Part shown: positions 1-64,000 of the stretch, piece after piece | How positions within the stretch are numbered: position 1 is the first letter of the stretch | How the letters are laid out: each line of letters starts with the position of its first letter | From: Triatoma infestans | Lineage: Eukaryota; Arthropoda; Insecta; Hemiptera; Reduviidae | Assembly (NCBI GenBank): GCA_011037195.1 | Contig: JAAEAF010004290.1 | Coordinates: 1 to 64,000 of the forward strand | Reading direction: 5' to 3' | Length of the DNA stretch: 64,000 bases | Made by a program: the position numbers and the translations under genes | Notes under the pieces: generated by a model | Database searches by the model: none | Seen by the model: only the letters and a program-made list of their open reading frames with translations | Told to the model about the DNA's origin: nothing

Positions 1-284
1 TGCTTGAAATATTCAACTCTTTGGAGCACAGTAAAAACAAAAAAAAATTCATTTAACAACAAATATGAGAGGTCAACTTCAAAACGATCCAACAGTTACC
101 ATATTTCAAGACAATTACTCGAACTCGGTAACGGCACTGCTCCTACAAATCCGGAAACGGGAAAAATCACCTTCCCATCTAATTTCTGCAACATTGTACA
201 TTCAAAAAAAGAATTAGTAGACAGGCTATTCCAAAGCATCGAAACAAATTATCAAAATCACGCATGGTTAAGCCTAAAAATCAA
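1..284 (+). pseudogene. Helitron helicase (Pif1-like) fragment, frameshifted
   Basis: The translation contains segments typical of the SF1 Pif1-like helicase of Helitrons: NMRGQLQNDPTVTIF in one frame (about 62-110), then LLELGNG and, around 165-270, FCNIVHSKKELVDRLF followed by NYQNHAWL in another. Helitron helicases normally carry these blocks in one continuous ORF, so at least two frameshifts are present. The fragment enters from the left window edge and stops just before a Helitron-type 3' end, so the last helicase motifs are deleted. The family call is strong; this copy cannot be functional as read. Confidence 0.8.
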
Positions 285-319
285 ACTGAGCCACAGCGAA
301 GCGTGGTCGGGTTAGCTAA
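285..319 (+). mobile_element. Helitron 3' terminus (hairpin plus CTAA)
   Basis: A GC-rich hairpin (CCACAGC, loop GAA, GCGTGG with one bulge, 291-306) is followed after about 9 nt by CTAA (316-319) and then T. Helitrons end in CTRR preceded by a short hairpin 10-12 nt upstream and insert between A and T, so this matches the expected right end. It lies directly downstream of the helicase remnant on the same strand, which supports a single internally deleted element. Confidence 0.75.
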
Positions 320-985
320 TTTATAATAAAAAATTATAATAATAGACTTTTGGCATGATTTAATATATGCAATATTTTTAATAATTTTATTAGAAACAGT
401 AACAATATTAAAAGAACAATAAGATATTTATTTTTTTTTTTTTTTTTACAATAAATAATTGACAAAATTATATTATTATCATAAATGATTAATGATATTA
501 CTTTGCAAAAGCTATATTATCAGATTGCATAACATTAGAAAGTTTATTATCATTCATTCACATTGTTCATTGTTCACTAATAATAAATTAACCTTGCGTT
601 AATTTATAAACTTAAATGATAAAAAACATCACAAATTAGTTTTTTAAATTAATTAATTAATTAATTGATAAAAAGAAATCACAAATCACATAAAAATAAT
701 TAGTAAAATTTTATTATAAGGAGTATTTATTTTTTTTTTAATAATATAGTAAAGTAGTCTAGTGTATTATATATATTTTACTAAAAGCAGCATTTGAGTT
801 TTTACTAGTGAAATCACTCCTGTAGATAGTAGAAGAATATTTTTAGTTTAGTTAATATAATGTGGTATAAATACGGTTGAACATATTTTGAACTGGTAGT
901 AGATAATATTTTTCCGCTCGATGTTTTTATCTCTTTCTAACCCATAATATACTATCTCACTCGGTTGGAGGTTGTTTGCCTTGGG
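320..985. other. AT-rich spacer, no gene seen
   Basis: Very AT-rich DNA with a T run at about 429-447 and a TTAA-rich tract near 645-665. No ORF with recognisable content and no terminal repeat was found. Confidence 0.6.
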
Positions 986-1265
986 CACAACACACACACA
1001 CATACACACACATACATACATACAAGTCTCAGTATTGAAAAGGGGAACAAGCGTACTATATAGGAGTTTGAGGAATGGTTGGGGAGGGGTAGTTGGTTGT
1101 TGTGTGATGTGTCAAGAGAGGGAGCATGGCGGCCAAAGATAATGAACATTTTACAAACACACACACACACACAAAGGTTTACTACAAACATAAGTAATAA
1201 TAAAACATATACAACAAACGCTATGACAATAAACTGCAGTTATATATATATATATATATATATAT
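986..1265. repeat. Microsatellite cluster (CA, CATA, TA)
   Basis: Three simple-sequence tracts: CA/CATA at 986-1024, CA at 1155-1174 and TA at 1240-1265. Between them is a more complex G-rich stretch at 1040-1135 containing CATGGCGGCC. The short ORFs here are translations of the simple repeats. Confidence 0.85.
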
Positions 1266-1739
1266 CAAGCTTTAAAAATAAAATAAATAGGGAAAAAAAT
1301 CACCGCTTCATTTTTTTAAACTAAACTTTTTATTTTTAAATTTCATTTTTTATATTATTTCATAGTTTATAGCTTCAATAAGTAATAATTCATAAAGAAA
1401 AATGTATTTTACCAAACTATAATGGAAAATTTTAAACAGTAATATTTAAATTTGCAGCTAAACATTATAACCTGAACGCAACAAATTACAAGATTTGTAA
1501 CTATCTCTAAAATAACTATTGAGAAACACGGTTGAATCACAAAAATATTATCGAAAAGTATTTCTTCTCAACATATTTTTATTATACAGCTGGCAGTTCT
1601 AATTTTAAGTATTCACTCCCCATTACTTTATTGTTTAGAATACGCTTTCACTGCAATATTCCTTTCCCCCACCAAGAGTATCTTTCTCATTCTATTACAA
1701 CGCTCTATTTCTTCAAACACAAAGATAGATACGTATAGA

Positions 1740-2360
1740 AAACACACTCACACAAAGTGAAAGAAAATACTCTTTCTCTCAATCACTCCCTCACACGTTC
1801 TCTCTCTCTCTCTCTCTTATTATGTCACATCACTCTCTCCTACTCAATCCACCACCCCACCCCCCCATTCTCATTCAATTCTAGGCTAAAACTATCGATC
1901 CTAACAACCGCGCCACAGTGGCGAGACTGAATTAGAAACAAGAAGCGCTTTCTAGCGGGACTATTATACAACTTGTATTATACGTACGAGCCACACGGGC
2001 CCACGTACTCTATATCGTGTTTTATACACTCTTCTCGCTCACTCACTTTATTCTCTCACTCTCTTTCCTCATCCCCCACACCCCCCCCCCACTAACACAC
2101 ACAACCACAACTCTGCACGTTCCGTCCCTACAGTATACCACTACTTCGTCTAGCCCTTTTTTTTAGCCTTCTACAACACATACTCACAGACATAGACCAG
2201 AATGCCCCTCTCTGTATACTATCACACTTGTACACGCACACACACATTCACGTAACTAACGTCATCTAATCTAAAACCACCTCACTACCATGTATACACA
2301 CACAGACACAGACACACACATTCTCTTTCTATTCTCTGTTTCTCTCTCTACAGAACTCTC
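1740..2360. repeat. Pyrimidine-rich low-complexity tract with a small GC-richer island
   Basis: Long runs of CT, CA and C-rich sequence, including a CT microsatellite at about 1800-1818 and C runs near 1856-1866 and 2080-2090. A GC-richer non-repetitive stretch lies at about 1895-2000. The tract gives an open frame (2290-2637) beginning in CA repeats, which I read as spurious. 1266-1739 upstream is plain AT-rich DNA. Confidence 0.6.
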
Positions 2361-2639
2361 AACAAACACACAACAACCTATTCGAGAACATACAGAGCCG
2401 TGCGGCAGAGAACTAAATTACAAAGTCAAATCTGATTTCCCCACTTCGCCTTACAAAAAAAGTAAAAAGACGACTGCTTTGTGTTTAGTATATATCCATC
2501 CCATCCATTCTGTTTGTTTCACTGTGGCATTTTTTTTTACTTTTTTTTACATGTCTTCACTCGGAATTCTTTTTCATTTTATTTTTAAAACACTACAAAT
2601 TTATTATACTATTCAATTTGAAAAATTTTTTTTTTAGAA

Positions 2640-3445
2640 AATTGTTCAATTTGTAATTTTTTAAAATTCAAATAGTATTACAAATTTTACTGCTTGAAAC
2701 GATTTTGATATTTATAACCATAATTCTTATTTAAGTGAGAATTGCATTCATTCTGATGTAATCGGCTCCATAGTGGTGATCGGATACTAAGATCGAGTAT
2801 CCTGATTAAATCGAGGGAAACTCCATTTTTATGAAATTTCAGACAGAACAAGGATAAAAACCAGCAATACGCTGAGATACAGTATGTGTCCCTAAACCGA
2901 AAAATTCCCCGCTATAAAAAATTAAGGCACTTGGGTTGTTTTATTTCAAATTTGCTCGAACACTGTTACAAAATTGAGGAAATCTAGAGCTGATAAATTG
3001 TATCATAATATGTATTTAATTTTATCATTATGGGGAACTAAACATGTGTTAATATAATTGTTTCAATTTTGTTAAAACAGTTCAAAAAAAAAAAAATAAT
3101 AATTGATTGTATTTGAATGTGTTTGTTTTATAAATATATTTCATTCCAGAGAATTATTGATTGTAGGTTACATAAAAATTTGGTCCATCGGGCCGGATCG
3201 AAGAAAAAGATTGCAAAAGTTTGCATAGAAATGGAAAACCAGACCGGAAGACTGCTGGGGTAGAATTTTTAGGAGCGTTTCTTTTTTTATGGGGAGATTG
3301 GCTTAAGAGCCAATGTGGCTTCGCATCATCACACATTCGGACACTCATTATGAATAATAATGTGCACAGTAAAAATTTTTATTTCTATAAATTCCTTATT
3401 TTAATAACCATGTAAAAGCGAAACCAAAAAAAAAAAGGTAACGTG
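2640..3445. other. Unassigned AT-rich DNA
   Basis: No recognisable gene or transposon end. Short open frames at 3154-3415 overlap on both strands and show no family resemblance. Confidence 0.5.
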
Positions 3446-3455
3446 TAAATTCGGG

Positions 3456-4454
3456 TAACAGCCTTTAAAAGGCTGTTAGGGGTTGTCCGCTCGACATCGG
3501 CTTTTGTTGTTAGGCTGGAAACAGGGAATTATTCGATGGAGAGAGATGTGCTGAAGGCAGTTCTGCTGTGGTTGAGACATCTGGAAAACATGGACAACAC
3601 AAGACTGTCAAAAATATTTTTCAGAAAGCTATTACAAAATTCACAACCGTGCGGGCTGTGAAACAAAATACAATTGGATATCTCAGGCCGCGGAGCTCTT
3701 TAATATCACTGGTTGCTCCCAACTCATAGACCTGAATTGTCGGGAGTCACTCACAAAGAGTAAAATTTTATCAGGTGGCAGAATCTTATTTAAGAGGAAA
3801 AGACCTGGAAATTCTCTCGCAGTCTGGGTTCAGTCAGTTTTATAGTGGCGGCATGTTGAATGAGGGCCCTCAACCATATTTTTTATTACAAGATGTTTCA
3901 TTCAGGGTAATACGTTTATTCGCTCAAATAAGGCTGGCCGGAAAACACATAATGAAATTCTCAACGAAAGGAAATAGCGTGATAATTATCAGCGATCGCA
4001 AATGCCCCGCTTGCGAACTTGATGCCCCGGAGGATGTAGTGCATCTACTACTGCAGTGCCCTAAATATAATGAATACAGAAAGCTACTTTCTACCCCACT
4101 GACCGGTCAACACTGTGAAAAAATCCAAATAATCTTAACCAGACAAAATAAACAAGATTCTGCAGATTGTACAATATATTTTCTGGCATACTTACTTTAA
4201 GAGACCAGCATGTGAGTGAACAGAATGTATGAGGTATTATGTATGGCTGGTGTAATGGATGACTGATAGTTGTAAAAATAATATCACAATTATAAGAAGT
4301 AAATCCTTTTGTAAATACTTTTTGTAATGTTTAAGTTTAGAATGTAATTGATGTTACTATTTTCAATAATTTTGTCAATGCAATATTATGCTTATAAATA
4401 CTACTCTTGTAACCATCGGTAGCTGAATACAATAAATAAATATATATATATATA
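3456..4454 (+). mobile_element. 5'-truncated non-LTR retrotransposon with target-site duplication
   Basis: The insertion is bounded by an exact 10-bp direct repeat, taaattcggg, at 3446-3455 and 4455-4464. The right end is a TA-rich tail (aataaataaa followed by TA repeats, 4431-4454), typical of a LINE 3' end. Inside are post-reverse-transcriptase coding remnants: one frame beginning near 3536, then a longer frame from 3768. The reverse transcriptase itself is absent, so this is a classic 5'-truncated copy. The clade is not certain; CR1/Jockey-like groups fit. Confidence 0.8.
3768..4200 (+). pseudogene. LINE ORF2 C-terminal fragment with CCHC-like knuckle
   Basis: An open frame of about 141 residues ends at 4200. 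It contains CPACELDAPEDVVHLLLQCP (about 4003-4062), the C-x2-C...H...C cysteine-histidine motif found after the reverse transcriptase in many LINE ORF2 proteins. No RT or endonuclease domain is present. The upstream 3536-3660 frame (MERDVLKAVLLWL...) looks like the preceding part of the same protein, separated by a stop and a frameshift. Confidence 0.7.
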
Positions 4455-4464
4455 TAAATTCGGG

Positions 4465-5220
4465 GAATAGGTGTACCGTATAGAATTTTCCCAAAACTAC
4501 GTCAGTTTTTTTTTTAACAAAGACAGATTTGAAGTTGAACTTTAAATTAAAAATGGATATGATAGATGATGAATAATTATAGAGAAACCAAAGTTCAAAA
4601 ATAAACAATTAACGAATTAAAAGGAACAGGAAGTTAAAAAAAATCAGTAGATTACTTAATCTATTACTCATACAAAGAACATGACGCATATCTAGGAACT
4701 GATAAATATTCTTGAACAACCAATCAACAATATAAGTACACTAATAATAATAATTACTTGTAGGAATTTGTTAAGAATATAAACTTTATAGTCTAGTTAA
4801 AGTGAAAAATATAATTTATAATCAAATAAAACATATTTTTAACAATTATAAAAACAAATTGAAACAATAAAAAAAAGAATACGTCGCATATTAGTAGCCT
4901 ACTAGAAACATTATCTGGCCATTTTTCTAATATATTAAAACATATAAACATGAACAGACCAGTAAAGTAATTAAAAGTAAAAACTGGCAATAAAAATAAC
5001 CATTCATTTAAAAAAAAAAAAAATCCGTTAACTGAAAGTGAAATAGATTTATATCACTAATACGTATTTATAGGATTATAACTGTATTGTTTGATTATAA
5101 CAGATAAAAACTAATTCATTATGTTAGGAACAATAGCTTTTTCATTGGATCTAAGAACAATTTAAGTAACAAAAATTTCTTTTCAAAACTTAAAGACTCT
5201 TATGGACAAATAAGCCAAGA
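4465..5220. other. AT-rich spacer, no gene seen
   Basis: AT-rich DNA with a poly-A tract at 5010-5024. Open frames on the minus strand (4375-4990) are low-complexity F/I/Y-rich translations without family features. Confidence 0.55.
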
Positions 5221-5239
5221 ATGGTGTCTACAAAATTAA

Positions 5240-5460
5240 AAGCAGCTGCAAATCTTTTTATATTGGGCAAACCGGTAGGCCCATCAATACAAGATTAAAA
5301 GAACATCTCATCACTTTCAGGAATAATTCTGAGTAAAGATAAAAGTCACGTTATTTATAATTGGATAAAAACGAAGTGCAGAATTTCTACACTAGGCAGA
5401 CAAAGAACCGAAACTGGCTTTAATATTATAAAATTATGAAGTGTGACATTTCAGACAAAG
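5240..5460 (+). pseudogene. Penelope-like element GIY-YIG endonuclease remnant
   Basis: Beginning near 5253 the plus strand reads SFYIGQTGRPINTRLKEH. This is the diagnostic core of the GIY-YIG endonuclease that Penelope-like retroelements carry C-terminal to their reverse transcriptase: YIG, QTGR and the catalytic-region R...EH. After a frameshift near 5330 a second frame continues with SHVIYNWIKTK, matching the H...W segment downstream in the family. No reverse transcriptase was found upstream, so only the 3' part of an element remains. This supports PLE activity in the lineage and gives context for the ribozyme-bearing units elsewhere. Confidence 0.8.
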
Positions 5461-5879
5461 GAAACCTCTTAAATCAGACAATAAACTTTTTGATACAACC
5501 CCTGTTTTCAATATTTTAAAGAACTCCAACAACAATGACATTAAAAGTATAAAATTAATAGAAATTTTAATTTGAAACTTATATCCGCTTTAATATAAAA
5601 AACCTAAATTTATTATTTACCTATTTATAATATTATTATAATAATTTTAAAAGTTATATGTTATATATAATGTATGACATTGAGGTCAAAATAGAGTTAG
5701 TGGTTTTATGTTATAGAAAGTGCAGGTTATAATACTATAAGCATATAATATTAGGTTATATATCTATTTCACTTGCAGGTAATGGTCGGCTTTTCTAAAA
5801 ATGAATGATTATTTTTACAGCCACTTTTTAGTTTTAATTAGTTTACTTTTTGTCTCTAATTAACTTCATGCTTTTCCCG

Positions 5880-6325
5880 CAAGGAGTATTTGTTGCATGC
5901 GGTTACTTGGTGAGTAGTGACCCCTCGGGTTAGCACAGCTCAGTACTCCATGCACTTCGACAGAATAGTACACACGTGAACTTAAACTATATACACTCTA
6001 CACTTTAAAGACAAGGACAAACACAGTATATACAAACTAGGATCTCCGTCCCTAGTTAATTGGCGTAAGCCAAGAGAGAAGGAAGGGATTAGCTCAGTGG
6101 TAGCACGTTGGAATAGCAAAGCGGAGGTCCCGGGTTCGAATCCAGCATGCTACCCTTAGATTTTCTCTTCCTAGGAGCGTCTACAACTCACTGTATGGTG
6201 ATGAGCAGTGTTGTCTATAGCTAGAGAACACTGCTTGGAGGCCGACAGTGCACGGAGAAGGCTCCGGGAGGCACAATACATCTTTCAGGTCGCAGTGCGA
6301 TAATCCCCAACAACAATCTACAAAC
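5880..6325 (+). repeat. Composite repeat containing a tRNA-SINE core
   Basis: The whole stretch is matched in reverse complement at 40480-40885. The match covers about 200 bp upstream of the SINE core (attacttgg, tacacactctacattt and gacaaggacaaacaca type blocks) and about 25 bp after it (gcaataatcccc). Other SINE copies in the window lack these flanks, so this is a longer subfamily or a SINE embedded in another dispersed repeat. Confidence 0.75.
6081..6300 (+). repeat. tRNA-derived SINE
   Basis: The 5' part is tRNA-like: an A-box-like ttagctcagtggtagcac at 6089-6106 and a B-box-like gggttcgaatcc at 6133-6144. The SINE body follows (cctaggagc..ctacaactcac, then aacactg..ggaggcc and cagtgcac). 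These are internal RNA polymerase III promoter elements. Further copies with the same body occur at 12053, 38609 (minus), 38954, 40535 (minus) and 59178 (minus). Confidence 0.85.
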
Positions 6326-7109
6326 TTCTTCATGTTTGTATATTTTCACCTTGGAAAAACTGCCCAGATGATGTCTCAAATTTCAACCGAAACCAGTCGC
6401 TGAAATAAACACCATATAAAATTATGTTTTAGCGAAGAATTGACATAAAGAAAGCCCATTACGCATTTATTGACACAACTTTATCCAAACTTACGTGGTA
6501 GCGTGAGAGATTTTTCCCATGATATCTGCCGCTATAGCATCCTACTGTTTATTCAATTATGATTTAATAAGTAAGAAAGACGACTCCTCCAAACCGGCTG
6601 GATTACCCCCAATATAGCAGCTTCTCTCAGGAAGAAAATTTAGAGTGAAAACACTCACAAGTCTATCTCTTAATGCTTCTAATACATTTATTATATAGAG
6701 TGATAATTTTTATTTTTAAACTACAAATTTTACTCGTTTGATCTTTTTCAAAATAGAGGTAGTGAGTGGGAGACAAGTATCTACCCAGGCAGGTAGTAGA
6801 AGTGTATTCCATTATTCTCCAGTAGACAGCGCCATCAACAACAACAAAGCAAATAACATTTAAAATTTAACCCAAAAAAATCCGTAGAACTTTCTAATTT
6901 AAAACTATCACTTTATTTGGGATAAATATTTCAAAAATGGAAAGTAATAATACGTTTATATCTGAGCAGTTAGCATACCAAGTTTAAAGAAAATCGCTAA
7001 TGTCTTTTTCAAGAAAATTAAAAAAAAAAAACTATTTTAACAATGCTTTTAATGCATCTTAGTATTACGTAGTGGTAGAATCATGCATTGTACTGAAGTA
7101 GTATTTTAG

Positions 7110-7340
7110 AGGAAGACTGTTCCCCCAGAAACCCTCAAAAAATACATTTTCTTGGAAAAAAATGTTGCGAATAAAAGTGATAGATATTTATGCATGTTGA
7201 TAGCACACAAAGTTTAAATGAAATCTTTGAACTGTTTCTGAAAAAAAATTACGAAAAAACTGGGAGTACCATTCAGTAATGTTACACTCCTGGTTGATGG
7301 ATTTTGACCGAAACTTCGTGTCAGATGCGACTTTTGTCTT
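7110..7340 (+). repeat. Unclassified dispersed repeat, copy 1
   Basis: Shares ordered blocks with 14260-14480, 19290-19400 and 47290-47510: a 'ccctaagaaa..' start, aatgtttcaaataaaagt-like text, an (a/c)agtttaaagaaaatc block, gaaaaaatcgcgaaaaactg-like text, then tggattttgaccgaaa. A second agtttaaagaaaatc block lies just upstream (6970-6995). No ORF or terminal repeats were recognised, so the class is unknown. The flanking 6450-7110 is otherwise AT-rich and unassigned. Confidence 0.55.
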
Positions 7341-7424
7341 TCCTAGAATTTTTTTCCGTTTTCTTTTTGAGATATTTTATTACACTCACAGGACATTTGT
7401 TAAAAATTTATTTTTGTCCTCAAA

Positions 7425-8416
7425 CAGTGCCCGCTCTAGAGGCGGGCAACCTGGACATTTGTCCGGAACACCAATTTGGCTATTAAGTGTGACAAAACTA
7501 TTGATGTGTTAAATACTCAATTAATAGAAAATTTCACATATCTATTTTTTTCGTTCGCTAAAAAAATGAGCTGCGTATTTATATTGTTTATGTCTAAAAG
7601 CTAAAAATAATGTCTTTTTTTAAATCTGTATTACATATATACAATGAGTAAATAGGATGTTGAATAATGAAACTGTAGGCTGTGAGAAGGCAGGAGGAGA
7701 GAAACTACCCAGCGGTAGCACTCTCTACGGGATACCAGTAGCACTGATCAGTCCCGAAGGAAATCTCGAGGCCACTGGCGATTCAAACGGCGAGGTGGAT
7801 TGTCAGGGATGGTAGTGGAGGCTAGAGATTGTACAAAGGGATTAGAGCAAAAGGCGACAGTAGTATGCAGTTTATGATATTTTGTCTTGGCAAGTTGTTG
7901 TACGAAAGGGATGTTGAGGTCATTATGGAGCGTAAAGTTTGAGACGTAGAAAGGAGCATCAACTATCTGTCGAAGTAGCTTAGATTGGAATGTCTGAATG
8001 GTACGTAAGTTTGTAGGTTTAGCTGAACCACACAATTCAAGTCCGTAGTCCAAATTGGTTTGTTTATAGAAATATATATCAGTCTTTTGAGTTCTGTAGG
8101 TAATTTGGATCGTCTTCCAATAAGTCTGTAAAGAAGTTTGGCCCTTTTAGTCAGTGCTTGTCTTTTAAGTCTTGTGTCCCGCTAAAAATACTTAACACTA
8201 TTATTGAAAAATTAACGCAGAATCTGTAAAGGACGATGCTTGAACTTGTGTGAATACGTATATACTTCTCTGAAAAGAATATCATTAGCACGCGAGCAGT
8301 ACGCTGCTTCAGCTTGTGTTTAAACTTCCATAGACTTGCTTAGATATATATATACTCTTAAGAGGTAACAATTTGTCCTTTTGTCCAGGGCGACGTAACA
8401 GCTAGAGCGAGCGCTG
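7425..8416. mobile_element. hAT-like MITE, interrupted by a LINE insertion
   Basis: The ends are inverted repeats: CAGTGCCCGCTCTAG at the left and CTAGAGCGAGCGCTG at the right. The element is about 410 bp without the LINE at 7610-8180. A second, uninterrupted copy lies at 57959-58363. The CAGNG start and the ~8-bp near-duplication of flanks at the second copy suggest the hAT superfamily. No transposase is encoded, so the element is non-autonomous. Here the flanks tcctcaaa and cctcagag are only loosely similar. Confidence 0.75.
7610..8180 (-). mobile_element. 5'-truncated Jockey-like LINE inserted in the MITE
   Basis: An exact 10-bp target-site duplication gctaaaaata lies at 7600-7609 and 8181-8190, and a poly-A tail appears as a T run at about 7614-7621. 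The minus-strand frame 7748-8053 encodes the post-RT tail of Jockey-clade ORF2, with YGLELCGSAKPTNLRTIQ, then RQIVDAPFYVSNFTLH and RRLNRQWPRD. The segment before it (8055-8175) continues the protein in another frame. Insertion is later than the MITE because the MITE sequence resumes exactly after the duplication. Confidence 0.85.
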
Positions 8417-9180
8417 CCTCAGAGGACCTCAAAACATGCATTTCCGGCGATAACTCGATTTGACACGATCACAGAACTTAGTACAAAGTACCGATGGTAA
8501 GAGGAATTGAAGATCATTAATGCTTTCCCATAACTGAGGACCTAAACACGATGTCTGCATGGGAGAGTTGTAACTTTACTTTAGGCTTGCTTTTATGCTG
8601 CTAGGTTTAATTAGCCCTCACGACCAAACAAAATGTAGGGGTCCTACATTTGTAGCGGTACTAGGTTTAATCGTCCTAGTACGAACGAAATGTTCAGCGG
8701 AAGTCTTAGGTAAAGGGTAGTTACAAATCTAGACCTATTGATTAGATAAGTTTAAGTGCACTGTATTTCTTTATAATAAAAAATGTAGTTAAATGCGTAG
8801 GTGAATAATGAAGCTTACCTATCTATCTTCTTGTTCGCAATTGGTCATGTAACTCGAGCAGAAGGATATTAAGGATAGGTCAAAGGTATAGTGGAAGGAA
8901 CTTGGATGTTACCTTGTTCACAACCTGTCTCCATAGCGGGCGAAGGTATAGGTAGCGAAAGAAATTAACATCTCTCTCTTTGTCACAAAGACAAATTAAC
9001 ATCAGGTTAAATAAGGCCAGCTGATGCAAAATCGCTGGCGTATATAGTTTTGTACCACACTACAACTGTTTACAAATGTGCGAGTTCGTATACCTTCTTT
9101 AAATACGAGTTATATTACGAGATATATAGATAGATAGATGTCAAAAAAGAAAAGTTTCGATCATTTACAAAGGTACTCGA
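8417..9180. other. Unassigned intergenic DNA
   Basis: No ORF or terminal repeat recognised. A short local repeat is visible: 'ctaggtttaat..cc..acgaac/accaaac' at about 8600-8635 and 8660-8690. Confidence 0.45.
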
Positions 9181-9185
9181 GTATG

Positions 9186-9775
9186 GATTAATAATTTTTA
9201 TTTAGTAAATATTTTTTAATTTTCTTTTTAAATTTATTTTTTGATAGGCTCACCTGAAGCAAAGACTCAAGCAAACAATTATAGACTTTAGCGGCCATAT
9301 ATAGTGGGCTTTTTCCAACTTTTGAAGTCCGATGTGCACGGACCTTCAATAAGTTGTTTTGCCTTGTCGTAATGTTCTGTAGTTCCCCTCTACGCCGAAA
9401 CATATTTAGATGTTCTAGTACCAACTTGGCATATTTAAGGATATAACAGCTGGGTAATGTTAGATAGCCTAATCGCGTAAATAGTTCGCGACAACTTGTA
9501 TCCTTTCTAGTATTGTACATTATTCTAACTACCTTCTTCTGATATTTAAACACATTCACCGCTAGTGGCGCGCTTCCCCACAACATTATGCCATAAGTCA
9601 TGACTGAATGGAACAGCGCAGTCCTTCAATGGTCAGTACGTCAGTCAGTCGTCTCATCGAATAACACAGTCTACTTAATTTCTCACATTTTTCCTCAATT
9701 AAGGCACCATAATTTAATTTAGTATCTAGTATTTATACCTAGATAGCGCACCTATGAAGAACCAAAGACTTATAG
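9186..9775 (-). mobile_element. LINE ORF2 C-terminal fragment (CR1/Jockey-like group)
   Basis: The minus-strand frame 9188-9601 encodes YGIMLWGSAP...YQKKVVRIMYN...SCRELFTRLGYLTLPSCYI...KSPLYMAAKVYN, the characteristic region after the reverse transcriptase in arthropod LINEs. Upstream on the minus strand the protein continues in other frames (KLSRLCYSMRRLTDV near 9630-9690; VRYLG near 9740-9755), so at least two frameshifts are present. RT catalytic motifs are missing. A TAGA-rich stretch near 9122-9140 may be the degraded tail. Confidence 0.75.
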
Positions 9776-10004
9776 TTTCTTAATAAAGAAAGAAAAACAA
9801 AATGGGACACTCAGTTTTTTCATTAATAAATGTATTGCAACAATCTATTTTTAATATAATTCGCTACCTAAATAATATATTTTAAAGTTAATTTTATACA
9901 CTAACTCTTGATTTGGATTGATGTAGAAAATAAATGAAAAATAATGGAAAAATTAAAAATCTTACAAAAAAAGTGTTAACTATTTCAATTTTTCTCACCT
10001 TCTA

Positions 10005-10305
10005 GTATTTGATATTGCCTTCTCGGGCAATTCTTCTCGTAGGGCAACGCGGAGTGTTGCAGAGTTGTTGGAGGCTGATCACCAGCTCTTTAGCGTATCC
10101 CGTAGATGTCCTGTAGGATTCATGTCCGGAGAACGTGCAGGCCAGGCTAATTGATCACTTTATACCGATTTTCTCCATGAAGCGAGTGAGTGGTAGGTCT
10201 AGCTGTGTGGTGTCTGGCGTTATCATGCATTAACACGAAAGTGTCCCCATTGAATGGACCACTGAACTGCCTGTAGAAGAACTTTATCAACCTACCTAGC
10301 AACCA
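10005..10305 (-). pseudogene. Tc1-like transposase relic
   Basis: Read on the minus strand, one frame gives TFVLMHDNARHHTA (about 10205-10250), the second catalytic-Asp motif of Tc1/mariner DDE transposases. After a frameshift another gives PARSPDMNPTGHLRDTLKSW (about 10075-10135), the third catalytic motif. In active Tc1 proteins the sequence after SPDMNP reads I/L-E-H-L; here the catalytic Glu position is Gly. N-terminal DNA-binding domains were not found. The copy is therefore dead by frameshift and active-site loss. Confidence 0.8.
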
Positions 10306-10449
10306 TAATTACGCAATTTTAAACAATTTTACATTTTAAATAATTAACTCGGTGAGGGCCCTTAAACTTATCTCACTCCGCACTATAATTGATTGTCGTT
10401 GAAAAGGAGCACTTTCGCTAATAGTACATTGAGGGAAGCTCGCCTACTG

Positions 10450-11490
10450 TCATCGTCACACACTTATTTTATTTATTTACAAATCATAATATGGGCTAGC
10501 TCACCAAGAGCTTTCACATAGAGATTAGAGGTAAAATATGTTATTTCATAAATCTTGGTAGAGTCGCGGTTTCAGTCTTCTAGAGTGAGTAGGTTCCCCT
10601 ATGTTGTAGTGGGACGTTGAGGATAGTGTGTGAAGTGTGAGGAAGAAGTTGTCTGTTAATTTAGTCATGTGTGTGTGAATATCTGTAATGTCTAGTTCTC
10701 TGTGCATTTGTGTGTTTCTGGTGAACCAAGGGGCTCTTAAAGCAATTCGGAGTACTTTGTTTTGAAATGTCTGAAGTCGTTTCGTCGTGTGTTGCTGGCA
10801 GTTATCCATACTGGGCAAGCGTATGTCAACAGAGGTCTGAGAAGCGTCTTATAAAGAAGTACTGTACAGGAGTGTTTGAGTGGTGTGTTTCTGTTTATAA
10901 GTGGATATAACTGTTTCAGTCGGCTGTATGCTTGTTGTAGTTTGTTGTTAATGTGTAGTCTCCAGGTGAGTCTGGTGTCAAGGATTACACCAAGATAGCG
11001 CACTCCTTGGTCCTTCGGTTTCCAGGGTATTTCCTGGTTGTTTAGTTTTAGTCGCCGAAGGTCTTCATTTTGAAATCTCCGAAGAGAAAAAATTTTTGCT
11101 TCTGTTTTAGTGATGTTGAGACGTAGCTTCCGACGATGTTGGAACCATTTTATAATGATGTCTATAGTTGTTTGTAAGTCAGTGATGCTTTGGTCCATGT
11201 TGTCGTTAGTTGAGGCTATCATTGTGTCATCTGCGTATGTGGCTAAAGTAGCTGATGTTGGTTCAGGTATGTCCGAACAGTAAATGTTAAAGAGTATAGG
11301 ACTGATGATTGCACCTTGTGGTAGCCCCGCGAGAATTTGGCGTCTAGTACTATATGTGTTGTTGACTCTTACCTGAAATGTTCTGGCCCTTAAAAAGGAT
11401 CCTATGATTTGAGTAATGTAGTCAGGTGCGTTTGTGTGTCTGAGCATCTTCACACACGAATTCGACTGTCTAAAAAAAAAGTACCAACCA
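10450..11490 (-). mobile_element. 5'-truncated Jockey-clade LINE with partial reverse transcriptase
   Basis: The minus-strand frame 10737-11540 encodes the palm and thumb of a reverse transcriptase: GLPQGAIISPILFNIY (about 11295-11345), the catalytic TYADDTMIAS (about 11210-11240), then GVRYLGVILDTRLTW and LLRPLLTYACPVW. A second frame, 10546-10818, carries the post-RT tail (LQTFQNKVLRIALRAPWF), offset by a frameshift near 10810. Fingers, the endonuclease and ORF1 are absent, and the LINE-like sequence stops near 11490. The 3' side ends in AT-rich aataaaata-type sequence near 10465-10485. YADD is intact, but the copy cannot encode a complete protein. Confidence 0.85.
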
Positions 11491-12050
11491 AATCGCGATC
11501 TTGTTAGTGCTGGGCCTGACATGGGTCTACTAGCTATCAAGTCTACTTCTCAGTGACTCTCTGGACTTATAAGTTATCCTTGATAGCTATAAGAAACCGA
11601 TTGCGTGAACTCAGAGCGTAAGAAATCAGTCGTTCCGATCTGTCGTGACCCTTCTACGACCAATTCTAAGTTTCTGACCGTATTCCCTAGTTTTCCAAAA
11701 CTGTATGATTGCTTGATGATTGATGGAGAACGTGACAAACCTAAAAGTTCAGCGACATATCGTATGCTATGTCCTTACTCGGCAAGAAAGACCGTACTGA
11801 CGGCATGGTAAAAAAAAATGACTATTTTTCTGTTAATAACGTTAAGCAAAAAAAAAAAAAAAAAAAAAGAAAGTAATTTAACGACTAAATTAAAAAATAA
11901 TGTGGAATTAAAAAAAAAAAATCATTACGATGTCTGTACAAGACCAGAAAGCCATCTACTGAATTTCTCTACGGTCTTCAATTTTTATTCTCAAGAATGT
12001 TGGGAGTTTTTAGTTTAGGAGTGATTGAAGATATTTATAATAGTAAATAT
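11491..12050. other. Unassigned DNA with A runs
   Basis: Contains an open frame at 11605-11811 of no recognisable family, a 19-bp A run near 11849-11868 and a second A run near 11910-11920. Nothing else supported. Confidence 0.45.
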
Positions 12051-12052
12051 CG

Positions 12053-12262
12053 AGGGAAGGGAATATTGCTAAGTGGTTAGCGTACTGGACTCCCACGCGG
12101 AGGACCCGGGTTCGAGTCCAGCTGTGCTACTCTTAGATTTTTTCTTCCTAGAAGCTTCTACAGCTCGCCTGTAACGAGAGAACACTGTCCGGAGGCCGGC
12201 AGTGCACTGGAAAGGCTGCGGGCGCCAATGACCATAGATGTTGACGCGCCTTTTAGTTATAA
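12053..12262 (+). repeat. tRNA-derived SINE
   Basis: Same family as 6081-6300 but without its long 5' flank. The A-box region is diverged (tgctaagtggttagcg), the B box is gggttcgagtcc near 12108-12119, and the body (cttcctagaagc..ctacagctc; aacactgtccggaggcc) is well preserved. The 3' end reads ccaatgaccatagat then gacgcgcc, matching the other short-form copies. Confidence 0.85.
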
Positions 12263-12467
12263 ATATAAATATACCAAAGCTAGTACAAAATACACGGTAA
12301 TTGTGTTTTTATAAATAACAATAAAATCTGATGTGAAACACTCACATGAATGTCTCTTACTCCAATTTACATAGTTATATAGTCTCTACTTTATCGAACT
12401 ATTAGATGCGTACAACACTTCTTCTTATTATAATTTATTGGTTTAATTGCACTAATAATTAGTTTGA

Positions 12468-13925
12468 TTCCGTTTTTTATGTTGTTGCAAGAAACCAGAT
12501 TTTGATTTAATTAGTTCATGCTTAGATTTGTATCTTTATAGTAAACTTTCGATACTTTGTAAACAGCGCCATATACATAAAATTAATATAATGTATAGCC
12601 TAAAAACTCCAGGTTTAAGAAACGGTTTTTAACTGAATATTGTGAATTCCTCGGAGAAAATTTTGTGGGTGTTTAACATCAATTTTATTTTCAAGGGAAA
12701 TATTTTCAATACAGAATATTATTTTGTTCAATTAGTATAAACGGCTAAATATAAAATGGCTGACCTTGCATTTCCAACTAATTATCTTTTGCTTTCTTTT
12801 TCAACAATGAAATAAAAATTCTGAATTTCTTCTTATTAGCTCATATTAATAATTACTATATATTATATTTTAATTGTAAAATGATAAATATTATGTCAGA
12901 AATAATTTGATTTTTTGCATTTTTTTTTTATATGAAATTTTTTATTGCACAATTTGATAATTTATGAAATACTTACGAAAGGAAAATTAGTGTAATATTC
13001 TAAACTGTTTTTAATCAAAGAAATAATTAGCTATAAATAATTTAACCAATCGCATTGTAGAAGAAGAAGTTGTCAAAAGTGGGCATGGCCAATATGATGA
13101 TTTTAAATTTCTGATTGGCTTTTAACATACACCTCCTCATTTCACATCTTCTATTTTGCACTGTGATTGGTTAATTATTTATAGCTAATTATTTCTATGA
13201 AAAATCTAGTTTAGAATTTTTCTACTAATTTTCCCTTTCGTAGGTATTTTATAAATTATCAAATTATCAAAAAATGCAAAAAAAATCAAGTTATTTCAAA
13301 CATAATATATATACTAATAATTTTAATGAGAGCTATAAAGAAAAAAAATTGATAATTTTCATTCCATTATTGAAAAAGAAAGCGAAAGAGAATTAGACAG
13401 AAATGCAAGGTCCGCCATTTTGTATTTGGCCGTTTATACTAATGGAACAAAATAAAATTGATGTTAAACACAAAATTTCACAAAATTTTCCCAAATGAAT
13501 TTGTATTATTCAATTAAAAATCTTTTTTAGTCCTGGAGTTTTTTAGCTATTCATTATTTATTGTCCTTAATTTTATGTTGATGATGCAGTCTACAAATTA
13601 TTGAAAGAATACTATAACGATAGATCTACGCATGAGCTAAATTCAAGCAAAATCTAGTTTCAGAGACATTTTCCGTGGTAGCTTGTTTCATGTTGTGGTC
13701 ATCGACCGGTTTCAGGCGTTCGCCCATCTTCAGGATGCGTTTTTCAGACAGTGTGACAACACAGACTGAAAAACGCATTCTGAAAATGGGCGAACGCCCG
13801 AAACCGGTCGATGACCAAAAAATGAAGCAGACTACCACGGAAAATCTTTCTGATGCTTTCCAGCTCTGCGGAACCAACCACCACAACAAAATTTAGTTTC
13901 TCACACAACGTAAAAAAAATGAAAA
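12468..13925. mobile_element. Long palindromic (foldback-like) element
   Basis: Two arms of roughly 600 bp are inverted copies around a centre near 13105. Paired blocks include: caagaaaccagattttg (12495-12511) with its complement at 13889-13905; aaactccaggttta (12604) with 13530; the catcaattttatttt block (12678) with 13450; taaacggctaaatataaaatgg (12738) with 13410; aattagctataaata (13027) with 13175. The right arm is split by the ribozyme unit 13662-13886. No transposase is encoded, and arms this long suggest a foldback element or an inverted duplication. Ends and target duplication are not resolved. Confidence 0.75.
13662..13886. mobile_element. Inverted-arm hammerhead unit A (PLE-like)
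   Basis: Flanked by caaaatctagtttc (13648-13661) and caaaatttagtttc (13887-13900), a 14-bp target-site duplication with one mismatch. The left arm carries the ribozyme-like core in reverse complement (13700-13738), the right arm in forward orientation (13774-13812). Only a very short spacer separates the arms, so this is a compact copy. The right tail reads ctttccagctctgcgg then aaccaaccaccacaac, shared by the other units. The forward core is mutated (CTGAAAA). Confidence 0.8.
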
Positions 13926-14480
13926 AACCGTTCAGTGAAAAATGCATTTCCGGTTTACTAGTTTTATTAAAACTCGGAATTTCGGCAATCTACATATTTC
14001 TACTTAATTTTGTTAGATGGTTAAGTATCATCACTTTAGAGGAAAACATCAACATCAATCCCTCCCTCAAAAGCCCGGTTAAATAACTTTACCCGAAGAT
14101 GTGTTTCAAATAATAGTTGTAAATCATTATATATGTAGTTTACATACTTAGTTTACAACAACATATTTAATTCTAATTAATCTTATTTGGGTAATAGAAT
14201 TGTGTAATGAACTGAAGTAGCACTTCAGTAGCGAAACCTAACCCCAGCCGTTCCCCGAAAGTGCCCTTAAATGAATTTTTCCAAAAGAAATGTTTCAAAT
14301 AAATGTTGTACATCATCGTATGTATAGCTGAATGACATAAGTTTAAAGAAAGAAAATCATTGGTAGAATTTCTGAGAAAATCGCAAAAAAGTGGAAAAAA
14401 AAACTCTTTAGTAAGATTTCTTCTGGGAAGGTAAACTTCTGGTTGAGGAATTTGTAAGTTTTGACACATAACTTACTTTC
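13926..14480 (+). repeat. Unclassified dispersed repeat, copy 2, with flanking AT-rich DNA
   Basis: At 14260-14480 are the blocks described at 7110-7340: gttccccgaaagtgcc, aaatgtttcaaataaatgtt, taagtttaaagaaag, gagaaaatcgcaaaaaa and ggttgaggaattt. A further atgtgtttcaaataat block lies at 14098-14114, so the unit may be partly tandem. 14481-15060 shows nothing recognisable. Confidence 0.5.
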
Positions 14481-15060
14481 ACAGATACTTTTTATTTTGA
14501 CTTTTTATTTTGTTCTTAGAAATGGATATTTCCCGTGCAAACTCAATATCGAAAGTTTGGCAGGATTGCAATATTACCACTTACTTGGTGATCATATACT
14601 ACTACCTACTGGAGTGTAGCTGCCTCCATTGCAACCTATAAATGTATTTGTTATGTGTAGAGGCACAAAGGCTTGGACCTTCATGGTATTTACTGAACTT
14701 CATCACTTACAGTTTCTCATCTCAGTTTCATATCTTTCAGAAATCTGACGTGAGATATTCAAGCGACTTTTTCTTTACTACAATTATTACAATTGTAATC
14801 GCGACAAATTTTATTTAATCATTAAATTTTACACAGAAGTCATTTAACATAAATGTAGAGAGATGAGGTATATATTGGTCAGCATGGTTGACAGGTAGAA
14901 ATAGAATGCCTTCACATTATAATCTAGAAGACAGGATCAAAACATTGCAGAAATTCAAATGATATTTGCAATATATTGTCACAGATTCCTCTGTACATCC
15001 TAAAATACATTTATCCAATCCCAATATACATTTATTTATTATATTATAATAAAATTGATA

Positions 15061-15441
15061 GTGTAATGGGTATTCGAATCATTATAGATTTATGGGATCC
15101 GAAGAGCGAAGTAGCAGACATTAAATGAATGAAACTTAGTTGCTCCCCATCTAGGCCAGGCTATGGAGGGAGTATTCGATTCATATATATGTATATATAT
15201 AAAGCGACAGCAGAACAGTCAGAAAAGTTTACAACTGCACATCAGTCAGCAACCTATCTGCTATCTTCTTAATCAGCCAGTCTGTCTCTTTATATTTCTC
15301 TCGCTACCTAACTTCTATTTTACTGTAAAGTACTTGAAATTTGTATGTTGTATTCATTATACGGTGTTCAGCATATCATCTAGTTTATTTCTCTAAAATC
15401 CATTCCCTCTAATTCACTCTCTCCTTGTCACACTCATTATA
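15061..15441 (+). repeat. Probable solo LTR, copy 1
   Basis: About 380 bp similar over its whole length to 49487-49880. It starts with taatggg..ttcgaatc..aggatcc, has a TATA-like box (tatatatataaag, 15190-15203), and then the shared stretch agtcagcaacctatct, agccagtctgtctctttata, ctctcgctacctaact and ttcagc..atctagttt. A TATA box followed by a transcribed leader, and two dispersed copies without internal coding sequence, fit solo LTRs. Exact termini and target duplications were not resolved, so another repeat class is possible. Confidence 0.55.
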
Positions 15442-16460
15442 GAAAGATAGAAGGCATACGCGATAGTCGCAACCGCTTAGGACCCTGTGCTCTGACTAAT
15501 AAACAATCAATGAAGTTATGATACCAACAGAAAGTTGTAATAATTATAATAAATACTATTTTATCTATGTTTCAAAAACTATATCGCCAATTTTGTCAAT
15601 TTCAAGATATTTAATCACTTATAGTTCATATAAAAGTTGTGTTAATTTTTTTTTTTTTTTTTTAAATAATTTTAACTTACGATGTTCGTAAAAATTAATA
15701 ACTTAGATTTTCGAAACCAAAGAATGAAATCTTTTCTTCTTTCGTGATTGTTTTCAATTCCATCAAATGCACATGAAGAAATCTGGACCTTTATTCCAAA
15801 TTTTGAGTATCAAGGAAATATTTCACCCAAATTTGTTTAATGTTTACTTACGATCCAGCCCTAAGCCTGATATCAAGAGTTGTTACTAGTAAAATGAATT
15901 TTTTATTATGAATTTTTGGGGAATTTCATTTATTAAATCACATCAAAATAATATTGTATATTTTCTTGCAGTTTTTTTTCTTTTGTGATCTTATCGTAAA
16001 AATCTTGTAACATTGCAGTATAACAGAGCTCAGTAATGACGTAACTTTTCTCAAGAGGACTAAATTTTGTCCCAAGTGTTTTCTGTTAATCTTTATTTGG
16101 ACAGAATGGTGTTTTGATAATTACTGTTTTAACATTTGAAAGGTAGTAATTTAAAAATTAATTTACCTATATACTTTCTACTAAACAACTTTATATATTA
16201 CATAAAACCTTTCTCTAATATAGATAAAAGTAGAGATAGACATTTGTGTGACTTAATTTGTTGCTACTTATAATTGCTACTGTAACCCACAACATCGAAC
16301 CGAAAATGTTTTATTATGGTGCGTTAATTTTATACTTTCATAAGTCTGATTAATAATAATTATTATTATATTGATAATAATATCTTTAATCATTAAGAAA
16401 CATAAATAATATAACTAAGAAAAGTATTTTTTTAAATTTTTAAATTAACAATTTAAATAG
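15442..16460. other. AT-rich spacer
   Basis: No gene recognised. A T run lies at 15645-15663. The stretch 16205-16275 (ctctaatatagataaaagtagagat...tgtgacttaatttgttgctac) resembles the spacer between the arms of unit B about 380 bp downstream. Confidence 0.5.
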
Positions 16461-16847
16461 ATCAGAGACATTTTCCATGGTAGCCTGCTTCATTTTGTGG
16501 TAATCGATCAGTTTCGGGCGTTCGCCCATTTTCAGGATGAGCTTGTCAGACAGTGTGATAACATAGAGTAAATTCAATTTATTCACTCTAATATAGATAT
16601 AATACATTTATAGATAAAAGTAGAGATGGAAATTAATGTGACTTATTTTATTGTTACTTCATTAAGTTGAGTTGAGTTGAGTGTATAAACTGAATTTGCT
16701 CTGTGCAAGTCTGTGTTATCACACTGTCTGACAAACGCACACTGAAGATGGGCGTACGCCTGAAACCGGTCGATGATCACAAAATGAAGCAGGCTAGCAC
16801 GGAAAATGTCTCTGATGCTTTCCAGCTCTGCAGAACCAACCACCACA
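16461..16847. mobile_element. Inverted-arm hammerhead unit B (PLE-like)
   Basis: The exact 13-bp direct repeat acaatttaaatag lies at 16448-16460 and 16848-16860. The reverse-complement core is at 16502-16540 and the forward core at 16737-16776. The forward core has CTGAAGA, helix II GGGC..GCCT, GAAA and ACCGGTC followed by GATG. The spacer between arms (about 16575-16665) resembles flanking DNA at 16205-16275. The right tail ctttccagctctgc then aaccaaccaccacaac matches unit A. No protein is encoded. Confidence 0.85.
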
Positions 16848-16860
16848 ACAATTTAAATAG

Positions 16861-17505
16861 GTATTCATTTTTATAGGGCTCCTACGTTAAACAGCTGTGC
16901 AGGGCCCAGCGATATCTATCTGCAGCCCTGGATAGATTTATATGGTTAATCGAACTTTAAACAAAATTGATGTAGCAGTTTTTAAGGAAAATTTCAAAAT
17001 CTTAGAAACTTCTTTTGTAAAGTCGCACTTCAGGTTAACAGATTTTCTTCCACTTTAGAATTCTAACAATTATAGTGAGTTTCTTCCTCTGTATGGATGT
17101 TAGGGATTTTATTGAAATGAATTTTATTGTACGCTTTTCGGTCCTTGAAAATCTTGATCATTAAGATGTTTGAAACTAATATATGCATATCAAACATTTC
17201 TCCTTCTTTTCCGTACAATCGTATCTGTAGCTACTCCGCATGATTACAGACAATCTGTTCGTCTTTCTTTATCACATATGGGATATAGGAGTAATTTCTC
17301 CTTTTATGTAGCTGTTGCCTTCTTGACTAACAAGGCCGTTTCAACCTCTTCAAAGAACAGTTTTTTGCTTGCCGGTAATGAGCTGCTTTTTGGTATACCC
17401 AACGCATGTATCTATTTGTCCACGAATGCCTGGCTTCAAGAGATACTAATACCATTCTCAATCGCCTTATCGGTAGAAATTCTGTAGTGCCCTGTTCTTT
17501 GTAGT
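16861..17505. other. Unassigned DNA with a weak minus-strand coding relic
   Basis: The minus strand around 17200-17480 has fragments such as HALGIPKSSSLPASKKLFFEE, interrupted by stops. They loosely recall the DNA-binding part of pogo-type transposases, but too weakly to call. A plus-strand frame 17170-17487 shows no family features. Confidence 0.3.
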
Positions 17506-17517
17506 GTACTAAGACTT

Positions 17518-17822
17518 CTTGTGGTTGGGTCCGCTGTGCTAGAAAGCATCAAAAATACTTTCCGTGATAGCCTGATTCTTTTCGCTTTCATCGACCGGTG
17601 TCAGACGTTCACGCCTGTCATCAAGATGTTTTACCAAAATGGTGTGATAACGTAGACTTGTACAGAGCAAATTTTGTTTATAATGTGTCTAAGCTAAATT
17701 TGCTCTGTGCCAATCTATGATCTCACACTTTTTCGAAAAATATCCTGATAATGGGCGAATGTCCGAAACAGGTCGATGACCACGAAAACTGTGGTAGCAG
17801 GCTATCACGGAAAATATCTCTG
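17518..17822. mobile_element. Inverted-arm hammerhead unit C (PLE-like)
   Basis: The 12-bp direct repeat gtactaagactt lies at 17506-17517 and 17823-17834. Orientation is opposite to unit A: the tail (ttgtggttgggtccgc) is at the left. Cores are at 17589-17629 (reverse) and 17744-17782 (forward: CTGATAA, GGGC/GTCC, GAAACAGGTC then GATG). The mutated CTGATAA suggests decay. It is inserted in the gypsy integrase fragment at its downstream end. Confidence 0.8.
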
Positions 17823-17834
17823 GTACTAAGACTT

Positions 17835-18470
17835 GCTGAAGAACTTCAGCTTTGTGCATTAACTGGAATTTGCTGCTGTTAGCTGCTTCTTAAATATGCG
17901 CAAGACATTTCTGCCAACCCACTAGAACGAGAGTAATGCAGAATAATTGCGATATCAGAGATATTTTCCGTGATAGCCTGTTTCTTTTTGTGGTGATCGA
18001 CCGGTTGCGGGCGTTCACCCATCATCAGGATACTTTTTGTTTGTGGATTAGTTTAAATTCATTCAAATTCTTCCTACCAAGTGTGCCAATCAATCTATAA
18101 CACACAAGATCTTTATAATTATTTTAGGAAACTGCGTCAAAATTTCCAATTTTAAAGTTTCATAACGCTCTGCGGAACCAACCACAACCACAATTAATTG
18201 CGATATGCTTGTTCTAGTTTTTTTTTTTTTTCTAAAATCTTGGAATGCAGCTACTTTGAATTGTGGCAATTTGTCTGTTATAATGTGCTTCGGAAGCCCA
18301 AACCGGGTTAAAGCTACATCGTTTGAGGTTTTTTTTTTAGATTTCATTAGTATTCCTTCAAGCCACTTGCAATATACGTGAATTATCATTAACCAATATA
18401 TCCCTGCAAGCGGTCTGGCAGAATGAATTGAAGATTTAGAACTACTGCCTTGCACATCTCTGCATATCAC
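17835..18470 (-). pseudogene. Ty3/gypsy integrase fragment, split by unit D
   Basis: On the minus strand 18207-18470 reads through the first half of the integrase core: PLAGIYWLMIIHVYCKWLE (about 18350-18415) and RFGLPKHIITDKLPQF (about 18255-18305), the latter containing the second catalytic Asp. The expected N of the usual SDNGPQF motif is altered. After the unit at 17956-18195 and one copy of its target duplication, the protein resumes near 17835-17945 with a SSGLAEM-like stretch covering the catalytic Glu region. No other pol domain or LTR was found next to it. Confidence 0.75.
17956..18195. mobile_element. Inverted-arm hammerhead unit D (PLE-like)
   Basis: The exact 11-bp direct repeat aattgcgatat lies at 17945-17955 and 18196-18206. 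The left head is cagagatattttccg, and the reverse-complement core is at 17996-18032 (helix II GGGT/GCCC, with CTGATGA). The right arm is degraded and keeps only the tail gctctgcggaaccaacc. Inserted into the integrase coding sequence of the surrounding gypsy fragment. Confidence 0.8.
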
Positions 18471-19289
18471 GGCATACTATCTATAAACTTTTATATAGAA
18501 CTCCCTTGGGCTACATTAAAATAATCATTGGCTAAAAATTGATTACATAAAACGTAACATTAATAAGTATCCTTATTTGCCCAACTTTTTTTTTATTACA
18601 AATTGTATTAATTAAGATACAAATAAATACAAAACAAATTTTGCAAATCATCTGTGTGAGTAATGGCATGAACCAGTATTACATAATAAATATATTTAAT
18701 ATAAAATAGAAGTTAAATAGAACAACGTAGTTGTTGAGCGGTGTAATGCGCTAAGTGGTGTGACTTGGTGGGGAGAACTGTATAAAGATAATAAAGGGGG
18801 GAATGACTTCTTCCTGTAGATACTAGTCACGAACTATTTACTACTACTCAATGTTCACTACATGCAGTACATACATATTTCTACATTCTATATCTTTTTT
18901 TTGCCTTTCTTATTTAAACCAATAATATATTCGCTTAGAATAAACAGCTTTCACGGAATAAGTTTACAATTTATTCCCACTATTCACTAATATGATAATA
19001 AAGGTTACAAACGTCTTTTAATAATAAAAAGCTGTCTTCCATTAATATTTTTTGCTAGAAATATAATGTGATTAGTAGACTCTTTAGTATAAAATTTAAT
19101 TTGGATTATTTTCGTAAAGCTCACTTAAGATGTAATCCATAAGATGAATTATGAAGAGCAGGAAACACTGTCAGAGCCAATAATACTTTACAAAAAAAGA
19201 TAAAAAAGCGAATAAAATCAGTGTGAAAACTTTGGTGTGTAAGTGAGCAACAAAATAAGCAAAAGCTCACAATTTAATATTTCTACTGT
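18471..19289. other. AT-rich spacer
   Basis: No gene recognised. A GC-richer patch at 18725-18800 (gttgagcggtgtaatgcgc) has no assignable role. Confidence 0.45.
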
Positions 19290-19410
19290 AACATCATGAA
19301 TTCCTCAGAACCAGAAAAATATTACAAATAATAGTGATAGGTTTATACCTGTGAAGTTAGCATTCCAAGTTAAAAAAAAAATCAGTTTTAATGATGCATC
19401 TGGATAACCA
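19290..19410 (+). repeat. Unclassified dispersed repeat, copy 3 (fragment)
   Basis: Carries ttcctcagaacc, attacaaataatagtgata and gttagcattccaagtt, in the same order as copies at 7110 and 47290. It is cut by the RTE-like insertion at 19411; its last 13 bp (atctggataacca) form the left target-site duplication. Confidence 0.5.
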
Positions 19411-20451
19411 ATGATGAGACTTGGAATTCCCTCCAAATTAATAAGACTTGTCCATGCGACCATGGCTGACACTAACAGTAGTGTCAAGATACAAAAAGAC
19501 CTGTCAAACAAATTCAAATGCGATCAAGGCTTAAGACAGGGAGCCTCCCTTTCATGCACTCTGGGTTTGGACCTGAACCTTAACCTGGGTTTGGAAACAA
19601 TAATTAGAGATGCCAGAATTGAAACCACAGGCACAATCTTCAATAAGAGCGTGCAAATCATAGCGTATGCCGATGACATTTGTATAATTGGAAGGTCTTC
19701 AGCGGTTGTAGAAGAAACCTTTATCTCCTTAGACCGGGCAGCAAGAAACATGGGGCTGGCAGTAAATGAGAATAAGACCTTACAACGGATATGTAAAACT
19801 CATGCATTCAGGTCAACGATTACAACTTTGAAACGTTCGCGTTTTTAAATATCTGGGATCGATGATAACGGCGGATAATGATGTAAAACAGGAGGTAAAC
19901 CAGTGGCTCATGAACGCCAATAAATGCTACTATTGGCTTAGGGGTACATGAAAAGCCGTAATTTATCCAGTACCACAAAATGTGCTCTGTACAAAGTTCT
20001 AATACGCCCTGTTCTGACGTATGGAGCTGAAGCATGGACCATGACCAAAGCGACCAAGCAAAAGCTACTCGTCTTTAAAAGAAGGATTTTAAGAAAGATA
20101 TTTGGTCCAGTCAAGGAAAATGAACAATGGAGAATACGTCAAAACGAGGAATTGGTAAGGTTGTATTCGGAAGTGGATGTTGTTAAATATATCCACTTGG
20201 CAAGACTGCGATGGACAGGCCACGTTGTTAGGATGGAAGAAACTGCCATCCCCAAAAGAGTGCTGTTCGGTGAACCGGGAGGGTAGGCAGAAAATAAGAT
20301 GGCTGGATCAGGTCGCGAATGATGCAAGACAGCTGAACGTCCTGAATCGGTGGTGGATCGTGGCTAAGGATAGAGAACCATGGCGTAGGATTCTTGAGTA
20401 ACCCAGTAATGGGTTGTAGCGCCAAGGAGTAAGTAAGTAAGTAGTAAGTAT
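19411..20451 (+). mobile_element. 5'-truncated RTE-like LINE with target-site duplication
   Basis: The exact 13-bp repeat atctggataacca lies at 19398-19410 and 20452-20464, and the 3' end is a short TAAG tandem tail (about 20428-20450). The first frame (19411-19848) is the reverse transcriptase palm: CDQGLRQGASLSC, then the catalytic IIAYADDICIIGRS (about 19657-19698) and LAVNENKT. The second (19948-20286) is the thumb and post-RT region (LIRPVLTYGAEAWTM, LARLRWTGHVVRMEE). The third (about 20276-20401) carries RQKIRWLDQVANDARQL and DREPWRRILE. Frameshifts near 19810, 19945 and 20280 separate them. YADD is intact. RTE-like is the best family call. Confidence 0.88.
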
Positions 20452-21064
20452 ATCTGGATAACCAGTCGAACCTAATTCCCCAAGCATGGCGGACATATTA
20501 TGAATCAATGGAACACGGGTATCTGGCCAATAAGATAGGATCAAATGTCATCCCTAGATAGAAAACTTTTACTGAAGTGAAGAACGTCTAAGCTCGACTT
20601 ACATTTAACATTCGAATCTAGAAATGAAACTGTTCTTCACGAACATAGGAGTTACACAGGAACTTCTTTACAACATCCGGATGGCTCTGTAATCAGGGCC
20701 GATAATTTAAATACAGTAACTCGCCACTCAGCTTCAGGAACCAAAGAAGATCATGTATAATTCATTGTAAAGAAATTCTCTTTACAAACTCTTTCTAAGA
20801 TTTCTAGATTTAATTTATAAAATAACGAAATTAATTCGTGTTTATTATTATTTTTTGCAATTATACCGGGTGTTTCAGAATTGCACTGCACGGCACTATT
20901 TTAGGTATATGTTCTGTAGCAAAAATAAACATAAAAGTTCATATACACATATGTTTTAAATAAATTTATTACAGAGATATTTGGGCATAAAGATATTTAT
21001 TTAACAACACAATAATTCAGAGTAACTGTTGCACACTAACACTAACTAACACAATTGCATTCAT

Positions 21065-21316
21065 CAGAGACATTTTCCGTGGTACCCTGCTTCATTTTGT
21101 GGTCATCGACTGGTTTCGGGCGTTCGCCCGCCCATCTTCAGGATGCGCCCAACTGAACTCTATTTGTAAACTGAATTTGACTGTATAAACTGAATTTGCT
21201 CTGTGCAAGTCTGTGATATCACACTGTCTGACAAACGCATCCTGAAGATGGGCGAACGCCCGAAACCGGTCGAGAACCACAAAATGAAGCAGTCGATACC
21301 ATGGAAAATGTCTCTG
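21065..21316. mobile_element. Inverted-arm hammerhead unit E (PLE-like)
   Basis: The left arm starts cagagacattttccg; the reverse-complement core is near 21106-21146 with a duplicated 'cgcc'. The forward core is at 21238-21274: CATC, CTGAAGA, GGGC/GCCC, GAAA, ACCGGTC, then GAGA. The core is intact, but helix I pairing is reduced. Unlike other units the gctctgcgg tail is absent. The inverted symmetry continues about 15 bp outward (acaattgcattcat at 21051-21064 against its complement at 21317-21331), so no direct target duplication is visible. Confidence 0.75.
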
Positions 21317-21835
21317 ATGGATGCAATTGTTGTTCACGCATTGTTCGCCATACACTGGTAGAAAAGGAAACATCGAAACAAAGTGATAATCTTCTGGTGC
21401 TAGTACTAGGAGATAACTGAACACCTTCCGGTATTTTTTCTTCAACGTTTGCAGTTCGCCGAAATCATTGTCGACCGGTTTTCACTCGTACAGGCTTCAA
21501 TCGTTTTTACGATCAGGTATTTTTCGGTTGGTAAATTTTTCATGATACCTTCGAACAGTTACAACACCATTTTTATGTACCTCGCCATAAGTTTAAAGCA
21601 TGTCTGTTTATTCTGAAAAAGTGAACAAATTTGTAGCGTCTACCATGAAAATACTGTCTCTCAGTATTCACTCACACGCACAGAACTTACACAAACTGTC
21701 AAACAAATAAACGATATGCTATTGTTAGTATTATACTTATGGACTTTCGACAAATAAATCTTTAACCTTCTATATCTCTTGTTATAAATTGATTTAAAAC
21801 ATATGAACTTTTATGTTTATTTTTTGCTACAGAAC

Positions 21836-23249
21836 TTACTTACTTACTTACTTAGTCGGAGACCTCTTCATACCCTAGGGTGTCGAGGTTTGCAGAAGGA
21901 GCTCCATCTTTCCCTATCTCTGGCTAAGTTTTTGGCCTCTTCCCATCTGACCCCTCTTTTTATTATGACCTCTCGGAGGTTATCCTCCCAGGAAATTCTC
22001 TTTCTTCCACGGGGCCTTCTACCAGTCATTCGCGTTTCGCATGCTTTCTTCGGGTACCTCTCGTCACGCAACCTACACACATGTCCGAACCATCGTAGCT
22101 GACCTCTCTCAATAACTTGAGATACTGGTTCACTTTTAAGTGTGGTTCTAATGGTGGTGTTGCGGATTCTGTCTCTTCTGGTTCTTCCTGCCACTTTTCT
22201 CAAATACCTCATTTCCGCGGCTTGGAGTTGGCTACGTTTCGCTTCTCTTAGAGCCCATGATTCACTTCCATATGTCAGCGTTGGAAGGAAGGTCGAACGG
22301 AAGGCTGCCATTTTTGTGTCCTTTGTTACTTCCTTTTTACTGAGAATATTTCTGTTTATGGCGTAGAATAGTCTTCCTGCGGCGTCTACTCTTGCAGTGA
22401 TTTCATTTTTTGACTTTGCCGCTCTTACTCAGCATCACGCACAGATATTTAAACACAGACACTTGTTCTATCCGTTTTCCGTCTATTTCTATTTGTACTT
22501 GTTCTTCACTCCTAGACACTGTCATAAATTTAGTTTTGGAGGTGTTAATTATCATCTTTCTCTTTTTGAGCTTTTCTGTCAGTATATTGATGTTCTCTTG
22601 TAGTTTTTCTCCATTGTCCGCTATGAGAACCAGCTCGTCTGCGAAAGCTAGGATTGAGAAACTTGTCGGCCTTAATTTCCAGAACCCTAATCTCGTTTCT
22701 CTGGCACTTCTTTTAAAGTCTTTTAGTACTTCATCCATGAGGATGATGAAGTAGAGTGGGCTCCCTATATCCCCCTGTCGGACCCCCATCCGTGTGATGA
22801 ATTCCGCCGATTGCTGATTGGAGGTTCTGACATAGTTTCTGCAAGTTTTATAGAACCTTTTTATTCTGCATATTATAGCTTCGCTAACCTTTTTGTTTCT
22901 GAGCGCTGTCCATATCATTTCCCAGGATACTCTGTCGAAAGCCTTTTCTAGATCTATGAAACATAGGTAGACGGATTTTCCGTATTCTATGGATTTCTCA
23001 CATATTTGTCGTAACATAAAGATGTGGTCTTGTGTACTTCGCCCTGGGCGGAAGCCACTCTGTTCCTCTTCTAGCTGATGTTCCACCTCTTTACGTAATC
23101 TATTTTCCAATACACGAGAATAGACCTTTCCAGGTACACTCAACAGTGAGATCCCTCTGTGATTTGCGCAATTTCTTTCGTCGCCTTTCTTAAATATGGG
23201 GACAATGATAGAAACTTCCCAGTCATCAGGTATTTGTTTATTATTCCAT
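21836..23249 (-). mobile_element. 5'-truncated RTE-like LINE inserted in a transposon end
   Basis: On the minus strand, 22403-23143 (extending back to about 23247) encodes most of a reverse transcriptase: GISLLSVPGKVYSRVLENRL, then EEEQSGFRPGRSTQDHIF, a YLCFIDLEKAFDRVSW block with a catalytic Asp, MGVRQGDIGSPLYF, and the active-site segment ILAFADELVLIAD (about 22635-22672). The last reads FADE rather than FADD. After a frameshift, 21868-22311 gives the C-terminus (FLPTLTYGSESWAL; LRWFGHVCRLRDERYPK). The 3' tail is a CTTA/TAAG tandem at 21836-21854. Flanks gctacagaac (21826-21835) and gctagaac (23250-23257) are a slightly eroded target-site duplication. Confidence 0.88.
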
Positions 23250-23578
23250 GCTAGAACACGTACCTAAAATAGTGCCGTGCAATTCTGAACACCCTGAATA
23301 TAAATAAAACGTTGACATAATATTTCGGGGATTAAATTAAAAGAAGTAATATCATTAAAAAATCACGCAGGGATCACATTAGTTGCAATTAAACAATTTA
23401 GAGACCTAAGTTTTAAACTACAAACTCTCCAAGTCTTTTTCTTTCCTTTTATTTAATTCTTTATTTGTTATTGGCTTTGTGTATATTGCAATATATATGG
23501 TTTTTATTTTCAGGCATTGGCCGGATGACAATTATTATCTGTTCGTAATTTATTTTATATATATCGCTCATCCGGTGG

Positions 23579-23960
23579 AACAATGGCGTAATTGCAAGTT
23601 TTGTGAAATAAACATAATCACGTCATAATTGTCAGTAAAAATCTTATTTATGGACAGAACAACGACGCAATTGTAGTGCGCCATTGATTTCGCCAGAGGG
23701 AAGTTGCATCGTTTTTTAATAATTATCGAGCAATCATGGCTTCTTATGAGAACAATGACGCTTCAGTTGTTTTGAGAGTTTTTGATACGTTTATATCTGT
23801 CTGTGGTTTTTATCAGAACATCGACGTAACTGTTATTGTAACCGTGTGAAGAGATCTACTAAGTGCCTCTTGCTGAGGAACAGTGACGTAATTGTATTTT
23901 ATGTCAATCTTGGTCAAATATTCATGCGAAGATAGTGTCATAACTGTAGTTTGTGTCATT
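23579..23960 (+). repeat. Array of TGACGYAATTG-type motifs
   Basis: About seven related sites occur within 380 bp: acaatggcgtaattgc (23582), acgtcataattgtc (23618), acaacgacgcaattgtag (23661), acaatgacgcttcagttg (23744), acatcgacgtaactgtta (23818), acagtgacgtaattgta (23880) and agtgtcataactgtag (23934). A further aatgacgcaattgc lies near the other end at 25107. Spacing is irregular (about 35-80 bp). Subterminal motif arrays often bind transposase; the TGACGTAA core also resembles bZIP sites. Confidence 0.55.
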
Positions 23961-24218
23961 GTTCAACACTCTGATTCTGCAATTTCGTGACACATCTGTT
24001 TTTATGACATTATTTCTTTAAAAGGTATTAGACAAACATTGTTTCAAGTTCACTGAATGTACCAAATAAAAAACAAATTCATTTTGTAAAGTCAACAGAA
24101 TAACTCACGCTTTTTTCCACTCAGTAACTTTGTTGGCCTTATAATAAAATTAAAATAATAATAATAATAATAATAAATTTCTAGTACATTTTTCCTTTCG
24201 TATTCTTCTTGAGTAAGA

Positions 24219-24783
24219 ATGAACGAAGTCGAAAACTCGTGAGGTTTAGCATTGTTAATGGTGAGGACCGTAATTCTAATGCTAGTCCTGATCCTAAACC
24301 TACGCCTAATCTGAAAATGTTGTTAATGGCTAAGAAGACAACATTTCAACCGAATACATCGTTCAGGAATCCAGTGGATGTTAAGATGTCTTTGAGAAAA
24401 GTGAATAGAAAGCCGCAACAACATGACTTCAGTTCTTCTAGCTCAGATTTTTCTTCTGGCGCTGGCGAAGAATATGAACCGTCCTGTGATAGTTCAAGTG
24501 ATTCTCCTGATCCAAAAATAAAAGTTGCTACAAGAAACCAAACAGCAGAGACCTCGGAATGGCCAGGGCACTGGTAATTCAACAACTGTATGATGAACTT
24601 GGTATAAATATATCAAAAAAGACAGATGGGAATCCATTTAAGATCAGTTATGTGAAGCTCTTACGTTTTGAGAAGGATAGTGACTGTTTTTTTTGTGCAA
24701 AACTAGTTTTAAAAGTGGACAGAGATTACTTTAAAACCTGCATATACAAAGCAGCTAACACTTTCACAAACCAAAATAAATGA
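24219..24783 (+). CDS. Unrecognised transposon-internal ORFs (two overlapping frames)
   Basis: The first frame reaches 24577. An ATG at 24219 opens a frame that stops after seven codons, so a frameshift would be needed to join it; an in-frame ATG lies near 24316. The product is basic at its start (RNSNASPDPKP..), then serine- and acid-rich (SSSSSDFSSGAGEEYEPSCD), like a disordered N-terminal region. The second, offset by a frameshift, runs 24559-24783 (ALVIQQLYDELGINISKK; CFFCAKLVL; TNQNK end) and stops beside an AATAAA-like aaaataaatga. I cannot name a family; it may be an internally deleted transposase. Confidence 0.35.
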
Positions 24784-25235
24784 TTTGAAGAGCTTGGTAT
24801 CTAATAGTATCATCATTCCTGGATTCTATAGTAATTTTTTTTTAATTATCTGTATTAGTTTAGTTTGCATATTAATGACTAGCAGATGATTTCTGATATT
24901 CAAGTCTTGTTCATTTTTTGAAAAAAAAATATGTATTTAGATATTTAATCTTACATTTTCATTCGTTACTTAATTTTTTTAAAACGACATTGTATTAATT
25001 TTGGAATAAACAAACAAATAACATTACTCTTTCTGTACTTTACACTTCTCTTCTTATAATTTCGACGGAAATTAAATACTAGTCCTCATTTAATTTTTTA
25101 AGGAAAAATGACGCAATTGCTTTGAAGGGCTTAACTGCCCGGAAATCAAATCATGATTATTAAGTAAGTATTCTGTTGGCAAGATCTAAATGTGCAAGAC
25201 CACCGGATGAGGCGATATTATAAAAAGTATTTGTT

Positions 25236-26880
25236 TTTAAATTTTGAACTGATGACTCAACGTAACCAACTTTATTCTAAATACCTAGTAGAATTCAAAT
25301 CTGTTTATAATTTATAAACTTCGTAATCCTCCAAGCATACCTTCTTTCTCGTTTCGAATTAGATATTCGTCGAAACAGGAACAGGGCCTTATCATTTTTA
25401 TATATCGAAGAAAAATATTCGTCAATTTATAAAAAATTAAAATCATTTAAAAACTGAAATCTTGTACAAAGATAACGTCGAAATCACTATGAAAGAAGTG
25501 GTTATATTCAAAATATTATTGAATTGTCCTAAGAAAGTTTACCTTTTCTCAAAGTTTCATTGAAATCTGGATTCAATATTGGATTACTTCGCTTAGGAAA
25601 CTAAGAAGGTGCGCTCTAATCTTTAAATGAAGTTAGATATATTTCAGAAAAAAAATGTAACAAATTTTGTGGATGGCTGGTTAAAAGTCCGTGAGTCTTT
25701 TCTTCTTTAGCGTACCATCTTCATGTAATGTTCATCTTTGATAACGAGTTATTATATAATGCACATGTTAATCATGTCTATATCTATTGGATTTATTCTC
25801 TATACCTTCCCTCTCAAAGGAGCCATTTTGAAAGCGGTTTTGATAATTACATCTTCTTCACTGACTTCAAGCCTGTATATCTATCTATGCGCTTCCATTC
25901 TTCTGCGCCCATTGTGACGCGTTTATCCCAATTTTTGTGTGGCGATTTCGAGTGCTTATAGTCAGATTTTACTCTATTTAATTCTTAATTTTCACTCATT
26001 CTAACCAACATTTCCCTTCATTACAATTGTCATGTACACTTCCTCATAGCAATTGTCCATCAATTTGGACAGGGCCTATTGATTTGTCCACCGTGTATTA
26101 GTCACAGCGCTTTTTTTACTTATACTTTCAATCATTAATGTTCCTTACCCAGAATTTTGGTTTTTCATTATTAAGACTTCTTTTTTTCAATCGATACTCA
26201 ATGGGGAATTGGCAAAATTGTTCATAAACCGTTTCGATCAATATTGTACTATGTTTAACACAGTTTTGTTCATTCTTGTTCATTTTTGGCACAAGATTCT
26301 AACAATAAAGGCCTATCGGATGGATGAAGACTGACTGAAGGCCTTCTAAAGATACGCCATGGTAACCTCATTTTTCATCCTAGCATACATAAACTAGGCC
26401 CTTTAAGTTGTTGATCAATACAATCACACTATTCGCGCGGGAATCGAAGACTAGAGCTGCTAGCTACCTGACTAAGTGATAGCTCCATTCATTTCTTGAT
26501 TTTCTTCTATCAGGGTATTTTGTTGGAATTCCTAGATGGAGATGTTGATTTGAACAGGGGCAAGGGATTATTACTTATGATCCATTTTGTTTGGTTCCAT
26601 TTTATCTCGGCTATTCCTCGAATAATTCCTTAACAGGACTACTTACAATAACCATTAAATAATAAAGGATTTAGCTAAAGAGAAGCCTTAGGCTAAATGA
26701 CATGTGAAGACTCTACCAAAATTCCATACTTCTTTCCTTCGAAGGACGAAATCATTGCAGAACTCAAATATTATTATTCAAGTTTTCGGCTTAAAACAGT
26801 TATTCTGAGAGAGTAGATAGGTTTGCCAATTTAGGTGCCTCTCTTCTTTTTATGATATACGATTTATGGTTATGTCTGTC
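25236..26880. other. Unassigned DNA
   Basis: No gene recognised in about 1.6 kb. The open frame at 25728-25961 has no family features. 26030-26110 contains two similar 'caattgtcc/atttgtcca' blocks around a tttggacagg, without a clear structure. Confidence 0.4.
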
Positions 26881-26887
26881 AAACTTC

Positions 26888-27060
26888 TAAACATGAACAG
26901 CTTCACAGCATTCATCATCCCTCTGGATGAATTCAGTACGTTGTTGACAGTCTAAGACAGGGCTTTGTTGGCTCATTCAGGGCCCTTAGTGAGATGTTGC
27001 TGAATCATTTCATGGACCTCTCTCAGCCAATTTGTTGGATCCCTTACTGTACACTGTAAT
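26888..27060 (+). repeat. Dispersed block 'SFTAF', copy 1
   Basis: aacatgaacagcttcacagc at the start, then tctaagaca..ggg, ttagtgagatgttgctg and acctctctcag..ttggatccctta match, on the opposite strand, 45340-45545 and 46985-47190. The other copies keep minus-strand frames of about 70-100 codons; this copy has stops. It appears beside the second ribozyme family at two of three sites, so it may be part of a PLE-like element. Confidence 0.55.
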
Positions 27061-27179
27061 TTAAGGAGATAACTCTACATAATGGGATTCATGCCAGATC
27101 TTTTCGTAGAGTTTGTTAGATGAATGGAGAATTAGATTAAGGACTTTTAGTCGGAAAAGCATATCTGTGGAAGAGTTTA

Positions 27180-27915
27180 GGCTATTTCACTTTAAGGATA
27201 TGGTCCGATTTGTTAATTTCAGGTGGGTTAGATTCCGGACATGACCTAACCGACACATAATCTGCCTTTTTTTTATAAAGGCCACTAGGTCCGGCTCAAA
27301 GAAAAAACATTCTTAGTCCTCTATTGGTCCAGCATCTCCATATTTCCCCTTCGCGAACGGGACCAAATATTCTCCTGAACACTTTTCGCTCCCATGAATT
27401 CAGCATCCTCCCTACCGTTCCCGTCATCACCCATGTCTCACTGGCATAAATCACTATTGGCCTAATGCAGGTGATGTATATTTTCCAGTTTTGCCTTTCT
27501 AGGCAATGCCTGTGACTTCAACAAAGAAGTTAACGCAAAATAACATCTGTTACCCGCTGCCAATCTAGCTTTGATCTCTTCGATGGAACCATTTTCTCTC
27601 TGTCACTATAGCACCTAGGTAAGTAAAGGAGGAAATAAGATCGAAAATGTTACCCGCTAAATTAATAGATGTCACCAGCCTGTTTTCTCTCCTGGATAAT
27701 TTCATACCTTTCATACCACAATAACAACATCGTCTGTATATGCCGTGTATTGCACAATTCTGGTATAAATTGACCCGTTTCGATTAATTTCTATAACTCT
27801 TAAAGCTTTCTCGAGACATCGGTTTAATAACACCGGCTGGCGATAGGGGGTCCCCTTGCCCACAAACCGGTCGCGCAGTCTTAAGATACTGCTCCCTGGA
27901 AACGTACCTAACACC
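27180..27915 (-). mobile_element. RTE-like LINE fragment, heavily frameshifted
   Basis: The minus-strand frame 27711-27914 covers reverse transcriptase palm sequence ending RIVQYTAYTDDVVIVV, where the catalytic YADD reads YTDD. Further minus-strand frames continue the family: ARLAAGNRCYFALTSL (about 27530-27580), RPIVIYASETWVMTG (about 27410-27460) and RIFGPVREGEIWR (about 27340-27385). It resembles the LINE at 19411 but is more degraded. Ends were not resolved. Confidence 0.75.
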
Positions 27916-27920
27916 TTGAT

Positions 27921-28639
27921 CTTGACAGGATCATTTTAACCAATGTAATTAGCCTTACCTGGTACATTAAAATCTTGTCAAACTTTCAGTAGCTTAATAT
28001 TATTGGTATTCCCATTATTTATATTATTATCCTTATAATATTTTTAAATCACCAATCAGATTGCTTTAAAAATACAAGGTAAAAAATCCTTTCGTATTGT
28101 TTGATACTTTACATAGAATTCAAATTAAGTCAATAAATAATTTCTAATACTGAACTGTTATTTCATTAAGCATTTGGATATCTTCATTCTAAATAAGATT
28201 GAATTTTTTATTCAAAAAATTTTTGTTATATCTTTTACAGGTTTTAAGCATTTTCAAAATTCTATCTATTGATTTATTGAAGATTACATGTTAATGTCAA
28301 ATATAATATTAAGTGAAAGAATGTACTATCATTTATTTATTTTTATATATTCACTTATAAAATTAAAAATGACAAATGACATTTTTAATTATAAATACTT
28401 CTGATATAATGAGCATTATAAAAATAATAAACATTTGTGTACATGAGTGTCTTTGTGAATATTTGTAAGTGTGGGTATATTATAATAGCCAGAAGGCAGC
28501 GCTGATGATGGTTAAAAAAAAAAAAGGGAGACCCACCGTCACCCCCTCCGTTTTAAAAGGAAGTTGGGAGCTTGCCTACAGCAGTAAACTTAGTATTAAA
28601 GTATTAGAAATATAGAAGATATAAAAGGAGGAAGGTTTT
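27921..28639. other. AT-rich spacer
   Basis: No gene seen. Contains short A and T tracts and an A run near 28515-28526. Confidence 0.5.
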
Positions 28640-28880
28640 ACTGAAGCTAGTAGCGCAAAACCAGTATGCCCACACGTACACACACACACACACACACAAC
28701 ATCCCAAACTAAAATATAGACATTGAGTAGGGATGGGTAGTGGAGACACACTCTTCGTTCCGTAATTTAGTGGGTAGTATGAGATAGATTGAGTAAGAAG
28801 GGAAATGTGAAACTACTGCGTCAAGGCGGCTAAGGGCCTTGGGGCCGGCGCATGCGTACACAGCCAGATCAATGTTGTAC
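28640..28880. promoter_or_regulatory. CA microsatellite and GC-richer island with an NRF-1-like palindrome
   Basis: A CA repeat at about 28678-28700 is followed by a GC-richer island (28815-28875) containing gccggcgcatgcgtac, with the palindromic GCGCATGC core of NRF-1/erect-wing type sites. Such islands can mark promoters, but no following exon was recognised. The remaining DNA to 29585 is AT-rich with T and A runs. Confidence 0.25.
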
Positions 28881-29599
28881 ACTTGTGTGCTCTGTTTATA
28901 AGCCTCTTCATACCATTTCCTAGCTTGCCTAACTTTTGCTAACGATTACAATTCAAGCAAAGCGTTTGTTTATAATGAATCTGTTTCTCTTATCTGAATA
29001 ATCTTCAAAATAAAATATAAAAAAAAGACTTTAAAACAAAATTATAGCGAATATAGATTTTTTTAAATATACTTTAAATTTCAAGTTTATACGTATTTTT
29101 CAAATTTTTGTTCATTTTTTTTTTTAACCATTAATATTAAATTAAAAATTAATATAAAAGACCAATATTATTAAAATAAATATTCATTTATAATGTAACA
29201 CTTGTTCGATAAAAAAATGTAATCGATTATAATTAAATTCAAAAATCTTAAAATCCACCCTTTAAATATATATATTTTTTTTTTATTTATTTGTCATTTT
29301 ATATGTCATTTCAACTCTATATAATAGAATAAGCAAATATGTAAATAACGTGATATCCATCTACATACTGACATCCAATGATGACAATCACCACGTAAAA
29401 AAATATATAAACAACGTAAACCGTGATTTAAAAAAAAAAACTTATCATTACATAGTGGCGCTACATTTCAAATACCAAACGGCATAAAAGTTAACTATAA
29501 AGACTGGGCTAAAATAAAGAGTTTTCTAAGTTAAAACATTGTCTAGAATCCTGATATACAACGATTAAAATTAACTATAAACAAGATATATATATAAAT

Positions 29600-29702
29600 T
29601 ACGTTAGAATAAACCTGTACATTTAACCTCATAAAATTGCTGATAAACTGCTGAACCCATCCTTTCCTATTTCCTACATAATATCCTAATTTTTCCCATA
29701 GT
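29600..29702 (+). repeat. Gypsy-associated LTR piece, copy 1
   Basis: Carries attacgttagaataaacctg then aacctcataaaattgctg, ataaactgctgaacccatcc and ttcctacataatatcc. It matches 32075-32165 in the same orientation and 32283-32420 in reverse. It lies just upstream of integrase sequence, so it is probably an LTR fragment left by an internal deletion. Confidence 0.6.
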
Positions 29703-29774
29703 GGTTTATATTGTGAAAATGATTTTTATGAACGTTTTACTTCATTAGCTACAAAATATTTTGGCGAATCAGAC

Positions 29775-30770
29775 GTGATGTTCACAAAATTTACCCAGAA
29801 GCTATTAGACGACATACTAGACGAAAGAGAGACAAAGGAAATTATAGAAAACTATCATGTAGGCAAAACCAACCACAGAGATATTGAGGAAATATTCAAC
29901 AAAATACAAAGGACATACTATTGGCCAAAAATGAGACAGTCAATACAAGAATACATCAATAAGTGTGAAATTTGCCTTAAGACAAAATACGACAGAACGC
30001 CCACAAAAAACCAAACTAAATTACACACCTACAGCAATTAGACCACTGGAAATTATACATATTGACAGTGTAACCTTAGACGGCAAAATTAATCAAATTT
30101 TTAACAATCATCGACTCTTTCTCCAGGTTCGCTCAAGTTTACAAATTAACTACAGGTCAAGGTATAACAATAGCTAACAGATTAATAGAGTACTTTACCC
30201 ACTACGGACTAACAAAGAAAATAATATCAGACAACGGTTTAGAATTCAATAACTCCGTAATAAAAGAACTGTTGGACCTTCACAAAATCAAGCTACTCGT
30301 ACATTTCATAAGCTCACAACATCCGGAATTAAACGGAATGGCCGAGAGATATAAGAATTTCAAGAGCACATAAGAATTTTAAACAACAGGGGCGAATTCA
30401 AAGACGACAATATGGAAAATAAAGTAAAATACGCCTTACTAGCATACATTCATTACAAAACTCACACCTTTCGAGATACTACATGGACACTTACAAACAG
30501 AACCAGTTTTCGAAATGGACATTGAAAAACAATTAATAAACGACTACATAAATAAAAACAGAGACAAACTCTTATATGAACGGATTAGAGCGAGAATTGA
30601 CTAAAATAAAGAAAAGGTATTAGCCTGCAGAAACAAATCCAGGGAAGATCCACCTGAAATTCCCACCGAAGTATTCGTGAAAAATAGACAAAAAATGAAC
30701 AAAACAAAAAACAAATATAATAAAGAGACAGTTACTTCATTAGACCCAAAACTTAAAAACATTAATAATT
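29775..30770 (+). pseudogene. Ty3/gypsy (errantivirus-type) integrase, frameshifted
   Basis: The first frame, 29775-30041, has the H-H-C-C zinc-binding domain (His near 29850-29880; CEICLK at about 29964-29981). The second, about 30105-30372, covers the catalytic core with SDNG around the second Asp (about 30222-30233) and GMAER at the Glu. Later frames (30373-30770) carry a degraded C-terminal domain. Frameshifts near 30040-30110 and a stop near 30370 break the protein. Reverse transcriptase, RNase H, protease and gag were not found upstream, where an LTR piece lies instead. Order and sequence type fit errantivirus-like gypsy elements. Confidence 0.8.
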
Positions 30771-30774
30771 AGCC

Positions 30775-32024
30775 CGAGACACTTTAACACTCGCGAAAAA
30801 ATCCATATGTCTAATATTAAACGACCAAGACAACTTGGGCCTGACAAATTTAAAACTAAGAATCCTGTACCAGGGTTTTTCTTCTTCTTCCCCACGACAG
30901 GGCGAGATTTAGAGATTCGAAACATTACCCACAACACAGGAATCTTACCAATACTGATGGGACAAGCCAAATTACAGACGACTACCCACAACTTTGTGCA
31001 TTATTATCGAGTAGAGTGCATTATAAACTTCATACGAAGTTTACGAATTCGCTGTCATAACTGACATTCTAAATCATGTAGAAATATTATACAACATGAT
31101 CCTAAATATTGTCAATGATATTGAGAGTTCTCTCACTTTTTGTAAACTCAAAACATTTCATCCAAGTATTATTTCAACGTATGAATTATTTTCAGAATTA
31201 TAAAACATTGTACATTAATACGATGTGACCAATTACCCATTGAAATTAAATATGAAAATATGTTCGACATTATAAAATTGTTAGATATTGATTGTAAAAT
31301 AAGTCATAAATATGAAATTTTTTATTTCATACATTTACCTATTGTAATGAAAGAACATTTTGAATTGTATTACCTACATCCCTCATCAATTCAATCTTAA
31401 TGACAATACTCCCAACCACAAAATTCCTTCTAAAATCCAGCAGTACAAAAATTGAAGGTTTACGAACAATGTGTAACATCTAACCATCCTCTGGGTACTT
31501 GTGCCCCTTCACAGTCAACCCAGTGCGAGGAAGAAATCTTAATCAAAGGAACAACGTCTTCCTGCAAGTTCACTTCACTCAGTATCAGAGACAGTCAAGT
31601 GATATGGGTCGAAGAAATAAATCAATAGTTGGCAGTCTTCCCTACCGAAGAAACATTAACCATTCAAAAAGGAACAGAAATGGAAAAGAAAACACTCCGA
31701 GGAATTTATCTTCTAAAGCCAAACGAAGACACAATCATCTTCAAAGACAAGAAGCTGCAACATCAGTCTAAATCATTTGGACAGCCGATACTGTTAAGCG
31801 ACTTGGAATCTATTCTAAGGAAATACCAAGCACCACATTTTTCAATAAACATGAGGCATTTGGACTTAGCAACTATACCTCAAAATATAGTGACCCCAGT
31901 CGAGAAGAATTCAGCGATTTCAAGTAAATTCAATATTGAGAGCATCTTGCTGATTTTACTCATAGTCCTTTTCATCTGCTGCAAGATAACAAGAAGGGAT
32001 ACTTATGCGTCAACAACCACCTGA
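30775..32024 (+). pseudogene. Errantivirus-type env remnant, broken
   Basis: Downstream of integrase, the frame 30807-31064 and several short later frames give an envelope-like order. The last frame (31629-32024) ends with a hydrophobic membrane-anchor segment at about 31940-31985 and a short basic tail. Position after pol and before a polypurine tract, plus the C-terminal anchor, support an env relic of an insect endogenous retrovirus. Multiple stops and frameshifts between about 31065 and 31630 mean no intact product. The call rests on position and architecture more than on specific residues. Confidence 0.65.
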
Positions 32025-32044
32025 CTGCGCACTTCCGGAGGAAG

Positions 32045-32190
32045 TGCATTCTAGGGGTGGAGGAATTAACACCTACTGTACATTAACCTCATAAAACTGC
32101 TGATAAACTGCTGATCCCATCCTTTCCTATTTCCTATATAATATCCTAATTTTCCCACAGTCTTTAGTCTTGTACATGTATACCGACGCG
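32045..32190 (+). repeat. Gypsy polypurine tract and LTR piece, copy 2
   Basis: Purine-rich ctaggggtggagg (32051-32063) immediately precedes the LTR-like aattaacacc...cattaacctcataaaactgctg. This is the expected arrangement at the 3' end of a gypsy element, 20-40 bp after the env stop. The sequence matches 29600-29702 in direct orientation. Confidence 0.65.
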
Positions 32191-32282
32191 CTAATTACCT
32201 TTTTTTAATTCGAAAATTCCGTTTTTTAAAATTATAATTTATTTAAAAATTGGAATTACAATATAAACATCCGCTCTAACAA

Positions 32283-32440
32283 CATGTATACAAGACTAAA
32301 GACTGTGGGAAAATTAGGATATTATATAGGAAATAGGAAAGGATGGGATCAGCAGTTTATCAGCAGTTTTATGAGGTCAGCAGTAATGTACAGGTTTATT
32401 CTAACGTAATTTGTATATGTATAATACGTGTATACAAACA
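32283..32440 (-). repeat. Inverted LTR piece, copy 3
   Basis: Reverse complement of copies 1 and 2: gactaaagactgtgggaaaa, gatattatataggaaatagg, gggatcagcagtttatcagc and tttattctaacgtaat. It includes the 5' block present in copy 1 but not copy 2. Copies 2 and 3 form an inverted pair around about 100 bp of AT-rich DNA (32191-32282). Confidence 0.65.
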
Positions 32441-33252
32441 ACAGGAAACTCATAAATTTATTTGAAGGCATAATGAGATATTGAGATATTGATTTTAAGA
32501 ATTGACGAAAGTAGCTTGTAAAAAAAAAAAGAAGTAAAATGGCCGTTCAATAGGAAGTGAACGGCTATCTCTGGTAGATAGCCAAGTTAAGTCATGTACA
32601 CAAAATCGAGAAGTTCGTTGAATAGCTTTAAAAAAAGACGATTTTTCTTCAGGAAACTTGGAGGAATGTAACTTGGGGGATTACAGTGTCATGATGAACT
32701 TTACATTGGATGCAATAAATAAAATCAGAAATAGGAACGAGTGCTAGTTAGGACAGGATGAATGTAAAAACAAAACTATGAGCAAGCTATGATTGAAATT
32801 GTATAGGAGAAGAAAAAAAAAAAAGAAATTTTAACTGAAACGTTGGTAATTAGGAAAAAAAGAAGGAAATTCGTCTTAAACAGGGTACCACATGCTGCCT
32901 CAATATTGACGAATAAGTGGATACAGTTAAGATTGAGACATCTGGAAAAAACGAACAGAAATTTTAAGCAGAATAAAATTCTTTAAAAAAAAAAAAAAAA
33001 AAATCAAATCCGAAAAAAATATTTGACATAAATTTATAAATTTAAATTTATGAAGCTATAGAATTAAATTTAATATAGAAAAGTCTTGATGTTTAAACTA
33101 ATAAAGATTTGATCAAAATATAAAATAAAATAAAGTTCTAAAAATTCAAGTGAAATTATTAGTAACTTGAAAATGCTAGAATAATATCTAATTTCATCAG
33201 AATATGTCCTCAATATATACAAGAAGTTGTAACAAACAGAACACTACTGAAG
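32441..33252. other. AT-rich spacer
   Basis: No gene recognised. Contains A runs at 32519-32530, 32813-32825 and 32985-33003 and a local inverted repeat ggctatct..agatagcc (32563-32583). Confidence 0.5.
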
Positions 33253-33265
33253 AAGTAAGATGGAA

Positions 33266-33606
33266 CAGAGATATATTCCGTGATAGCCTGCTTCATTTTG
33301 TAGTCATCGGCCGGTTTCGGAAGTTTTCCCATCTTCAGGAAGCGTTTGTCTGGCGGCAGTGTAATAATACAGACTTGCACAGAGCAAATTCAATTTATAC
33401 ACTCTGTTATACACTAGTATACAACTTGAATACACAAGTATATAAACTGAATTTACTCTATGCAAGTCTGTGTTATCACACTGTCTGACAAACGCATCCT
33501 GAAGATGGGTGAACGCCCGAAACCGGTCGATGACCCCAAAATGAAGCAGGCTATTAGGAAAAATGTCTCTGATACTTTCCAGCTCTGCGGAACCAACCAC
33601 CACAAC
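33266..33606. mobile_element. Inverted-arm hammerhead unit F (PLE-like)
   Basis: Flanks aagtaagatggaa (33253-33265) and aagtgggatgaaa (33607-33619) form a diverged target-site duplication. The reverse core (33304-33341) is altered. The forward core (33495-33532) is well preserved: CATC, CTGAAGA, GGGT/GCCC, GAAA, ACCGGTC, GATG. The arms extend through agacttgcacagagcaaatt and a spacer with tatacactagtata. The tail gctctgcggaaccaaccacc is complete. Confidence 0.85.
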
Positions 33607-33619
33607 AAGTGGGATGAAA

Positions 33620-34821
33620 TTCAAAGGTATAGTGCACAATCAATCTTACTTTGAAGAATTATACGAGTATATAGGTTGGACAGGCGTAACGATTTAATTT
33701 ACAATAATTTAGCACATTCAAATGTTTTTAATAAAAAAAAAATGGTATACAATTTTTTAATGACATATTAGCAGCTTAACCGAGTTCTGCCTCATATATA
33801 TGCATATAAATTCCCTCCAAAGATTGAATGGTGGGAAGGAAATGGCGTTGAAGTAGCAATGTTTAATTATTTTACTTTTATTAAAGTGTGAAAAAGAGTA
33901 TAAAAGTTAGTATTTCCTGTGATCAATTTTCGAAAAGAATCTGACGTCTGAAATAAATATCCTCTTAAAAGTAGTACGCAAAAGTAAAAACTCTAAGGCT
34001 CAGGAGGAAATGAATGACCAAAAAAAAGATTAAAATATAACCCTTATAGTAAAATCATTGTCAAAACTTAACCCTATTTAACAAGAATATATATTATCAT
34101 TTAAGAATTGATAATGATGATTGATGATACCTTCAAAATATAAATTAATGTCATAAATAGATCTTTTCTTCTATTTGATATTATTTTTCACAAATTCTGG
34201 AGCCTCTTGAACAATTAGGCAAACTTTTTGCCACATTTCTGGCAAGAAATAAATTTAAACATTCAAAAATCAACAATATTGTCGTTTAAAAAAAACGAAT
34301 TTACCTCTACAAGGACGCCATTTTACATTACTAGTATTGTCAGTGAAGGTAGGTAGGCTTAAAGTAACTATACAACATTATTCTGGTATAATCGAAAAAT
34401 CATTGAAGGATATTTTAAGGTTGGACAATAAAACAATTTGCGATTTTTATAATTCTAAATAGTACATGAACCCTTATGCTTAGCTATCTACATATTTCTA
34501 GGTTCTTAAAGGTATCATTTGGAGCTCAAAAAATCGACCACACAGATTCATTCCCATCTTGAATAAAGAATTACAATAACTACGGAAGTGGAAACCCAGA
34601 AGGGATTACAAACAAGTATAAGGGGGTTACAACGTAAGAAGTGAGTTCAATGACTGTGGAGGTGCAAGACATTTATTTGACAAGTACCATAGATGGCTTT
34701 CCAAATGAGAAATGATATGTGTTATAAAGAAAATATCAAAGCAGGTGCTTTGCAAAGGATGGCAAATTTCATATTGCGTAAGAAATTAGTAATTTTATTT
34801 TTGTTTGCCGCACTATACTTT
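33620..34821. other. AT-rich spacer
   Basis: No gene recognised. The open frame 34693-34917 is low-complexity I/F-rich and overlaps the LINE tail. Confidence 0.5.
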
Positions 34822-35410
34822 ATTATTATTATTTATTTTTTTATTATATTTTTATCAACAAACGGCGTAAGCCTTATGGTTGAAGTCATTACATGTGATA
34901 CATACAGTGATACATAAAATAATAATAGTAAAATAATACACGCTCATTTAACAATTTAATCTTCAAGTAATGCAAAAATGTTTTTGGAAAAGTCCAGATG
35001 CCATTTGAAAACCCACATCACCAGGAATATACTCATTCCATGACCTGCATATTCTACAAATGACGTCAGCGTTGAACAGCGCAGTAGTCTTAACGGCAGG
35101 GACCACGAAATGCGAAGTACTGCGCAAGCAGCGAGGTGGTACATGAAAAGGAATGGCAGCAAGTAGCTCCATGCAATCAATTTCGCCATTCAAGAGCTTC
35201 TTCAAGAATAAAAGACCAGCATTTCGTCTTCTAGACTCTAAAGAGCATAAATGAGTAGCACCGCTGGGTAACCTTTTCTTAAAAGTCCTGATGAAACGGT
35301 TTTGTATAGCTTCCAGTCTGACTATATCCTTCTTGGTGTAAGGACACCAAATCAATGACGCGTACTCAAGAAGGCTTCTAACGTATGTATTGTACACAGT
35401 TAGCACCGCT
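34822..35410 (-). mobile_element. LINE ORF2 C-terminal fragment (CR1/Jockey-like)
   Basis: The minus-strand frame 34963-35406 encodes YNTYVRSLLEYASLIWCPYT, then KKDIVRLEAIQNRFIRTF and SLESRRRNAGLLFLKKLLNG, the post-RT region of arthropod LINEs. The frame is open for 147 codons without interruption, so it is younger than most fragments here. An ATT/AAT tandem tail lies at about 34821-34845. Reverse transcriptase is absent because of 5' truncation near 35410. Confidence 0.8.
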
Positions 35411-35645
35411 TTAATTCAATTACACACTGCTTTGAAAAATTTAAGTGAACGCAAATAAAATTTTATTGTTATCCAGACGTGAATTCCATAGTAGCATATA
35501 AAAATTCGGCTAGTTTATAATTTTGATATTGTCCACAAATTAGAGCTAAATTTTCTGTTTTTATTTTGACATTTATTCAAAATTTAATGACCTTTCTTAC
35601 TCTAGTTGCGATAAAATATGTTATAAATATGACAACATTGCTTAA

Positions 35646-36117
35646 GGTATTGTGATATCCCGGGGAATAAGGAAGCGCATTGTTTGGTAGACCTGGGTTC
35701 AGAAATTGATCAGCCTGGAACTTTGCTTCCAGCCAGCCAGCTATATCATCCTCACTATCTTCTAAAGTTATATAAAATGGAAACAACATGAAATGGCTGT
35801 TAGAAAACGGTGGGCAGCCTTCGAAGAAACCACCAGGCGCAGCGTGAGAGTTACCTGTTTTGGGATATTGTCTAGCCACTCCTGAGCAGCATTGGGATGG
35901 TCGTCAGCCTTCCTTCTACCTTAGGCGGTACTGAGGAAATAGCTGGCTTTCATTTGGAGTAATGCATTACATTAATCCATATAAGACATGACAGTGTCGC
36001 CGCCAACATGTACCTAAGTTTGGCGAAGATATACTTGGCTGCAAGACGGTCTAGGCTTCTAGAAAACTTCAACGCGGCCGGCACAAAATGGATTGCCTCT
36101 CTTAAAGGACCAGAATC
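35646..36117. repeat. Duplicated ~470-bp block, copy 1
   Basis: Nearly identical (differing at scattered single bases) to 37798-38266. It begins gtgatatcccggggaataag and ends in gccggcacaaaatgg..aggaccaga. A minus-strand frame of 80-100 codons is open in both copies but resembles no family I know, and the plus strand is broken. High identity suggests a recent duplication or a young transposon. Confidence 0.75.
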
Positions 36118-37621
36118 TTTTTTTTACCATTTGTATGTCGCGAAATAAAATCCAACAAATGTTGAATATCCAGCTAAGTTTAAAAAGTTTTTTTAATGTT
36201 GCTAAAGATCCTTAAGAAACATCGACAAAAGTGGCAATAGTTCAACGTTCATTGTCTTCGTTACAAAATTCCCATCTCCGCTCACCATTATTCTTGAAAT
36301 CTTATTTAGTTCATCTGTAACAAATAAATCTCGGTTTCTGTCAGTTACGAAAGTTTTTACAGCGTATTGCATTGTTATGACATTTTGATACAATTTTTAC
36401 ATAATTCCATTTTTTTTTTTTAAGATCTGTCTGAAAGTGTTGATTTCGTTAACGGGTTCCCAGATCCTTTTGAAAACATCTGAGATATTTAACATCATTG
36501 CATGTTCTTTTTCTAGTTACTAACGGATTTCAAATGGTTCTATCTATCTCAGAATTTGGTTTGGCCAAACATTTTCAACACACTGTTTATTCTATTCTTG
36601 AGTTTCATTGTTCGGTATCAATCACGGTCTATACTAACTGATTGTAAGTTAACACTGACGCTGGATGATCATAGAAACTGATTCCAATGAAACATGCGAA
36701 CTTTTAGATTAGAAATTTAGTTCCAATTCAAATGATGTTGCCGGCACGCAGTTAGGACACTATTATCTTTAGAAAGAGATATGTCATCTTGTTTCATTGC
36801 CCTCTTCTTTATATGCAAATTTTTTTTTTTTTAAATTCATTCTGGTAATAGCAATTTGCTCCAAGGAACAGATAAAAATATAAAACAAATAGAAACGAAT
36901 TGTATGATCACAATTTCTATTATAATTCTTTTATTTCATTCACATCGTAGGCAAAATTTTATCTCCGTTACTCCAATTGACCTTCTACATAAGAATGTTT
37001 ATTTTTCAGTTTTTTTTTTTTTTTTTTTACAAGCTTGCATTAAGATATTTTGTCAAGTTTACATTCGATTAGCTAATGTTCACAATTCTATTAGCCAATA
37101 TCAATGGATATTATTTCAAGCAAGTTTTTGAAATTAATGCAGATCGAAAGAGATCATTTAGTATAATTTGGCACGCAATTAGCATTGCGGTTAAAAGATT
37201 TAATACTTTTTCTTAATTTTTTTTTTGTTAATTTATATGTTTCTATTGTTTGTAGTTATTTTTAAAACAGTTAATAGAAATGGATTCAATGATAGTATGA
37301 AACTGATTGCAGGAATATTAAAAAGACATTTACCGCTTAGTTTTCTTGCTTTAATTTAATTTAACTTGAGTCGATAAGAAGATTTGTCTTAAGATTAGTA
37401 TGAACATAAAACAACATACATAAGAAAAAATTGATACAATATTATATGGAAACAAAGACGCAAAAATGGTTTTTCCCCGCCATTATAAATCGTCCAAGAT
37501 CGACTGTATTGAAAATATTCATTTTTTAAACAGCTATTGTTTTAGATTTCCCCCCCAAAAAAGTATCAATAAAATTTTAATGAAAATGGTTAAATAACTA
37601 TTGCAAAACACATCTTCTTCA
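36118..37621. other. AT-rich spacer
   Basis: No gene recognised in about 1.5 kb. T or A runs occur at 36411-36421, 36822-36833 and 37011-37028. Confidence 0.5.
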
Positions 37622-37643
37622 ATTGCTTTTAAGTTGCATTATA

Positions 37644-38286
37644 CATCCCCCTCCCCCTTCAAGATGGAGATAACCAAATCAAATTTGAACAAGTTATCGA
37701 ACAAATACACAACTATTTGCAATGTAAATAATGCAAAAAAGACGTGGAAAGCCTCGAAAAGTGGCGGAAATTAATGGAAAAATTATTTAAAATCCCCGGT
37801 GATATCCCGGGGAATAAGGAAGCGCATTGTTTGGTAGACCTGGGTTCAGAAATTGATCAGCCTGGAACTTTGCTTCCAGCCAGCCAGCTATATCATCCTC
37901 AATATCTTCTAAAGTTATATAAAATGGAAACAACATGAAATGGCTGTTAGAAAACGGTGGGCAGCCTTCGAAGAAACCACCAGGCGCAGCGTGAGAGTTA
38001 CCTGTTTTGGGATATTGTCTAGGCACTCCTGAGCAGCATTGGGATGGTCGTCAGCCTTCCTTCTACCTTAGGCGGTACTGAGGAAATAGCTGGCTTTCAT
38101 TTGGAGTAATGCATTACATTAATCCGTATAAGACATGACAGTGTCGCCGCCAACATGTACCTAAGTTTGGCGAAGATATACTGGGCTGCAAGACGGTCTA
38201 GGCTTCTAGAAAACTTCAACGCGGCCGGCACAAAATGAATTGCCTCTCTTGAAGGGCCAGATTTGTCTTGAAGGGGGAGGGGGATG
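37644..38286. mobile_element. Short element with perfect G/C-rich terminal inverted repeats
   Basis: The left end tacatccccctcccccttca (37644 on, 22 bp to ..ag) is matched exactly in reverse complement at about 38265-38286 (gaagggggagggggatgta). The interior holds a stretch starting atggagataacc (37665) and copy 2 of the 470-bp block. If the terminal TA is the target duplication this would fit a Tc1/mariner-type MITE, but this is unproven. 37622-37797 is repeated directly after it at 38288-38463. Confidence 0.6.
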
Positions 38287-38287
38287 T

Positions 38288-38463
38288 ACAATTGCTTTTA
38301 AGGTGCATTATACATCCCCCTCCCCCTTCAAGATGGAGATAACCAAATCAAATTTGAACAAGTTATCGAACAAATACACAACTACTTGCAATGTAAATAA
38401 TGCAAAAAAGACGTGGAAAGCCTCGAAAAGTGGCGGAAATTAATGGAAAAATTATTTAAAATT
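38288..38463 (+). repeat. Direct duplicate of 37622-37797
   Basis: caattgcttttaaggtgcat, the G/C-rich inverted-repeat sequence and the following ~135 bp (atggagataaccaaatc to ttaatggaaaaattattt) repeat 37622-37797 almost exactly. The whole therefore reads repeat - 470-bp block - repeat. This could be an LTR-like layout, a partial tandem duplication or two nested copies. Confidence 0.7.
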
Positions 38464-38608
38464 CCGACAGTCATTGTATGATTGAATAAAAAATGTATTG
38501 ACCAAGTAACTTACAAATCTGGAATTCTGAGAGGGTTAATTGTTAACCCCCAATTTTTAAATTGCAATTAGTCTGTATAAAAATGTAGCATAGTTTATGT
38601 GACCACAC

Positions 38609-38806
38609 TTTTTTTTTTTTTTTTTTAAATTTAAGGCACGTCAAATCTATGGTCATTGGCGTCCGGAGCCTTCTTAGTGCACTGCCGGCCTCCGAACAGT
38701 GTTTCTTGTTGCAGACAATACTTCCCGGGCACTGAGCTGTAAAGGCTCCTAGGAAGATAAAATCTAAGGGCAGCAAGCTGGGCTTGAACCCGGGATCTCC
38801 GAGTTG
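38609..38806 (-). repeat. tRNA-derived SINE with poly-A tail
   Basis: Minus-strand copy: B box ggttcaagcc (about 38786-38796), body cctaggagcctttacagctc and ggaggccggcagtgcac, then ccaatgaccatagatttgac. The 3' tail is poly-A (T run 38609-38625). The tRNA 5' part is truncated near 38806. Confidence 0.85.
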
Positions 38807-38953
38807 TTTGTTTTTAATAAGAGTAGTTTGTTATATTTGAAACATATGTCTTACATCCCTTATGGAAAACAAAAAACATGGCTTGAAAATCGTTATAAAC
38901 AAATGATTGTGAGCTATTCTTAAACTGATTTTTAACGTTTTTTTTTTTTTTTA

Positions 38954-39165
38954 GGGAAGGGATTAGCACAGTGGTAGCGTGCTGGAATCTCACGCGGAGG
39001 TCCCGGATTTGAGTCCAGTGCTGCTCCTTAGATTTTTTCTTCCTAGGAGCCTCTACAGCTCACTGTTCGGTGATGGGCAGTGTTGTTTGTAGCGAGAGAA
39101 CACTGTCCGGAGGCCGGCAGTGCACTGAGAAGTCTTGGGGCGCCAATGATCATAGATGATGATCA
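38954..39165 (+). repeat. tRNA-derived SINE
   Basis: Starts gggaagggattagcacagtg directly after a T run. The B box is degraded (cggatttgagtcc), and the body (cttcctaggagcctctacag; gtccggaggccggcagtgca) is well preserved. It lies about 150 bp from the minus-strand copy at 38609-38806, so the two are inverted relative to each other. Confidence 0.85.
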
Positions 39166-40479
39166 GTAATAAAATTTCAGTAAAATAACATCAAAAAAAC
39201 AGTAGCAATATTAGCTGAATATAAAAACAAAAAACTCATTTGATGAAGACTGAATAACTAGAAAAGGAAAATTCTAGAGAGATTTTCCAGACTATCGAGG
39301 AAAATGGGGTGTACCAAATCGGAAAAAATAATTAGATACAAGTTTTATTTAAAAAAAGAAAAAAGAAAAGAATCTCTGGCTCTTTTCAGACGTGACCACA
39401 TTTTGCAGGACATTAGCGGTCACGCCTGAACGCTACCATTTAGAATCGTTGAGGCGTGACTAATTTTAGTAGGACTTGGCAGTCCTCAGTAGCGCGGTCT
39501 CTGTGTAGCAATCTCTTTAATTTTTCTTGTTATTATTTTTTTTTTTTTTTTTTGCTATTTGAAGGTGCACACTATCTAAGGTCTTTCGCACGTTTTTACC
39601 TTACCTCTGATGGATACTATATTGATTAAGTTAAACTTAACAAGAAAACCTCACGATAACTGGAGTAACATATAATAAATCGAACCTAAATTGTTTCTAT
39701 AACTAATTGGGGTGGAGTAAATTGACATTCCTCTCATCCCTTACATATCTTACCCTAACTTAAATGTAATATCTACATTTCACTGTAATTGACACTTATC
39801 GTTATGCAATCATACTGAAAAAACTTACCAATAAATACATATCTAAATGTGGTCATACTAATAAATACTCCCAAGCAAATAAATACATTCATATATAGTT
39901 GGAGTGCTCAATATTCCTCGCATACCAAAGAACTAAATTTATAAAGTAACATATTTATACTATATTTTCACTATTACATGCCACGTCGGAGAGCCAAACC
40001 CGACATAGACCCACCTCTTCAGAAGGCAATGACTCCTGAAATGATTTCACTTTAAATTATTACATTTTAAGTGATATTAAATGAGTATAAACTTCCTAGT
40101 TTTTATATTCATAAAAATAATATTAGATTGTTAACAATATTTATATAAAAATATACTCAAAACTTATATGAAGTATGCAATATCTTTATATACGATATTA
40201 TTGAAAAAATAAAGCTTATTTTTTGATTCTGCACAATAACATAATATTTTTTTGAATTATTTTGTACTGAGAAATTTCCTTGCCAAATAAATTCAATGAC
40301 GTAATTAGTCTACGAACTATTTAAAGAATGGGTTGAATTTAACTAGAAATTAATTAAATAAAAGTACAAACGTTTTGTGCATTAAAATAACACAACATAT
40401 AGCATTAGACATATTTTTCAAAATAAAAAAATTACATTGAGCTTTATTTTCAATATTTTTATTTTATTAGCAATATATT
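39166..40479. other. AT-rich spacer
   Basis: No gene recognised. Contains a T run at 39537-39553 and a GC-richer patch with two 'gcgtgac'/'cgtgacc' boxes (39390-39460). Confidence 0.45.
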
Positions 40480-40885
40480 AGTGAATAGATTGTTGTAGGG
40501 GATTATTGCCTTGCGACCTGCAAGATTTATTGTATCCCCTGGAGCCTTCTCCAATGCACCGGCTGCCTCCAACACTGCCCACCAACGGACAGTGAGTTGT
40601 AGAGGCTCCTAGGAAGAGAAAATCTAAGGGCAGCTGCTGGATTCGAAGCCGGGACCTCCGCGTTGCTAGTCCATCGCGCTACCACTGAGCTAATCCCTTC
40701 CTTCTCCCCTGGCTTAAGCCAATAAACTAGGGACGAAGATCCTAGTTTGTGTAATGTGTTTGTCCTTGTCTGTAAAATGTAGAGTGTATGTAGTTTAAGT
40801 GTATTTTTTACTGTTCTGACGAAGTACATGAAGTACTAAGCTGTGGTAACCTGTGGAGTCGCTACCCCCCAAGTAACTGCATGCA
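40480..40885 (-). repeat. Composite repeat with tRNA-SINE core, copy 2
   Basis: Reverse complement of 5880-6325. The SINE core spans about 40535-40705 (A box ctaccactgagctaatccc in reverse near 40679-40697), the 5' flank 40706-40885 and the 3' flank 40480-40534. Both copies share the same junctions, so the composite is a real family rather than two chance insertions. Confidence 0.8.
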
Positions 40886-41267
40886 ACAAGATACCCCTTG
40901 CGGGCGTATTAGTACATAAAAAGAACACATTAAAATTATTCAATATGCAAGCTTTGAGCGGACTGAAACTCACAAGTAATTACTGGTTCATGTCATTTCA
41001 CCATCTCATCCAACTGATTTTTATGGGAAGTTAAAGATTATCATGGCCATAGGTGGAAGGAGAAATTTGCTAGCTGCTCCACCTTCGTGAATGTGGAAAA
41101 AAATCGGGTCCAGAAGCTATTATTAAGAGAATTTTCAAGATGAAAACTTACAAAAGGCACCCCCTCTCCAACTGAAGAACATCAGAGCATGGACAAGCAT
41201 TCAGTGAGCATGTGACCTTTTCAGAACAGTTGAGGACAGTTACACTCAGAGAACTGAGTTACAGAGT

Positions 41268-41786
41268 ATCAGTGATTTTTTTCCCGTAATAGCCTGCTTC
41301 TTTTTGTGGTCATCGACCGGTTTCGTGCTTTTGCCTATCATCAGTATGTTTTGGCAAAAAATAGACTTGCACAGAGCAAATTTAATTAATACACTGGTTT
41401 TTAAGTGTTTTGTTGAGACCTAACTAGATTAAGAGGAGGTTCTCGATACCTGCTATTGCCACATGATATTTTTCCCTTTTAAAAAGGCTTGTAAATATTG
41501 TTTTTTTTTTAAAACCAACAGTTTTGGTTTTAGCGAAAAACCACATGTGGCAATACCCAGAAACCGGAAAACCTCCTCTTGACCTAGTTATGTCTCAACA
41601 AAACACTTTAAAACCAGTGTATCAATAAACCAGCTCTGTGCAAGTCTAGGTTATCACACTGTTTTGACAAAAACATCCTGATAGGCGAACATCTGAAACC
41701 GGTCGATGACCACAACAAAAAAAGCAAAGCAGGCTATCACGAAATATCCAATTATGCTTTCCAATTATGCAGACCCAACCACAACA
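41268..41786. mobile_element. Inverted-arm hammerhead unit G (PLE-like, longest)
   Basis: Arms of about 240 bp pair almost end to end around a centre near 41500: agacttgcacagagcaaatt (41364) with its complement near 41637; gttttgttgagacctaact (41408) with 41590; and gattaagaggaggtt with 41575. The reverse core is at 41319-41350, the forward core at 41684-41716 (CATC then a damaged CTGATAG; GAAA, ACCGGTC, GATG). The tail is tatgcagacccaaccacaac. Flanking duplications were not clear. Confidence 0.75.
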
Positions 41787-42554
41787 ATCACTTCCGGAGT
41801 AATAGCCAACTTTCGGAAGACTTAGTTCGGCACATATAAAGATGAACACTTTAAGTTTTCTTTTTCATAATTAGTACAAAGTACTTAATTATTGCTTTAT
41901 TTATTTAATATATTATCACCTGTGTACCTGTTGTTTGGATTTTATCGAATTTTAACGGAGTTGCCTGGTTACTTAGTTTAGTTTTAATATAAATTTGTTC
42001 TTAAATTGTCCGATAATCTGTGGTATGTACTTATTATTTATTAATGTTTTCTTTTTTAATGATTGCTGAATATCTATTTACTACTCAAAACATAAAGATT
42101 TAAACATAAACATTAATAAAAAAAACTATCGTGGTGCAAAGGACCAAAACTTTGAGTACCACTACAAAAAAAATAACAAGACAATAAAAATCCATAAAAG
42201 TTTAAGAAAATAGAACCAAAATCTTAAATAGAATGAGAAATTAGTATACAAAATATTTGAAATGCTCCGAGCTATTTATGAACTGGGAAGCAAGTCTAAA
42301 TTTAGTACACTCTGTACAGTAGTAAACAGACATCAACCGAACTAATAAACAAATACCACTTTTATCGTTTCTAAATCTAGTATTTAGTTTGCCATTATTT
42401 ATTGTGTAAAATTTATTTAATAATTTAAAAGTTATTTACTAAAATGAAATGTTTATTTTAATTTGGAAATTTGAATAAGTATATATTTAGTAACTTTCCA
42501 AATCATTAATACTTTATACGTCCAATATATCATATACTTTGCAAATTAATAATA
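41787..42554. other. AT-rich spacer
   Basis: No gene or terminal repeat recognised. Confidence 0.5.
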
Positions 42555-43040
42555 ACTGTGAGTGATCGACTTCTTGTAGGCTGAACAAGTCTCGGCTATT
42601 TCAGAATTTATTTTTGTAAATCAGCAAACATAACCGGCTAAAATTACTGCCAACCAGAGCGAAACCTCAACGCCCTGATAAGTTGTTTTAGAATAATCTA
42701 AATTACGTAAACTATGATTTGTAATGGATTGTTGGCAGCATTTGTTGCCTAAAATCCGCCTGCTTCACCATGCGCTCTACATTACATAAAACGTAATGAA
42801 TCCCTCTAGCAAAAGCTAGGAAAGATCAAGGATCCGTCTATCTCAATCCCTAGGAAATTTGGAAGGAGAAATAGGGGAAGTTTGCTACAAGCTTATATAA
42901 GGGCTAGGCTTGATTCAAACAATGTGCCTACGATTCAGTCTGATTCACACAGTCAGTTTCTTGTTGTTTTCATGAACACTATACTTTTCTACATCATTGT
43001 GTAAAGGCCTTACAGTACCTCTATTATCAGTTAATATATC
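42555..43040 (+). promoter_or_regulatory. TATA-type promoter-like region, possibly an LTR
   Basis: A GC-richer stretch leads to gcttatataagggc (42890-42903) and, about 30 bp later, initiator-like ttcagtctg (42934) with a second cagtcagttt (42949). This TATA-to-Inr spacing suits an RNA polymerase II start. The layout recalls the TATA/leader part of the LTR-like repeats at 15061 and 49487, but sequence match is weak. No coding exon was recognised downstream (the frame 42997-43254 has no family features). Confidence 0.3.
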
Positions 43041-43377
43041 AGTATTTAGTCAGTGTACGTTCATTTTCTACAGACGTTGCTCTGTACAAATCCACAAAAC
43101 TTTCCCACTACAGATTGTTCGAGCACAGTACTCGTTTTTGCTTTTATCTTTATATCCAATATATTTCACAAAGGAAAAAACAGATATCATTACTTGGTTA
43201 CTCTCCGCAATAACAAATTGCGATGTTGTTCACTTTTCCGAATTATGTTTTTAAGATCGCCAAAGAACGAAATAATGTTATAAACAATTTTTTTGTCTCT
43301 CTCTTTCACTCTGCAAAGAAAATGTGAATATTTTCCCCATGCATGTGTTTGTATGAGTATATTTTATATGTATTCGA

Positions 43378-43378
43378 A

Positions 43379-43413
<35 letters not shown>

Positions 43414-43414
43414 G
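43378..43414. repeat. TA/GT microsatellite
   Basis: atatatatat followed by about 12 GT units and ggggtttg. Confidence 0.9.
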
Positions 43415-43424
43415 GGTTTGCGTG

Positions 43425-43515
43425 TGAATTTAAATATCTGGGACCAATGGTGAAACCATGAAATTGAGCAAAAAATTAAAGCTAGAATAGTGGCTGGCCA
43501 TAGATGTGTAATACA
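43425..43515 (+). pseudogene. Short RTE-like LINE fragment
   Basis: In two plus-strand frames separated by a frameshift: FKYLGPMV then EIEQKIKARIVAGHRC, the short conserved stretch after the RT active site in RTE-like ORF2. Only about 90 bp is recognisable. Confidence 0.45.
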
Positions 43516-45140
43516 TCCCCGTGACGTGACTCTCAGAGGGGGTTGATCTATGGAGTAATATATGGGCAATAGAAGGATAAGTTAAAGAGAGTAGAGAGAC
43601 CAAATCCAGCCAGCCATTAAAAAAAAAAAAAATATGCCTGATCATAAATTCACTCTCATTCAAACAACCATCAATGTTCAACGGCCATCGTTCTCACACG
43701 TCACTCTGCCAGTCAGCCTGTCACTCTCTTCTCACGTTACCATTCTCTTACTCTAAATTATATAGTGTAAAAAGTTTTTGCAGTGTTTAATATTCTTATT
43801 CAACATAAACAGCGTTCAGTAAGTCAAATGTTGCTCTGCCTAAGTATTTCTCTTCCGTCCAAACTCCCAAATTATCCATTACAGATGCTTGTTTTCTCTA
43901 GAGAAGCACTTCATTCTGATTTTTTGGCTCCTATGTTTTTTTTATTATAAAACATGAACGCTAACTGCAAAAATATATACTTCTATTTGAATTTTTGTGA
44001 GGTGGATAAATTGATTTTGGATGATGGATTTTGGGAGAGGTAACTTAAAAACTTTAAGACTAAACTGGACGGCAGCGGTATCGTGCAATATGCCATATTA
44101 TCATCACATTCCCTACTTGTTCGTAGAACAATTCAGCTCTTCCACCACTTATTATATATTATCGGCAACTTTATTAAAAACTCTAGGTTAAAAGGAAATT
44201 TTATCAATTAAAGTTACAATAACCTACACTAAAAGAAACTCGTATATTTCATATGGGAACTTTAGTTTTATGTTGCCAATATTTTTGTTATAATATGTTG
44301 GCGTTGAAGATGTTGTTCAGTAAAAATCGAAATCGGTTACCATAGTAATAATAATAATAAAATCTATAGCCTTTTCTTTTCTACTTATACAATGACTTTT
44401 CTACTTATAAAGTGACTTCTTCACAATACACGGTTGTGCCTACCGCACAACAACATTTCCCCAAATATACAATGAAAAATTAAAATGATTTAATAAAAAG
44501 TTTAAAAATTAATGATTTCTACTGCTCGTTTTTTGTTTTTTTTTGTTTTTTGTTTTTTTTTTAATAATATTACATATTCAATGGAGATGTATGTGAGAAT
44601 TTAACTAAAGGGAGACATATGACTGACAGTTTGGTATATCTCACTCATCACTTTCCAAGAAACGTACCTAATCTATATTTTACATTTCTCTTGCCTAACT
44701 TTTACAATGGGGTATATTATCAATAATTCTTGACCATATTTTCTTGGTAATTCTACACGCTTATTTTAGGTTTGGTTTCATTGCTTATTTTAGAAACATC
44801 TGTATTAATATAAAATTTTTATAATACCATCAATAAACAGTTGTTAGTCAGACAAGTTTTGTATTAAATTATGAATCTTAAGCCGAAATTAGCGTATCGA
44901 TTGGCTGTGTAAGTCATACAAAACAAGAACAATATTTTATCCAGTTTTCATCTGAAATAGAATAGTACAAAAATTCAGACCCAACCGATCCGATCGAATC
45001 GATACTACAATCTAAAAGAGAAAGGTCTTTCACAGATATTCTGTTCCGACCAAAGGTTCTGAACCGAATTTTCTCACAACCCAAGTAATCTGTTATAAGA
45101 TTCCTCCATCTCACAAACTTTTATAAAATGGTTGAAAATG
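43516..45140. other. AT-rich spacer
   Basis: No gene recognised. G/T-rich tttgtttttttttgtttttt near 44530-44560. The minus-strand frame 44914-45114 has no family features. Confidence 0.45.
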
Positions 45141-45144
45141 TGGC

Positions 45145-45320
45145 TGGGTCCGTAATACTGGATAATATCCGGTATTTTATCCGTCGTAGCATGCATATTG
45201 GTTTTGTTCCTGACCGGTTTCGGATATTCATCCATCGTCAGAGCAAATTCACCAAGTTCGTGTAGAGTGTCCACTTGAACGAAATGTTTCTGTAGAAATG
45301 TTGTTGGTTGTATCTACTTA
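45145..45320 (-). mobile_element. Second-family hammerhead unit K (PLE-like)
   Basis: On the minus strand: CTGACGA, then helix II GGAT..ATCC, GAAA, ACCGGTC (45212-45241). The left tail tggctgggtccgtaatactg, the block ccggtattttatccgtcgta and gcatattggttttgttcc align position by position with the tail and arm of family-1 units (tgggtccgc..; ctttccgtgatagcc). It is thus a diverged relative. The inner flank (gaacgaaatgtttctg, gttggttgtatctac) recurs as a palindrome at 46775-46872. Confidence 0.65.
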
Positions 45321-45329
45321 TTAAGATAA

Positions 45330-45545
45330 AATATCGATTCTACAAAATGGATTTACCATGAGCCCAAAGTATCGTAAAACCACAATCCTATTAAGGAATC
45401 CAACCAGATGCCTGAGAGAGGTCCGTGAAAGACGCAACAATATCTCACTAATAGCCCTAACTGGATCCCCACGATATCTTAGACTAGCGACTGACCCATA
45501 AAGCTTATCCATGCGGTCGAATGCTGTGAAGCTGTCCATGCCGGC
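45330..45545 (-). repeat. Dispersed block 'SFTAF', copy 2
   Basis: The minus-strand frame 45321-45539 (72 codons) begins MDSFTAFDRMDKLYGS and contains RYRGDPVRAISEIL and TSLRHLVGFL. About 75% similar at the DNA level (rough visual estimate) to 46985-47190 on the same strand and more distantly to 26888-27060. I do not recognise the protein family. Retention of an open frame in two copies argues for former coding, but weakly. Confidence 0.5.
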
Positions 45546-46249
45546 AAGCTTGACAGATATATATGTTCAGACCAGTCAGACATTCAACAGCAGGCTTGGA
45601 ACCAATGAAGAGCAGAAAGCCTACATTCTCATTCCCTAAGATTCCCTAAGACTAGAAGTAGGTATATACTAAAAAGAAGAAAGTTCTCCCAATGTTCTAG
45701 AACATTTTAATACCAAATTGGAAATGAAGAATATGAACTCAGCGCCTTCAATGCAGCTTGACTGTCCGAGCAGACCCAAACATGTTTTAAATTGGTGTCT
45801 ACATACCTAATCATCCAAAATACAAAAAAGAATTGTATAAATCTCAGTCTAGAAAACAGTGGTTTATTAATAATAATGCTACTTTATTTGAAAATAATGC
45901 ATAAACAGAAAAATAGATAAACTTTACTAAGTGCATAAGCCATGGCTAATGCACTATCTAGTTTGGGTATTTCAGAGTTTGGGTATTAAATACATGGTAA
46001 AAAACAAATTGTTCCTCAGAAAACCCAAAAGTGATACCCAAAAGTGATAACCAAAAAATAAGCGTTATAGCTATAAAATATACAAACAAAAAACTAAAAA
46101 AATTACTAAACTAAAAAGAGATAGTGAATTATAAATCAATAATAATTAAACTCCTTAATGAGGCTGAACCTATACCTGGCTTGCCTGGCATAAATAATCA
46201 GTTTGGTGCAAATATAATATATATTACATAAAGAATCTATTACGAATTG
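45546..46249. other. AT-rich spacer
   Basis: No gene recognised. A short local duplication attccctaagattccctaag is visible near 45638-45660. Confidence 0.5.
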
Positions 46250-46710
46250 AACAGAAACAAATTTTCGCACTCAAGCATCTCAATCGAAATTCGGATAAGA
46301 TAGGTAGGGCACTCACGTAGAAAATGGTCCTCTCTGGCATTTATATTGCACTTTGCATATTTTTCCTTGTATTCTACTTTATCAATCCATGGTACATAAT
46401 TGAAATAAATTAATTCATTTCTCAGTTTAGAGGCACCTTTAGGTCTGATAGTTTTAGTTGGGTATTAGAGTCAACATGAAATATAGTCTTGTACAAAACG
46501 CTCAGAGTTCATAGCACAATTCACAGACTCTTTGCAAAAGCTCCGAAAATTGAGATTCCCATCTCGATACAAACTATCGAGAGAGAAATCAGAAGTCAAG
46601 GAGGAGTTTTGGGCTAAGTTAGACCGTTCTTTGAAACAAAGTATATTTTTGCTTCCAATTTCGCAGGCTACAATTTTGGTAAAGCTATTATAGATCGCAG
46701 ACAAGATCTT
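46250..46710 (-). pseudogene. LINE ORF2 C-terminal fragment
   Basis: The minus-strand frame 46471-46704 runs into further minus-strand frames containing GASKLRNELIYFNYVPW (about 46390-46440) and KCNINAREDHFLRECPTYL (about 46290-46350). The C...C..(E)DHFL..CP pattern matches the cysteine-histidine tail after the RT in several LINE clades. The first cysteine pair is altered. RT sequence is absent. Confidence 0.5.
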
Positions 46711-46774
46711 TAAACAAACAGTGGTTCATTTCCAGGACATTTCTTTGGCTTGATATAGACAGCAGCTACTAAGA

Positions 46775-46872
46775 CTCACTTCAACGAAATGTTTCTGAAG
46801 ACTCACCCTTGTTGGTTGTATCATAATAAGTAGATACAACCAACAAGTGTGAGTCAACAGAAATATTTCGTT
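46775..46872. repeat. Short palindrome, ~48-bp arms
   Basis: cacttcaacgaaatgtttct..ttgttggttgtatc is followed, after about 10 bp, by its reverse complement gatacaaccaacaag..atttcgttgaagtg. The same arm sequence occurs singly at 45272-45318 inside unit K, so this is probably the inner hairpin of a second-family unit. Confidence 0.8.
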
Positions 46873-46980
46873 GAAGTGAACACTCTACACGAACTTGGTG
46901 AATTTGCTCTGAAGATGGATGAATATCCGAAACCGGTCAGGAACAAAACCAATATGCATGCTACGGCGGATAAAATACCG
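46873..46980 (+). mobile_element. Second-family hammerhead arm L (PLE-like)
   Basis: The forward core at 46909-46938 has CTGAAGA, GGAT..ATCC, GAAA and ACCGGTC. It is followed by aggaacaaaaccaatatgca and ggcggataaaataccg, matching unit K in reverse. With the palindrome at 46775-46872 this may be one unit whose left arm is lost. It joins directly to block copy 3. Confidence 0.65.
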
Positions 46981-46984
46981 AATC

Positions 46985-47190
46985 TACAAAATAGATTTGC
47001 CATGAGCCCAAAGTATCGATAAACCACAATGCCCAGTAAGGAATCCAACCAGATGCCAGAGAGAGGTCCGTAAAAGAAACAACACATCTCACTAATAGCC
47101 CTAACTGCATCCCCATAATATCTTAGACCAGCGAATGATCCATTAATCTTATCCATAGGGTTGAATGTTGTGAAGCTGTTTATGTCAACT
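46985..47190 (-). repeat. Dispersed block 'SFTAF', copy 3
   Basis: The minus-strand frame 46854-47156 covers a diverged version of copy 2: LRYYGDAVRAISEM and YRYFGLMANLFCR. Both copies share the junction tctacaaaat(g/a)gattt immediately next to the ribozyme-family sequence, although the ribozyme arm points the opposite way in the two places. Confidence 0.5.
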
Positions 47191-47289
47191 ATTAATTCTC
47201 AACCTGAGATAACTACTAGGTATCATATCAGACGGGCCCAATGCTTTTCAGGTAATAAGGCACTTTAGAGTAAAGTTTAACGCTACCGT

Positions 47290-47510
47290 TCCCTAAGAAA
47301 CTCCGAATAATCAACATTTCCAGCAAAATGTTTCAAATAAAAGTAAAGGTACAGTTAGGTAGGATGTAGGTAGTATACGAAGTTTAAAGAAAATCTTTTG
47401 AGGCCGTTTACGATAAAATCGCGAAAAACTGAATAAAAAACATTCAATAAGTCGTATCTTTACCGTTACATGGATTTTGCCCGAAATTTTTGGTCAGATG
47501 CGATGACATA
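47290..47510 (+). repeat. Unclassified dispersed repeat, copy 4
   Basis: gttccctaagaaactccg, caaaatgtttcaaataaaag, cgaagtttaaagaaaatc, gataaaatcgcgaaaaactg and catggattttgcccgaaatt occur in the same order as at 7110 and 14260. This is the cleanest copy. The rest of 47190-48040 is unassigned. Confidence 0.6.
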
Positions 47511-48039
47511 AAGAATAATATAAATGTACTTCCTGTGATTTCCACGCCTGTGAAGACCACGCTAAATACAATTCTTTTTGTACTCACGTATTCTACTCAA
47601 TTTCGAAAATTTGATCCGATCACAATACTTCCTTCTCACTGAGAGTAAGGGAAAGTAAAAAAAGCTCTTAGTTCAATCAAGTAACAGATCTTTTAATGGA
47701 TAAGGAAGGCATATTATCAATAGAAATTGGCAAAAGAATTTGAATGGTACAAAACATAATTGTATGATAAATGCCCTTCACTCAAGCTAAAACATCCTAG
47801 CCAGTCAAAGATATTAATTTATAAAATAATTTTCAAGAGCGTAATTATTAATGGATCCAGTGACGGCGGCGAGTCACAGTGAACAATATGGGCGATGCAT
47901 ATAGGCGCCATAGTAAAGGCGCCAAAGATTTCAGGTATGCTTAGTAGCACAGAAATGCTTAACAAATAGAGAAAATAAAAATATTATACATTATTTACAT
48001 TAATATAAATTACGTTGCAATGGCATTAACATACAATTA

Positions 48040-48835
48040 CGGATGCCTAATGGCGTGGGACCTAAGCCTATATGGCTTTTATCCCCTCCGATGCCCCCCC
48101 CCACAAATCATCCCCTTAAATAATCTCCCCCCGTAGCTTACCAGTCAGTCTACAATATCCCAAGATATCCTTGAACTCCAACTCGCTCAGGCAATCCTGC
48201 GAGAGTGGTACCCTTCCAAATACGCTAAACCTAGTACAGCGAAACGGGAACACTGACATAAATAGTTACACCGTTTCCCTGACTCCGTCGTCGCAATTCT
48301 GACAAATGAGACTAAACGTCTTCCCAATGTTAACAAGTGACTAGACACCCAGTGACTAGACCTGTCCTACTGAGGGACAGAAGGTACTTCGAAACTCCCT
48401 GCTTAATTCCTTTTAGCTTGGAGGCACCCCTGCGTGTCCCCCCAGCATTTCTCCAAGACTCTCGTCTCCCAAAGTCTAATCTGTTTGTCGCAAACCATTT
48501 TTGTTACGGCAAGGGCTGGTTCACGACCACAAAATGGTAATGATGATCCCTCCCTAGTCAACTGATCCGCCCTCTCATTGCCCTCTATTCCCGCATATCC
48601 AGGTATCCAATAGAGACCCTTCTTACCCCTCCGAGCCAAAGCCTTAAGCCTTCTCCTACATTCTCTCACTAGTTTCGAGCTCCACCATGGCTTGCTCAAA
48701 GCCCTCAGAGCGGCCTGACTATCAGAGAAAATCCGCACCTCTTTGATCTCTCCCTGCCACTCTCCCACAAGGCGGCAGCATTCAATGATGCCCACCATCT
48801 CGGACTGGAAGACAGTGGCCAAACCACCCACATAT
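48040..48835 (-). pseudogene. LINE RNase H domain and C-terminus
   Basis: The minus-strand frame 48403-48831 (142 codons) is an RNase H domain: TVFQSEMVGI (catalytic Glu), then VRIFSDSQAALRALS (catalytic Asp) and WIPGYAGIEGNERADQL (last catalytic Asp). The first catalytic Asp is missing because the frame is truncated near 48835. RNase H occurs in I-clade-type LINEs. Downstream to about 48040 the minus strand has the family's post-RNase H tail, frameshifted. The domain is open and most active-site residues remain, so the insertion may be fairly young. Confidence 0.82.
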
Positions 48836-48903
48836 TTGTTTAAATATTAAATATATTTTATGCATTTGTCTTAACAAATTAACAATAATTATTTGTCATT
48901 GTA

Positions 48904-49150
48904 GTCCTCCACGCGTTGTCTAGTGGCTAACGCACTCGCATTGGTGCAGAATTCAGGGTTCGATTCCCGTGAGGGGAAAATCGGTGTTGACTGAGCATTA
49001 TAAAAAAAAACTGGGTAGCTAAAGTTGGTAGCGCACCAAGGTAGTGAAGGTCAAAACTAAACGGCGAAGGAACCGCAGCGTACGCCCAACCCCCCCAACC
49101 CCCAAATCGCCTTGGCCGTTCATGGGCTGCTGCGCCATAGTTTATTTTTT
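48904..49150 (+). repeat. Second tRNA-derived SINE family
   Basis: tRNA-like head: A box tctagtggctaacgcactcg (48921-48940) and B box gggttcgattccc (48957-48969). The body differs from the other SINE family: gaaaatcggtgttgactgag, then ctgggtagctaaagttgg, and ends ccgttcatgggctgctgcgc. It is a single copy in this window. A decayed tRNA gene is an alternative, but the long unrelated body favours a SINE. Confidence 0.6.
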
Positions 49151-49486
49151 GTCATTATTCCTTAAGATCTTATTTTATTCTATATCCTAGTTCTAACAAA
49201 TAAATAGTTTAGTGTAAACAAGTAAAAGTTTCTGGTCTTACGTGAATCAGTTACTGTTTGAATTAGAGGGTGACGGGATTTGAAATTGCTTAAATTTTGT
49301 CCAAACTCGCATTTATATATTGCAAACAAGATCTGCAGCAGTCTCTGACTATATCTAAACTTCTACAGTCTAAATTGAAAATTATTGAAGTCTATTTGGG
49401 TTCTACAACTTACAAGACAGACTTTCAAAACTTGTCTATATATTATATCAATAGAGCCAGATATTTTGGAATAACTTGATTATATG

Positions 49487-49583
49487 ACTATATAATGGGA
49501 TTTGAATCTCTAAAGATTCATAGGATCCAATGATAGAAGAATCTACCTAGTTACTCGCTACCTGGGCCAGACTAAGGTGAGAG

Positions 49584-49623
<40 letters not shown>

Positions 49624-49880
49624 TCCGAGCTATCCCTGTAGGAGGACAGTTTTATAACAATTTACGGCCCCAGTTATTAACCAGTCAGCAACCTACTACC
49701 TTCTCATCACTCAGCCAGTCTGCCTCTATATATATCTCTCGCTATCTAACTTGTACATACTTGTTAAGTCCTTACAGTTTGTGTGTTCTCTCATTATTCA
49801 GTGTTCAGCTTAATTTCTAGTTAATTTCTCTACAACCCAATCACTAAAATTCTCTCTTCTTCTCATAGCCATTATAATTA
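49487..49880 (+). repeat. Probable solo LTR, copy 2
   Basis: Partner of 15061-15441. The TATA-box region has expanded into a TA microsatellite (about 49586-49621). Shared downstream blocks: agtcagcaacctactacc, agccagtctgcctctatata, ctctcgctatctaacttg and agtgttcagcttaatttcta. It abuts the outer edge of the large inverted duplication (49911). The short frame 49297-49479 upstream is unassigned. Confidence 0.55.
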
Positions 49881-50719
49881 TATGATATTATTCGGGAATT
49901 TAAAAAAAAATCGGCTGCTAAAATGCTAAGAATCTCTGTAGGTGTGGTCTGGGAATCTTGTTTATTACATACTATCTGTTAAGGTTTCCGCAAATCGTTC
50001 AAAACATTCGCCGTGAAGCCTTAGGAATTGCGAGCTGGTTACTGTCAAAAGGGAATGGACTGTATTGGAAAATAAGGGCCAACCAACCATTAGTCACAGA
50101 ATTACATTTCATTTTGTTAAATTTCAATAATCAATACATATAATAGACTTTTCGAAAGATAGAAATGAATTTTTTTTCATCGGTACAAAGGTATATATGA
50201 CGTCATTACCTTTTTTTCCGGATCCAATTCGAAGTACCTAATCAATTCAATATTTTAATGTTGGTACCTGTGGCTCGTGCCGGCCGGCATATAATGAAGT
50301 TATATTTGCCTGTAGAATGAGCTGGAAGAGTATAAAGCGACGGGGCGCTTGGTAGCGGCTGGGCGCTAAATGGGCGTCCTGGTAAACGTACTGATGACGG
50401 AAATTTCTCTGATGGGCGGTAAGACCGCAGAGAGATCGAAACTAATCAAATAATGATAACGAATTTTTCCAGCTGAGCTGCCGATAGACAAAAAATAGAT
50501 AAGTAATCTAGTACAACTTGGAAAAGACTGACTGTAGCTCCGCTAAACTTCAAACGCCCAAGGTCCTCTTGTTTGATGTAGTACACAGCAGTAGTGGGGA
50601 TTGTTTATATTGCATCAAACATGATATTTACAAATTATTATTACTCTAAATTAATCGAGGCTTTAACAATGTCATTAAACGATTTCAGCATTTGATCCGC
50701 CGTCACTGGGTAAGCACTA

Positions 50720-50905
50720 CACAACTATCTTGAATTCTTCATATCCAATTTGATGCGAATGAGAGCTGCCACAACTCCAGAATTTAAACTTTTTTTGTTT
50801 TTGTTTTGATATCCATTAAGCATAGAGAAAATTCTCTCTACACCAGCATTCGATTGAGGCAACGATAAAAAAATTAATTCCACTTTTCCAATATGCCTAA
50901 ACATT
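50720..50905 (-). pseudogene. hAT transposase C-terminal (hATC) remnant, left arm
   Basis: Minus-strand equivalent of 55268-55470. The DNA corresponding to QSNAGV..IFSM is visible as complement at about 50835-50860, with local frameshifts. It covers only the C-terminal dimerisation domain; the catalytic region is absent. Confidence 0.65.
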
Positions 50906-51388
50906 AACCTACTCCATGCGTCTATGTTGCAATATCACTTACTCATGCTCATAATCAAACAGGGATGTCCAAGCAGAAAAAAAAATTGAATTTAAAAAAA
51001 TTAATTTGTGCAGTTAAAGTACAGTGAATATTCCCTAAGTTTTAATATTTTCAAAGAATAATCCCTCCATCCTTTTAATACCTTAAATCTTCCTACAATA
51101 GGGGATTTTCCCCTACACCTGGCAACACTGATTAAGTGTTTCTAACGGCAATTAATACTGCAGCAAATTACAATAGAAAATCGACTTTTAATGTACTGTT
51201 TTCTATTTAATTCTTAAGTTTAGCTGCATTTTCTATTAATTTTATGCATAATTTTACAAAAAAATAAAATAACGATCTGGTAGCCAGTCTTTTTATTGTT
51301 TCGGCAATTCCTTTGTTCACTTTTGACAAAAAAAAGAAAAATACCTACTCTCTAAATTTGTGTTGAATTCACAAAAGTATATTAAAGT

Positions 51389-51735
51389 CTCAGAGATAAT
51401 TTTCCATGATATCCGGTTTCTATTCGTGATTATCGAACGGTTGTTTTTGGGCCGTTCACCCATCGTCAGGATGTTTTGTCATAAAACAGTGTGATAACAT
51501 TAGGCTTGCACAAAGCAGATTTAGTTTATACATTGGGTTCTTAAAGTGCTTTGTAAAAAACCTAATCTACAACTAAATTTGCTCTGTGCAATGCTTATGT
51601 TATTACATTATTTTTCCCAAAACATCCTGATGATGAACGCCCGAAACCTGTCGATAAAACCAAGAAAAGACACAGGCTATCACGGGATCTCTGATACTTT
51701 CCAGCTCTGTGGACCCAATCTCATCAACTAAATTT
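51389..51735. mobile_element. Inverted-arm hammerhead unit H (PLE-like, left arm of the large duplication)
   Basis: The reverse core (about 51430-51474) has a damaged helix II; the forward core (51625-51655) has CATC, CTGATGA, a shortened helix II, GAAACCTGTC and GATA. Inner arms share the ttaaagtgctttgtaaaa block with unit G. The right tail gctctgtggacccaatctca ends near 51728. It is duplicated as unit I, so it was inserted before the large inverted duplication formed. Confidence 0.75.
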
Positions 51736-51787
51736 AAGTTATTTGTAACTAAATTAAAGGTTGTTTTAATCAACAAAAAATGATAAT

Positions 51788-53085
51788 TCAATCAAAATTG
51801 ATAAATAATTCATTGGCAATGTTAATAAAAGCCAAGTGTCTGCCAAATCTTTTTCTCCCCTCCTCTATGTTGGTACCAGCTGATTTATCAGTAGGAATAG
51901 GCTTTAGATTAAATGATTTTTTTTTCCCCCGTTTTGAGCGTCTAAATTTCGAGACCTGAACCTGTGAGGGATCTGGTAACGCAGGAAACTCTTCCTCAGT
52001 GAGCCCCTCAAACCTGTTACTTTTGGCGATTTCTAAAAAGGAGTCTCCAACAAATGTTGAGTCATACATTGTTTTTCCTTAGCTTTTTTTTTATTTTCCT
52101 CTATGTATTTTGGGCATTAAAGCATCTGTTGCAAGGTGATTCCCACGGCAGTTAATGCACTCTATTTTCTCCATATTACACTGATCTGCGTGGTGCAGCC
52201 CCGTGCATGCTGCACCTGTCTGTCCTCTACACTGGATGCTTGAATGTCCATATCGGAGACAATTCATACATGGTCTGCTATGAGGTACATAAAGCTCTAC
52301 TCTGAACCTCGTCCCATACAAAGTGACATGCCTCGGAAGTTTCTGACTATCGAAAGTCAAGAAACAAGTTTCAAGAGGCCTATTTTCGGTTCTTTTGTAT
52401 ACTCTTTCTACCTTTAACACCGAAATTTCACTTCGAAAGTGGTGCAAATTTCCTCCTCTGAAAAGGATACTTCCATCCCTCTAATGACGCCCTTCGAATA
52501 GATACGACATTCTAGAACATAAGCCCTCTAGTTTCGCTTTTCCAAACCCCTGTGATTAATAAAATAGTTAGCCGCTTCAGATGTTTCAATTATAATTTTC
52601 ATTCGGTTCTTTCCCCACAGCTCTAATATCCACTATATCATTTGAATAGCTGTTGTCCTCTTTATAAATCCATTTACCGAATGTGACTCGATGGATGTTG
52701 CCCACATTACCGTCCCGGCCTTCTACGTGTAGAATGAAGGGACCTTTATCCGTAGGCTTATAGAAACCAGTCGAGTTCACACCACCTGTTTCAATAGATA
52801 CCTCATTGCTAATTTTATTATTATCACTGTTATTAATAGTATCCTGAATATTCGCTATCCAATCCTTGCTTTTCACCACTTTCGCCCGCGCATATTCAGA
52901 CGCTTATTCTCACGAGCCAGCGATCGCTTGTGGCCTTTCCAGGATTTATCATTATTATTATTATTAACCTCATTACTAGTGTTACTATCCTTAATAATAT
53001 CTTCCGAATACTTATCTTTTATGTCAGCCGGTGGTCCTCTATCATGAGGTAGGCCTCCATTGCGCTCTTCCATCACCAATCCTGC
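51788..53085 (-). pseudogene. LINE ORF1 (zinc-knuckle, gag-like), frameshifted
   Basis: Four minus-strand frames in order: 52873-53079 (polar, N-rich start), 52586-52879 (FILHVEGRDGNVGNIHRVTF), 52091-52447 (RPCMNCLRYGHSSIQCRG, an intact C-x2-C-x4-H-x4-C knuckle, then CINCRGNHLATDA, a degraded knuckle) and 51788-52069 (basic, FRRSKRGKKK). This matches ORF1 nucleic-acid-binding proteins of Jockey-like LINEs. Frameshifts or stops at about 52880, 52560 and 52080 separate the parts. No ORF2 follows; unit H lies next. Confidence 0.75.
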
Positions 53086-53089
53086 TGTA

Positions 53090-53608
53090 TTGTGTTGTTC
53101 TGTTTTCTCCTTTTTTTTTTTTTTTTTTTTTTGTTTATTTTCCCCAATAATCTAAAATTTTCTTCTCTATCAGTTCATTACCCCCCCCCCGCCCCACCAG
53201 CACAAACTTACTAAAATTAGTAATTACTACTTTTCTAGACCCCATAAAATTACAATTTTTTGGGAGCCCTCTATATTATACTATTTTAACTTGTTACCCT
53301 ATAAACGCGAATGATTTATCAAAGTACTGCCATTGTTAATCAAAATAAAAAAAAATAAAATAATATTATAATTGCAGTTAGAGCAAAATGTAGTTGCAAA
53401 TATAAATTATAAAGCTTTATTCGACTAAAATAGTGTAGTTGAAACTCGTAACCAACTGGAATTGAGAAAATGGAGTTAAAATTTGTAAATTTGTATGCAG
53501 ATATACCTAGGAAAAAAGAACCATTAAACGATATTCGGTAACCCAAAAATAGTTGTAAATAAATATTTAAACTTAGTGAATTGAACTTTTCTGATTTTCA
53601 TTATTGAC
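53090..53608. other. Spacer of the large inverted duplication, non-coding part
   Basis: Contains a T run at 53108-53132, a C run near 53180-53190, and AT-rich DNA. This unpaired part lies upstream of the ORF1 start on the minus strand, so it may be LINE 5' UTR or older flank. Confidence 0.4.
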
Positions 53609-54391
53609 TCAATGTATGACTCAACTTTTGTTGGAGACTCCTTTTTAGCGAAACTAGAGGGCTTATTTTCTAGAATGTCGTATCTATTCGAAGGGCGTCA
53701 TTAGAGGGATGGAAGTATCCTTTGGAAATTTGCACCACCTTCGAAGTGAAATTTCGGTGATAAAGGTAGAAAGAGTAAACAAAAGAACCGAAAATAGGCC
53801 TCTTGAAACTTGTTTCTTAACTTTCGATAGTCAGAAACTTCCGAGGCATGTCACTTTGTATGGGACGAGGTTCAGAGTAGAGCTTTATGTACCTCATAGC
53901 AGACCATGTATGAATTGTCTCCGATATGGACATTCAAGCATCCAATGTAGAGGACAGACAGGTGCAGTAAATGCACGGGGCTGCACCACGCAGATCAGTG
54001 TAATATGGAGAAAATAGAGTGCATTAACTGCCGTGGGAATCACCTTGCAACAGATGCTTTAATGCCCAAAATACATAGAGGAAAATAAAGAAAAGCTAAG
54101 GAAAAAGCAATGTAGACTCAACTTTTGTTGGAGACTCCTTTTTAGAAATCGCCAAAAGTAACAGGTTTGAGGGGCTCACTGAGGAAGAGTATCCTGCGTT
54201 ACCAGGTCCCTCACAGGTTCAGGTCTCGAAATTTAGACGCTCAAAACGGGGGCAAAAAAAAATCATTTAATCTAAAGCCTATTCCTACTGATAAATCAGC
54301 TGGTACCAACATAGCGGAGGAGAGAAAAAGATTTGGCAGACACTTGGCTTTTATTAACTTTGCCAATGAATTATTTATCAATTTTGATTGA
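53609..54391 (+). pseudogene. LINE ORF1 C-terminal half, right-arm copy
   Basis: Inverted copy of 51788-52535 on the plus strand. Frame 53709-54017 keeps the knuckle RPCMNCLRYGHSSIQCRG; frame 54167-54391 keeps the basic tail (GGKKKSFNLKPIPTDKS). The first 40 bp (53609-53648) duplicate the segment at 54117-54155 (gactcaacttttgttggaga..), out of order relative to the left arm. Confidence 0.8.
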
Positions 54392-54439
54392 ATTATCATT
54401 TTTTGTTGATTAAAACAACCTTTAATTTAGTTACAAATA

Positions 54440-54790
54440 ACTTAAATTTAGTTGATGAAATTGGGTCCACAGAGCTGGAAAGTATCAGAGATCCCGTGAT
54501 AGCCTGTGTCTTTTCTTGATTTTATCGACAGATTTCGGGCGTTCATCATCAGGATGTTTTGTCAAAAATAATGTAATAACATAAGCATTGCACAGAGCAA
54601 ATTTAGATGTAGATTAGGTTTTTTACAAAGCACTTTAAGAATCCAATGTATAAACTAAATCTACTTTGTACAAGCCTAATGTTATCACACTGTTTTATGA
54701 CAAAACATCCTGATGATGGGTGAACGGCCAAAAAGAAAAACCGGTCGATGATCACGAATAGAAACCGGATATCATGGAAAATTATCTCTG
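54440..54790. mobile_element. Inverted-arm hammerhead unit I (PLE-like, right arm of the large duplication)
   Basis: Reverse complement of unit H. The forward core at 54707-54755 has CATC, CTGATGA and GGGT/GGCC, then an insertion of A-rich bases before AAACCGGTC and GATG. The reverse core (54526-54560) lacks part of helix II. The tail is at the left (gggtccacagagctgg). Confidence 0.75.
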
Positions 54791-55267
54791 AGACTTTAAT
54801 ATACTTTTGTGATTTCAACACAAATTTAGAGAGTAGGTATTTTTCTTTTTTTTTTGTAAAAAGTGAACAAAAGAATTGCCGAAACAATAAAAAAAGACTG
54901 GCTACCAGATCGTTATTTTATTTTTTTGTAAAATTATGCGTAAAATTAATAGAAAATGCAGCTAAACTTAAGAAATAAATAGAAAACAGTAAATTAAAAG
55001 TTGATTTTTATCGTAATTTGTTGCAGTATCAATTGTCGTTAAAAACATTTAATCAGTGTTGCCAGGTGTAGGGGAAAATCCTTATTGTAGGGATATTTAA
55101 GGTACTAAAGGGACTAAGGGATTATTCTTTGAAAATGATTAAAACTTAGGGAATATTCATAGTACTTTAACTGCACCAATTAATTTTTTTAAATTCAATT
55201 TTTTTTTCTGCTTGGACATCCCTGTTTGATTACGAGCATGCGTAAGTGATATTGCAACATAGACGCA

Positions 55268-55475
55268 TGAAGTGGGTCAATGTTTAGGCATATTGGAAAA
55301 GTGGGATTAATTTGTTTGTGGTTGCCACAATCGAATGCTGGTGTAGACAGAATTTTCTCCATGTTTAATGATATCAAAACAAAAACAAAAAAAAAGTTTA
55401 AATTCTGGAGTTGTGGCAGCTCTCATTCGCATCAAATTGTATATGAAGAATTCAAGAAAGTTGTGTAGTGCTTAC
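55268..55475 (+). pseudogene. hAT transposase C-terminal (hATC) remnant, right arm
   Basis: The plus-strand frame 55280-55468 reads HIGKVGLICLWLPQSNAGVD then RIFSMFNDIKTKTKK. The LPxSNAxVERxFS-like core, usually followed by N.IK(T/N)..R, is the hallmark of the hAT C-terminal dimerisation domain. It ends in a stop at 55468, followed 16 bp later by cagtgacggcgg, a CAGNG-type sequence. Confidence 0.7.
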
Positions 55476-56277
55476 CCAGTGACGGCGGATCAAATGCTGA
55501 AATCGTTTAATGACATTGTTAAAGCATCGATTAATTTAGAGTAATAATAATTTGTAAATATCATGTTTGATGTAATATAAACAGTCCCCACTACTGCTGT
55601 GTACTACATCAAACAAGAGGACTTTGGACGTTTGAAGTTTAGCGGAGCTACAAGTCAGTCTTGTCCAAGCTGTACTAGATTACTTATCTATTTTTTTGTC
55701 TATCGGCAGCTCAGCTGGACAAATTCTAGTATCATTATTTGATTAGTTTCGATCTCTCTGCGGTCTTACCGCCCATCAGAGAAATTTCCGTCATCAGTAC
55801 GTTTACCAGGACGCCCATTCAGCGCCCAGCCGCTACCAAGCGCCACGTCGCTTTATACTCTTCCATCTCATTCTACAGGCAAATATAACTTCATTATATG
55901 CCGGCCGACAAGAGCCATAGGTACCAACATTAAAATATTTAATTGATTAGGTACTTCGAATTGGATGCGGAAAAAAGCTAATGACGTCATATATACCTTT
56001 GTACTGATGATAAAAAATTCATTTCTATCTTTCGTAAAGTCTATTATATGTATTGATTATTGAAATTTAATAAAATGAAATGTGATTCTGTGACTAATGG
56101 TTGGTTGGCCCTTATTTTCCAATACAGTCCATTCCCTTTTGACAGTAACCAGCTCGCAATTCCTAAGGCTTCACGGCGAATGTTTTGAACTATTTGCGGA
56201 AACCTTAACAGATAGTATGTAATAAACAAGATTCCCAGACCACACCTACAGAGATTCTTAGCATTTTAGCAGCCGAT

Positions 56278-57958
56278 ATGGAAGAAGAGGATGATGATAT
56301 CGAAGAAGTTTAGAGCTGAGGAAACCATGTTGGTTAACTAGGATGATCTTTATTAAGGTAAACCATTTTTTGTAATAAAATGTATTAAAAATATAACTAA
56401 AAATATATTCATATCGTATCAAAATTCCTAAGAATTCAAGTCTGTAGGGATTTTTGTGCTAAAAAAGGGATTTTTTTTCAGTGAATGCGAGGGAATTTTC
56501 ATTGTCACAACTTGGCAACACTGCACTTAATTTGTCATTTTAAGTAGATAGGGACATATCTACTTTGTCGTTAATTGCGAGACTTGTGTCATTTGGTTAA
56601 ATGAAATTATTTTCTGGTGCAGTTTAATGTTTCCCAATAAAAAAGTCACTTCAAAAGAAATCTATTTAATAATTTCCTTCGTGATTTTGCCATAAATAAA
56701 TTAATTTTTATAGATAGATATATCTACAGGTACAACATCCTTCCAAAAAAAATTTGTTATGAGTTCGTAAATTCTTGTATTTGATTTTAAAAATCTAATA
56801 TTTATGTTCAAATATTTCTTCTAATGCAAAGAAGAAAGCAAAGATGACAAAATAACTTATGCAATAGAAATGGCCAAAAAATATCTGCCCTGTAACTGGT
56901 TATTGCTTATGCCTAGAGTAATAAAATTTAGAAAATGAATATTTACAAAATTATCAGAGGGGATAAAGTAAAAACTGTTAATGGCGTTTACAACAATGAA
57001 AGATTTATAGTATACTGTGTAGGGTAGATTGGGATCAATAGTTTACTAGGGGGTGTTCTTGTTATTTTAATGTTGTAGTAGTAGAAGAATGTGAGTGTGT
57101 GAACTGTACAAGAAATTCTGGTGGAGTTTTAGGTGTGTGAACTGTTTGAAATACACAAGTGATTGGATCCCCCCTACTATTACAGTTAGCTACCTAGTTA
57201 TTGGATCTTTTTAGCTCCACCTCTGACCACGCCCATTTTCACACATTTCTCCCACTCACTAAAATCTTAACTCTTATTGTTGGTCTATCAGGAGCACAGT
57301 TATTGTATTTCGTAACATCATGTTTCTTGTTACAATTTTAAGAAACGAATGGCCCATAATATAATATATACATTACATTTTGTAAAAAATTACTGAGGCA
57401 TTTTGTAAAGTCAAGGTGAATCTATTTTAAATTAAATCTCTCTTAAACGGCTAGTTCATAAACTTACCTATAAATATGAATACTCACTAATTGATCAAAT
57501 AGCCTGAGCTCTTCAAGGATAATCACCAACATTGATTGATTATACGATAAGAAAGTAAAATGCCTTGAGTTCAGATATCCCCCTCTCCTAGAAGAGAGTA
57601 AGGAGCGTGGCAACTGAAGGAGAGTTGTAAAACGAAGTTACTCTCGTAAATACCACGTTTGAAGGAAGTTGTTTGTTCTTCAAACAGTGTTTTAATTAAA
57701 AATAAATATAAAAACCATTATGTGAATCCTTATTCATCAAAATATAAATCTTCATTTTCTAGCCATCTTTCTGCAAGCATTTCAATTTGGTTTTGTAGCA
57801 AAAAATCTTTCGCGATTGTGCAACATTGGGGCTAACGGCCGGATGAGACAAATCAGCTTACTTCTCAAAACTATGCAAACTTAACGCGAAATTTTTTTGG
57901 GGAGTTGATCATGTCACATAATACCTTTATTTCGTTAATTAAAAAGAAGTATATAAGC
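56278..57958. other. Unassigned DNA
   Basis: Immediately outside the right arm a short plus-strand stretch ends in an acidic EEEDDDIEEV then stop (56279-56311), of unknown origin. The rest, about 1.6 kb, is AT-rich. 57020-57230 contains gggatcaatag..tactaggggg with a loose inverted counterpart ttggatcccccctact (57164), possibly a small transposon. Confidence 0.4.
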
Positions 57959-58363
57959 CAGCGCCCGCTCTAGGGGCGGGCAACCCGGACATTTGTCCGG
58001 GGCGCCATTTTGGTTGTAAGTGTGAGAAAAATATTGATGTGGTAAATACTCCAATTAATAGAAAATTTCACATATCGATTTTTTCGTTCGCTAAAAATGT
58101 ACGTCTAAATTTACGTTCAGTTTTTAACTAAAAGCTAAAAATATTTACACTATTATTGAAAAATTAATGCAGAATGGGTAAAAAACGATGCTTGAAATTG
58201 TTTGAGTATGCATATACTTCTCTGAACAGAATAGCATTAGCCACGGGAGCAGAGCGCTGCTTCAGCTTGTGTTTGAACATGCATAGAGTTGCTTATATAT
58301 CTTCCTAAGGGGCGGCAATTTGTCTTTTTGTCCGGGACGACCTAACCGCTAGAGCGGGCGCTG
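57959..58363. mobile_element. hAT-like MITE, intact copy
   Basis: 405 bp with inverted ends CAGCGCCCGCTCTAG (57959) and CTAGAGCGGGCGCTG (ending 58363); inner parts also pair (gggcaacccggacatttgtc against tgtctttttgtccgggacga). Flanking 8-mers atataagc and atataact agree at the first six positions, consistent with a decayed hAT 8-bp target duplication. It is the same family as 7425-8416. No ORF. Confidence 0.82.
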
Positions 58364-59177
58364 ATATAACTCAGTTTTAAGATATATCTACACTTTGTCT
58401 AGCTGTGCAGTTAAAGTACAGGGTCAGCAGCTGTGGAACAACTCAAAATTGAAAACATCTTCAACGATCAGCCAAACGCAAAGCATGGCTACTGTCCCGA
58501 ACCAATCTTGGCTAACTTCTGGTTGGGTGCCGACTGTTTATGCTTGTTAGGATTTTGATGCCTGAGAGCGGTGAGAGACTCCGCTGAGAGGGGCGGTAGT
58601 GTTACGAGCAAAGGAGTGACATAGGCATATTCGGTATGGTTGGACGGTGACCGTATTGACAAAGAGGCTTCCTTGGTTTGGTAAATCCGTGGAAGCCTAT
58701 TTCCTGAAACGGAACCTCATCTCAAACCAAGACTATGGTGTGCTAACAGATATTAGGCGCGATGACCGACCACTCCATCATTATACACGTCCAAGATTGA
58801 TGCTCCGTACGGGATGCTGCCAACATTATTCGCGTGTATGCTGATAAAATCTCAAAGTGTAGAGCGTTTGTACCAGGAATGACTAGCCCTACAGAAGGAA
58901 GTTTCCAGAGTCAAGATTCCTTCTTAAATATCGGGTAAAGAATTTACCTATGCCTCAATTATTAAATGAGGAATTGAGAAAGTTAGGACTAAGGAAAACT
59001 CTTGCTTTCGGGCTGCAGAAAACAGTGGGATGGGGATTAAGTCCTGCAGGGCATATGGAACAGTTAGTTTTTGTCTTGATTCCCCCATCCCTATATATCA
59101 TAAAGTTCCACATTTGTATCCCTCGGGCCGTGAAGTGCCTATATGTAACAGCTTTGCTGCGGTGAGTCTCTTCGACT
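58364..59177. other. Unassigned, moderately GC-richer DNA
   Basis: Short open frames at 58647-58844 and 58950-59165 show no family resemblance. Base composition is less AT-rich than surroundings (58440-58900), so it may be an old coding relic that I cannot name. Confidence 0.35.
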
Positions 59178-59398
59178 TTTTTTTCAAACTTTAGGCGCGT
59201 CAATAGCCTTAGTCATCGGTGCCCATAGCTTTCTCAGTGCACTGTCGGCCTTCAGACAGTTTACTATCGTTACAGGGAACCCAATGAGCTATATAGGCTC
59301 CTAGGAAGAAAAAAACCTAAGAGGTAAGCACTGAACATGATCCTGGGGTCTCCGCGTGTAGGTCCAGCGCGCTACCACTGAGCTAATCCCATCCCTAT
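59178..59398 (-). repeat. tRNA-derived SINE
   Basis: Minus-strand copy with A-box complement gcgctaccactgagctaatc (59370-59389), degraded B box, body complement ataggctcctaggaagaaaa, and tail aaagtttgaaaaaaaa (complement at 59178-59194). Confidence 0.8.
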
Positions 59399-60640
59399 TA
59401 GTAATAATTCATTATTATTATTATCATTATCTATGCCAAAAATGTTTGATTGGTTGACTCGATTATGGTCTCTAGAAGTGAGACTGGGATATTCTCGGTA
59501 GCTTTTCGTTAATTGATAAGACATACTTATCAATAATCAAATTCATTGTGTTGTATCATTTGATTTTGGGTCCATCTTGGTGGGGAATTATAAGTGAACC
59601 TATAGTTTTCTTTTTCTAATCTCATTATTGTCGTCTCTCTCTGCCTGTGTGGGTTAGGGATTATGACCACCTGTTAAGTGTAATCTTTGAATTTCCTGGT
59701 TCCACTTTGTCCACCTTTGTTACAGTTTAACCCAAAATTCTGTTGATTATTCCAAAAAATAAAATAGAATACACATTGTCTACATTAGTACAAATTTATT
59801 AGTATCCGAAGTACCCATATTTAATCGTCATTATGTCTCGTTTTAGAAAGATTTGAAAATATTTATTATAGGGGACTTTTTATATCAAGTATATTGTGAT
59901 GTTTCACTTGAATGGAATGTTTATTATCAGATATTAATAAGCTCCTATAATTTACACTAATTTTACAGGAGGTCGCGTAGATCGTTTGGGTTCTTGGGGG
60001 TTGCTAAAGCCAGCCCATAATGTTAGTTAGTACAGGAGGTTTCAAAAAAAGAAAACGAAACAAAATCTGTCATACAATCTGTCTGGGTGTGCAATAACAA
60101 AATAAATTAGATTTAGAACATAAAACATTTTCTTAATCCAACTGAGACCTTGATAATTTTAGAACTTTCACTTCTTTTTATATTTATTTATTTATTTAGC
60201 AAGGGCATCGTGTTTAATTTTTTTCATGCCTAATTTAAGCCAAGGTTGTCTAGTTTTAATTACTATTTACTTTTTTTTAAAATTAATATTTTTACTTTTT
60301 CATTTGTATATTATAGTACGTATAAACCATAATTTTTAATCCAGTTGTAAACTTGAAATCCTTTCTGAATTCCAACCTCTTTGGATTTTCATATCATTAT
60401 TAACTTCTTTTTTTTACTTTATCTTACGCCTAGTAAGAGGAAGTATTGTAATCGTGCCAAATTTACGATATCCAGTTTTGAGGTCCCCAGAATCCAAAAA
60501 AAAAATGGTTTTTAGAAAATGATCTGGTTGTGTATGTGAAAAGAATAGCTCAAAAACGAAAAATAGAAAGTTCAAACTTGATATTCGGACATTAGGTCCC
60601 ACAGTCAAAATTCCTCAACCGGAAGTAGCCCTTTAATGAA
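59399..60640. other. AT-rich spacer
   Basis: No gene recognised. The last part (60590-60720) resembles, in reverse orientation, the unclassified dispersed repeat (gattttcttcaaacttgtta; attcctcaaccgg). Confidence 0.45.
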
Positions 60641-60707
60641 TGTTGTTTTTTTTTTTACTTTCTTGCGATTTTCTTTAAAAATTGCTCTGATGATTTTCTT
60701 CAAACTT

Positions 60708-62460
60708 GTTAGGGGAAGGTGGGGCCTGTTGTTATAGTGTAATTTTTAAAAAATCAGCCGAGAGAACCACATCCTAAGAGGTCAAAGTTGAGAGATAAGT
60801 GAGTGCAGTTTTCTTGTAACCAGTTTCCGCTAAGATGCTGTTGCATATGGGTGGCATTGTGTGACTTTCCTTGAAATATCATAGTGAAATTAGTATTGAA
60901 ACTCACATTGACAACACCCTCAGACTGATCTCGAGACTTTGTCTGTAGTGGACACTTTGCATTAGAGCAACTAAATTGATTTCCTCCATTTTACTAAAAC
61001 CCGCAACTGCTTTCTATCTTATACTACTGTCCTGCACTCGTCCCACTTAGTTCACTTGCGAAATATTTTCTCATGCCTTTCTAAATATGCGTGCCACTGA
61101 TATTTAGTACAAAATTCATCGATCAATATTAATCAATTTCCTCGAACATTAACTATTTAGTTTCCACCGATATATGAGTTTTGAATAGCTCTCACGTCCA
61201 TTATTTATACAAAAATTGCTTTTAGATTGGTACCTCAAAACAATTTGGTTTAAATGTTTAAATCCAAAAAAAAAAGAAAAGAAATCACTCCTTTATAATT
61301 TCACTCAATTCCATTTATAATCCGAAATCATTTAATATCCATTCTTATCATATCAAAACCCAATATATTTTACGCACGATGGCACTTTTGTTTCACTAAG
61401 AAGTACACCGTAGAAAATCTTTTATTTGTACAATTTGGCCCGTTACATAGGGGAGGATGGGGCTTGAGTGTTTTCCAGGCATGTTGTTACAGTATAATTT
61501 TTAAAAAATCGGCTGAGAGAAGCACATCCTAAGTGGTCAAAGTTAAGAGATATGTGAGTGCTGTTTTCTTGTAACCAGTTTCCGCTAAGATTCTGTTGCA
61601 TATGGCGTCATTGTGTGACTTTTTCCTCGAAATATCACAGTGAAAGCTACATTTTATTATTGAAACCGAAAGCTATGAACTGAAAATTACTAAAAGTAAG
61701 GCTTTCATACTTATGCTGTTAATTCATATATCCTTAACAATAATTTGAATCCAATATGGTTGCGCTAGTATTGTTTGACCCATGTGTTTACGGATTAATT
61801 AGTGAAATAGCGTCGTCAGTGGGGTTAATTGTTACACTTGGTTGGAGCATGTTGTAACAGTGTAATAACTTCCCCAATTGCATATCTTAAATCAAATCAC
61901 GGCAGATCTTTTAAAAGAAATGAAGCCCAAAAACAAGAAAAACGAAAAAGTTGGCAATTCTAACAGAAAGAAAATCTGTGGTCTCCAAAGCTGCGAAGAC
62001 AAGAATCAAAAAAAATAATTTGCCATCATCAAGTTTCGGCGAAGAAGATGAGGTCTGGCTGTGCCTGAAATGTCTAAAACCATGGCCGCAGTCAAAAGGT
62101 GGAGAAAATTTTGGGTTGAATGCATGCATTACAAAAGATTGGGCCCATTCAAAATGTGTTAAAAATGACCCTCTAGATATATTTGCCACAATTGTAACTC
62201 GGACTTAGAGACTTGGGTAGTGACAGTGAATAGAAAGAGAATGAATGTTCAAGCATTTAAGTTTGTAATAATCCATGTTTAGATCATAATCAAGCTGCTA
62301 TTATTATTATTAAAATAAAGATCTGATAATTTGTGTTTATTGAACATATTTCAGTTTTATTTCCTTAAAATAAACACCCAAACATGTATTTTATACATTG
62401 TAACAACTTACCCTCCGCATGTAACAACAAGCCCCAACGAAGGGCACATTGTTACAGTAT
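60708..62460. mobile_element. Pogo-like DNA transposon remnants (two left ends, one right end)
   Basis: Two direct copies of a left-end sequence, 60712-60890 and 61448-61645, share ggggaggatggggcttg-like starts, ttgttacagtataattttta, aaaaatcggctgagagaagc, acatcctaagtggtcaaag and cttgtaaccagtttccgct. A right end near 62395-62460 has the inverted motif (gtaacaacaagcccca; cattgttacag). Between them lies a coding remnant (61921-62208). The shared ggggcttg..gttaca termini define a transposon family. The duplicated left end suggests one copy landed in or next to another. Confidence 0.6.
61921..62208 (+). pseudogene. Transposase C-terminus with PHD-like Cys/His cluster
   Basis: Frame 61951-62208 follows a lysine-rich stretch (KPKNKKNEKVGNSNRKK in another frame) and contains EDEVWLCLKCLKPWPQSKGG then NACITKDWAHSKCV. 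W.C..C..(W)..S....W..C....WAH..C clusters are found at the C-terminus of many pogo/Tigger-type arthropod transposases. The catalytic DDE domain is missing. The frame ends shortly after, followed by AATAAA near 62311. Confidence 0.55.
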
Positions 62461-62714
62461 GCGCATTTTAATAGTATTTGCATTTTTTAAATGTTAGTTC
62501 ATTTTGAAAAATCTCAAAAAAATATATATAATTAATAGAAATAAATGAGGCAACAAATTAATCAATTTTGATTAATAGCGATTAAAATATTGATAAGGAG
62601 CTATTATTATAATGATAAAGAGCGATTAAAAAAAAGATAAAGAACGATTAAAACAATAGGTAATATACAATGAATTGAAATTTTGCGTTAGTATTTTTAC
62701 TTTTTTCTTTGTTT

Positions 62715-63249
62715 TTTAGTTCGTATTATTTCACAGCTGCAAATGTGCAACAAATAGCTTTGAATCCACCAGCTACAACGTTAACTGCTTCCTTCACGTT
62801 ATGTCAAAGTGACGCGATTGCGTAAACATGGCTATATTCAGAAGTCCATACGTATTTCACATGGAATACGAGTAGAAAATCATTTCAACGTCGTAAACGA
62901 GGAAAGCCAGATAACGGACAATCTGGCATATTCAAAGAAACTACGATAGGCCGTGCATCCCACTTAAGATGAATGTTTTTTTTTCTTCGCATGCTGTTGC
63001 TAAGTGGGCCCGGTCCAACGTCTTTTCAACAATTTGAGAATTGTCAACGGCGTTACACATGCCACTTTTCCCAGCGAAATGTCAAGCTCTGAATTGATAA
63101 TTGTGCGGTTTACATCTCTATACATGGATTCCTTCTCAGATGGACAATTATATGTTGCGTGTTCTAGAGTCGGCAAACCTGAGTATCTCTATATCTGCAG
63201 AGACAATGGAACAATAAAGAATATTGTATACCGCCGACTTGCATTGTGA
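62715..63249 (+). pseudogene. Helitron helicase fragment with internal deletion
   Basis: The plus strand gives, in successive frames, NPPATTLTASFTLCQSDAIA (62760-62820), a YTW-like HTYFTWNTSRKSFQRRKRG (62845-62900) and TIGRAS, then GPTSFQQ / NNLRIVNGVTHATF (63010-63070). These match the part of the Helitron protein between Rep and the helicase core. It then jumps to the helicase C-terminus DGQLYVACSRVGKPEYLYIC (63145-63205), where QLYVA.SR is the last Pif1-type motif. Most helicase motifs are deleted, and frameshifts occur near 62945 and 63020. No CTRR end was seen. Confidence 0.82.
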
Positions 63250-63339
63250 AATTAACATATTAGAAACGTGAGTTTCCTCTTATTTAATATAAAATAAATA
63301 AATAGTTACGTTTGGCCGTTGTTAGTAAAAAATATTTCG

Positions 63340-63560
63340 CTGGGGCCAAAAAATAAAAAAAACCTTTTTAGCCTCAAAAGTTAATTCGACGTTTCGGACA
63401 TCTTTGGTGCCTTTCCTCAGGAACTATTAAGAAAGGTTAGAAAGTTAAATTAATTAAAGAGAGATTTAATTCTCTATCCTTCCCTAATAGTTCCTGAGAA
63501 AGGCACCAAACGAAACGTCGAATTAACTTTTAAGAATAAAAAGTTTGTTTTTTTTCTTTG
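63340..63560. mobile_element. Third inverted hammerhead-like pair (PLE-like family 3)
   Basis: The reverse copy (63382-63425) reads, on the minus strand, TAGTTC, CTGAGGA, a loose GG..CC stem, GAAACGTC, GAATTA. The forward copy (63487-63533) has TAGTTC, CTGAGAA, GAAACGTC, GAATTA. TAGTTC and GAATTA pair over six positions (one G-T), a plausible helix I. The CTGA(N)GA..GAAACGTCG pattern is common in PLE terminal regions. The two copies flank about 60 bp of AT-rich DNA, and outer parts (ggccaaaaaa..; ..tttggcccc) also pair. Confidence 0.65.
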
Positions 63561-63686
63561 GCCCCAGCCTCAGAAAGCCTTTTTTGCTTATTTTTTTGTT
63601 TATATTATTTATTTAAAAACCCTTCATAATATTTCTAATGTTGACAATATTGAGGATTATTCTTTAAATAAAGTGTAAATAAATAA

Positions 63687-63802
63687 TCAGAGACATTTTC
63701 TGTGGTAGCCTGTTTCATTTTGTGGTCATCGACCGGTTTCGGGCGTTCGCCCATCTTCAGGATGCGTTTTTCAGACAGTGTGACAACACTGTAAATACAC
63801 AT
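63687..63802 (-). mobile_element. Single-arm hammerhead unit J (PLE-like)
   Basis: 116 bp bounded by the exact 12-bp repeat gtaaataaataa at 63675-63686 and 63803-63814. It holds one arm only. On the minus strand the core (63727-63764) is intact: CATC, CTGAAGA, GGGC..GCCC, GAAA, ACCGGTC, GATG. The inverted partner and gctctgcgg tail are absent. The cleanest ribozyme-like core in the window. Confidence 0.8.
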
Positions 63803-64000
63803 GTAAATAAATAACTCTATTTTTCTAGAAAATACATTTCATACAATTCAAAAAGGTTAACATTCAAGTATTCTTTCACCTAGTTAATAAGAATGCTATT
63901 TTTAGCAACAAAGCTATTGTGGGTATCACTAAACTTTAACAAATAACCTAGAATAGTAATGACGAACCATGTAGATACGTGTCAAAAATTCACAAATTCT

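Follow-up and report, generated by a model that had tools for sequence, protein, structure and literature searches.

Inverted hammerhead-bearing repeats of Triatoma infestans are probably pLTR-only insertions of a Penelope-like element

The analysed window, 64,000 nucleotides of contig JAAEAF010004290.1 of Triatoma infestans, contains the units A to J, whose arms are the pLTR (5′ UTR and ORF start) of an endonuclease-bearing Penelope-like element (PLE). Unit A (13661..13887, plus strand) consists of an inverted pLTR joined without central filler to a pLTR with a 35-nt tail, and lies between target-site duplications (TSDs) at 13649..13660 (no strand assigned) and 13888-13899, identical at 11 of 12 positions. 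Unit B (16463..16849, plus; TSDs 16450-16462 and 16850-16862) is composed of an inverted pLTR, a 107-nt filler and a tailed pLTR, and one filler segment (16609..16659, plus) shares 86% identity with the left flank (16219-16269). Unit F (33266..33606, plus; TSDs 33253-33265 and 33607-33619, 10/13) is likewise an inverted pLTR followed by a pLTR and tail, and in unit C (17518..17822, minus; TSDs 17506-17517 and 17823-17834, 12/12) the tail is on the left. Unit D (17956..18191, plus; TSDs 17942-17955 and 18193-18206, 13/14) comprises a head arm and a tail, lacking the right pLTR, and unit E (21065..21316, no strand assigned) two inverted tail-less pLTRs with no TSD, its flanks being inverted repeats of each other (inverted score 16 versus direct score 6). 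Units G (41271..41788, plus), whose arms run beyond the pLTR into a longer palindrome, and H (51390..51728, plus) are old copies, the former with no clear TSD and the latter with a weak one. Unit I (54451..54791, minus) is a copy of H made by an inverted duplication (49910..56277, no strand assigned; outermost arms 49910-50216 and 55971-56277), and unit J (63688..63789, minus) is a solo pLTR, tail-less and 5′-truncated, between direct repeats (63674-63686 and 63802-63814, judged by eye). The nine units, A to I, noticed in the first-pass annotation are thus real, but only eight are independent insertions; the one-sided tail on paired arms that it described holds for most of them, though not for the tail-less E and the one-armed D, and in C the tail stands on the left. 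Its TSDs for A-D and F were confirmed, those of A, B, C and D with scores of 12, 14, 10 and 12, far above random pairs (random P ≤0.002), and that of F with a weaker score of 8 (random P 0.02).

The head of the arms, CAGAGACATTTTCCG, has 11 matches in the window at up to two mismatches versus 0.11 expected in shuffles, and a profile built from 16 arms recovers 18 window arms, all with E <1e-22, and two more distant ones (E 8e-7 and 8e-6). Each arm carries a predicted minimal type I hammerhead ribozyme overlapping the PLE start codon. A hammerhead pattern, composed with the arms already in view, matches nine places in the window versus a mean of 0.275 (maximum 2) in 40 randomised sequences, and covariation is present in stems I and II, in agreement with the hammerhead motifs proposed for the arms earlier. 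Six of these places are in the arms discussed (13704..13733, minus, in the left arm of A; 16742-16771, plus; 21242-21271, plus; 21108-21141, minus; 33499-33528, plus; 63731-63760, minus), two (45212-45241, minus, and 46909-46938, plus) belong to a second, distant family of PLE-like pLTRs (45178..45263, minus; other arm 46887-46970, plus), and one is elsewhere. Rfam gave no window match at the gathering score, and raising the E limit to 5 brought up no hammerhead family either; exact hammerhead patterns had no match in viral contigs. PLE ribozymes are described, in the relevant parts of PMC6155905 and PMC7761336, as minimal variants without helix III.

The units had been taken for ORF-less elements; however, every arm carries the start of the PLE ORF, so they are not ORF-less in origin. 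In the right arm of A this start, tail included, reads MGERPKPVDDQKMKQTTTENLSDAFQLCGTNHHN (13786..13887, plus), and the 35-nt tail is nucleotides 68-102 of the ORF. A pLTR-ORF-pLTR copy exists in the same 941-Mb genome: at locus L149 a pLTR with hammerhead and ATG leads into an ORF that opens with MGERPKPVDDHKMKQATTENVSDAFQLCGTNHHN, begins with the same 34-aa peptide as the arms and continues beyond the tail into the long PLE ORF, and a second pLTR (L151) lies downstream in direct orientation, at this single locus. The open frame there comprises 841 codons from stop to stop. According to Pfam, L152 contains RVT_1 (32.2 bits, cut-off 29.6) and the C-terminus GIY-YIG (23.6 bits, cut-off 22.6), a longer stretch of this protein scoring 22.2, just below the cut-off; in a comparison within this genome, the RT is similar to another RVT_1 and GIY-YIG family. 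The partner PLE with these pLTRs and tail, which the first-pass annotation had advised looking for, is therefore present. The tail site at L109 also continues into the ORF, and in some copies the arm extends into internal PLE sequence. The padded 34-aa peptide, used as a query, matched no protein, and the third codon position in 16 window arms shows no excess of mismatches (37, 45 and 40 at positions 1, 2 and 3); the window copies thus show no coding constraint since their insertion, and this test speaks neither for nor against the ORF, a question settled by L149. Searching with the Pfam GIY-YIG model gave 30 loci with other GIY-YIG sequences, among which this pLTR was found at L058 alone, as a neighbouring copy. 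The features characteristic of PLEs that were found are RT, GIY-YIG, both direct and inverted pLTRs, a tail at one end, and a hammerhead (by sequence and covariation) at the start codon.

The dispersal of the units proposed earlier is borne out by 21,767 heads, 6,647 tails and 11,725 hammerhead cores matching exactly in the genome. A run of 57 consecutive head-anchored places comprises 30 with head-to-head inversion, a minimum figure because second arms that are very short escape calling, and 24 singles; TSDs were found in 27 of the inverted places, in support of the hairpins with TSDs described before, and exactly one tail in 29. The held-out set contained 20 inverted places out of 38, 17 of these with a TSD and none with a second tail. 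The TSDs of most sampled hairpins are about 10-15 bp long, the chance probability for such a TSD score being 0.031. By the method used, singles mostly lack a TSD (20/24 head-anchored, 12/13 held-out), but four of the 24 head-anchored ones have it, and inversion is not obligatory, contrary to what had been supposed. Two-pLTR clusters are inverted in 68 cases of 70, the exceptions, L103 and L134, being two matches on one strand, and in none of the 68 (62 distinct elements) are both arms tailed; in tail-anchored loci the one-tail test is partly built in, these loci having been picked by a tail. Nine loci are common to the head-anchored and tail-anchored discovery sets; L012, the same element as L006, is still within the tail-anchored counts, and L026 (no pLTR profile cluster), L117 and L136 (no profile match) were left out.

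Terminal inverted arms and TSDs would also be expected of a foldback DNA transposon or MITE. However, TSD length varies here, the ends are unequal with one of them tailed, solo arms have TSDs too, and a PLE encoding RT and GIY-YIG domains has identical termini. We reject this explanation, since the PLE ORF carries these termini, and regard it as practically untenable. The first-pass annotation had itself named two findings that would refute its claim, and the result is mixed: no DNA transposon with these termini was seen, but only the above 30 of 57 head-anchored places, a minimum, were called inverted. Another candidate is the animal non-LTR retrozyme, with circular RNA and a type I hammerhead, mobilised by a PLE; the arms do have type I-like hammerheads within short repeats, and PLEs were proposed as helpers (PMC7761336, in the part concerned). 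But retrozymes should form tandem ribozyme repeats, in place of the predominantly inverted clusters seen here, and should have boundaries at the cleavage site, while only three of the 183 arms that extend to the pLTR 3′ end start exactly at the hammerhead cut position and one adjoins it. A retrozyme origin is thus very improbable.

In many arms the end point is the A in TCAGT, a putative initiator as far as the motif allows us to judge. This A is preceded by G in 33 of 60 arms (p 1e-11), namely in 24/42 discovery, 6/14 held-out and 3/4 window arms; in the held-out set C, the templated base, is also found six times, which makes the G signal there modest, and G also precedes internally truncated arm ends with some frequency (15/50, one of these N). 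These figures come from a single rule, set after an earlier automatic count (held-out 5/11, discovery 23/41) had been seen, and blinding of the held-out set is therefore incomplete; the earlier count missed some arms and is superseded. Because the rule counts the probable read-through arms L028, L069, L009 and L093 as ends, it gives a lower G share than it otherwise would; it excludes L007 and L012, both the same element as L006. In L029 and L084 both arms independently stop at the initiator preceded by G. The extra G is likely a trace of the RNA cap, as if reverse transcription had reached it; in L1 an untemplated G indicates that the template was capped, according to the pertinent part of PMC6425141. 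A limited literature search brought to our notice no report on cap-derived ends of PLE copies, and we do not claim that none is in print.

The central junctions bear on how the second arm arose. With 47 of 48 rows used, as L012 repeats the element L006, the arms of the inverted insertions differ in length by more than 3 nt in 38/47, and at least 20 nt between them are unaligned to the references in 23/47, although in G, and perhaps in other old copies, this central sequence is diverged PLE sequence. A fold-back (self-priming) of a single cDNA, as proposed for the inverted Penelope repeats of rotifers and favoured in the relevant part of PMC3846280, would account for the head-to-head arrangement and for the units with zero filler (A, L004, L010, L021 and L034); these differences in arm length and centre, the separate G-preceded initiator ends in L029 and L084 and the invariable absence of a second tail make it unlikely. 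The comparison of arm divergence with TSD divergence, the latter counted by eye, was too noisy to tell whether the arms differed at insertion. The very high copy number and the long hairpin structure might, in turn, suggest that the units form a non-autonomous family driven by the PLE, with a hairpin that is itself transcribed and copied and inverted hammerheads that function in its life cycle. Against it, the 48 rows (one element present twice) comprise 45 distinct arm-length pairs, in most pairs of similar arm length one arm or both reach the initiator, the fillers of such pairs differing in length, and the arm of some copies enters internal PLE sequence. As the junctions are mostly different, the hairpins seem to be made anew and not copied as hairpins, and we consider such a family improbable. 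L003, L086 and L096 have part of the filler in common.

We therefore conclude, with a probability of roughly 85%, that the units are PLE insertions holding only the pLTR, usually two head to head, and produced by two-ended priming on capped PLE mRNA. With somewhat less assurance, though still on the favourable side, we suppose that two-ended target-primed reverse transcription has left its fossil record in the hairpins: a pair of PLE enzymes would prime on the two cut strands, at the outer start site on one and at the inner on the other, with a capped uncleaved mRNA as the template. The proposed steps are as follows. The PLE protein would make a staggered cut of both strands in AT-rich DNA, after which one DNA end would prime in the AC-rich site at ORF nucleotide 102, leaving the tail, and the other at nucleotide 67, leaving none. 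Each cDNA should reach the capped 5′ end of ordinary PLE mRNA, about 70 nt upstream of the ATG, or halt sooner, and the two cDNAs would be joined end to end, sometimes with filler between them. Since synthesis begins near the 5′ end of the ORF, normal mRNA could give only pLTR-length cDNA, and ORF-bearing copies would require read-through RNA from tandem units. The hammerheads belong to the PLE and would have no necessary role in hairpin formation. Against this mechanism stands the fact that inversion was called at only about half of the places.

PLE integration, inverted terminal repeats and the ribozyme role are standing questions, the last being termed a mystery in a review (PMC7761336, in the part concerned). 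If the mechanism is true, Penelope repeats become inverted without self-priming, the template end is formed with no need of the hammerhead, and the great number of pLTR-only copies follows directly from synthesis beginning close to the ORF's 5′ end. Because start sites, template 5′ ends, fillers and TSDs can be read off directly from the thousands of short insertions recorded in this genome, rival models can be put to the test by simple counts. Annotators should keep in mind that such hairpins mimic MITEs or a new ribozyme family although they are PLE fragments.

Among known systems, animal non-LTR retrozymes, as presented in the relevant part of PMC7229834, share short repeats with type I hammerheads, but are tandem repeats with circular RNA and lack an inverted pLTR pair or an ORF start in the ribozyme. 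The units are not the undescribed separate family supposed at first: the part of PMC3846280 on Penelope of Adineta vaga already describes inverted head-to-head pLTRs, in some cases with foreign sequence between them, an optional 31-bp tail on one inverted pLTR and TSDs of 8-10 bp, although those elements are low-copy and mainly ORF- or gene-bearing, and their inversion is ascribed to self-priming. Poseidon of Anolis carolinensis (PMC11167929) is alike in having GIY-YIG and RT in one ORF, a hammerhead over the ATG with the ORF beginning inside it just after G8, two RT starts 30-40 nt apart that set the tail, an AC-rich outer start and AT-rich targets. In vitro its enzyme cleaves both DNA strands and extends them, and insertion is unaffected by ribozyme mutants; however, no strand difference in the RT start was seen there in vitro, whereas the two hairpin ends differ here. 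Also unlike Poseidon, T. infestans has thousands of exact head and tail matches, and many sampled insertions are pLTR-only and inverted, with ends using different start sites. In numbers, the cut is at ORF nucleotide 24 here and 26 in the Anolis PLE, the outer RT start at 102 and 111-118, and the tail is 35 nt and 30-40 nt long, respectively.

The partner Penelope-like element (PLE) with a matching pLTR, which the first-pass annotation had suggested looking for, was located in the same assembly. Several single-pLTR copies have up to 1.2-1.4 kb in common upstream of the pLTR, and this common sequence encodes a GIY-YIG domain. Of the 4,552 first-look candidates for the endonuclease peptide, 150 are scored matches (95-100% identity); among the matches listed, the two longest open frames count 841 and 828 codons from one stop to the next. 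At the 841-codon place, locus L149 holds a pLTR, the putative hammerhead, an ATG and an ORF continuing beyond the 35-nt tail, locus L151 holds the following pLTR downstream in direct orientation, with the ORF between the two, and the frame of this place gives an RVT_1 match (L152). In the whole assembly (941,445,613 bases, 13,959 contigs, the window included), the head shared by the arms has 10,830 and 10,937 exact matches on the two strands, the tail 3,316 and 3,331, and a 30-nt hammerhead stretch 5,939 and 5,786; reversed control sequences gave no exact match in it. On contig C39, two tails on opposite strands (L138, L139) lie 3.2 kb apart, are followed by an identical 100 nt and have an endonuclease match between them.

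The description of the elements as ORF-less does not hold for their origin, as each arm carries the start of the PLE ORF. Read in the hammerhead sense, the core CUGANGA ends in the first base of an ATG; translation from there gives MGERPKPVDDHKMKQATTENVSDAFQLCGTNHHN, copy-specific changes apart, through to the last nucleotide of the tail. Among the 72 exact-tail sites read (one element being seen three times), the tail continues into the PLE ORF at one (L109; 97% identity over 100 nt), and the others are without a match to the ORF continuation. The 12 nt 3' of the tail are 76.7% A+T in a set of 83 sites that includes ORF sites and repeats.

The window contains 11 copies of the head with at most two mismatches (0.11 expected). 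A profile made from 16 arms recovered these and both arms of unit I as clear hits, 18 in total, together with two distant arms. For units A-D, the target-site duplication (TSD) score far exceeds that of random pairs; it is 8 for F, H, I and J and 6 for E and G. Unit J is a solo arm, unit E has inverted flanks in place of a TSD, and the filler between the arms of unit B includes a 51-nt stretch with 86% identity to its own left flank. Units H and I are mirror copies carried by an inverted duplication (49910-56277, arms 88-98% complementary), which also contains an ORF (52091-52480) with cysteine-rich motifs visible by eye and no match in a Pfam search.

As to the ribozyme, an Rfam search of the window returned no family at the gathering threshold, nor any hammerhead family when E values as high as 5 were allowed. 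The arms contain the core CUGANGA, a 4-bp stem II, GAAA, CCGGU and C; a pattern of this kind, composed only after the arms had been inspected, matched nine places in the window (six in arms, two in a second, distant family and one elsewhere), the average over 40 randomised sequences being 0.275. In 18 aligned arms, 87.9% of the cells of stems I and II are paired, falling to 27-40% when the partner is shifted by 1-3 columns, and 12 cells are changed on both sides, which none of 500 shuffles matched. Two weaker covariation measures, pairs with a double change (6; 25/500 shuffles) and further pair types (12; 101/500 shuffles), are not decisive. Compensating changes in two stem II pairs and three stem I pairs come from the second family. 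Core pattern and stem covariation make the motif a putative hammerhead.

The second, PLE-like pLTR family (45125-47184; peptide MDEYPKPVRNKTNMHATTDKIP) also has inverted arms, next to each of which lies a copy of a ~216-bp direct repeat; the whole resembles a larger insertion or a capture. A translated match to the GIY-YIG endonuclease of the PLE family at 5220-5507 on the + strand (28% over 112 aa, E 8e-7) is likely a remnant of another PLE. Other reverse transcriptase fragments (RVT_1) lie at 10740-11549, 19408-19845 and 22406-23263. A perfect 89-nt inverted repeat with arms 114 nt apart occupies 32086-32377, and 74 nt overlapping its left arm have a 95% copy at 29623-29696.

Genome-wide, 57 distinct head places (56 loci, consecutive from the start of the assembly list) comprised 30 head-to-head pLTR pairs, 24 single pLTRs and 3 more complex arrangements, with at least 200 nt of PLE internal sequence at 7 places within the short stretches fetched. 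Exactly one tail was called in 29 of the 30 hairpins, that of the remaining one (L069) being damaged, by eye, and 27 of the 30 had a TSD score of at least 8 (3.1% by chance). Tail-anchored discovery loci were inverted in 18 of 29 cases and single in 11, all 18 hairpins having one tail and 17 a TSD. The 38 usable loci of the 40 in the held-out tail-anchored set included 20 inverted, 13 single and 5 other; a second tail was found in none of the 20 hairpins, a TSD in 17. All sets pooled, none of the 62 distinct inverted elements is two-tailed. No tail-to-tail arrangement was found among isolated pairs, and in two two-hit clusters (L103, L134) both hits are on the same strand. Contrary to the earlier claim, the inversion is not obligatory: 4 of the 24 single head-anchored places, and 1 of the 13 held-out ones, are flanked by a TSD. 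Some "single" calls are misses; in L081, for instance, a second arm of very small length can be made out by eye.

Were the hairpin the replicating unit, its copies would be expected to share a central junction. Arm-length pairs were 45 distinct in 48 rows (47 different insertions); similar pairs largely had at least one arm reaching the same natural end, and their filler lengths differ. Filler sequence is shared, exceptionally, by L096 with L003 and L096 with L086. Hairpins thus seem to be made anew rather than copied as hairpins.

Arms most often end ~170 nt from the end of the tail (170-179 nt for 32 of 96 ends, 160-169 nt for 14), where the PLE sequence is TCAGTGTG or TCAGTTAGTGTG. Many arms without read-through begin at the A of TCAGT, which resembles the arthropod initiator. 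The templated base before this A is C; of 60 arms, 33 have G there, 14 C, 9 T and 4 A (binomial p 1.2e-11, against a G share of 16.5%), and the held-out arms by themselves gave G 6, C 6 and T 2 (14 arms, p 0.018). Of 50 internally truncated arm ends, 15 are preceded by G, and among non-C bases G accounts for 33/46 at the initiator versus 15/40 at internal ends (Fisher p 0.0014). For L1, an untemplated G is read as indicating that the template was capped (PMC6425141). Arms seldom end at the predicted ribozyme cut site (3 of 183 arms exactly there, 1 adjacent). Two of these four arms belong to L116, a TSD-flanked element whose two pLTR stubs start at the cut site and one base from it, respectively, and enclose a few hundred nucleotides of foreign sequence; here ribozyme-cleaved RNA was possibly used as the template.

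In vitro, the enzyme of the Anolis PLE cleaves both strands of its DNA target and extends each of them (PMC11167929). Taking this activity with the single tail of each hairpin, the TSDs, the fillers, the unequal lengths of the arms and their ends at the cap-like site, we infer that two-ended priming on PLE mRNA would make the hairpins. Folding back of one cDNA to give both arms, put forward for rotifers (PMC3846280), fits less well, as unequal arms and fillers agree better with two-ended priming.

Element type, inverted pLTRs, tail, TSDs and PLE hammerheads are already described in the cited papers; the large number of hairpins made of pLTRs only, the consistency of one tail per hairpin and the cap-like signature were not met in the available parts of this literature and may be new. 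In the Anolis PLE, C3 and G8 precede the start codon and the ribozyme cleaves 26 bp downstream of that codon. Reverse transcription initiates at an AC-rich stem loop, 111-118 bp inside the ORF, the tail is the stretch between two of its start sites, and ribozyme mutants insert in vitro as well as normal RNA (PMC11167929). In the Triatoma PLE, the predicted cut position corresponds to ORF nt 24, the inner end to 67 and the outer end to 102, in ACCAACCACCACAAC; the layout of arm and ORF is the same as that reported for Anolis (PMC11167929).
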